Source: Clostridium sp. (GTDB taxonomy: Bacteria; Bacteroidota; Bacteroidia; Bacteroidales; Muribaculaceae). From it: 32,720 nt of DNA. The stretch spans positions 1-32,720 of the forward strand of contig JAMPBQ010000016.1 in NCBI GenBank assembly GCA_023666615.1, written 5' to 3'. The translations under genes and the position numbers were made by a program. Positions 1 through 32,720 of the stretch are shown one piece after another; within the stretch, counting starts at the first letter, position 1, and every line of letters starts with the position of its first letter. A model generated the notes under the pieces. The model was not told where the DNA came from and searched no databases. It saw only the letters and a list, made by a program, of their open reading frames with translations.

Positions 1-345
1 TGCCGGGAACCCTGCAGGAGCTGCGGGGAATGAGCCATATCCGGCCTGGGCGGTCGGAACCGCAGCTGCCGGCGCCGAATTGGCCGGCTCGGCCTTCCAG
101 CCGCTGATCGACACGAACCAGCGCCCGTTGTATTCGCGGCTGTTGATGTCAAAGCTCAGCTTGATCTCCTGCCCCACTGTCAAAGGATATTGGTCTGCCC
201 GCTCCCCAAAGAAGTCAAAAAACACCTTCTTGGGGTAAGTCTCTTGCGTTTCAAGCACATATTCCCGCTTCTTCCATGCGTTGCCGCGTGCCGACGTGCC
301 GGACTGCTCCGGGAATGCCTGAATGATTTTGCCTGTTATTTCCAT
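1..345 (-). CDS. DUF3127 family protein, 3' end cut by the window
   Basis: Reading leftward from the ATG at 345, 115 codons are open to the window edge, so the C-terminus is missing. The start reads MEITGKIIQAFPEQSGTSA, followed by a KKREYVLET..YPKKVFFDFFG segment and FDINSREYNGRWFVSISGW. This pattern is typical of the small Bacteroidetes DUF3127 family, thought to adopt an OB-like fold; its function is unknown. After about residue 88 the protein becomes Ala/Pro/Gly-rich and probably disordered. A very good Bacteroidetes promoter lies just upstream on the same strand (372-403). I see no signal peptide, so it is probably cytoplasmic. The family call rests on remembered sequence pattern and is fairly confident; no function is claimed. 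Confidence 0.8.
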   Translation of the reverse strand, partial: MEITGKIIQAFPEQSGTSARGNAWKKREYVLETQETYPKKVFFDFFGERADQYPLTVGQEIKLSFDINSREYNGRWFVSISGWKAEPANSAPAAAVPTAQAGYGSFPAAPAGFPA

Positions 346-371
346 TAATCTTAATATAATTTTTCAATACG

Positions 372-403
372 CAAAGTTAGCCATAAACCGCCTACCCACA
401 AAA
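372..403 (-). promoter_or_regulatory. Promoter of the DUF3127 gene
   Basis: On the minus strand TTTTG (399-403) is followed by exactly 19 bases and then TAACTTTG (372-379), an excellent match to the Bacteroidetes -33/-7 consensus. The start codon at 345 would leave a leader of about 20 nt. Confidence 0.75.
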
Positions 404-479
404 TTAATTTCCAAAAAACTCCCAAAAAATTTGCCAAGCCCCCGCTCTCCATCTTTCGCCAAGGCAGCCCCATCCCCCA

Positions 480-622
480 TGTTTCGTCGAGTGCGCCAGC
501 TCCGCTCCCCCCATCCACTCGCCTCATCGAGTTGCCGAGCCCCGACTCCCCCCTGTTTCGTCGAGCGCGAGAGCTCCCCTCGCCCATCCCAGCTTCGTCG
601 AGTTAGCGAGCTCCGCTCGCCC
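480..622 (+). repeat. Cluster of four GCGAGC-hairpin intergenic elements
   Basis: The gene-free stretch 346-840 carries four copies of the dispersed element TTTCGTTGAGTTAGCGAGC-TCC-GCTCGCC at about 480-509, 534-560 (degenerate), 555-584 and 594-622. The last copy has the perfect GCGAGC/GCTCGC stem; the others have decayed stems. All point along the plus strand. Between them lies C-rich sequence with no credible gene, although spurious open frames exist on both strands. Confidence 0.75.
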
Positions 623-721
623 CACGGCGAAGCCGTGATTCTATTGTTAACCCCGGGAGGGCGGCTTTCCGCCCTCCCGGGGCCTCCTCAAAATCAAAAA
701 AAACGCACGGCGAAGCCGTGC
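623..721 (+). repeat. Compound three-hairpin repeat, copy A
   Basis: Three hairpins stand in a row. The first is CACGGC-GAA-GCCGTG (623-637). The second is a 14-bp G+C-rich perfect stem with loop CTTT (651-682). The third is GCACGGC-GAA-GCCGTGC (705-721). The linker ATTGTTAAC precedes the central hairpin and an A-rich linker follows it. Three related copies with different stem sequences occur at 4943-5026, 6550-6648 and 25317-25409. Confidence 0.8.
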
Positions 722-759
722 CTCCCGCCCATTCCCGCAAAAAATTTTCCGATTTTTTG

Positions 760-790
760 TTGCAAATCCGCGTCACGCCCGTTATCTTTG
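760..790 (+). promoter_or_regulatory. Promoter of the ECF sigma operon
   Basis: TTG at 760-762 is followed by 20 bases and TATCTTTG at 783-790, matching the Bacteroidetes consensus. Transcription would begin near 796-798. An ATG lies at 796, right at that point, so the next in-frame ATG at 841 is the more natural translation start. Confidence 0.65.
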
Positions 791-840
791 CGTAAATGTG
801 CCAAAAACTCGTGAAACAAGCCATCCTCACATCAACCTTT

Positions 841-1311
841 ATGCGCTTCCGCGACAGGCTGCGCCATGTGGCATTCGGCATCGTCGGCAATAGCGACGAC
901 GCCGAAGATGCGCTTCACGACGCTTTTTGCCGCCTCTGGAGCCGCCATCCCGACATAGCGGACGAAACCTCTGCCCTAAAGCTAAGCTTCACCGCCGTGC
1001 GAAACTCCGCCATCGACACCCTGCGCCGCTCCAAATCTTTATCCGAAGCCGCCTCAGAGGCCTCCCTGCTCAACGGCGGCGATGACGGCGACGAGGATTC
1101 CTCCCTGCAAACCTACAGCGCCGTGCTCGCCCTGAGCAAAAGGGCCCTCAAGCCGCTGCAATACGAAATATTCCGCCTTCACGACGTTGAAGGCATCCCC
1201 TATCCCGAAGTCGCCGAAAAGATGGGCTTGACCCAGGAGCACGTCAGAGTCACCCTCAGCCGCGCCCGAAAAACGATTCGCGACCTCTACCGCAAACAAT
1301 CTGAATATTAG
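841..1311 (+). CDS. ECF-type RNA polymerase sigma factor
   Basis: This is a small sigma-70 family factor that should direct core RNA polymerase to a limited regulon. Region 2 is visible right after the chosen start (MRFRDRLRHVAFGIVG, then DAEDALHDAFCRLW). A short variable linker follows, and then region 4 (LKPLQYEIFRLHDVEGIPY, EVAEKMGLTQEHVRVTLSRARKTIR), a helix-turn-helix for -35-type recognition. There is no region 3, as usual for ECF factors. The frame is open from an ATG at 796, but that codon sits at the predicted transcription start, so I use the ATG at 841 (156 residues). It is followed four bases later by a membrane protein that looks like its anti-sigma factor. The family is certain; the regulon is unknown. 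Confidence 0.9.
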   Translation: MRFRDRLRHVAFGIVGNSDDAEDALHDAFCRLWSRHPDIADETSALKLSFTAVRNSAIDTLRRSKSLSEAASEASLLNGGDDGDEDSSLQTYSAVLALSKRALKPLQYEIFRLHDVEGIPYPEVAEKMGLTQEHVRVTLSRARKTIRDLYRKQSEY

Positions 1312-1315
1312 CCTT

Positions 1316-1789
1316 ATGAACAATTCCAGCATCCAACTCCGCGATTTGCTCGCTGAAATAGACAGCTTCTTTGAATGCCGGCTCTCCGACGAGCGGGAAA
1401 ACTCCCTGCGCGCCGAACTCGCCCGCTCCCCCTTTTCCCATCCCGCCATCGATGAGGCTAGGGCCGTCATGGGCATAAGGCGCCCCCATGTTTTGCCCAA
1501 ATGCCGCCGCCATCATCTCAGCGGCTTCGCAAAATTCAGCGTCGCCGCATCATTGGCGCTGGTCGCCGCCATGGCGTTTTTCAATTTGCGCCCCGCCGAC
1601 AGCCACGCTTGCTTTGCCTACGCCAACGGCCTGCGCATCACCGATGAAGACGCCGTCCTTGAGCTAATAGCCCAAAACGCCTCCGAATTCCAAGAGGAAA
1701 TGGGGCTCGCCCAGCAATCGGTTTTTGACGACATTGCCCCCATCGCCGACTTCGTCTATGAGCACGACTATGAATACAGCCCATTCTAA
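1316..1789 (+). CDS. Putative anti-sigma factor, single-pass membrane protein
   Basis: This 157-residue protein starts four bases after the sigma gene stop. Residues 1-65 are charged and mostly helical in character (LRDLLAEIDSFFECRL, ERENSLRAEL). One transmembrane helix follows at about 70-90 (FAKFSVAASLALVAAMAFFNL), and then an acidic C-terminal part of about 65 residues. A cytosolic N-domain, one helix and an outer domain directly behind an ECF sigma gene is the usual layout of an anti-sigma factor. There is no recognisable zinc-binding anti-sigma motif (HxxxCxxC), so the role is inferred from topology and position. The acidic tail (DAVLELIAQNASEFQEEMGL) could be a signal-sensing domain facing the periplasm. 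Confidence 0.65.
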   Translation: MNNSSIQLRDLLAEIDSFFECRLSDERENSLRAELARSPFSHPAIDEARAVMGIRRPHVLPKCRRHHLSGFAKFSVAASLALVAAMAFFNLRPADSHACFAYANGLRITDEDAVLELIAQNASEFQEEMGLAQQSVFDDIAPIADFVYEHDYEYSPF

Positions 1790-1808
1790 CCTCTCCAACA
1801 TGCATAAT

Positions 1809-2285
1809 ATGAAAAATCTCGCCATCTCCATCCTCTTTTGGCTTGCCGCATCGCTTTTGGCCCTCGCCCAAGAGCCCCTCCAAATCTCAAAAATATTCAA
1901 TGGAAAGTACGCAAGCGACCCCGCAGTCACAGAGACAATGATCAGCGGCAGCAATGAATTCCTCTACAAGCACAATCTTACCCTTTTATCCACCTTCAAA
2001 GCCCCGGCCGATAAGTACGCCGCCATAATTGAGCCCCTCGTTCTCAAAGACGCCGACAAGACCATCGGAAAAAACATCTCATACAAGAAAGGTATTCTTC
2101 ATTACGCATTCTTCATGCTTAAGCCCGCCGATAATGCAAGAGGCCGAAAGATAAATCGATTCCTTTACTATATCAACAATCAGCCTCAAGGAGGCAAAAA
2201 CATAATGGTCCTCTACTTCGAGGGCTCCCTTGGACAAAACGGCGCCAACTCGCTGATAAAGTCAATGTCGAAGAAAATAAAATAA
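1809..2285 (+). CDS. DUF6108 family secreted protein
   Basis: A 158-residue protein with an N-terminal signal peptide (MKNLAISILFWLAASLLALAQ, cleavage probably after ALA-Q). The start of the mature part (LQISKIFNGKYASDPAVTET) and the rest match my memory of the Bacteroidetes DUF6108 family, commonly found behind ECF sigma/anti-sigma pairs. Function is unknown; the location is periplasm or outer membrane. The frame is open upstream to 1725, inside the anti-sigma gene, but the ATG at 1809 (or 1800) places the signal peptide at the N-terminus, so I chose 1809. It is 19 bases behind the anti-sigma stop and 26 bases before the next gene, which supports one transcript. Confidence 0.75.
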   Translation: MKNLAISILFWLAASLLALAQEPLQISKIFNGKYASDPAVTETMISGSNEFLYKHNLTLLSTFKAPADKYAAIIEPLVLKDADKTIGKNISYKKGILHYAFFMLKPADNARGRKINRFLYYINNQPQGGKNIMVLYFEGSLGQNGANSLIKSMSKKIK

Positions 2286-2311
2286 ACGCAATTAATCCCC
2301 CCCAAAAAAAC

Positions 2312-3334
2312 ATGACACGTTTCTTAACTATAATCCCGGCCATTTTCGCCGCAATGTCGGCCCTTGCCTCCAGCCCCGCATCTTCCGACACACTGCTGCT
2401 TACCCCTGACGCAAAGTCAATCTACATCCAGTCCAACAAGAAGGCCACGTCAGTCACCGTAAGGAGAATAGGAGGCACCTCCGACAATTTCTTCTACGAA
2501 GCCGGCACCTCATCGCGCGTCTCCGCCCCCGACCAAAGCATCATCAGCTATGACAACGTTAAAAATGTATTGGTGGTCGAGTCCGAATCCAAAACGCTGA
2601 ACGTGAGCTTCAGCGCCCAAAACAACGATGAAATCTCATACTCATTCACCCTCCCTGACCTCGAAAACAGATTCGTCAACACCTATATCGGGCGGAATGG
2701 CTCTGATTTCGGAATCACAATCAAAAGGGCCGGACGCACCACGTGGGACCTCATTTCCGGCGGTTGGGGATTTGGATGGGTCGCCCCAATCGCCGACGAA
2801 CCGTCCTTGGACGCAAACATGTGGAAGAGCAACGAACTCACATGGGCCATCGTCCTTGGCGTAAAAATGTCGCGCGGCCGTCACTCGCTTGCCGCCGGAC
2901 TCGGCATCGACTGGCGAAATTACGTCACAAAGGGAAATCGATATTTCCACAAAGACGATGAAGGCCGCATCTCCCTTATGCCCTACGACCCCGATTCCCG
3001 CAAGCACAGATCGCGCATCAAGACGTTCTCCCTGCAAGTCCCCCTCATTTATGGCATATCATTCGGCCACAACGGGAATTGCCATTTCAACCTTGGCCCA
3101 ATCCTATGCTTCAACACCAGCGCCGGCATCAAAACTCAGTATTCCATTGGCTCCCGCGACTATTCCATAAAGACCCACAACATCCGCCAGCGTCCGGTCA
3201 CAGTCGACCTTTTCGGCGAATTCCAATTCAAGTCCGTTGGCCTCTACGTCCGCTACTCCCCAATGGAAATCCTAAAGACATCCGCCGGCCTAAGCTTCAA
3301 ATCCCTCTCCACCGGCATCATGATCGGCATATAG
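2312..3334 (+). CDS. Outer-membrane beta-barrel protein, hypothetical
   Basis: A 340-residue protein with a signal peptide (MTRFLTIIPAIFAAMSALAS). Residues about 25-125 form a Ser/Thr-rich domain with alternating beta-type pattern. From about residue 150 there are alternating hydrophobic and aromatic stretches typical of an 8-10-strand barrel (WAIVLGVKMSRGRHSLAAGL, LGPILCFNTSAGI, VGLYVRYSPMEIL). It ends STGIMIGI, a weak barrel-type terminus. It is the last gene of the ECF sigma operon, 26 bases after the DUF6108 gene, so it is probably an envelope protein co-regulated with that sigma system. It may be a structural target or a sensor input. I do not recognise a specific family beyond outer-membrane beta-barrel. 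Confidence 0.6.
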   Translation: MTRFLTIIPAIFAAMSALASSPASSDTLLLTPDAKSIYIQSNKKATSVTVRRIGGTSDNFFYEAGTSSRVSAPDQSIISYDNVKNVLVVESESKTLNVSFSAQNNDEISYSFTLPDLENRFVNTYIGRNGSDFGITIKRAGRTTWDLISGGWGFGWVAPIADEPSLDANMWKSNELTWAIVLGVKMSRGRHSLAAGLGIDWRNYVTKGNRYFHKDDEGRISLMPYDPDSRKHRSRIKTFSLQVPLIYGISFGHNGNCHFNLGPILCFNTSAGIKTQYSIGSRDYSIKTHNIRQRPVTVDLFGEFQFKSVGLYVRYSPMEILKTSAGLSFKSLSTGIMIGI

Positions 3335-3391
3335 CCCCCCAAAAATTTATGAATAAGGGGGAACGCCCCCAAACCCGCCCCCATCCCCCTG

Positions 3392-3485
3392 TTTCGTCAA
3401 GTGCGCGAGCTTGCTCGCCCCGCGCCGAAGCTGTGTCTCCCCCCCATCCCCCCATGTTTCGTTGAGTGCGCGAGCTCCGCTCGCC
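3392..3485 (+). repeat. Two GCGAGC-hairpin elements
   Basis: Copies lie at 3392-3419 (stem GCGAGC, loop TT, GCTCGC) and 3457-3485 (stem GCGAGC, loop TCC, GCTCGC), both on the plus strand between two plus-strand genes. The loop differs between the copies while the stem is kept. The gap 3335-3547 contains nothing else recognisable except a weak promoter. Confidence 0.75.
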
Positions 3486-3507
3486 CCGCACACTCCCTTT
3501 CCGAAAA

Positions 3508-3539
3508 TTTGGTGGTTAAAAATATTTTCAGGATATTTG
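3508..3539 (+). promoter_or_regulatory. Weak promoter candidate for apbE
   Basis: TTTG (3508-3511), 20 bases, then GATATTTG (3532-3539), one mismatch from TAnnTTTG. Only eight bases separate the box from the ATG at 3548, so either the leader is almost absent or translation begins at the Met codon at 3566. Confidence 0.4.
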
Positions 3540-3547
3540 CCAAAAAT

Positions 3548-4546
3548 ATGAAACCCAACACCCATATGCGACTGCCAATATTCGCCATCCTTTGCGCCAT
3601 CCTCCTATCATGCTCCGCCCCGGAATTCAGATACGCAAAAGGCGCCACATGGGGCACCACCTACAGCATAATATACAAATCCCCGCGCAGCCTTGACGAC
3701 TCCATAATCGCCGTCATGCGCCGCGTCGACCTATCCCTCTCCCCCTTCGAGAAAAACTCGCAGGTCAGCATGCTCAACGCCAACCTCCCCGTAGTGGCTG
3801 ACCCTATGCTACGCGACGTCCTGGCCCTCTCAAAAGAAGTCTGCTCCATCAGCGGCGGAGCATTCGACCCCACTGTCGCCCCGCTCGTCAACCTATGGGG
3901 ATTTGGATACCGCCCCGCCGACGCGCCGCGCCCATCACCCCAGGACATCGACTCCGCCCTGCGCCACGTAGGCATAATGGATTGCGGCATAAACCCCGAC
4001 GGATCAGTATACAAAAAATCCCCCTCAACCGAATTCAACTTCTCCGCAATAGCCAAAGGCTACGGCGTCGACGCAATTGCCGCCATGCTCCGCCGAAACG
4101 GATGCTCCGACTTCATGGTCGAGGTCGGCGGAGAAATAGCCCTCGCCGGCAAAAGCCCGCGAGGCGAAGATTGGCGCATACAGATCGACGCCCCCGTGCC
4201 CGACTCCCTTTCCCTGCGCCACGAGCGCCTCACCGTCCTGCAACTCACCGACAAATGCGTCGCCACATCCGGCAACTACCGAAACTTCAAAACCATAGGC
4301 GACACCGTCGTCGGCCACACCATCAGCCCCGTCACAGGCCGGCCAATAGCTTCCGACATCCTCAGCGCCACAGTCATAGCCCCTTCCGCGGCCCTGGCCG
4401 ACGCCCTGGCCACAGCATCAATGGCAATGCCCCTCCCCGACGCCCGACAAATGCTCGCCTCCCTCCCCTCCATTCAAGCCATCCTCGTAACCCCCGACTC
4501 CATCATCCCCCTCAACAATCCCCCTCAATCCCCACAATCCCGCTGA
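3548..4546 (+). CDS. apbE: FAD:protein FMN transferase, lipoprotein
   Basis: ApbE proteins use FAD to attach FMN covalently to a Ser/Thr of partner subunits such as those of the Na+-pumping NQR and RNF complexes, on the periplasmic face. A lipoprotein signal is visible (AILCAILLSC, lipidated Cys22). Family motifs follow: GATWGTTY near the mature N-terminus, GGAFDPTVAPLVNLWGFG, FSAIAKGYGVD, a VEVGGEIA segment, CVATSGNYRNF, and HTISPVTGRP, the metal/FAD-binding HxxxPxTG motif. The length of about 332 residues is normal. The frame is open upstream to 3401 but that part only translates repeat DNA; the ATG at 3548, or 3566 just before the hydrophobic core, is the credible start. Its flavoprotein target is not in the window. 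It appears to be a single-gene transcript. Confidence 0.92.
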   Translation: MKPNTHMRLPIFAILCAILLSCSAPEFRYAKGATWGTTYSIIYKSPRSLDDSIIAVMRRVDLSLSPFEKNSQVSMLNANLPVVADPMLRDVLALSKEVCSISGGAFDPTVAPLVNLWGFGYRPADAPRPSPQDIDSALRHVGIMDCGINPDGSVYKKSPSTEFNFSAIAKGYGVDAIAAMLRRNGCSDFMVEVGGEIALAGKSPRGEDWRIQIDAPVPDSLSLRHERLTVLQLTDKCVATSGNYRNFKTIGDTVVGHTISPVTGRPIASDILSATVIAPSAALADALATASMAMPLPDARQMLASLPSIQAILVTPDSIIPLNNPPQSPQSR

Positions 4547-4600
4547 AAACCCATCCTCAATCCACAATCCACCGCGCGCCCAAGCCCCAATCCACCCTGT

Positions 4601-4794
4601 TTCGTTGGGTGAGCGAGCTTGCTCGCGCCCCCTCAAATCCGCCAAATCAAAAATTTTCGTTGGGTGAGCGAGCTTGCTCGCTCACCCTCAAATCCGCCAA
4701 ATCAAAAATTTTCGTTGGGTGAGTGAGCTTGCTCGCGTCGCCTCAAATCCGCCAAATCAAAAATTTTCGTTGAGTTAGCGAGCTCTGCTCGCCA
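4601..4794 (+). repeat. 55-bp tandem array built on the GCGAGC-hairpin element
   Basis: Three units of exactly 55 bp start at 4601, 4656 and 4711, and a fourth, truncated unit starts at 4766. Each unit begins TTCGTTGGGTGAGCGAGCTT, contains the GCGAGC-TT-GCTCGC hairpin and ends CCTCAAATCCGCCAAATCAA-AAATT. Unit 3 has a base change in the left arm (GTGAGC), and unit 4 reverts to the GTTAGCGAGCTCTGCTCGCC form. A single related unit occurs at 29996-30050. There is no open reading frame of interest. Confidence 0.9.
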
Positions 4795-4797
4795 AAA

Positions 4798-4926
4798 GCG
4801 CGGCAAAGCCCCGCCTCCATCCCAGGCCTGTTTCGTTGCGTGTGCGAGCTCCGCTCGCCATCCGTTAATTCCAGCCCGCGCGGGTTTGTGACCCGCGCGT
4901 CTCGCCTATTTCGTTGAGTTAGCGGT
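4798..4926 (+). repeat. Mixed hairpin repeats downstream of the 55-bp array
   Basis: An imperfect GCGCGGC-AAA-GCCCCGC hairpin (4798-4814) is followed by a GCGAGC-TCC-GCTCGC element (4831-4859). Next comes a 9-bp perfect stem CGCGCGGGT-TTGTG-ACCCGCGCG (4877-4899), then a truncated element TTTCGTTGAGTTAGCG (4909-4924) that breaks off before its hairpin and runs into the next repeat type. The gene-free stretch 4547-5269 is almost entirely such elements. Confidence 0.7.
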
Positions 4927-4942
4927 ATTGAAAAACCAAGTA

Positions 4943-5026
4943 AAAGCCTCGTAGAGGCTTTATTGTGATTAACCCCAGGCGAAGCCTGGGGTTTCTGACA
5001 ATCAAAAACATAAGCCTCGTAGAGGC
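4943..5026 (+). repeat. Compound three-hairpin repeat, copy B
   Basis: AAAGCCTC-GTA-GAGGCTTT (4943-4961), linker ending GTGATTAAC, AACCCCAGGC-GAA-GCCTGGGGTT (4971-4993), A-rich linker, then GCCTC-GTA-GAGGC (5014-5026). The two outer hairpins have the same stem and loop as each other, but differ from the outer stems of copies A, C and D. Confidence 0.8.
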
Positions 5027-5143
5027 GCCGTTGTGGTAACAGCTTTTGTCCATCCCTTTGCAGTTTTTCAACACCTTCCATTCATTATTTCGTTATCCCG
5101 AAGAAAAAAATCCCCCCCCCCAAAAAAAATTTCCTTCAAAAAA

Positions 5144-5175
5144 TTTGGTTTATAAAATAAACCGCATTATCTTTG
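5144..5175 (+). promoter_or_regulatory. Promoter of the membrane protein/regulator operon
   Basis: TTTG at 5144-5147, 20 bases, TATCTTTG at 5168-5175. This matches the Bacteroidetes consensus and gives a leader of roughly 88 nt before the ATG at 5270. The first palindrome (5147-5163) overlaps the -33 element and fills the spacer. Confidence 0.75.
5147..5163. promoter_or_regulatory. Candidate operator 1
   Basis: Perfect inverted repeat GGTTTAT-AAA-ATAAACC inside the promoter spacer. A protein bound here would occlude RNA polymerase. The same 7-bp arms recur at 5226-5242. The obvious candidate ligand is the winged-helix regulator encoded by the second gene of the operon. Confidence 0.6.
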
Positions 5176-5225
5176 CAACCGTAAAAGGGCGGCAGCGCGC
5201 ATCCGCCCTTTTCAAAAACAATTCA

Positions 5226-5242
5226 GGTTTATATAATAAACC
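5226..5242. promoter_or_regulatory. Candidate operator 2
   Basis: Perfect inverted repeat GGTTTAT-ATA-ATAAACC in the transcribed leader, centred 79 bp downstream of operator 1. The arms are identical to operator 1 and only the middle base of the 3-bp centre differs; both are followed by CG. Confidence 0.6.
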
Positions 5243-5269
5243 GTTTTACAAACAACAAACTCCCGTTTT

Positions 5270-5902
5270 ATGGAAGACAAAAAACTCACCCCACAAGAGA
5301 GCATGGAGCTCATCGCATCCATGATCCAAAACACAAAGCGCAGAGTCGCATCTCCCAACCTCCACATCTCAATAATGTGGGCGGCCCTAACTATCGCCAC
5401 CGCCGCAGCCGCTTGGATCCTTCTCTCAACAACCCACAACCCCTACTTCAACTTCGTATGGTTTGCCATCCCGGTAATCGGCATTCCCGCAAACATCATC
5501 CTCGCAAACAAAAATCGCGAAAAGACAATCGCGAAGACATACCTCGACAAAGTGCGCGAAGGCCTGTGGAAAATCGTCGGCTGCATAGCCATCGGCCTGA
5601 CAATCGGATGCTTCATCGCCCAGCAATGCGGATATCCCCAGGCATGGCTAGCCATGTTCTTCTTCGCCTTCATAATCGTTGGATTTGCCGCAGCCGCAAA
5701 TGGCCTCCTCCTTAATGAAAGCTCATACGTGTTTGGCGGCATATTCTCTATCTTTTCAGGCTTCGCCGTAATCATATGTAGCCTCTGCCAAATCCCCCTG
5801 CTGTATTCTTGGGTGGCGCCCCTCTACATCCTCTGCTTCCTGCTGATGTTCATCATCCCGGCATTCATTGTGTCACGAAAGATTAAAGCCCAGAAAAAAT
5901 GA
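5270..5902 (+). CDS. Multi-pass membrane protein of unknown function
   Basis: A 210-residue protein with a charged N-terminus (MEDKKLTPQESMELIASMI) and about six predicted transmembrane helices: near residues 32-53, 60-80, 102-120, 126-146, 152-172 and 178-200. It ends in a Lys-rich tail (SRKIKAQKK). I recognise no catalytic motif. It is translationally coupled to the next gene: its TGA overlaps the regulator's ATG as ATGA. Membrane proteins paired with small winged-helix regulators are common in Bacteroidetes and usually of unknown function, so the pairing suggests that the regulator controls this gene. The start is set by the ATG at 5270 behind a leader bearing a candidate operator. Confidence 0.75.
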   Translation: MEDKKLTPQESMELIASMIQNTKRRVASPNLHISIMWAALTIATAAAAWILLSTTHNPYFNFVWFAIPVIGIPANIILANKNREKTIAKTYLDKVREGLWKIVGCIAIGLTIGCFIAQQCGYPQAWLAMFFFAFIIVGFAAAANGLLLNESSYVFGGIFSIFSGFAVIICSLCQIPLLYSWVAPLYILCFLLMFIIPAFIVSRKIKAQKK

Positions 5903-6180
5903 AAGAACTTGATCCGCTCTTGCATTCGCAGCTGCGTCTTGCCATAATGTCAATCCTTATGAATATTGACGAGGCGGATTTTGTTTACCTCAAAGAGAAA
6001 ACCGAGGCTACCGCCGGAAATCTTAGCGTACAGCTCGACAAGCTCGCCAATTCCGGATACATCAAAATCCAAAAAGGATTCATTGGCAAAAAGACAAGAA
6101 CAACCTGCCAAATCACCCCGCAAGGCCGCGACGCCTTCGAGCAATACGTCCAAGCCCTCAAAGAATACCTAAACCTCTGA
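5899..6180 (+). CDS. Winged-helix transcriptional regulator
   Basis: A 93-residue, single-domain DNA-binding protein. The pattern LLHSQLRLAIMSILM..., DFVYLKEKTEATAGNLSVQLDKLANSGYIKIQKGF, then GKKTRTTCQITPQGRDAFEQY is a MarR/ArsR-like winged helix. Its recognition helix is GNLSVQLDKLANSGYI, followed by the beta-wing and the ITPxGRxAF signature of the short transcriptional regulator group often annotated as HTH_34. It has no ligand domain. It overlaps the upstream membrane-protein gene by four bases and is followed by a strong terminator, so the two form a closed bicistron. The paired palindromes at the promoter suggest autorepression by a dimer; this is inferred, not shown. Confidence 0.85.
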   Translation: MKELDPLLHSQLRLAIMSILMNIDEADFVYLKEKTEATAGNLSVQLDKLANSGYIKIQKGFIGKKTRTTCQITPQGRDAFEQYVQALKEYLNL

Positions 6181-6210
6181 CCACCCTCCTCGAATGCGGA
6201 GACAAACACC

Positions 6211-6267
6211 ACACATTGCTTCCATTGCCAATCAAAAATTGGCAATGGAAACAATGTGTATCGTTTT
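6211..6267 (+). terminator. Strong intrinsic terminator of the 5270-6180 operon
   Basis: A 22-bp inverted repeat (6211-6232 with 6238-6259, one mismatch) closes a CAAAA loop and is followed by ATCGTTTTT. It begins 31 bases after the regulator stop codon. Confidence 0.8.
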
Positions 6268-6300
6268 TCCTTTCCACTCTACCCACCCTAATACCCCCCA

Positions 6301-6386
6301 TATTGAATAAAAAACCTCTTTTTTATTCAATACAACACAATTACTGAACAAAAATCTCACAATTTGGCAATTTCCCGCAAAATGCT
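6301..6386. repeat. Left copy of an 85-bp direct repeat with A/T palindrome
   Basis: TATTGAATAAAAAA-CCTC-TTTTTTATTCAATA is a 14-bp perfect stem (6301-6332). About 50 more bases follow that recur nearly unchanged at 9000-9050 (ACAACRCAATTAYTGAAC, TCTCACAATTTGG). The right copy is at 8966-9051. Together the copies bracket the AT-rich gene segment 6767-8432. The palindrome could also work as a bidirectional terminator. Confidence 0.75.
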
Positions 6387-6428
6387 CGCCTCCTCCCCCC
6401 CGTCCAACCCCTCTCCCCATCACGCTTG

Positions 6429-6457
6429 TTTCGTTGAGTTAGCGAGCTCCGCTCGCC
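6429..6457 (+). repeat. GCGAGC-hairpin element
   Basis: A full-length copy (TTTCGTTGAGTTAGCGAGC-TCC-GCTCGCC) in the convergent gap 6181-6766. It is followed by ATTCGTTATTTCGTTA and CATCCCGAAGA, which resemble the sequence at 5085-5105. It lies on the plus strand. Confidence 0.8.
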
Positions 6458-6549
6458 ATTCGTTATTTCGTTACCCCTTTACTCCGTCATCCCGAAGAGA
6501 AAATCCATGAAATCCGTGCAATCCTGACTCTTCCCAAACCCCTCAAAAC

Positions 6550-6648
6550 CACCGCAAAGTGGTGCCTCCATAGTTAACCGAGTGTTGATTCGCGCGCGAA
6601 TCAACACCCGGCATTCAATCAGCCCCCCCAAAACACTGCGAAACAGTG
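6550..6648 (+). repeat. Compound three-hairpin repeat, copy C
   Basis: CACCGC-AAA-GTGGTG (6550-6564, one G-T pair), linker CCTCCATAGTTAAC, 12-bp perfect stem GTGTTGATTCGC-GC-GCGAATCAACAC (6582-6607), A-rich linker, CACTG-CGAAA-CAGTG (6634-6648) followed by CCTCC. It has the same order and linkers as copies A and D, with quite different stem sequences. Confidence 0.8.
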
Positions 6649-6705
6649 CCTCCCTCTTCACATTACAACCCTCCCAACCAGTTACAAATATATATATTTA
6701 TACTC

Positions 6706-6738
6706 GTAGAGTCACCGTTGTGGTCACGGTGACTCTAC
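6706..6738. repeat. 13-bp-stem hairpin related to copy B
   Basis: Perfect stem GTAGAGTCACCGT / ACGGTGACTCTAC with loop TGTGGTC. The string CGTAGAG..CCGTTGTGGT is shared with the tail of copy B at 5018-5037. It lies 29 bases downstream of the BspA-like gene stop on the minus strand and may act as its transcript end, though no clear T-run follows. Confidence 0.6.
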
Positions 6739-6766
6739 ATCCTATTCGCGAGTCTTTCAACCCACT

Positions 6767-7867
6767 CTAATTAACTAAAATTTTATGTGCTTTCCCATTT
6801 CGCCGAACTATATATATGCCTCCCGCAAGATTTTCATCTTTCAATTTTCGACCATAGCAGTCAAAAACTTCAATAGACGCATCTCTGTCAAACAAAATTT
6901 CATTCACGCCGTTATAATTCATTTCTCTAAAATCCCAAAAAATATCCCAACGAGTTCTGTAATTATCAAGACATCCCATAGGCACATACACTATAGTGTC
7001 AAAAGCCGTGTCGTAAAAAACCATATGGCCTATTCCTGGTGGAACCTTACAATATGAATAAATTGTTTTGAGAGATGAACAACAGGCAAAGGCAAAATCT
7101 CCAATGCCTACAATTGTTTCAGGAAATTTCACGCGTTTCAAATTTGTACAGCGCTCAAATGCGGAACGGTCTACCGTTTTAAAGTTATTGGGCAATATTG
7201 CTTCTTCCAGTTCATAACAATTTGCAAATGCATACTCCTCAATATGTTCAAGATTGTAGGGAAAGTCTATAGACTTCAATTCATAACACTCCTTAAACGC
7301 ACAATAGCTTATTGACGTAATAGATGATCCCAATTTAACTGATTTCAGACTAACACAGTTGAAAAATGTATACGGACTAATAGATGTCAGAGAGTTGCCT
7401 ATTACAACATTAGTCAGCTTAGAGCAATCTGCAAAAGCTGATACCCCAACTTCTGTGACCGAATTGGGTATAATTACATCTGTGAGTGAATTGCATTCAC
7501 AAAATGCATGATGTCCAATTGTTATTATTGAATTGGGAAATTCAATGCTCTCCAATAAAGAACTGCCGCTGAATCCATAATCGCCAATTGAAATCACAGT
7601 ATATTCCGAATCCCCGTCATTTACTTTTGAGGGTATGACAACTGATCCCGAAATTTTTTCCACCGCTGGAATGCTCCCATAACTTTTAGTGCCTACTGTC
7701 TTTGCTTCTTCATCAATAACAGTATAAGTTATGGAATGCCCCTGATAACTATAAGAAAATTCGTACGCATTAGCCAATGTAGACGCATTAAATAAAAAAA
7801 CACAAATAATTATGCCGGTCACACCTATGCTTTGTAGAAATGACGCCTGTATAAATTTCCTACACAT
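6767..7867 (-). CDS. BspA-like leucine-rich-repeat secreted protein
   Basis: A 366-residue secreted protein. A signal segment (about residues 12-34, ending ANAYEF) is followed by a short beta domain and about eight 23-residue BspA/LRR_5 repeats of the form (SLTDVIIPNSVTEVGVSAFADC). Aromatic and Cys residues close each repeat. The C-terminal 40 residues (SIEVFDCYGRKLKDENLAGG, then IYIVRRNGKAHKILVN) look like the Bacteroidetes C-terminal sorting-type tail. Such repeats usually mediate adhesion or protein binding. The gene is clearly AT-richer than the rest of the window: 20 of 60 bases are G/C at 7261-7320, against 38 of 60 at 12001-12060. This points to recent acquisition. It starts 10 bases after the upstream gene's stop, so the two are probably co-transcribed leftward. 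Confidence 0.85.
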   Translation of the reverse strand: MCRKFIQASFLQSIGVTGIIICVFLFNASTLANAYEFSYSYQGHSITYTVIDEEAKTVGTKSYGSIPAVEKISGSVVIPSKVNDGDSEYTVISIGDYGFSGSSLLESIEFPNSIITIGHHAFCECNSLTDVIIPNSVTEVGVSAFADCSKLTNVVIGNSLTSISPYTFFNCVSLKSVKLGSSITSISYCAFKECYELKSIDFPYNLEHIEEYAFANCYELEEAILPNNFKTVDRSAFERCTNLKRVKFPETIVGIGDFAFACCSSLKTIYSYCKVPPGIGHMVFYDTAFDTIVYVPMGCLDNYRTRWDIFWDFREMNYNGVNEILFDRDASIEVFDCYGRKLKDENLAGGIYIVRRNGKAHKILVN

Positions 7868-7877
7868 GCAATATTGA

Positions 7878-8432
7878 TTAATAATTTATCGTTGGGACAG
7901 TGCCTTTTCCCTGACAGGACGGACACCTGTCGTGACTATGTGAAGCAGAAACCTCTCTGCCACATTCCGCGCAATAATGTGTTCCCCCTTGTCCGTATGT
8001 TGGTGTGCTGAATCCAGCAACCCAACCTTTACCGTGACAATAAGAGCATGTTTTCTCCCCTACAATAGATCCGCCGCTATTTCCTGCGGGCGTGGAATAT
8101 CCTGGGTTGAATGGGGCGCCAACCGTTTTCTTAAGAGTGAAATGGATGCGGGTCTTCGCGTCAAATAGCATCATGTTTTGGCCCGTTATGTCAATGGTCG
8201 CTCCAATGTTTCCATTGGAAAAAGCCATTCCCTGTGCGTTTATCCCAGCAGTGGGGAGATTGAATGATTGGTCGCCATACACGACGCTAAGCCCATAGGC
8301 CGACACTACGACAGTACATGGATTCCCGTTGTCGTCTTCATAGAGAAATTGGGCGTTGGAGGTTAATCCTATGACCAACATTACAAGCGCAATGACAATT
8401 CTGAGCGCGTTTCTTTTCGATTTTGCTTTCAT
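7878..8432 (-). CDS. Secreted protein with two CxxCxGxG zinc-ribbon motifs
   Basis: A 184-residue protein with a signal peptide (RIVIALVMLVIGLTSNAQ). Residues about 29-125 are a beta-rich domain I do not recognise. The C-terminal 50 residues hold CSYCHGKGW and CPSCQGKGT, with CAEC between them, spaced like the DnaJ central cysteine-rich domain. J-domain and substrate-binding regions are absent, so it is not a DnaJ. With a signal peptide the cysteines face the periplasm or outside, where zinc binding or disulphides are both possible. It is the upstream partner of the BspA-like gene. A promoter lies about 410 bases upstream (8846-8876), with a broken ORF in between. Confidence 0.7.
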   Translation of the reverse strand: MKAKSKRNALRIVIALVMLVIGLTSNAQFLYEDDNGNPCTVVVSAYGLSVVYGDQSFNLPTAGINAQGMAFSNGNIGATIDITGQNMMLFDAKTRIHFTLKKTVGAPFNPGYSTPAGNSGGSIVGEKTCSYCHGKGWVAGFSTPTYGQGGTHYCAECGREVSASHSHDRCPSCQGKGTVPTINY

Positions 8433-8470
8433 TGATTTTTAGACATTGCCGCGGTCTTCCTCTCGTTGGC

Positions 8471-8677
8471 TTAAATTGGTCTATTATACGTGAAAGCGTA
8501 GGAATCTGTATCTGTTGCCATCCTACCTTTCAAGGCTTCTCGCATTGCCCAATTCATGTCGAACGGCAACACGCAGAAGCCCACGCCTGTATATGCAACA
8601 TTACGATTCGGATACACCTCTCCCGAGGCATTTGTCCGAATACAAGATATTACATATCCACGGGCATCTACCGTTGC
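8471..8677 (-). pseudogene. Probable broken gene remnant upstream of the CxxCxGxG gene
   Basis: On the minus strand a 68-codon frame without a plausible start codon encodes a protein-like string (VDARGYVISCIRTNASGEVY, then AYTGVGFCVLPFDMNWAMRE, ending SYAFTYNRPI and a stop). The frame is closed by TGA at 8678-8680; upstream, another frame stays open without an obvious start. A consensus promoter (8846-8876) points at it. The content looks like the C-terminal part of a gene whose N-terminal region has been lost or frameshifted. I do not recognise the family. The rest of the gene-free stretch 8433-9059 holds only the promoter and the right direct repeat. Confidence 0.4.
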
Positions 8678-8845
8678 TCAACCCTTGACATGAACCTGAA
8701 TTTTGCGAGAATTCTGAAAGGTCAAGAATCAGCGCGGATAAACGCTTTCAAATTATGTCTTGGCATGCCTTGCGGCAAGCCGATTGCTTTGCATCCCGCC
8801 CCTCATCGCCCCAGGACATGGCTTATGCGACGCGGTCTACACTCG

Positions 8846-8876
8846 CAAAGTTAGCTAAAAGTTTTCACGCATACAA
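8846..8876 (-). promoter_or_regulatory. Promoter upstream of the 6767-8432 gene pair
   Basis: On the minus strand TTG (8874-8876), 20 bases, TAACTTTG (8846-8853). The distance to the first intact gene at 8432 is unusually long, which is consistent with a decayed first gene between. Confidence 0.65.
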
Positions 8877-8965
8877 TAACCGCTCCGCCTTTTGGCTAAA
8901 AATTATATTCTTCATTGTCATCAATCTTTCCACAAATTTAGTCATTTTTATTCAATAAAACTCCC

Positions 8966-9051
8966 GTATTGAATAAAAAAACTCTTTTTTATTCAATACA
9001 ACGCAATTATTGAACAAAAAATCTCACAATTTGGATGTTTCTCGCACAATG
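8966..9051. repeat. Right copy of the 85-bp direct repeat; likely terminator of the GH67 gene
   Basis: GTATTGAATAAAAAA-ACTC-TTTTTTATTCAATAC is a 15-bp perfect stem (8966-8999). It is followed by sequence matching 6333-6386 with few changes. It lies immediately downstream of the GH67 stop codon at 9060 on the minus strand, where the T-rich arm could end that transcript. Confidence 0.7.
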
Positions 9052-9059
9052 CGAATTTC

Positions 9060-11198
9060 CTACCTCTTCAGCTTCTCCCTCAGAAGCTCCGCCGAGGGAG
9101 CCTCATAGTTGGATATCCCAAGCGATACGCCCTTCAGGCTGTCAAGGTTGAACACCGGCTGAATCGTCCCCCCAGGCAAAGGCAGCCCATTAAGCTCCTG
9201 GAAATACAGAAGGCACCCGTCGTGCCACCAGTGCGCGTCCCTCTTCTGCGCCTCCAGCCTCTCATGCACATCCGCCCACACCCTCGTCGAAATCTTCCCC
9301 TCAAGGCCGTCCCATGTCGCGCTCATGGCCTCAGCCTCCCTGACGCCACGGTCATAGTGCGAGCAAAGGGCCTCCCAAAGCGTCTTCCCCGAGGCAAGCC
9401 TTTTCTCCCACGCCAAATGGTGAAACCACAACAGAAGCTCCTCAGGGCAGCTGTCCGCATCCCCATAAATCCTTCCCAGCTCCTCAGGGTACTGCCCTGC
9501 CGCGTTGCTCCCCTCGGCGCTGCGGTCAAAGCCTATCCCCGCGCCATCCGCCTGATGGTAATATTTGGGCAGCCAGTCTGCCCTCGCACCCTCCACGTCG
9601 CACCACGGCTCCGGCCCATAATGGTGCCCAAAGGCGAATATGTGGTGCAGCCCCATCGGCATCATATAGTCCACAACCGCCTCGCGGCTCCGCAGCATCA
9701 TGCCCTCAATCTCCGGCAGCGCCGTCGCATCCTCTACCGCCCCCCACTGCGACGCCCATTCATGTGCTATCTCCTCGCTCGTAAGCCCCGGATTCCAGGC
9801 TAGCCGCCCGAAGGCGTACCAATTGGCCTGCGCCATCGGATGCCCCGTCCAGTTTGCGTCGTCTCCGATGTTGGCCACCCCCGCCACGGCCTCCATTCCA
9901 TCCGCTCCCATTATGTCAAAGGTCTCTTTCCACATCGGCGCCAAATACGCCAGGTGGTTGCTGTGCCCAAGGTACTCCTGCGTTATCTGAAATTCCGCCA
10001 TCTTCTTCGTTTTGGGCATCGCCATCAGAAGAGGGCTGATTGGCTCGCGCGGCTGAAAGTCGATGGGCCCGTTCTTAATCTGCACTATCACATTCTCCGC
10101 AAATTCCCCGTCAAGCGGCTGAAATTCATTGTAGGCCTGCTTGGCCCGGTCGGCGTCGTTGGGCGAATAGACGAATGCCCTCCACATCACTATCCCTCCA
10201 TGCTCCTCAAGGGCCTCGGCCAGCATGTTAGCCCCTTCCGCGTGGCTGCGCCCGTAGTCGCAGGGCCCCGGCTGCCCCTCCGAATTCGCCTTCACCAGGA
10301 ATCCCCCAAAGTCGGGTATCATCCCATAAATCTCATCCGCCTTAGCCTTCCACCATTCCCGCACTTCCCCCCTGAGCGGGTCGGCCGTCTCCATGCTGTC
10401 CAGCTGTATGGGCGACGCGAAATTCACCGAAAGATACACCCTCAATCCGTAGGGCCTGAACACATCCGCCAAGGCCGCCGCCTTTTCCAGGTATTCTTTG
10501 CTGAGGATTTTGGCGCTCGCGTTCACGTTGTTCAGCACCGTCCCGTTTATCCCCACCGACGCGCAAGCCCTGGCGTATTGCTCATACCTCGGCGAGATCG
10601 CATGCGGCAGTGAATCCCATTGCCAGAGGCTGCGTCCGGCGTATCCTCGTTCTATCGTCCCGTCGAGGTTGTCCCAGTGGTTCAGGATGCGCCTCCCTAT
10701 CGCCGGGGCCGACACCAATGACTCCTTCTCCCCTATCCGCTCCTGCCTCAGCAGGGCATAGGTCCCGTACAGCAGCCCCAAGTCTGTCGCCGAGCTGATG
10801 CGGCATGCCTTCTCGCCCTCATGCTCTATCCGGTACCAATCACCTTTCCCTTCGTCAACGCGGCCAGTCACTGCGTTCCCAGCTTCATTCCCTCCGCCAA
10901 TGCGGCCAGCCTCTGCGTTCCCGCCGCCGGCAAAGCCTTCTCCGGTCCGGCATAAACCCGAGGCTTCAGCCTCGTCAACGCGCGTCAGCGTCACGGTGTC
11001 CCCGTTCCCGTAATTTTGAAGTTCTCTTACACAAATGGCCAGCGTAGGCGTCATCCCTTCAGGAATTACCACGCTTGCATGCCCTTCACCCGCTGGCAAC
11101 CACAGCTCGCTGCCGTCATATTCTGCGGTTTTTTCGTTGCGGCAGCCCATAGCCGCGGCAACGCCTATCATCATCAGCGCAAAAAATATCCTCTTCAT
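9060..11198 (-). CDS. aguA: GH67 xylan alpha-1,2-glucuronidase, lipoprotein
   Basis: This enzyme releases (4-O-methyl)glucuronic acid from the non-reducing end of glucuronoxylo-oligosaccharides. A lipoprotein signal is visible (MMIGVAAAMGC, Cys19), so it is probably anchored in the periplasm. The GH67 catalytic residues are readable: general acid Glu307 in KANSEGQPGP, and the base pair Asp380 (NGPIDFQ) and Glu408 (ITQEYLG). Their spacing of 73 and 28 residues matches the Cellvibrio enzyme. Length is 712 residues. About 40 Gly/Ala/Glu-rich residues (77-116) look like an in-frame insertion flanked by an 11-base direct repeat in the DNA. It is divergent from an acetylesterase gene, and both fit glucuronoxylan breakdown. 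A -7 box ends only seven bases before the ATG, suggesting a leaderless transcript. Confidence 0.95.
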   Translation of the reverse strand: MKRIFFALMMIGVAAAMGCRNEKTAEYDGSELWLPAGEGHASVVIPEGMTPTLAICVRELQNYGNGDTVTLTRVDEAEASGLCRTGEGFAGGGNAEAGRIGGGNEAGNAVTGRVDEGKGDWYRIEHEGEKACRISSATDLGLLYGTYALLRQERIGEKESLVSAPAIGRRILNHWDNLDGTIERGYAGRSLWQWDSLPHAISPRYEQYARACASVGINGTVLNNVNASAKILSKEYLEKAAALADVFRPYGLRVYLSVNFASPIQLDSMETADPLRGEVREWWKAKADEIYGMIPDFGGFLVKANSEGQPGPCDYGRSHAEGANMLAEALEEHGGIVMWRAFVYSPNDADRAKQAYNEFQPLDGEFAENVIVQIKNGPIDFQPREPISPLLMAMPKTKKMAEFQITQEYLGHSNHLAYLAPMWKETFDIMGADGMEAVAGVANIGDDANWTGHPMAQANWYAFGRLAWNPGLTSEEIAHEWASQWGAVEDATALPEIEGMMLRSREAVVDYMMPMGLHHIFAFGHHYGPEPWCDVEGARADWLPKYYHQADGAGIGFDRSAEGSNAAGQYPEELGRIYGDADSCPEELLLWFHHLAWEKRLASGKTLWEALCSHYDRGVREAEAMSATWDGLEGKISTRVWADVHERLEAQKRDAHWWHDGCLLYFQELNGLPLPGGTIQPVFNLDSLKGVSLGISNYEAPSAELLREKLKR

Positions 11199-11205
11199 AA
11201 TACCG

Positions 11206-11213
11206 CAAAGTTA
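11206..11213 (-). promoter_or_regulatory. -7 element of the GH67 gene
   Basis: TAACTTTG on the minus strand. At the 19-base spacing the -33 position reads GTG instead of TTG. The flanking string (GCTTAACTTTG and an upstream GATAACG) resembles the promoter at 25209-25238. Transcription would start at about 11200, next to the ATG at 11198. Confidence 0.55.
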
Positions 11214-11342
11214 AGCATTCGCGGCCGAAATCCACCGTTATCTTAAAAAAACGTTGTTACTTTTCTTTCCCGCTGCGTTACAATGCCACCTCCATCCCCA
11301 AAATTCCGCCCGCGCCGATAAAAAACGCATTGGATTATTCCC

Positions 11343-11350
11343 TACCTTTG
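11343..11350 (+). promoter_or_regulatory. -7 element of the acetylesterase gene
   Basis: TACCTTTG, with no good -33 match at the usual spacing. The leader to the ATG at 11379 would be about 20 nt. The 180-base divergent region 11199-11378 therefore carries back-to-back promoters for the two xylan genes. Confidence 0.5.
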
Positions 11351-11378
11351 CATATCCGAAAATCTAATAGCTCTAAAT

Positions 11379-13001
11379 ATGCGCATCAACAGAATTTCAG
11401 CCCTCGCCCTTTGCGCCTCTTTGGCCATCGGAGCCTGCGCCGCCCCCAAGCTCCCGTCAATAATCTGCGACAGCATGGTAGTGCAGTACGACCGCCCATT
11501 CGTCGTATGGGGCGCTGCCGACCCCGGCGAAACAGTCCCCCTCGTTCTAAACAATCAAGGCAAGAAAAAGAAACTCAATACCGTGGCCGACGATAGCGGC
11601 CGATGGCAAGCGCAATTCCCCGCCATTGGCGCCGGCCGAGTTTGCGACCTCTCAGTGGGCGATGCCCAGGTGAAGGGCATCGTCGGCGGCGAGGTCTTCA
11701 TATGCTCGGGCCAGTCCAACATGGAGCTCCCCGTCAGCCGCGTCACCGACATGTTTGCCCAAGAGGTTGCCTCATACTCAAATCCTCAAATCCGTCAGTT
11801 CCATGTGCCAAGGGAAATCAGCTTCGCCGGCCCGCAGGACGACATGAAGCCCTCAAAGTGGGTATCGGTCACCCCGCAGCAAGCCCTCAATTTCTCCGCC
11901 CTCGCCTATTTCTTCGCCAAGCAAAGGTACGAAGACACAGGCATACCCGTCGGCATAATCAATTCTTGCTGGGGAGGCACCCCCGTGGAGGCGTGGACCG
12001 CCGCCGACAGCCTCGCGCAATTCCCCCGCGTCCTCGATAAGTACAACGCATACCGCGATGACGCCTTCCGAGCCAACATTAAGGCCGTGGAGGGACGCAA
12101 TTACGCCGCTTGGGACGGCGTCCTCGACCTCACCGACCCCGGCGAAAGCGGCCCCGTCCGATGGAGCGCCGAAAAGGTGGACGACTCCGATTGGCGCCTT
12201 GTCGACATCCTCAGCTCTGATTGGGGAGGCTCATACCAATATCCCGAAAACGGCTCCCACTGGTTCCGCCGCACAGTCACTCTCCCCGATGATTTCGACG
12301 GCGCAGAAGCCATCCTGCGCCTCGGATGCATCGTCGACGCCGATTCTGCGTTCGTCAACGGCAAGAAAGTAGGCTTCACTTCCTACCAGTATCCCCCACG
12401 CATCTACAATGTGCCAAAAGGCACGCTCCACCCCGGCGAAAACACCGTCGCAGTCCGCGTCATAAGCCAAAGCGGACGCCCGCATTTCGTCCCCGAAAAG
12501 CCATACAAGCTCATCGTCGGCGATAAGGAATATGACCTCTCCGGCCAGTGGCGCTATCACAAAGGCGCCCCAATGCCAAAAGGCCCCTCTATGCAGTTCT
12601 ACCATTATTACCCCACCGTCCTCTTCAACCAGATGATCGCCCCCCTCAAGGGCCTCGCCTTCCAAGGCGCCATTTGGTACCAGGGCGAAAGCAACGTCGG
12701 AAACAACAGCTATGCCGAAATGCTCGCCGCCATGATGGGCAACTGGCGCTCATACCTCGGCGACGACTCCATGCCTTTCTATGTCGTGGAGCTCGCCGAT
12801 TTCCTCCACCCCTCTGACGTTAAGGGCAGAAAGGACTGGGCCGACATGCGCCGGATGCAAAAGCGCGCCACCGAGCTCACACATGACGCCTACCTGATTC
12901 AAAACAGCGACTTGGGCGAGTGGAACGACATACACCCCCTCGACAAAAAAACGCCCGGACAACGCATCGCCCGGGCCGTTCTTGAGCATTCTAAGCGTTA
13001 A
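11379..13001 (+). CDS. Sialate O-acetylesterase-like SGNH esterase, probable xylan acetylesterase
   Basis: A 540-residue secreted esterase with a signal peptide (RISALALCASLAIGACAA). Catalytic blocks of the SASA/SGNH family are visible: the Ser in CSGQSNMELP (about residue 114), an INSCWGGTPVEAW block, WYQGESN, and the Asp/His pair in NDIHPLDKKTPGQRIA near the C-terminus. Between them (about residues 250-390) sits a jelly-roll-like insertion (HWFRRTVTLPDDFDGAEAIL). This is the layout of CE20-type acetylesterases that remove acetyl groups from xylan. Annotation pipelines call these sialate O-acetylesterase, but the divergent GH67 gene argues for acetylated glucuronoxylan as substrate. Its stop codon overlaps the converging sirtuin stop by four bases. 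Confidence 0.88.
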   Translation: MRINRISALALCASLAIGACAAPKLPSIICDSMVVQYDRPFVVWGAADPGETVPLVLNNQGKKKKLNTVADDSGRWQAQFPAIGAGRVCDLSVGDAQVKGIVGGEVFICSGQSNMELPVSRVTDMFAQEVASYSNPQIRQFHVPREISFAGPQDDMKPSKWVSVTPQQALNFSALAYFFAKQRYEDTGIPVGIINSCWGGTPVEAWTAADSLAQFPRVLDKYNAYRDDAFRANIKAVEGRNYAAWDGVLDLTDPGESGPVRWSAEKVDDSDWRLVDILSSDWGGSYQYPENGSHWFRRTVTLPDDFDGAEAILRLGCIVDADSAFVNGKKVGFTSYQYPPRIYNVPKGTLHPGENTVAVRVISQSGRPHFVPEKPYKLIVGDKEYDLSGQWRYHKGAPMPKGPSMQFYHYYPTVLFNQMIAPLKGLAFQGAIWYQGESNVGNNSYAEMLAAMMGNWRSYLGDDSMPFYVVELADFLHPSDVKGRKDWADMRRMQKRATELTHDAYLIQNSDLGEWNDIHPLDKKTPGQRIARAVLEHSKR

Positions 13002-13687
13002 CCGCGCTCAGCCAACATTTCCCTCAGTCGCTCAATGCCGGCGGTGGCTCCCATCGGAATCACCGTCACATTGGGCGGCACCATCGCCGGCTTAGGGTCG
13101 ATATAGTACACCGGAGTCCCTGGCTTCACGTATTGCAGCAGGGCCGCCGCCGGATACACCGACAGCGTCGTGCCTATGATCACGAAGATGTCGGCCTCCC
13201 TCACCAGCTCCGTGGCGGGCTCAAAATTGGGCACTGCCTCCTGGAAAAACACTATGTGCGGACGCACATGGTGCCCCTCGATTATCGTATCAGGCGTTGT
13301 CTCGCACGCCTCCGGCCTCAGGGTGTACACCTTCGTCTCGTCGTCTATGGCCCTGGCCTTCATCAGCTCGCCATGCAGGTGCAGCACCTTCTTGCTCCCG
13401 GCACGCTCATGCAGGTCGTCTACATTCTGCGTTATCACATACACGTCATAATCCTCCTCAAGCCCCACCAGCCCATAATGGCCCCCGTTGGGCTTGCAAT
13501 CCAGCAGTTGCTTCCTCCGCGCATTGTAAAATTCATGCACCAGCCCCGGATTGGCCTGGAACCCGTCAGCGCTGCACACCTGCATCACCGGATAATTCTC
13601 CCACAGCCCTCCCGCGTCGCGGAAGGTGCTGATGCCGCTCTCGGCGCTCATCCCCGCGCCGGTCGAAATCACAAGCTTCTTCTTCAT
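12998..13687 (-). CDS. cobB: NAD-dependent protein deacylase, Sir2 family
   Basis: Sirtuins remove acyl groups from lysine using NAD+, producing nicotinamide and O-acyl-ADP-ribose. The N-terminal NAD motif GAGMSAESGISTFRD (residues 10-24), TQNVDDLHERAG (86-97) and the catalytic His105 in LHLHGE are all present, together with GTTLSVYPAA and a late YIDPKP segment. Length is 229 residues. The segment after the catalytic His (ELMKARAIDDETKVYTLRPE) contains one cysteine and no CxxC pair, so the structural zinc site of most sirtuins is missing. It lies downstream of exoA with a 135-base gap filled by ATCCGTGGA repeats. Its end overlaps the end of the converging esterase gene. Confidence 0.93.
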   Translation of the reverse strand: MKKKLVISTGAGMSAESGISTFRDAGGLWENYPVMQVCSADGFQANPGLVHEFYNARRKQLLDCKPNGGHYGLVGLEEDYDVYVITQNVDDLHERAGSKKVLHLHGELMKARAIDDETKVYTLRPEACETTPDTIIEGHHVRPHIVFFQEAVPNFEPATELVREADIFVIIGTTLSVYPAAALLQYVKPGTPVYYIDPKPAMVPPNVTVIPMGATAGIERLREMLAERG

Positions 13688-13705
13688 CTCAATTTCAATT
13701 TAAAA

Positions 13706-13801
13706 AATCCGTGGAATCCGTGGTAAATTCACACCCTCCATCGTCCAGTTTCAAAACTTTCTTCCTAATCCGTGAAATCCGTGGAATCCGTGGTTAATTC
13801 A
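13706..13801. repeat. ATCCGTGGA repeat arrays
   Basis: Two short arrays of a 10-bp unit: AATCCGTGGAATCCGTGG followed by TAAATTCAC (13706-13731), and three units ending GTGGTTAATTCAC (13768-13801). Related arrays occur at 18337-18400 and 25456-25489, with a degenerate one near 6505-6525. The unit and the trailing GGTTAATTC are shared across sites. Confidence 0.75.
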
Positions 13802-13822
13802 CCAATCCGTTCTTCACCATCC

Positions 13823-14578
13823 TCAAAAATCCAATTCAAGCGTCACAGGGCAATGGTCGCTCCCCATCACATCGCATAGTATCTCCGCGCCCTTCAGCCT
13901 CGGCGTCAGCCGCTCCGAAACCAAAAAGTAATCGATGCGCCAGCCTATGTTCTTCTCCCTGGCCCTGAATCGGTAGCTCCACCAGCTGTAGGCCTTCTCC
14001 TTCTCGGGGTAAAAATGACGATAGGTGTCCACAAACCCGTTCTCCAGCAGCCGTCCGAAGCATGTCCGCTCCTCGTCTGTGAATCCCGCGCTGTTGTGGT
14101 TGGTCTTCGGGTTGGCCAGGTCTATGTCATTGTGGGCCACGTTCATGTCCCCGCATATCACCACAGGCTTTTTCTTGTCCAGCCCCTTCACATAGTCCAG
14201 GAAAGCCTTCTCCCACGTCATGCGGTACGGCAGCCTGGCCAATTCATTCTGCGAGTTGGGCGTGTACACGTTCACAAGGTAAAATTCCTCATACTCAAGC
14301 GTCACCACCCTCCCCTCATGGTCATGCTCCTCAACGCCAATGCCCACGGTGTGGCTCAGCGGCTCCAGCCGCGTGAATGTCGCCGTGCCTGAATATCCCT
14401 TTTTCTCGGCATAATTCCAATAGGATTCATACCCGTCAAAGTTCAGGTCAATCTGCCCGGCCTGCAGCTTGGTCTCCTGAAGGCACACAGCGTCGGCGTC
14501 AAATTCCGAAAATATCTTGTCAAAGCCCTTGCCGCAGATTGCGCGAAGGCCATTTACGTTCCACGATACCAGTTTCAT
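13823..14578 (-). CDS. xth: Exodeoxyribonuclease III (AP endonuclease)
   Basis: This enzyme cleaves DNA at abasic sites and degrades duplex DNA 3' to 5' in base-excision repair. The exonuclease-endonuclease-phosphatase fold is clear: [13 protein letters not shown] at the N-terminus, metal-binding Glu35 in [14 protein letters not shown], the Asp/Asn pair in [26 protein letters not shown], and the catalytic GSDHCPV near the C-terminus. Length from the chosen ATG is 251-252 residues, normal for the family. The frame extends four codons further upstream, but the ATG at 14578 begins the conserved MKLVSWN and overlaps the aroC stop as ATGA. It is the last gene of the pepT-miaA-ybaK-aroC cluster before the sirtuin. 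Confidence 0.95.
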
Positions 14579-15657
14579 ATCTTCTTGCACATTTTTTGCT
14601 GTAAATAAGCGTCATATATTGTCATTGCGGCCATTGCCTCAACTATCGGCACCGCCCTCGGCAGCACGCACGGGTCGTGCCGCCCCTTGCCCCGCAATAT
14701 CGCCGGCCTCCCATCCGCATCTATCGTCTCCATCTCACACAGCAGGGTGGCCACAGGCTTGAAGGCTATCTTCATCCAGATGTCCTCTCCGTTTGAGATG
14801 CCCCCTTGGATGCCGCCTGAGTGGTTGGACGCGAACCTGGGTCGCCCCTTATCCTCGCCGGGCAGCATAATGTCGGCCATCTCGCTCCCGCGGCGGCAAG
14901 AGCCCTCAAATCCCATCCCGTACTCAAATCCCTTGGCGGCGTTGATGCTCATCATCGCCAAAGCCAGCCTCGCATGCAGCTTGTCAAATACTGGGCTCCC
15001 CAGCCCCGCCGGCACGCCCTTGCACACGCAGGTGATCGTTCCGCCTATGGTGTCCCCCTCGGCCTTAACCTCTTCTATCAGCCTTATCATCCTCTCCGCC
15101 GCCTCCGCGTCGGGGCATCTCACGACATTGCTCTCTATCTTGGAAAAGTCCAGCTCATCATAGGGCGTATCCAGCCGGATGCCTCCCACCTGCGACGTAT
15201 AGGCGTAAATCTTAACGCCAATCCACCCCAGCGCCTGCTTGGCGAAGGCTCCGCCTACAACCCTCGCTATCGTCTCCCTGGCCGACGACCTCCCGCCGCC
15301 GCGGTGGTCGCGCAGCCCGTATTTCGCAAGGTAGGCGTAATCGGCGTGCGATGGCCGAAGCGCCTGCCGCATCCCGTCATAGTCGACCGAGCGCTGGTCT
15401 GCGTTCCTCACTATGAATCCGATTGGCGTCCCCGTGGTCCTCCCCTCAAAAATTCCTGACAGGATTTCCACCCGGTCAGCCTCGCGTCTTTGCGTAGTGA
15501 TGACCGACTGCCCCGGCCGCCGCCTGTCAAGCTCGGCCTGCACGGCCTCAAGGTCAATCTCAAGCCCCGGCTCTATCCCGTCGATGACCCCGCCTATGGC
15601 CGCGCCGTGGCTCTCCCCAAAGCTTGTCAGCCTGTATGCCTCTCCGAATGTGTTCAT
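14575..15657 (-). CDS. aroC: Chorismate synthase
   Basis: Catalyses the last shikimate step, 5-enolpyruvylshikimate-3-phosphate to chorismate, using reduced FMN. The 360-residue length is typical. Signature segments are present: [14 protein letters not shown] at the N-terminus, [36 protein letters not shown], the [11 protein letters not shown] and [13 protein letters not shown] blocks, and [18 protein letters not shown] near the end. Its ATG overlaps the ybaK stop (ATGA, 15654-15657) and its stop overlaps the exoA start, so the three genes are translationally coupled. The other genes of the shikimate pathway are not nearby. Confidence 0.97.
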
Positions 15658-16130
15658 TTCTCGCTGATAAGGTCTGTCACCGTTCCGCCCACAAAATCAA
15701 TAAGCTGTTGTGGATTTATCCCAAACTGCAGCCCACGCTGCCCGGCGCTCACGTAAATCTTCTCAAAGTCAAGCGCCGTGCTGTGGAAAAAAGTCGGAAA
15801 AGCCTTCTTCATCCCTATCGGCGAGCACCCTCCGCGTATGTATCCAGTCAGCGGCAGAAGCTCCTTCATGTGTATCATCTCAGCCTTCTTCGCACCGGCA
15901 GCCTTGGCCGCCTTCTTCAGGTCAACCTCAGTGTTCCCAGGCACCACGCACACAAAATATCCGGCCTTCTCCCCCCTGAGCACAAGCGTCTTAAAAACGC
16001 AATTGATATCCTCCCCAAGCGCGTCAGCCACATGCTGCGCCGCCAAGTCATTCTCATCATACTCATAAGGAATCAACTCATAAGCCACCTTAGCCCTATC
16101 CAATAGCCTAGCCGCGTTAGTCTTATTCAT
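15654..16130 (-). CDS. ybaK: YbaK/EbsC-type aminoacyl-tRNA deacylase, probable Cys-tRNA(Pro) deacylase
   Basis: A 158-residue trans-editing enzyme that hydrolyses mischarged Cys-tRNA(Pro). The family pattern is clear: [19 protein letters not shown], the [10 protein letters not shown] block, [35 protein letters not shown], the [11 protein letters not shown] loop and the C-terminal [14 protein letters not shown]. The GxCSP loop with Asp/Lys neighbours is the usual substrate pocket. It is coupled to aroC by a 4-base overlap. Upstream, 98 bases of A-rich and GAATTATG repeats separate it from miaA, so it may or may not share the miaA transcript. Confidence 0.92.
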
Positions 16131-16136
16131 AAAAAA

Positions 16137-16247
16137 AAGAAAAAAATGAAAAAAGAAAAAAAATGAAAAAAGAAAAAAATTATGAATTATGCATAGCCCA
16201 CTATGAATTATGCATTATGAATTATGCATTATGCATTGCCCATTGCC
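16137..16247. repeat. A-rich and GAATTATG/GCATTATG repeat tract
   Basis: Between ybaK and miaA lies an A/G tract (AAAAAATGAAAAAAG-type, 16131-16190). It is followed by repeated TATGAATTATGCATTATG units (16190-16237) that are palindromic (ATGCAT). The miaA stop codon falls inside the repeat. A similar GAATTATGAATTG array is at 25101-25171. Confidence 0.7.
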
Positions 16248-17077
16248 TTCTTAATCCAAGTCAGCTGCTTCTTGGCGTATACCCGAGTATTCTTGGCTAT
16301 CCGGGCTATCGCCGTCTCCCTGTCCATCAGCCCGTCAAAGTACGCAAACATCTCCTTATATCCCACCGTGTTCAGCGAATTGAGGTGCCTCAAGTGGTAC
16401 ACGCTCCGTGCCTCTTCCTCCAGCCCGGCGGCCACCATCGCATCAACCCTTCGGTTGATGCGCCCAAACAGCTCCTCCCGCGGCAAGTCTATATAGTGTT
16501 TCTCTATATCGAAATCCCTTGCCTTCTTCTTCCCGGTCAGCAGCGTCGAGGCCGGCGCCCCGGCCTCCAGGCATATCTCAAGGGCGTGGATGTTGCGCCG
16601 CGGATTCAGCGCGTCCACCCTTTCCCAGCCGGCCGGATCCAGCTCGCGCAGCCTCCCCCTAACGCCATCAAGGCCCTCTTCCCGGTAGATTTCCAGCACA
16701 CGCCCGCGCACATCCGCCGATATGGTCGGCAAGTCGTCTATCCCGTTGCACACGGCGTCAATGTACATCATCGAACCTCCGCACATCACCTGCACGGGAT
16801 TCTTCTCCCATAGCTCCCGCAATAGCCTCAGCGCGTCAGCCTCATACTGTGCCGCGCTGTAGCCCTGGTCCAGCTCCAGCTCTTGCACGAAATGGTGCGG
16901 CGCGGCGGCCAGCTGCTCTGGAGTTGGTGCCGCCGTGCCTATAGGGATGCCTTTGTAAATCTGCCGCGAGTCCGCCGAAAGGATGTCGCACCCGTGCCGG
17001 CGCGCCACTCTGATGGCCAAGTCGGTCTTCCCCGACCCCGTCGGCCCGGTGATTACTATCAGCTTGTTGCGCCTCAC
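16229..17077 (-). CDS. miaA: tRNA dimethylallyltransferase
   Basis: Transfers a dimethylallyl group to N6 of A37 in tRNAs reading UNN codons. The P-loop GPTGSGKT is at residues 11-18, followed by [22 protein letters not shown] (DSRQVY-type motif), the [20 protein letters not shown] block, [10 protein letters not shown] and the C-terminal [28 protein letters not shown]. At 282 residues it is slightly short for the family. The last codons (GNA, stop) are written by the GCATAATG repeat DNA that follows, so the natural C-terminus may have been replaced when the repeat expanded. Its ATG overlaps the pepT stop by four bases. Confidence 0.95.
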
Positions 17078-18291
17078 TTCTCTGCCACAAGCTTCGCTAT
17101 CTCCACCACGGTCATCATAGCCTTCTCAAGGCTTGGCACCGGCAGGAATTCATAGCGTCCGTGGAAGTTGAGACCTCCCGCGAAGATATTGGGGCAAGGC
17201 AGGCCCTTGAACGACAGCTGCGCCCCGTCTGTGCCGCCGCGTATCGGCTGCACCTTCGGCGTGATGTCCAGATTGCGCATGGCTTGCTCGGCCACTTCTA
17301 TTATGTGCATCACAGGCTCTATCTTCTCGCGCATGTTGTAGTATTGATCGCGTATCTCCAGCGAACAGCAGCCCGGATATTCGTGGTTAATCTTCCTCTC
17401 CAGATGCTCAAATTCCTTCTTCCTGCGCTCAAAGCGGTCACGGTCGTGGTCGCGGATTATGTACGACAGCGTCGTTGTCTCCACGTCGCCCTGCATCCCC
17501 ACCAGGTGGTAGAATCCCTCATACCCCTCGGTGTGCTCGGGCGTCTCCCACCTCGGAAGCATGATGATGAATTGGTTGGCGATGCGCATCGAGTTGATCA
17601 TCTTGTGCTTGGCCGACCCCGGATGCACATTCCGCCCCTTGAAGGTCACCTTCGCCATCGCTGCGTTGAAGTTCTCAAACTCCAGCTCGCCTATCTCGCC
17701 GCCGTCCATCGTATAGCCCCACTCGGCTCCAAACAGCTTTACGTCAAATTTATGCGCCCCCATCCCGATTTCCTCGTCCGGGTTGAACGCTATGCGTATC
17801 TTCCCATGCTTGATTTCGGGATGCTCCTTAAGGTAAGCCACCGCCGATATGATCTCAGCTATGCCTGCCTTGTCGTCAGCCCCAAGCAGGGTAGTGCCGT
17901 CGGTCACCACAAGGTCCTGGCCTAGATAGTTCAGCATCTCGGGAAATTCACTCGGCGAAAGCACAATGCCCTGCTCGTCATTGAGCGTGATGTCGCCCCC
18001 GTCGTAGCTCTTCACGATGCGAGGCTTCACATTGTGCCCCGACATGTCGGGCGACGTATCCAAATGCGCTATGAATCCGATTGTCGGCACGCCTTCCTTG
18101 TTGGCCGGCAGCGACGCCATCAAATATCCGTTTTCGTCAAGGCTTATCTCCTCTAGCCCAAGCTTCTCCAGCTCGCCCTTCAGATACTGGGCGAAAACCA
18201 TCTGCCCGGGGGTCGAGGGCGTCATGTTCGTGAGTTCGTCGCTCTGCGTGTCAAACTTCACATAGCTCAAAAATCGGTCAAGTACATTCAT
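17074..18291 (-). CDS. pepT: Peptidase T (tripeptide aminopeptidase)
   Basis: A cytoplasmic dizinc M20 peptidase that removes N-terminal residues from tripeptides. The metal and catalytic residues fit PepT numbering: His76 and Asp78 in AHLDTSPD, the bridging Asp in LGADDKAG (139/140), Glu173-Glu174 in NPDEEIG, Asp196 in YTMDGGE, and the late His in [19 protein letters not shown] is the conserved C-terminal block. Length is 405 residues, as expected. It is the first gene of the minus-strand cluster and overlaps miaA by four bases (ATGA). Its leader carries ATCCGTGGA-type repeats. Confidence 0.96.
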
Positions 18292-18336
18292 GATATCTTT
18301 CTTTTGCTGACTTTACTATTATTCGCTCTAAATCCA

Positions 18337-18400
18337 AAATCCGTGAATTCCGTGAAACCCACGGTGAAACCCATAGATTCCGTGAAATCCGCGGTAAATT
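18337..18400. repeat. ATCCGTGAA repeat array in the pepT leader
   Basis: About five imperfect units of the ATCCGTGGA family (AATCCGTGAATTCCGTGAAA, ..CACGGTGAAACCC.., ATTCCGTGAAATCCGCGG) ending GGTAAATTCC. The array lies between the predicted pepT promoter and its start codon, so it should be transcribed as 5' UTR. Confidence 0.65.
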
Positions 18401-18408
18401 CCTCGCCG

Positions 18409-18416
18409 CAAATATA
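18409..18416 (-). promoter_or_regulatory. -7 element of the pepT cluster
   Basis: TATATTTG on the minus strand, consensus TAnnTTTG. The -33 position is weak. The leader to the ATG at 18291 would be about 110 nt. Confidence 0.5.
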
Positions 18417-18453
18417 GTGATTTTTTCTGTAACTTGCCGAAATTCTCCTCCAT

Positions 18454-20157
18454 TTATTTTTTCCCCTCAGCCATAGCGTTAGCCTTAACCACAGCCTTGG
18501 AGATATGGTCGCAGATATTTTCCTCCCCGATGATCTTGTCGATTCCGGCATGCACCAGCACCTCCCTCACGTTGGGCTTGACCCCGGAAAGCACTATCGC
18601 TATGCCCTCCTGCCTCGACGACTTTATCAGTATCTCCAGGTTGTGCAGCCCCGTCGCGTCGATAAACGACACCTTCCTCATCCTGATGATTCGCACCACC
18701 GGCTTCACATTCCCTATCGTCGTGCGCATCATCTCGTCAAATTTCGTGGCAACGCCGAAGAAGAACGGCCCGTCTATCTCGTACACGCTCACGCCCTTCG
18801 CCACCTTCAGCACCTCGTGGTGGCTCTGGCTCAGGTCCGTGCCCTCGGCCACATCCAGCTTGTCGGTGTACTCCTTGATTTCAACGTTCTCAGTCACGCG
18901 CCGCAGGAAGAGCACAATCGCCAGCAGCAGGCCAATCTCTATGGCTATCGTCAAGTCGAATATCACCGTCAGCAGGAAAGTCACCAGCAAAATGGAAATG
19001 TCGCTCTTGGGCGAGCGGAATATCCCCACTATCGTGCGCCACCCGCTCATGTTGTAAGCCACAACCATCAGCACCGCCGCCAGGCAGGCCATCGGCACAT
19101 AGTTGATCAGCGGCATCGCAAACAGGAAAATAACCAACAGCACCACTGCGTGGATTATGCCCGCCACCGGCGTGCGCCCGCCATTGCTGATGTTGGTCAT
19201 CGTACGAGCTATCGCCCCCGTCACTGGGATGCCCCCGAAAAACGGCACGGTGATGTTGGCTATGCCCTGCCCTATCAGCTCGGTGTTTGAATTGGTGCGC
19301 GACCCCGTCACGCCGTCCGCCACAGTGGCCGACAGCAGCGACTCTATCGCCCCCAGCATCGCTATCGTGAACGCCGACGGAAGCAGCAGGTTGATCGTAT
19401 CCATATTCAGCTCAAAGCCCTGCGGAGCCGGTATGTCAGTCTTCAGGGCTCCAAAACGGTCGCCGATGGTCTCTATCCCCAAGCCCGGCTCGCAAAGCCC
19501 TATGAGGTAAGTCGACGCAGTAACGATAATGATGGCTATCAGCGCCCCGGGCAGCTTCTTCGAAATCCTCGGCGTAAGCAGTATGATGCACAGCGACACC
19601 AGCCCGCACACAAGCGTCGGCCACGAAACATTCCCGAAATTGCTGAAGTACACGCCCCACTTCGGCACAAAGCTTCCCGGTATGTCGCTTAGCCCAAGCC
19701 CGAAAAAGTCATTGATCTGCGTCGAGAAAATCGTCAGCGCGATGCCAGCCGTAAATCCAACGACGATAGGGTAAGGAATAAACTTAATCACTGTCCCCAA
19801 ATGAAACAAACCCATCGTCACCAAGATCAGCCCCGCCATGAAAGTGGCGATGGCAAGGCCCTCAAGCCCATGCTGAGCTATGATATTGTAAACAATGATG
19901 ATGAACGCTCCCGTTGGCCCGCCGATCTGCACGCTGTTCCCGCCGAAAAACGACACCAGAAACCCTCCGATGATAGCCGTAATCAAGCCTATCGACGGAT
20001 TCACCCCGCTAGCTATCGCAAACGCTATCGCCAGCGGCAAAGCCACAATGCCAACCACAAGCCCCGCGACCAAATCATCGCGGAAGCGCGCCTTCGTATA
20101 ATGGCGCAGAGCCGAAAAAAGCTTCGGCCGAAAATCTATAGATCCCGAAAATCGCAT
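18454..20157 (-). CDS. SulP family anion transporter with STAS domain
   Basis: A 567-residue inner-membrane transporter of the SLC26/SulP family, which moves sulfate, bicarbonate or other anions. The N-terminal two-thirds has 11-14 hydrophobic helices with family motifs: GLVVGIVALPLAIAFAIASG near the start, the GGPTGAFIII segment, FTAGIALTIFSTQINDF, the GAIESLLSA block and GGIPVTGAIARTMTNISNGG. The C-terminal 120 residues form a STAS domain (VYEIDGPFFFGVATKFDEMM, MRKVSFIDATGLHNLEILIK). The substrate cannot be told from sequence; bicarbonate (BicA-like) or sulfate are both possible. It is divergent from rpoD and has its own consensus promoter. The 161-base gap before pepT suggests separate transcription. 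Confidence 0.93.
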   Translation of the reverse strand: MRFSGSIDFRPKLFSALRHYTKARFRDDLVAGLVVGIVALPLAIAFAIASGVNPSIGLITAIIGGFLVSFFGGNSVQIGGPTGAFIIIVYNIIAQHGLEGLAIATFMAGLILVTMGLFHLGTVIKFIPYPIVVGFTAGIALTIFSTQINDFFGLGLSDIPGSFVPKWGVYFSNFGNVSWPTLVCGLVSLCIILLTPRISKKLPGALIAIIIVTASTYLIGLCEPGLGIETIGDRFGALKTDIPAPQGFELNMDTINLLLPSAFTIAMLGAIESLLSATVADGVTGSRTNSNTELIGQGIANITVPFFGGIPVTGAIARTMTNISNGGRTPVAGIIHAVVLLVIFLFAMPLINYVPMACLAAVLMVVAYNMSGWRTIVGIFRSPKSDISILLVTFLLTVIFDLTIAIEIGLLLAIVLFLRRVTENVEIKEYTDKLDVAEGTDLSQSHHEVLKVAKGVSVYEIDGPFFFGVATKFDEMMRTTIGNVKPVVRIIRMRKVSFIDATGLHNLEILIKSSRQEGIAIVLSGVKPNVREVLVHAGIDKIIGEENICDHISKAVVKANAMAEGKK

Positions 20158-20242
20158 AAATGTAAAATTGTACCTAAATATTGAAAACGTGCCTAAAAAG
20201 AGCTATATCTTGAAAAAACCTAATTTCTCCTTAAATCTTCCG

Positions 20243-20273
20243 CAAAGTTACTACATTTCCGTGAATCCACAAA
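20243..20273 (-). promoter_or_regulatory. Promoter of the SulP gene
   Basis: On the minus strand TTTTG-type -33 (20270-20273), 19 bases, TAACTTTG (20243-20250). The leader to the ATG at 20157 is about 80 nt. Confidence 0.7.
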
Positions 20274-20316
20274 ATCCACCCCATTTCCTCGCGCCCGCTC
20301 ACCCCATCCCCTCCTG

Positions 20317-20482
20317 TTTCGTTGAGTGCGCGAGCTCCGCTCGCCCCATTCGATATTACGATATTTCGATATTACGATATAACGATATTTCGATATAACG
20401 ATATTACGATATAACGATATTACGATTATAACGATAAATCGATAAATCATTATTGCCACATCCCATCATAGCGCCAGCCCGC
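20317..20482 (+). repeat. Composite repeat upstream of rpoD: hairpin element plus CGATATWW microsatellite
   Basis: A GCGAGC-TCC-GCTCGC element (20317-20345) is followed by CCATT and nine exact 8-bp units CGATATTA/CGATATTT/CGATATAA (20351-20422). Degenerate CGATAAAT units follow, then a tail (TATTGCCACATCCCATCATA-GCGCCAGCCC). The same composite, with fewer units, lies after rpoD at 21603-21718. The gene-free stretch 20158-20638 holds this, another hairpin element and two promoters. Confidence 0.85.
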
Positions 20483-20490
20483 CCCCCTTG

Positions 20491-20519
20491 TTTCGTTGAG
20501 TTAGCGAGCTCCGCTCGCT
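20491..20519 (+). repeat. GCGAGC-hairpin element
   Basis: Full copy (TTTCGTTGAGTTAGCGAGC-TCC-GCTCGC) just after the composite repeat, on the plus strand, 120 bases before rpoD. Confidence 0.8.
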
Positions 20520-20575
20520 AAAACAGCAAACATTAGCTAAATCCGCCCCCGCCAGCACAACATTCCCCCAAAAAA

Positions 20576-20607
20576 TTTCGTTATTTCATCCAAATATACT
20601 AACTTTG
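20576..20607 (+). promoter_or_regulatory. Promoter of rpoD
   Basis: TAACTTTG at 20600-20607, with TTTCG (20576-20580) 19 bases upstream as a one-mismatch -33 element. The leader to the ATG at 20639 is about 25 nt. Confidence 0.65.
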
Positions 20608-20638
20608 CCAACTAATAGGCACATTATATACCAGAGAA

Positions 20639-21499
20639 ATGAGACAACTCAAAATCACTAAATCTATCACCAACCGCGAAAGCGCGTCCCTCGACAAATA
20701 CCTTCAGGAAATCGGCCGTGAGGAATTGATTTCCGTAGAAGAAGAGGTAGAGCTCGCCCAGCGCATACGCCAAGGCGACCGTCAGGCGCTCGACAAGCTT
20801 ACTCGCGCCAACCTCCGCTTCGTGGTATCGGTGGCTAAGCAGTATCAGAACCAGGGACTGTCTCTCCCCGACCTCATCAACGAAGGAAACGTCGGCCTCA
20901 TCAAGGCCGCACAAAAGTTCGATGAGACGCGTGGCTTCAAATTCATCTCTTACGCCGTTTGGTGGATCCGCCAATCAATTCTTCAGGCTCTCGCCGAGCA
21001 GTCAAGAATCGTACGCCTTCCCCTTAACCAAGTCGGTTCTCTCAACAAAATCAGCAAGGCTCTCTCTAAATTCGAGCAGGAGAACGAACGCAGGCCATCT
21101 CCGGAAGAACTCGCCAACACGCTCGACGTCCCAGTTGAGAAAATCGCCGACACCCTTAAGGTCTCCGGCCGCCACATCTCCGTCGACGCGCCGTTCGTAG
21201 AAGGCGAAGACAACAGCCTCCTTGACGTCCTCACAAACGACGACTCGCCAATGGCAGACGCCACCCTCACACAAGAGTCTCTCTCAAAAGAAATCGACCG
21301 CGCCCTCAAGCAGCTCCACGAGCGTGAGCGCGAAATCCTAAAAATGTTCTTCGGCATCGGATGCCAAGAAATGACTCTCGAAGAAATCGGCGCCAAATTC
21401 GACCTCACGCGCGAGCGCGTTCGTCAAATAAAGGAAAAAGCCATCCGCCGTCTTAAAGGCCAAAAGAGCAAGCTCCTAAAGACATACCTGGCATCATAA
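20639..21499 (+). CDS. rpoD: Primary (housekeeping) RNA polymerase sigma factor
   Basis: The main sigma-70 factor; in Bacteroidetes it recognises the TTG/TAnnTTTG promoters seen throughout this window. The protein is short (286 residues) with no long region 1.1. It begins [20 protein letters not shown] and [12 protein letters not shown] (region 1.2). Region 2 follows ([40 protein letters not shown]), then region 3 ([20 protein letters not shown]) and region 4 ([29 protein letters not shown]). This length and order are typical of Bacteroidetes RpoD. It is transcribed alone, ends at a good terminator, and sits between two composite repeats in direct orientation. Confidence 0.97.
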
Positions 21500-21523
21500 C
21501 CCATCCCCAATACCCACTCCACC

Positions 21524-21551
21524 GCCCCGCGACCCCATCGCGGGGCTTTTT
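21524..21551 (+). terminator. rpoD terminator
   Basis: GCCCCGCGA-CCCCA-TCGCGGGGC followed by TTTTT, starting 25 bases after the rpoD stop. Confidence 0.85.
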
Positions 21552-21562
21552 CATCCCCCCCT

Positions 21563-21718
21563 GTTTCGTTGAGTGTGCGAGCTCTGCTCGCCCATCCCCC
21601 TGTTTCGTCGAGTTAGCGAGCTCCGCTCGCCCCATTCGATATTTCGATATAACGATATTTCGATATAACGATAAATCGATAAATCGTTATTGCGACATCT
21701 CGTCATAGCAGCAGCCCC
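21563..21718 (+). repeat. Composite repeat downstream of rpoD
   Basis: A GCGAGC-TCT-GCTCGC element (21563-21592) is followed by a second (21603-21631) that continues into CCATT, four CGATATTT/CGATATAA units (21637-21668), two CGATAAAT units and a TATTGCGACATCTCGTCATA tail ending at 21718. From 21603 it is a shortened copy of 20317-20482. Confidence 0.85.
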
Positions 21719-21725
21719 CATACTA

Positions 21726-21757
21726 AAAAAAAAGAGAGGCCAAAGCCTCTCTTTTTT
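21726..21757. terminator. Bidirectional terminator between rpoD and the DUF5723 gene
   Basis: AAAAAAGAGAGGC-CAAA-GCCTCTCTTTTTT: a 13-bp perfect stem with A- and T-runs on both sides. It lies 14 bases beyond the minus-strand stop at 21772. Confidence 0.85.
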
Positions 21758-21771
21758 AATGCTCCCATCAA

Positions 21772-23145
21772 TCAGAACGGGAAGTTGATGCCCATATTCA
21801 AATTCATGTTCGAATTAAGCGGCACGCCCTGCTTCGCCAGCTTCCCCGGCGTATGGTCGCTGGCCACAAACAAATTAAACCCGGGCGCCTTCAGATTGAC
21901 AATCCAGCCAAACGAGAACCCGAACGTGCCCATGCCCACATTCGCCCCAAACGACAGCACCTTCACCGGCTCCACATTCGCCGACAGTCTGAACTCTGTC
22001 CACGTAAACGGCCCATTGAAGCATGTCGTATTCAGCAAACCAAACTTTGCCTTCCTGTACACCGGCAGCGTATACTGCGCTGCCACGTTCATCGTCGCCG
22101 CCAGCGTAGTCTTGCGGCTTCCTGTCTCGCCAAGGTCCTCCAGCTGATACAGGTCCGACAGATTGTCAACAAACTTATCCCAGCTGTCGTTATTGTCCAC
22201 ATTGAACGCAAAGCTGTTCGTGCTCACGCTCTGCAGGCCGCGGCTCGACGCTATCCGCCCCTCGCTCCATGAAATGAAGCCCAGGTCAAGCAGCGATGCC
22301 GAAAATTCCCAATCCTTATTAAAGGTGTACACCGCGCCGAGGTCAACTGCCACGCCATAGCCGTTTACAGGGGAGAAATCATCCACCTCAACCCCGCTCA
22401 CGTAGCGGCGCTTCGTGTCATTGTTCCAGCTCGTCTCATAGCGCAGGCCCTTCACGTAGCCATAGATGTCCGCGTCTACGTTGCCTATCCACTGGTCCTC
22501 CCTCAGCTGTAGATTAGCCGCCTTGATGTCTGTCTCCACCGAGGCCACGCCCATCAGGAATTTCAGATTGGCGCCTATGCGCAGCTTGTCGTTGATCTTG
22601 TGCGAATGGCCCAGCGAAAGCTCCGCCCAGCCCATGCCGCGCGCCAGTGTGTTCGACAGGTCATAAGTGCTGTTGCCCAAGCCCTCTTTCGCCAGCCGGA
22701 AAATATCCCCGGGAAGCGACATGCCCACATTGGCGCGACCGCTTATGCTGAAGGTGTTGTAGCCGCCCATCCCGCTGAAGCCAAATGCCAGCACTGTCTC
22801 CCGAAGGCTCACCCCAAGGCGATTCTTGTCCTTGATGTTGCTCATCGCCTCCGCCGCGCTGATGTTCGGGTTCAGAAGCGTCGTCGTCTTCCCGTTGATA
22901 TTGTAGAATATGTTGTCAAGCCCAAGAGTGCCGTTGGTCCCCAAATTCAGGTTGCCAAGGCCGGGCATCGCCACAAAGCCATGCCCCTCGTTCCCGAAGG
23001 CCGGGTTGGCCTGAAACCTGTACAGGTAATTGTCGTCAAAATATCCCGACTGCAGATTCTGCGCGCCGGCGGCTAGCGGAAGCGCTGCAGCCAATGCCGC
23101 TGCGCCCCATCGAGCCATTCGTCTAATATTTAATTTTAAATTCAT
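21772..23145 (-). CDS. DUF5723 family outer-membrane protein
   Basis: A 457-residue protein with a signal peptide (MARWGAAALAAALPLAAGAQ). The mature part begins LQSGYFDDNYLYRFQANPAF and is followed by alternating beta-strand stretches of an outer-membrane barrel (GFSGMGGYNTFSISGRANVG, FGANVGMGTFGFSFGW), ending GINFPF, a barrel-type C-terminal aromatic. This matches the Bacteroidetes DUF5723 family; function is unknown. The longer frame begins with TTG; the ATG at 23145 gives MNLKLNIRRMARWG and a good signal peptide. It is 109 bases downstream of a lipoprotein gene on the same strand, with a 7-bp hairpin (23227-23245) between them, so the pair is probably co-transcribed. Confidence 0.8.
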   Translation of the reverse strand: MNLKLNIRRMARWGAAALAAALPLAAGAQNLQSGYFDDNYLYRFQANPAFGNEGHGFVAMPGLGNLNLGTNGTLGLDNIFYNINGKTTTLLNPNISAAEAMSNIKDKNRLGVSLRETVLAFGFSGMGGYNTFSISGRANVGMSLPGDIFRLAKEGLGNSTYDLSNTLARGMGWAELSLGHSHKINDKLRIGANLKFLMGVASVETDIKAANLQLREDQWIGNVDADIYGYVKGLRYETSWNNDTKRRYVSGVEVDDFSPVNGYGVAVDLGAVYTFNKDWEFSASLLDLGFISWSEGRIASSRGLQSVSTNSFAFNVDNNDSWDKFVDNLSDLYQLEDLGETGSRKTTLAATMNVAAQYTLPVYRKAKFGLLNTTCFNGPFTWTEFRLSANVEPVKVLSFGANVGMGTFGFSFGWIVNLKAPGFNLFVASDHTPGKLAKQGVPLNSNMNLNMGINFPF

Positions 23146-23254
23146 CTCAATCAAATTAAAAATTTCCTTTATCCATCATCCTTTACACTTAATCCTTAGC
23201 GCCAGCCAAGGATGTGCTGTCCTGTGTTTCGGCCACATGCCGAAATCAAAGCCC

Positions 23255-25042
23255 TTAAAGCTCATCTGCGTAATATCCGGATACTGTGGCCCTGATTCCG
23301 GTCAGCGTTATCGTCGCGTCAGGCCTAAGCACTATGCCCTCCTTGCTCACATACGCCTTGGCATAATAATAAATGCCGTCCACATCGCTCACAGTCCCTG
23401 AGCACTCTATCGAAATCGGCGCCGTTGTCCCCGCAGGTATCTTCGTGGCCGTAAACTTCACAAGCTGCCCGGTCTTCTTGTCCTTGCACTGATTCCCGTT
23501 GGAATCAACCGGATAGCCGCTAAGCTCTATGTCAAATGGCAGAATATTGCTCACCGTGGCCTGCACGCCAAGCTTCTCCACCGTTATCTTGTCCATCGTA
23601 TCGTCTGCCCAGCCGGCCTCGTCGCCTTCATAAATTATGGTCGAGCCCTCGCCAAGGTCCAGCGGCGCGTAGAAGCAGTATGTGCCCTTCACCTTGCTCA
23701 GATCCTGTGGCAGAGCGAAGCCGCGCACCATCCCGGGGCCTACATGCGGATTCTCAAACTCCACCTCGATCGAGTTTGGCAGGCCATCGCCGCCCACTAC
23801 ATCCCTGAGCTTGTCATAGCCCACATGTTCGGCGCCGTCATAGCCTTCTATCGCGCTCTGCGCCGGCGTATCGTCAGGCGACAGGCAGAAATTGTACGGC
23901 CCGGCCTCGCCCTTGTTCGATCCAATCTCTATCAAAGAGCCGCTGTTAAGCCCAAACGGTTCGCGCCCATTGTCCCTGCATGCCACAAGGGTAAGGCCGC
24001 TGCTCGCCTTTAGGCCAAAGCCGGCCATAGGATTGTTGATCGACAGATACAGCCGCGGATGGGCTATCGTGATGTTTGTCCCTTCCTCGCGCATAAAGTC
24101 GGGTAGGTCGTTCAGCGTAATGGGGTCAACCCCAAAATCGTCTATGCCGTAGCGAATCTCGCCGTCAACGCTCTTCACCTCAATCGCCGACCCCTTCGGG
24201 CTGAGCGTCAGCGAGGTCTTTGCCGGCACGCTCGAAATTGTCGAATAGGTCTCTGCCACTACGTAGCCTCCGCCTATGCCGATGCTGCCGTCGATCTCAA
24301 GCATTCCCGCAGCGTTTTCCTTCGCCGTAAATCTGAATTTGTCTCCCATGCGGGCTACATCGATTTCATCCACTGCCAGCACAAGCGTGTAGTCGGCCTT
24401 TCCGTTCTCTAGCCTGATGTCGCCCAGGCTGATCGTGCCGTCCACGTTCTCTACGCCTGATGTGTGCAGTCCGGCAGGAATCTCAAGCTTCATATCATGA
24501 AGCACGATGGTCTTAAACACCTTGCTGGTGTTGTCGATCTTCAGCGCAATCTCAAGCGTCCACTCAACGCCGATCTTCTCCAACGAGCGGATGCTCTTGT
24601 CCACTCCGTCAGTCTTATACGTGAACGATGTGCTGGTGCTTTCCACCTCATAGCGGAAAACCTGCGATCCTATGTTGATCGACGGTATGTCAAGGCCGCC
24701 AAGGCCGCTGCCCAGTAGGTTCACTGTGGTCGTGGTTGCCGGAATCTCCGGCTTGCCAAGGCTTACCGCAGCCACCTTGATCTCCTTCGATTCAAAATCG
24801 CCATCAACCATGATGGCATACTCTCCGTCGATGTTCTTTATGGCACTCTCATCGTCCAAGTCAAAGATATTCGAGAGGGTGATGGCGTCCAGGTTCACCG
24901 GCACCACCAAGTCATCGACCCGAATCTCGACATTCGTGTCGATATCCGAAAGGTCATAATTGTCGTCTATGCATGATGGCATTAGCGTTGCCGCCATAGC
25001 CATCGCGCCAACGAGCGAAATGTGTGATAATGATTTAATCAT
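23255..25042 (-). CDS. Large surface or periplasmic lipoprotein, hypothetical
   Basis: A 595-residue lipoprotein: MIKSLSHISLVGAMAMAATL-MPSC, lipidated Cys24, followed by acidic IDDNYDLSDIDTNVEIRVDD. The Asp-rich stretch just after the Cys could serve as a surface-export signal, as in Bacteroidetes lipoproteins. The rest is beta-rich and repetitive in style (GKADYTLVLAVDEIDVARMG, IPAGTTAPISIECSGTVSD), suggesting tandem immunoglobulin-like domains, but I recognise no named family. It ends VSGYYADEL. It is the upstream partner of the DUF5723 barrel, so the two may form an outer-membrane pair. The promoter is at 25209-25238 and the leader of about 160 nt contains a GAATTATG repeat array. Confidence 0.7.
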   Translation of the reverse strand: MIKSLSHISLVGAMAMAATLMPSCIDDNYDLSDIDTNVEIRVDDLVVPVNLDAITLSNIFDLDDESAIKNIDGEYAIMVDGDFESKEIKVAAVSLGKPEIPATTTTVNLLGSGLGGLDIPSINIGSQVFRYEVESTSTSFTYKTDGVDKSIRSLEKIGVEWTLEIALKIDNTSKVFKTIVLHDMKLEIPAGLHTSGVENVDGTISLGDIRLENGKADYTLVLAVDEIDVARMGDKFRFTAKENAAGMLEIDGSIGIGGGYVVAETYSTISSVPAKTSLTLSPKGSAIEVKSVDGEIRYGIDDFGVDPITLNDLPDFMREEGTNITIAHPRLYLSINNPMAGFGLKASSGLTLVACRDNGREPFGLNSGSLIEIGSNKGEAGPYNFCLSPDDTPAQSAIEGYDGAEHVGYDKLRDVVGGDGLPNSIEVEFENPHVGPGMVRGFALPQDLSKVKGTYCFYAPLDLGEGSTIIYEGDEAGWADDTMDKITVEKLGVQATVSNILPFDIELSGYPVDSNGNQCKDKKTGQLVKFTATKIPAGTTAPISIECSGTVSDVDGIYYYAKAYVSKEGIVLRPDATITLTGIRATVSGYYADEL

Positions 25043-25100
25043 ATGGTTTATAAAAAAATTGATTTTAAATTAGCAAAAAAATCCCCTATCCCAAAGTTCT

Positions 25101-25171
25101 TAATTATGAATTATGAATTGCGAATTATGAATTGCAAATTGTGAATTATGAATTGTGAATTATGAATTGCA
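25101..25171. repeat. GAATTATG/GAATTGTG repeat array in the lipoprotein leader
   Basis: About seven imperfect units TAATTATGAATTATGAATTG, ..CGAATTATGAATTG.., CAAATTGTGAATTATGAATT. AT-rich and partly palindromic, it resembles the tract at 16190-16237. It lies between the promoter at 25209-25238 and the start codon at 25042. Confidence 0.7.
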
Positions 25172-25208
25172 ATAAGCGACACCATAGGCTTCACCTTATT
25201 TCAGGCCA

Positions 25209-25238
25209 CAAAGTTAAGCATTTTTCCCCACACCGCAA
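25209..25238 (-). promoter_or_regulatory. Promoter of the lipoprotein/DUF5723 operon
   Basis: TTG (25236-25238), 19 bases, TAACTTTG (25209-25216) on the minus strand. The block around it (GATAACG...GCTTAACTTTG) resembles the GH67 promoter region. Confidence 0.7.
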
Positions 25239-25275
25239 CGTTATCTTGAAAAAAACATCAAAAAATCCACAAAAA

Positions 25276-25409
25276 AGCGCGGCAGCGCCTCCGCGGTTAA
25301 CCGCAACCCCCATTCCCACGGCAGCGCCGTGCCTCCATTGTTAACTGCGGGTGACGCTTGCGTCACCCGCGGCCAGTCCTCAAACAAAAAAAGCACGGCA
25401 ACGCCGTGC
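25276..25409 (+). repeat. Compound three-hairpin repeat, copy D
   Basis: A leading GCGCGGCAGCGCCTCC segment and a GCGGTTAACCGC palindrome (25293-25304) come first. Then CACGGC-AGC-GCCGTG (25317-25331), linker CCTCCATTGTTAAC, 11-bp perfect stem GCGGGTGACGC-TT-GCGTCACCCGC (25347-25370), A-rich linker, and GCACGGC-AAC-GCCGTGC (25393-25409) with CCTCC after it. It is the closest relative of copy A. The orientation is plus although both neighbouring genes are on the minus strand. The gene-free stretch 25043-25573 holds this, two other repeat arrays, a promoter and a terminator. Confidence 0.8.
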
Positions 25410-25455
25410 CTCCTCCATCAAAACGATTTTCACTGATATATTATTTATAATCAAC

Positions 25456-25489
25456 AAATCCGTGTAATCCGTGAAATCCGTGGTTATTC
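25456..25489. repeat. ATCCGTGGA repeat array
   Basis: Three 10-11-bp units AATCCGTGT-AATCCGTGA-AATCCGTGG followed by TTATTC, the same family as 13706-13801 and 18337-18400. Confidence 0.7.
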
Positions 25490-25527
25490 TTTACCCTTAG
25501 TTTCTAGTCATCCGCGTTTGTTGCAGC

Positions 25528-25562
25528 AAAAAAAAGCCGAGGGCTTGATAAAAACCCTCGGC
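25528..25562 (-). terminator. Terminator of the HtrA gene
   Basis: On the minus strand GCCGAGGG, an 11-base loop, CCCTCGGC and a run of eight T. It lies 11 bases beyond the stop codon at 25574. Confidence 0.85.
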
Positions 25563-25573
25563 CTATCTATTCA

Positions 25574-27016
25574 TCAACCTATTGGCACGGCAAAATAGCT
25601 CGTTTGCCCCGACTGATGCACGCCCTTGATGAAGAGCACCTTATCGGCGTCGTCATCCTTCATGATCTGGTTGTAGAGCTTCTCCACATCCTTCGGCTCC
25701 GTCATGCGGTAGCCATTGATGCTGGTTATCACAAACCCGGCCTTCACGCCGGCCCTGCGCATAGGCCCGTCGCCAACCTCGGCCACCTCCACGCCATGGC
25801 GGATGCCTAGCTTCTTTGCGGTCTCTTCACTCACCTTCTCAAACGAGCAGCCAAGGTCTGAGAACTGCGACGCCTTCACGATCTTGGTGTTGCCCTGGCT
25901 GTTCCTCAGCACGGCCGTATCCTTAACCGTCTTCCCGTCGCGCACATATTCAATCGTCACCTTGTCGCCCGGGCTGCACTTGGCCAGTGCCTCCTGAATC
26001 TGGGCGGTGTTGGTGGTCGGCGCCCCGTTGATGCTCACAATCACGTCGCCGCTGTCAAGCCCAGCCTCTACGGCCGCGCTCCCGTCAACAACGGTGCGCA
26101 CCATCAGCCCGGCCGTCACGCCCTTGATGTCCTCTTTCTTTATCAGCTCTGGCGTAACCTCCTCAAAAGTTATGCCAAGGAGAGCGCGCTGCACAGCCCC
26201 GAAATCCTTGATGTCCCCAATCACCTTGTTCACAATCGATGTCGGGATGGCGAACGAGCAGCCCGCGTAATTCCCGGTCTGCGAATAGATTGCCGTGTTG
26301 ATGCCCACGAGTTCGCCCTTCAGGTTCACAAGCGCCCCGCCGGAATTGCCCGCGTTAAGGGCAGCGTCTGTCTGAATGTACGACTCTATGCCCCGCGACC
26401 CCTGGTGCGAAACCGATGAAATGTTCCTCGCCTTGGCGCTGACAATGCCCGATGTCACCGTCGACGTAAACCCAAAAGGATTGCCTACTGCCAGCACCCA
26501 CTCGCCAACTCGCAGATCCTCGCTGTTGCCCATCGGGATCACATGCAAGTCCGGCGCATCAATCTTTATCAGCGCCAAGTCAGTCACCGGGTCAGTCCCG
26601 ATCACCTTGGCGTCATAATTCCTGTTGTCGTTAAGCGTCACCTCAAGCCTTTCAGCCTCGGCGATAACGTGGTTGTTTGTCACGATGTACCCATCCTCGC
26701 TGATGATCACGCCCGAGCCAAGCCCTATCTGGCGGTCACCCTCTTCCTGTGGCTGTTGTGGCTGCTGGCGCCGACCTCCGCCTCCAAAGAAAAACTCAAA
26801 AAGAGGATCGCTGGAGTAAGGATTGCTCATCTGCCGCGGAGTGGCGAAGCTCTTCACCGACACAACACCGTTGATCGTGTGCTCTGCCGCGTTCACAAAT
26901 GCCTCCTGGTCTGCCGGCGCCGGAAGCGAGCTGACGCTGCTCGACGCCATTGACACTGCGAATAGCGCCGCGGCGCTGGCTGCCCCGCATAGCGCGATGT
27001 TCCAAATTTTTTTCAT
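25574..27016 (-). CDS. degP: Periplasmic serine protease of the DegP/HtrA family
   Basis: A 480-residue envelope quality-control protease. A signal peptide (MKKIWNIALCGAASAAALFA) is followed by a Gly/Gln-rich loop (FFFGGGGRRQQPQQPQEEGD). The trypsin-like domain carries the triad His in YIVTNNHVI, Asp in TDLALIKID and Ser in LNAGNSGGAL. Two PDZ domains occupy about residues 275-365 (AGLMVRTVVDGSAAVEAGLD) and 385-475 (VEVAEVGDGPMRRAGVKAGF). This is the full-length two-PDZ DegP/DegQ form; DegP and DegQ cannot be separated by sequence alone. It appears monocistronic. Three 23-bp direct repeats lie in its leader region, which may matter for stress control. Confidence 0.95.
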   Translation of the reverse strand: MKKIWNIALCGAASAAALFAVSMASSSVSSLPAPADQEAFVNAAEHTINGVVSVKSFATPRQMSNPYSSDPLFEFFFGGGGRRQQPQQPQEEGDRQIGLGSGVIISEDGYIVTNNHVIAEAERLEVTLNDNRNYDAKVIGTDPVTDLALIKIDAPDLHVIPMGNSEDLRVGEWVLAVGNPFGFTSTVTSGIVSAKARNISSVSHQGSRGIESYIQTDAALNAGNSGGALVNLKGELVGINTAIYSQTGNYAGCSFAIPTSIVNKVIGDIKDFGAVQRALLGITFEEVTPELIKKEDIKGVTAGLMVRTVVDGSAAVEAGLDSGDVIVSINGAPTTNTAQIQEALAKCSPGDKVTIEYVRDGKTVKDTAVLRNSQGNTKIVKASQFSDLGCSFEKVSEETAKKLGIRHGVEVAEVGDGPMRRAGVKAGFVITSINGYRMTEPKDVEKLYNQIMKDDDADKVLFIKGVHQSGQTSYFAVPIG

Positions 27017-27043
27017 AGTTTATCTCTCGTTTCTGTCTTTTTA

Positions 27044-27112
27044 AATGCGATTTGGTTGATTTCTTTAATGCGATTTGCTAAATCTCAATAATGCGATTTG
27101 CTCAATCTCAAT
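27044..27112. repeat. Three 23-bp direct repeats upstream of the HtrA gene
   Basis: Units start at 27044, 27067 and 27090, each opening AATGCGATTTG. Units two and three are nearly identical (AATGCGATTTGCTMAATCTC-AAT). They lie 28-96 bases upstream of the start codon at 27016, between it and the -7 box at 27194, so they are probably transcribed. Confidence 0.8.
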
Positions 27113-27193
27113 TTATTTGACTGCGGAAACGCTAAATGGCTTAAATTGCAAAATAAATTTTTAGCATTTGCAAACCATTTCCCCGCTTCGTTG

Positions 27194-27201
27194 CAAATAT
27201 A
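27194..27201 (-). promoter_or_regulatory. -7 element of the HtrA gene
   Basis: TATATTTG on the minus strand. A TTG lies 22 bases upstream, slightly too far for the usual -33 spacing. The leader would be about 170 nt. Confidence 0.45.
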
Positions 27202-27337
27202 ATAAATTATCAAATTGATTTCTCAATAATTAACTCACTTTCGCCATTCCCTCTCCCAATTAAGAAATTTTCAGCAATCCCACCCCCCTTTTAGCATTCC
27301 ATTCACCAAACAAATGCAAAATCCCCCAAACAAAAAT

Positions 27338-27366
27338 CTTCGTTGAGTTAGCGAGCTCCGCTCGCC
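27338..27366 (+). repeat. GCGAGC-hairpin element
   Basis: CTTCGTTGAGTTAGCGAGC-TCC-GCTCGCC in the divergent gap between the HtrA gene and the BspA-like gene, preceded by CAAACAAAAAT as in the copies at 4656 and 30051. The gene-free stretch 27017-27510 contains this, the 23-bp repeats and two promoters. Confidence 0.8.
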
Positions 27367-27433
27367 ACAACGCACAATTTCTCGCCATAAAAGGGCATTT
27401 TCTTACAATTCCCAACAAATACCCGCATAAAAA

Positions 27434-27465
27434 TTTGGATTTCTCATCCATTCAACATAATTTTG
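27434..27465 (+). promoter_or_regulatory. Promoter of the BspA-like gene
   Basis: TTTG (27434-27437), 20 bases, TAATTTTG (27458-27465). The leader to the ATG at 27511 is about 38 nt. Confidence 0.7.
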
Positions 27466-27510
27466 CCAAATCAAACCAACATTTACCAACAAAAAAAACT
27501 CCAATCAGGT

Positions 27511-29880
27511 ATGAAGAAATTTCTACTTTCTCTTCTTGGGCTGATGTCGGCAGTGGCCTTTTCGGCTAACGCCGCCGTCGGCGACTCGTTCACAATCGGC
27601 GATGTCACATACACCGTCCTTACGCCATCCACCGTCAGCGTCAGCGACGTAAACACCTCAGCCACCTCCATTGAGCTCAGCCCTACAGTCAGCTACGAAG
27701 GTACAACCTATAGCCTGACAACGATCGGCTACTACGCGTTCAACTACTCCAGAGTAACATCCCTGACAATCCCCGAAGGCGTAACAACCCTTGACGACTA
27801 CGCCATCTATAACCCCAGCAACCTGTCTGAAATCAATCTCCCCTCGACCCTGCGCACAATCGGCGCCTGGGCCCTCGGCTATAACAAATGTGTCTCAATC
27901 TCCATCCCCGAAGGTGTAACTTCAATCGGCCACGACTGCTTCTTCAACTGCAGCAAGCTCACGCAAGTCTCCCTGCCTTCCACGCTGAAGTCAATCGGCG
28001 CATCTTGCTTCTACAAAGTGCCAATTGAATCCATCGACCTGCCCGCCGGCCTCACTGAGCTCGGCGCAAAGGCATTCCTGCGTTGCGAAAAGCTGAAAAG
28101 CGCGGTCATACCGGAAGGCGTCACCGTTATTGGCGATGGCCTCTTCAACGGCTGCAAGGCGCTCACTTCTGTCACCCTCAACGACAACATAACCACCATC
28201 GGCGATGAGGCCTTCTTTGAGACTGGACTGTCCGGCTCATTCACCCTGCCAGCCGCCCTTGAAAATATCGGCTCCGGTGCTTTCGCCAAAACAAAAATCA
28301 CGGAATTTGTCGTGCCGGCCGGCGGCAAGATCGTGAAGGAAGGCGAATGCGTTTACAACGCCGACAAGACCATCCTTATGGCTTATCCCCCTATCGGACA
28401 AAACACTACAGTAACTGTCAATCCCTCTTGCGTAGGCATCGGCGAGGGCGCATTCTGGGCCACAAACGTGCAGAAAGTGACCCTCGGCTCCAAAGTGCGC
28501 GCAATCGGCGAATCAGCCTTCGTTTTGAGCCCCCTTTCAGAAATAAACTTGCCTAACTCTATCGTTTTCATTGGAGAAGAGGCATTTGCCGGCACTAAGC
28601 TTGCATCTGTCGTTCTCCCTGAAAATCTGCCCATGCTGCAGGCCGCCGCTTTTGCCCAAAGTCCCTCGCTCACATCCATCACCATCCCTTCAAGCGTCTC
28701 ATACCTTGACATACGCGTGTTCAACGGCTGCACAGCCCTTTCCAATGTTTACTGCCAGGGCGCTGTGCCCCCGGTGCTTGAGGAAATTTACGAAAGCGAT
28801 GAAAATCAGTTCTATCAGATTCCTTCAACCAGCACCCTACACATCCCCGCGGGCACGGCTGACGCTTACAAAAAGGCCGGCTGGAGCTCCAACTTCAAGA
28901 ATGTCGTAGAGGACATGCCCGCTATCGCCGAGCTTGTGTCCGCCGACCCCGCAAACGACTCTAAGATCGCATCTTTTGACGGCGTTAGCCTTGAGTTCGC
29001 CTCAACCCCCTCTGTGAAAACAGCTTACCCCAACGTGCTCGTGCAGCAGGGCCCGCTCGTGGCCGGCACTCCCAACGGCAAAGTAATTTCCGTGACTGGC
29101 TGGCACGCTATAATCTCCGGCGGCAAAGGCCGTATTTTCCCTGAAGATTACGATTCCTACCTTGAGGCTTTCAATCTTGAGGACGGCAAGGATTATTACA
29201 TAACGATCCCTCAGGGCGTATTCAAGACTGCCGACGGCGCCATCAACGACCGCATCGTCCTCCACTACATCGGCGAGCAGCCCAAGTTCGAGCCCATAAG
29301 CTTTGACCCGGCAAATGACGCCATCATATCATCATTCGCCTCCGTCACAATCAAATTCTCCGAAAAGCCGACCGTAATGAACTATACAATCGCCGGCACA
29401 AAATTCCTTAAGGGCAGCATTGTTGACGGCAAAGTACAAGGCACAAACGCCATAACTTCCGACTTTGAGGAATGGAGAACAACCATATCCAACTCAAACA
29501 ACAGCGTGAACCTTTGGGCTGCCGACATGGACTATTACACAGCCCCGACATACCTTGACGCCACCTCCGACTATTACCTCGTGATTCCCGCCAAGTCCTT
29601 CAAGAGCCCCAGTGGAATATTCTCCGATGAAATTGTCCTGCACTACACCCGCAAGACTGACGGCATCATTTCCGTAGGCTCAGCCGACGATGACGCTATC
29701 ACAATCGAAGCCTCCGCCGGAACAATCACAATCGACGCCGACACCGCCGAAATCTACACCATCTCAGGCGCAAAGGTTGCCTCTGTGCAAGGCGCCGCCT
29801 CAGTTTCCCTCCCCGCCGGCGCCTACATCGTCGCCGCAAAGAAAGGCGCCGCATTCAAAAACGCGAAGGTAATCCTCTAA
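27511..29880 (+). CDS. BspA-like leucine-rich-repeat surface protein
   Basis: A 789-residue secreted protein. A signal peptide (MKKFLLSLLGLMSAVAFSAN) is followed by a short beta domain and a long run of BspA/LRR_5 repeats to about residue 440 (ALTSVTLNDNITTIGDEAFF, VTSIGHDCFFNCSKLTQVSL). A cap (STLHIPAGTADAYKKAG) ends this part. Two similar Ig-like modules follow, each opening with (D)PAND..I.SF..V.. (about residues 475-600 and 605-720). The C-terminus AEIYTISGAKVASVQGAASV...GAYIVAAKKGAAFKNAKVIL is a sorting-type tail. The frame is open upstream through a TTG at 27463, but the ATG at 27511 gives the signal peptide. It is probably an adhesin or glycan/protein-binding surface protein, and has its own promoter and terminator. 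Confidence 0.9.
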   Translation: MKKFLLSLLGLMSAVAFSANAAVGDSFTIGDVTYTVLTPSTVSVSDVNTSATSIELSPTVSYEGTTYSLTTIGYYAFNYSRVTSLTIPEGVTTLDDYAIYNPSNLSEINLPSTLRTIGAWALGYNKCVSISIPEGVTSIGHDCFFNCSKLTQVSLPSTLKSIGASCFYKVPIESIDLPAGLTELGAKAFLRCEKLKSAVIPEGVTVIGDGLFNGCKALTSVTLNDNITTIGDEAFFETGLSGSFTLPAALENIGSGAFAKTKITEFVVPAGGKIVKEGECVYNADKTILMAYPPIGQNTTVTVNPSCVGIGEGAFWATNVQKVTLGSKVRAIGESAFVLSPLSEINLPNSIVFIGEEAFAGTKLASVVLPENLPMLQAAAFAQSPSLTSITIPSSVSYLDIRVFNGCTALSNVYCQGAVPPVLEEIYESDENQFYQIPSTSTLHIPAGTADAYKKAGWSSNFKNVVEDMPAIAELVSADPANDSKIASFDGVSLEFASTPSVKTAYPNVLVQQGPLVAGTPNGKVISVTGWHAIISGGKGRIFPEDYDSYLEAFNLEDGKDYYITIPQGVFKTADGAINDRIVLHYIGEQPKFEPISFDPANDAIISSFASVTIKFSEKPTVMNYTIAGTKFLKGSIVDGKVQGTNAITSDFEEWRTTISNSNNSVNLWAADMDYYTAPTYLDATSDYYLVIPAKSFKSPSGIFSDEIVLHYTRKTDGIISVGSADDDAITIEASAGTITIDADTAEIYTISGAKVASVQGAASVSLPAGAYIVAAKKGAAFKNAKVIL

Positions 29881-29937
29881 CCCCCAAAGGCCAAAAAAGG
29901 CCTCCAAAGGCCAAAGATCCAAAAGGCCTCCCCATTC

Positions 29938-29977
29938 AAAAAAGCGCGCATTGCCAAAAAGGCAAGCGCGCTTTTTT
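29938..29977 (+). terminator. Terminator of the BspA-like gene
   Basis: AAAAAAGCGCGC-A-TTGCC-AAAAA-GGCAA-GCGCGCTTTTTT: an 11-bp stem with one bulged A, flanked by A- and T-runs. It lies 58 bases after the stop; several AAAGGCC repeats lie between. Confidence 0.85.
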
Positions 29978-29995
29978 CATCCCCAATCCACCATG

Positions 29996-30097
29996 TTTCG
30001 TTGGGTGAGAGAGCTCGCTCGCGCCGCCTCAAATCCGCCGAGGCAAGAATCTTCGTTGAGTTAGCGAGCTCCGCTCGCCCGCGCGGCAAAGCCGCGC
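29996..30097 (+). repeat. 55-bp unit pair and GCGCGGC hairpin
   Basis: One unit like those of the 4601-4794 array (TTTCGTTGGGTGAGAGAGCT, CCTCAAATCCGCC) at 29996-30050 is followed by a standard element CTTCGTTGAGTTAGCGAGC-TCC-GCTCGCC (30051-30079). Directly after it comes a hairpin GCGCGGC-AAA-GCCGCGC (30081-30097). Plus orientation. Confidence 0.8.
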
Positions 30098-30126
30098 ATC
30101 CATAAACGAAGGCGACCACCCCCAAC

Positions 30127-30169
30127 AAAAAATGGCCGCGCATAGCATTCAATGCCATGCGCGGCCATT
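30127..30169 (-). terminator. Strong minus-strand terminator with no annotated gene
   Basis: An 18-bp stem with one mismatch (30131-30148 with 30152-30169, loop TCA), followed on the minus strand by TTTTTT. No minus-strand gene is annotated upstream of it; see the candidate small RNA/ORF at 30174-30245. Confidence 0.65.
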
Positions 30170-30173
30170 TATT

Positions 30174-30245
30174 AAACCAGCAATCCGACCCAGCTAGTCA
30201 CAACCCTGCAGTTCGTGCCATCAGACATGCACTGGATATGCCCGT
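30174..30245 (-). ncRNA. Candidate small transcript or very small protein
   Basis: High-complexity sequence directly upstream (minus strand) of the terminator at 30127-30169. It contains a frame between two stops whose ATG-started part is MSDGTNCRVVTSWVGLLV (18 codons, TAA next to the hairpin). I see no promoter box for it. It could be a terminator-ended small RNA, a micro-ORF or the 3' scrap of a lost gene. Everything else in the gene-free stretch 29881-30298 is terminator or repeat. Confidence 0.3.
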
Positions 30246-30287
30246 GTTAAATTTCGTTAATCCCTCTGTTTTTCACATTCTCGCTTA

Positions 30288-30295
30288 TACCTTTG
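30288..30295 (+). promoter_or_regulatory. -7 element of the NlpC/P60 gene
   Basis: TACCTTTG, with CTG at the -33 position (19 bases upstream). The box ends only three bases before the ATG at 30299, which implies a leaderless or nearly leaderless mRNA. Confidence 0.55.
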
Positions 30296-30298
30296 CGT

Positions 30299-30868
30299 AT
30301 GGAAAAAACAATTCGCTTGATTATTTGCGCCATCGCCGCCGCGGCTTTTGCGGCATGCGGCGTCTCGCGCCCGGCCGCTAATGCCTACGACGAAGACGTC
30401 CTCGCCGCCGAATACGAGTGCGATTCGGCCGAGGCCTTCATTCTGGCCGAGCTGCAGGAGCAGCTCATGGCCATGATGCCCCCTGCCGGCTCGCGCATAA
30501 GGATGCTCCTCGACGAGGCGTACTCCTGGCAAGGCACCCCCTACAAATACGGGAAAAGCCAAAAGCACAAGGGCACCGATTGCTCAGGATTCATCATGGA
30601 GGCGTTCAACAACGCCCTTGGCCTAAAGCTCCCGCGCAATTCCGCAAAGCAGGCCGAGGCCTGCCGCGTAATCAAGCGAAAGGACCTCCAGCCCGGCGAC
30701 CTGGTCTTCTTCCACGCCCGGGGCAGCCGCAAAGTAAGCCATGTAGGCCTGTACGTGGGCGAAGACTGCATGCTCCACGCCTCATCCTCCCACGGCGTGA
30801 TGGTAAGCCGCCTCAGTGACCCCTACTGGCAGCGAGCCTTCCACTCCTGCGGCCGCATCCTAAACTAA
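30299..30868 (+). CDS. NlpC/P60 family cell-wall peptidase, lipoprotein
   Basis: A 189-residue lipoprotein (MEKTIRLIICAIAAAAFAAC, lipidated Cys20) with a C-terminal NlpC/P60 domain. Family members cleave peptidoglycan stem peptides, typically D-Glu to meso-diaminopimelate bonds. The catalytic Cys is in HKGTDCSGFIMEAF and the His in KVSHVGLYVGEDCML, with the third polar residue in LHASSSHGV. The core is preceded by AYSWQGTPYKYG, the usual entry motif. Length and order match Spr/MepS-type enzymes. The frame extends two codons upstream only through a TTG; the ATG at 30299 is the start. It is probably anchored in the outer membrane facing the periplasm, and is transcribed alone. Confidence 0.92.
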   Translation: MEKTIRLIICAIAAAAFAACGVSRPAANAYDEDVLAAEYECDSAEAFILAELQEQLMAMMPPAGSRIRMLLDEAYSWQGTPYKYGKSQKHKGTDCSGFIMEAFNNALGLKLPRNSAKQAEACRVIKRKDLQPGDLVFFHARGSRKVSHVGLYVGEDCMLHASSSHGVMVSRLSDPYWQRAFHSCGRILN

Positions 30869-30894
30869 TTCCCCCTTAAATTCCATAAGCGCCT

Positions 30895-30971
30895 AAAGGC
30901 CTTTAAACACCTTAAAGCCCTTAAATCCCTTAAACGCCCTTAAGCACCTTAAATACCCTTAACCCCCTTTA
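30895..30971. repeat. 9-10-bp periodic CCCTTAAA tract
   Basis: TTAAA cores recur at 30903, 30912, 30921, 30930, 30940, 30949 and 30959 (last ones degenerate), separated by C-rich triplets. The tract fills the 113-base gap between the NlpC/P60 gene and the GH2 gene. No standard promoter is visible. Confidence 0.7.
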
Positions 30972-30981
30972 ATCAAAATAA

Positions 30982-32720
30982 ATGAAATTCCTTAAATCCA
31001 CCATCATTGCCTGCGGCATTATGGCCTCTGCATCCTCGGCCTGGGGGCATGGGCCTGGATTCGGCCGCGCCGAATTGTTCAATGACGGCTGGCGTTTCAG
31101 CCTCTCTGACGACAGCCTGGCCCGAAACCCACAATACGTCGACGACAAGTGGCGGAAAGTGTCCCTGCCACACGACTGGAGCATCGAAGGCATACCCTCG
31201 CCAACGCTGGCCAGCTGCCAAGGCTATCTCCCGGGCGGCGTGGCGTGGTACCGCAAAGCCTTTGACGCCTCCCCCTCCGACGGAGCGAAGCGATATGTAT
31301 ATTTCGAGGGCGTTTACAACCGCAGCGACGTATACATCAATGGCCACCACCTCGGCCACCGCCCAAACGGCTATGTCTCTTTCCTATACGACCTCACTCC
31401 TTACCTGCAAGAGGGCGAAAACGTCCTGGCCGTGCGCGTTGACCACAGCCGCCAGGCCGATTCGCGATGGTACACCGGCTCTGGCATTTACCGCGACGCA
31501 TATTTGGTGACAGCCCCGCAAAGCCATTTCGACCTTTGGGGCACTGCCTGGAAAACTACAGAAATTTCCGACAAGTCGGCCACGGTAAATGTTGACACAA
31601 AAATATCCAATACCCAGCCCGGACAAAAGGTAGAGGCAGCCCTCTACGATGCCGAAGGCAAGAAAGTGGCGTCCGGCCAGGCGAAAGTCACCGGCGGAAT
31701 AGCCAACCTATCCCTTAAGGTGAAAAATCCTCTCCGCTGGGACATTTCCAGCCCCTACCTGTATCGCCTTGAGACGCGGCTTTTGCAGGACGGCAGGGAA
31801 ATAGACAAAAACGCCGAGACCGTGGGCATTCGCTCGCTCGACTTCGACCCCGACAAGGGCTTCGCGCTTAACGGCCGCAACATCAAGGTGAAGGGCGTGT
31901 GCATCCACCACGACGCCGGAGTTCTCGGCGCGGCTGTGCCAAAGGAGGTGTGGAAACGCCGTCTGCTCGCCCTAAAGGGCATAGGCGTCAACGCCCTGCG
32001 CATGAGCCACAACCCTCAAGCCCCCGCGCTTTACGACCTTTGCGACGAGCTGGGCCTGCTGGTGATGGACGAGGTATCGGACGAATGGGAATTCCCCAAG
32101 CGCAAATGGGTTGAAGGCTGGAACGTAGGCGCGCCGGCCTTTGAAGGCACCTACGATTTCTTTGAAGAGTGGATTGAAAAAGACATAGCCGACATGGTGC
32201 GCCGCGACCGCAACCACCCCTGCATCTTCCTTTGGAGCATCGGAAATGAGGTGGATTACCCCAACGACCCATATTCCCACCCCATCCTCGACGGAGACGG
32301 CTCGGCCATCAGCCAGCCCATGTACGGCGGCTATGACCCCAAGGCCCCATCGGCAATGAGGATTGGAGAAATAGCCAAGAGGCTCAACGCCTGCGTCAAG
32401 GCCGTCGACGATTCACGCCCCACCACCGGCGCAATGGCTGGCGTGGTGATGTCAAATCAAACGGAATATCCCTCTGCCATAGACATTTGCGGATACAATT
32501 ACACCGAAAGCCAATACGCGGCCGACCACGCCGCATACCCCTCCCGCATTATCTACGGCAGCGAGACCGGCGTGGGCTACGACCAATGGAAGGCCGTAAG
32601 AGACAATGATTTCATTTTCGGACAGTTCATCTGGACGGGCCTTGACTATCTGGGCGAATCCGGCCGCTGGCCCTCGCGCGGCCTGCACACCGGCCTGCTC
32701 GACTTCACAGCCCAGCCAAA
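30982..32720 (+). CDS. Glycoside hydrolase family 2 enzyme, 3' end cut by the window
   Basis: 579 codons are open to the window edge; the C-terminal domains are missing. A signal peptide (MKFLKSTIIACGIMASASSA) is followed by the GH2 sugar-binding jelly roll (FNDGWRFSL, VSLPHDWSIEG, GVAWYRKAF, YFEGVYNRSDVYINGHHLG). Next come an Ig-like domain (about 185-280) and the TIM barrel. Catalytic residues are visible: acid/base Glu in FLWSIGNEVDYP and nucleophile Glu in IIYGSETGVG; IHHDAGVLGAA and RMSHNPQAPALYD are further family blocks. Most relatives are beta-galactosidases or beta-glucuronidases; the substrate cannot be fixed here. It may take part in plant or host glycan breakdown like the GH67/esterase pair, but is not adjacent to it. 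Confidence 0.93.
   Translation, partial: MKFLKSTIIACGIMASASSAWGHGPGFGRAELFNDGWRFSLSDDSLARNPQYVDDKWRKVSLPHDWSIEGIPSPTLASCQGYLPGGVAWYRKAFDASPSDGAKRYVYFEGVYNRSDVYINGHHLGHRPNGYVSFLYDLTPYLQEGENVLAVRVDHSRQADSRWYTGSGIYRDAYLVTAPQSHFDLWGTAWKTTEISDKSATVNVDTKISNTQPGQKVEAALYDAEGKKVASGQAKVTGGIANLSLKVKNPLRWDISSPYLYRLETRLLQDGREIDKNAETVGIRSLDFDPDKGFALNGRNIKVKGVCIHHDAGVLGAAVPKEVWKRRLLALKGIGVNALRMSHNPQAPALYDLCDELGLLVMDEVSDEWEFPKRKWVEGWNVGAPAFEGTYDFFEEWIEKDIADMVRRDRNHPCIFLWSIGNEVDYPNDPYSHPILDGDGSAISQPMYGGYDPKAPSAMRIGEIAKRLNACVKAVDDSRPTTGAMAGVVMSNQTEYPSAIDICGYNYTESQYAADHAAYPSRIIYGSETGVGYDQWKAVRDNDFIFGQFIWTGLDYLGESGRWPSRGLHTGLLDFTAQP

Follow-up and report, generated by a model that had tools for sequence, protein, structure and literature searches.

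Palindromic elements of Y1 transposases are already known, both as REP sequences and as the ends of IS200/IS605 elements. The latter, exemplified by IS608 and ISDra2 with their TnpA proteins of subclass 1.1, carry small subterminal hairpins of ~20-25 nt at each end (PMC6006769). REPs, which together with TnpA-REP (RAYT) make up REPtrons, are short palindromes in which one strand carries a foot 5′ of the hairpin; they occur in many copies, in arrays, dispersed and inverted beside the gene, and two REPs in inverse orientation form the compound, often arrayed BIME/REPIN elements. Two further groups are assigned to the Bacteroidetes in the classification of Quentin et al. 2018 (PMC6006769). According to its published table and main-text sections, TnpA-Y1 subclass 1.2 (148 aa) is generally without typical terminal IS200 structures and has a 'no' in the REP column, and subclass 2.6, with the Y motif YIH[QN]NP, is accompanied by 'atypical secondary structures'.

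Here we describe compound three-hairpin units of two families, A and B, which were recognized in a stretch of 32,720 nt of a Muribaculaceae draft genome (GCA_023666615.1, contig JAMPBQ010000016.1), referred to as the window. They share the small palindromes, the foot, the many copies and the arrays with REPs, as well as, in family B, the combination of dispersed copies and inverted copies beside a gene. However, the two outer hairpins of a unit are in direct orientation, the foot is not GTAG (or GT[AG]G) but GGAG/variable in family A and CACAA-type in family B, and the enzyme, which has a class 1 type Y motif with Q, stays below the cut-off of the RAYT model NF047646 (22.4 bits for P0001, cut-off 80). 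In BIME/REPIN elements the REPs are inverse, whereas the outer hairpins here are mostly direct and surround a third hairpin. As in IS200/IS605, the enzyme is a Y1 HUH transposase scoring above an NCBIfam cut-off and the polarity is consistent with use of the lagging strand, but the ends are compound and, where units were found, inverted around the gene. Subclass 1.2 agrees in the Y---Q--HH motif, in length (~147 aa here) and in its Bacteroidetes hosts; it is published as lacking REP-like sequences, at least in the table and sections cited above, whereas three-hairpin units stand beside the gene here far more often than in controls. Subclass 2.6 likewise belongs to the Bacteroidetes, and structures without GTAG are present both near its gene and, as further copies, at other places in the genome. 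Its Y motif differs, however, and the main-text sections of that paper do not call these structures three-hairpin.

The original prediction knew of no named family for the element. This stands for the three-hairpin unit as far as the searches went, and a title and abstract search of the open-licence literature found no report linking three-hairpin elements to the Y---Q--HH enzyme group; the kind of element, however, is a known one. In our preferred reading, with a probability of about 0.83, the units are small non-autonomous single-strand mobile elements (~85-105 nt) moved by a Y---Q--HH Y1 HUH transposase of the putative 'subclass 1.2', an assignment made from motif, length and host range.

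Three-hairpin units in the window

Four units on the plus strand, all located between the longer ORFs of the window, were confirmed at the predicted places. Each consists of an outer hairpin, a linker ending in (A/G)TTAAC, a G+C-rich central hairpin, ~20 nt and a second outer hairpin. They had been taken for a single element in four copies but represent two families built on the same plan: W1, W3 and W4 belong to family A, and W2 to family B, units of which also adjoin the transposase gene of contig C59. Unit W1 (623..725; 103.2 bits and E 4.5e-20 with the family-A model R1) comprises an outer hairpin (623-637), a linker (638-645), GTTAAC (646-651), central arms (651-664/669-682), the second outer hairpin (706-720) and the tail CCTCC (721-725); we take the ORF downstream of it to encode an ECF-type sigma factor. 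In W3 (6550..6653; 75.5 bits, E 8.6e-14) the outer hairpin (6550-6564) is followed by CCTCCATA (6565-6572), GTTAAC (6573-6578), the central hairpin (6578-6594/6595-6611), the second outer hairpin (6634-6648) and CCTCC (6649-6653). The corresponding parts of W4 (25317..25413; 88.8 bits, E 8e-17) are located at 25317-25331, 25332-25339 (CCTCCATT), 25340-25345 (GTTAAC), 25347-25357/25360-25370, 25394-25408 and 25409-25413 (CCTCC). Directly 5′ of W4, a possible decayed partial family-A unit (..GCGCCTCCGCGGTTAACCGC) was noticed on the plus strand (25277..25304), in a region that has a linker match with three mismatches and the direct repeat D1; it yielded no match of its own in the genome search with R1.

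The family-B unit W2 (4943..5036) starts with an outer hairpin (4943-4961), followed by TTGTGATTAAC (4963-4973), the central hairpin (4973-4980/4984-4991) and a second outer hairpin (5014-5026). Its outer stem is GCCTC gta GAGGC and is followed by GCCGTTGTGG (5027-5036) instead of CCTCC, so that, within the window, the CCTCC tail proposed for all copies is confined to W1, W3 and W4. Outer hairpins with the same stem, said to evolve together, were found in W1, W2 and W4, but not in W3 (CACCGC/CACTGC) or in several other family-A copies (e.g., CACCGC/CACGGC). The A-rich linker could not be maintained as a general feature, as a run of at least five A within the 11 nt preceding the last hairpin is present in only 4 of 16 copies.

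The central stems differ in sequence while their pairing is intact, as predicted. Among 16 family-A copies, 97.7% of the paired cells are indeed paired and both sides have changed at 12 of 25 pairs; the covariation score of 0.350 compares with a mean of 0.085 for shuffled alignments and was reached by none of 500 shuffles. By a hand count in this alignment (A1), 14 of the 16 copies have GAA or AAA as the loop of both outer hairpins, which are in direct orientation; W4 and the copy at C8:1341 are the exceptions. Folded as DNA, the minus strands of all four window units were more stable than their own shuffles (z -4.6 to -7.8). Three hairpins are the minimum-energy fold for W1 and W2 only; W3 is left with a single outer hairpin, and in W4 pairing between the two outer palindromes is preferred. 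On the minus strand, the order within a family-A unit is 5′-GGAG, hairpin, ~20 nt, central hairpin, GGTTAAC, GGAG-like foot, hairpin-3′, with a variable second foot; the family-B foot on this strand is of the CACAA type.

Copy number, ends and polarity

Both families extend beyond the window. The search with R1 located family A at 20 places in the genome, and family B gave 52 core matches (48 without opposite-arm echoes), compared with none for a reversed-pattern control. Throughout the genome search the hairpins kept their order and shared linkers, and their stems covaried, which is contrary to the random arrangement that had been named as evidence against a common element. Tandem and inverted copies occur, and copies of the two families lie close together in places, for example on contig C43. 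Family A is all but restricted to this genome and nearly absent from genomes of the same genus: 7 of 149 genomes of the bacterial family had matches, with 24 rows in this genome and 9 across 6 others, in a search whose filters may lose weak matches. The exact linker pattern ATTGTGGTTAACCCC was also rare: the 149 genomes yielded 13 matches, spread over 7 of them, and several matches adjoin the transposase. Wide dispersal is therefore demonstrated only for this genome and, modestly, for one other, which carries two solo units 9-11 kb away from a different Y---Q--HH transposase gene. A pattern of the form TTGTTAAC...TTTTT was not enriched, with 3 matches against 8 in the control.

The ends of family A are sharp (20 copies). 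At one edge the information content rises from 0.07 bits in the last flanking column to 2.0 in the first element column. At the other edge, the last two element columns hold 1.25 and 0.56 bits, and the 40 flanking columns range from 0.01 to 0.51. No conserved target tetranucleotide was apparent in the flanks of the 20 copies. Family-B copies have additional conserved flanks; terminal inverted repeats of the GTTGAAAA..TTTTCAAC type were considered for them and rejected, since they are present on both sides in only 2 of 16 copies. Among the 31 genomes of the genus, proteins adjoining W2/W3 were found in 12 and those adjoining W4 in 29, in each case without the far-side neighbours beside them; synteny at W2-W4 is thus lost within the genus, and no empty-site counterpart of an insertion was seen.

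Since the GC skew along contig C11, the largest contig fetched, is patchy, polarity in this draft genome was measured from the local skew. Orientation of the units follows it in 34 of 39 placements; the plus strand of the element is the one locally richer in C for 17 of 20 family-A and 17 of 19 family-B placements.

Association with a Y1 transposase

The sole transposase of the Y---Q--HH type (P0001-type) in the genome is a 147 aa TnpA encoded on contig C59 between inverted family-B units. The motif is present at 48 of 50 loci encoding this protein group and in all 27 proteins scored from 28 further loci. All 44 proteins compared match PF01797, and H53, H55, Y113 and Q117 are invariant in the 44 sequences. 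Profile and fold comparisons both retrieved the structures of IS608 TnpA and ISDra2 TnpA from the PDB, and the IS200 family model NF033573 scored 74.9 bits, above its cut-off of 55. The transposase profile matched 163 of 295 sampled Bacteroidales genomes, a number that may include ordinary IS200 relatives. A transposase with family-A ends was not found in this 94.6% complete draft, so that family A may be orphaned, may be served by the family-B enzyme, or may have its gene outside the assembly. In the stretch read between family-A copies on contig C60 no transposase was seen; one ORF there is presumably acetyltransferase-like.

Three-hairpin units of the same architecture adjoin the transposase gene in many genomes. 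A strict detector found them upstream at 20, downstream at 18 and on both sides at 14 of 50 loci (1, 0 and 0 of 480 shuffles), and windows 1 kb upstream were positive in 1 of 44 cases. For a named set of 76 loci, which overlaps the first set and derives mostly from Muribaculaceae, the respective numbers were 34, 33 and 22 (0, 0 and 0 of 276 shuffles), and none of 64 windows 1 kb upstream was positive. With this detector, a unit is absent on at least one side in 36 of 50 and 54 of 76 loci and on both sides in 26 of 50 and 31 of 76; imperfect units were recognized at more loci by eye, in a count that was not blind. Outside the Muribaculaceae the signal is weaker, with units on both sides in 1 of 27 loci. 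Across the 50 loci, the family-A model, which was built without knowledge of the transposases, gave 28 matches (E up to 0.02). Of these, 25 stand no more than 300 nt from the gene and are distributed over 18 loci. The layout is inverted, the best upstream unit of the named set lying on the plus strand in 30 of 34 cases and the best downstream unit on the minus strand in 30 of 33. Up- and downstream units of one locus are 0.80 identical on average compared to 0.51 between loci, and in 10 of 13 cases the downstream unit that most resembles an upstream unit is the one at the same locus.

Proposed mode of transposition and alternative explanations

The element would end in two short, directly oriented triloop hairpins, which are each accompanied by a short conserved 'foot' and have the longer central hairpin between them. 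The Y---Q--HH transposase would bind both outer hairpins on the minus strand when this is single-stranded, as on the lagging-strand template, with the cut site chosen via the feet, and the unit would be excised as single-stranded DNA and joined elsewhere. The role of the central hairpin would be to bring both ends close to one another, which would explain why pairing is maintained in it although the sequence varies freely. A transposase gene bracketed by two inverted units would represent the autonomous member, and solo units and arrays sharing an outer hairpin would be its descendants. We lean slightly towards the more specific view that one three-hairpin unit is a complete minimal single-strand transposon, its two direct foot-and-hairpin ends held by the central hairpin and moved in trans by the subclass 1.2 enzyme. 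If so, it would supply the missing DNA partner of this enzyme group, the central hairpin would be a new device for pairing transposon ends, and the units would constitute a class of compound palindromic mobile elements that extends across the Bacteroidales and differs from both REPs and IS200/IS605 ends. The units at least offer a candidate DNA partner for a widespread transposase group listed without one in the one classification found, and they would explain a class of strongly folded intergenic repeats in gut Bacteroidota which might otherwise pass for regulatory RNAs. As many of these transposases carry their own candidate substrate, some with paired variants between the flanks, the proposal is directly testable.

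Units might flank the gene merely because mobile elements gather in the same tolerant intergenic spots, and the proximity of family-A and family-B copies on contig C43 is in line with this. Nevertheless, the inverted symmetry around the gene, the short distances, the similar stems on both sides and the lack of units 1 kb upstream in the same loci (0 of 64) make such clustering extremely unlikely. It is also very unlikely that the units are REP sequences of the two other Y1 transposases of this genome, L049 and L050. These resemble REP-associated transposases and score 47.1 and 28.1 bits with the RAYT model compared to 22.4 for P0001, all three being below the cut-off of 80. However, L049 is flanked by what appears by eye to be a different repeat (GGCGAGC..GCTCGC..CAACGAAACAG) without any of the searched family-A or family-B motifs, and one bare ATTAACC is the only such match around L050, whereas family B in this genome, and three-hairpin units in others, flank the gene of the Y---Q--HH enzyme.

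The original prediction had left open whether a mobile non-coding element or selection on an RNA or cruciform structure was involved. Lineage-specific multi-copy spread, sharp ends, the link to a transposase and strand polarity argue for the former. Selection for structured RNAs at these loci, for instance riboregulators or leader elements, would account for the covarying stems, for the location between the longer ORFs and for the position of W1 ahead of the putative sigma factor ORF, but the window contains no Rfam match above the gathering score, and a conserved RNA would hardly be nearly private to one genome (with the above reservation on weak matches). Tandem and inverted copies, an orientation that follows the local GC skew and the same architecture beside transposase genes likewise speak against it, and we regard this explanation as very unlikely. 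Even less probable are intrinsic transcription terminators repeated by chance, which require neither three hairpins nor a GTTAAC linker; only 4 of 16 family-A copies have five consecutive A shortly ahead of their last hairpin. Still, when the minus strand is read, GTTTTTTTTG comes after the last hairpin of W1 (scan of 500-6800) and a T run after the corresponding hairpin of W4, and some copies of the proposed mobile element may work as terminators.

Three-Hairpin Units of Two Families

The four three-hairpin units predicted in the window were confirmed by sequence inspection, all on the plus strand (623-725, 4943-5036, 6550-6653 and 25317-25413). They had been regarded as one element, which holds for the plan common to all four but not for the sequence, as the unit at 4943-5036 differs and represents a second family. 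The remaining three, referred to as family A, have plan and sequence in common, the order being CACGGC-gaa-GCCGTG, 8 nt, GTTAACC, a central hairpin usually starting with C..GGGT, ~20 nt, a second CACGGC-gaa-GCCGTG and CCTCC. Family B follows the same plan with a sequence of its own: GCCTC-gta-GAGGC, ..TTGTGATTAAC, a CCCCAGGC hairpin, ~20 nt, GCCTC-gta-GAGGC and GCCGTTGTGG. A third subfamily (C22:60791-60915, locus L205) combines outer hairpins with the stem GCGCC-gta-GGCGC and the family-B linker. The genome, of which the window is contig C7, is a draft of 2.87 Mb in 91 contigs, 94.6% complete. Its owner is probably a Muribaculaceae, judging by the named relatives of the transposase treated below.

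A pattern of GTTAACC plus the central stem framework matched this genome 14 times and the reversed control not at all. The covariance model of family A (R1) yielded 32 rows at E ≤0.01, the last 12 of which repeated earlier places on the opposite strand, so that the number of distinct family-A places is 20. The original prediction that central stems differ while pairing is kept was borne out in an alignment of 16 family-A copies, in which 97.7% of cells pair under the three-hairpin structure, both positions have changed in 12 of 25 pairs, and the covariation score (0.350; shuffled mean 0.085) was reached by none of 500 shuffles and lost when pairing partners were slid, values biased in favour of that structure by its having been chosen on this sequence-based alignment. 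In 20 copies with flanks the ends were sharp. At one end, information rose from 0.07 bits in the flanking column next to the element to 2.0 in the first column inside it; at the opposite end, the last element column held 0.56 bits and the next 40 columns 0.01-0.51. When folded as single strands, the four copies in the window did better than shuffles, and the minimum-energy fold departed from three hairpins in two of the four.

Across 149 genomes of the bacterial family, R1 gave at least 24 rows in this genome and at least 9 in at least six others, these counts being lower bounds as the filters were stricter and no more than 27 candidates were scored for each genome. The family-B core matched 52 times in the window's own genome (control 0), or 48 times once four opposite-arm echoes were removed by hand. 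Among the matches with fetched loci, which were viewed as sequence, were tandem arrays whose adjacent units have one outer hairpin in common, including seven units of ~56 nt at C11:1020989-1021343 (L201). Family A forms two inverted pairs, on contigs C60 and C8, with spacings of 6 and 19 bp. One family-A unit without second outer hairpin is followed immediately by two small adjacent ORFs of 59 and 201 aa (L069, 1317-2098) in a toxin-antitoxin-like layout, the larger of which we take to be acetyltransferase-like.

Association with a Y1 Transposase

One of three Y1 transposase matches in the genome, a protein of 147 aa on contig C59 (P0001), is encoded between inverted family-B units, with more copies behind the gene; at E 1e-10 its own sequence matched only this gene in the genome. 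The protein carries YIKGQEMHH, corresponding to the Y---Q--HH signature given by Quentin et al. 2018 for TnpA-Y1 subclass 1.2, in which typical terminal IS200 structures are described as generally absent and the REP column reads "no" (PMC6006769). It scored over the cut-off of the IS200/IS605 model and below that of the RAYT model. A profile of a 44-sequence P0001 alignment matched TnpA of IS608 and ISDra2, as did the predicted fold (pLDDT 96.4), for which the REP transposase 4er8 ranked lower. By motif, length and host range we would place the enzyme with subclass 1.2. An enzyme for family A has so far not been found in this assembly.

Relatives of P0001 are present in 70 of the 149 genomes. 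Fifty loci, sampled from these matches (30 fetched by the P0001 search, 20 picked from further rows, same-genus first; L116 was kept despite its short downstream flank), were searched with a strict detector for units with perfect stems and fixed spacing ranges. A unit was detected upstream in 20, downstream in 18 and on both sides in 14, and none in 26, compared to 1, 0 and 0 of 480 shuffled flanks and 1 of 44 windows ~1 kb upstream. R1, built from dispersed family-A copies only, independently gave 28 hits at E ≤0.02 in the same set, 25 of them within 300 nt of the gene and spread over 18 loci. Three of nine R1 rows from other genomes start 312-572 nt behind a P0001-type transposase match (G015, contig C32).

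Named relatives, mostly from Muribaculaceae and other Bacteroidales, provided a set overlapping the first (80 kept of 99 loci found; 76 after four with short flanks were dropped). Units were detected upstream in 34, downstream in 33, on both sides in 22 and nowhere in 31, with 0 of 276 shuffles and 0 of 64 distant windows positive. The best upstream unit was in plus orientation in 30/34 and the best downstream unit in minus orientation in 30/33. A relaxed detector raised the counts to 41, 45 and 32, respectively (shuffles 1, 3 and 0 of 276; distant windows 1/64). Thirteen loci have an upstream and a downstream unit that are both oriented as expected; for these, mean identity of up- and downstream units was 0.80 within a locus versus 0.51 between loci, and the closest relative of the upstream unit was its own downstream unit in 10; several pairs differ by paired changes, and one (L121) has an identity of only 0.24. 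The association of three-hairpin unit and transposase is general.

Among Bacteroidales, 163 of 295 genomes, from 119 of 184 genera, had a match to the 44-protein profile. Its best rows supplied 28 further loci; the flanks were long enough in 27, and all 27 carry Y---Q--HH. The strict detector found units upstream in six, downstream in nine and on both sides in only one, so that by this measure the pattern is weaker outside Muribaculaceae; inspection by eye does show imperfect units. A 400-kb sample of another genome, G368 (a single contig of 4.3 Mb), yielded eight detector candidates, several of them unlike the family, versus one in the shuffled control. A core pattern from its transposase flanks gave four matches (control 0). 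Two of these adjoin the pair of neighbouring transposase genes at 3.87 Mb; the other two stand alone at 645 and 647 kb, with another transposase gene of the group 9-11 kb away at 656,544.

Strand Polarity and Proposed Mechanism

At transposase loci, the triloop of either outer hairpin was mostly GGA (20/37 for each), and both had the same loop in 20 of 37 units. Their 3′ tails were alike at 2.8 of 6 positions within versus 2.0 between loci, a modest difference. An outer hairpin with its tail thus looks like a REP when the opposite strand is read, where the hairpin has its foot on the 5′ side. Along the element plus strand, local GC skew (~3 kb around, element excluded) was negative in 17/20 family-A (p 0.0026) and 17/19 family-B placements (p 0.0007; fetched loci, arrays collapsed, one both-strand match left out). 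With both inverted pairs and one array's second unit set aside, a hand count gave 14/15 negative family-A placements; 3/4 core matches in G368 were also negative. GC skew is usually read as showing which strand serves as lagging-strand template. On this reading the minus strand, in which the foot precedes the hairpin, would be on the lagging-strand template. For IS608 and ISDra2, that template is described as the substrate (PMC6006769).

The observations are most simply modelled by a single-strand transposase acting on a unit whose outer hairpins are its ends. We infer that the enzyme binds, cuts and moves the units, recognising the two outer hairpins as ends; the central hairpin would hold these together, its sequence being free and its pairing kept, and this activity would have given rise to solo copies, arrays and inverted pairs. 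The system would work in like manner to REP/RAYT and IS200/IS605, although by foot, RAYT model and end structure it is a member of neither. In E. coli, TnpA-REP reportedly recognises and cuts single-stranded REP and not inverted REP, and in one system the REP foot can serve as guide (PMC8266576). No description of such compound units was recognised in the open-licence literature searched; the nearest broader survey deals with REPs of the GTAG and CGTC types and with transposases that have flanking terminal inverted repeats (PMC3733652).

Other Repeats and Y1 Genes

A second palindromic repeat, GCGAGCTCCGCTCGC, occurs at 13 places in the window (495-30078, ≤2 mismatches) versus 0.14 expected, always on the plus strand. 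A different Y1 transposase of 346 aa on contig C11 (L049, 1003-2043; RAYT model 47.1 bits, cut-off 80) has by eye a similar repeat at both ends, GGCGAGC..GCTCGC..CAACGAAACAG, and the two probably constitute a REP system of their own in this genome. The third Y1 transposase-like match (L050, 905-1938) was read as two overlapping ORFs of 163 and 193 aa, possibly a broken gene. At 6706-6738 of the window, a perfect 13-bp inverted repeat, GTAGAGTCACCGT..ACGGTGACTCTAC with the loop TGTGGTC, is possibly another palindromic element.
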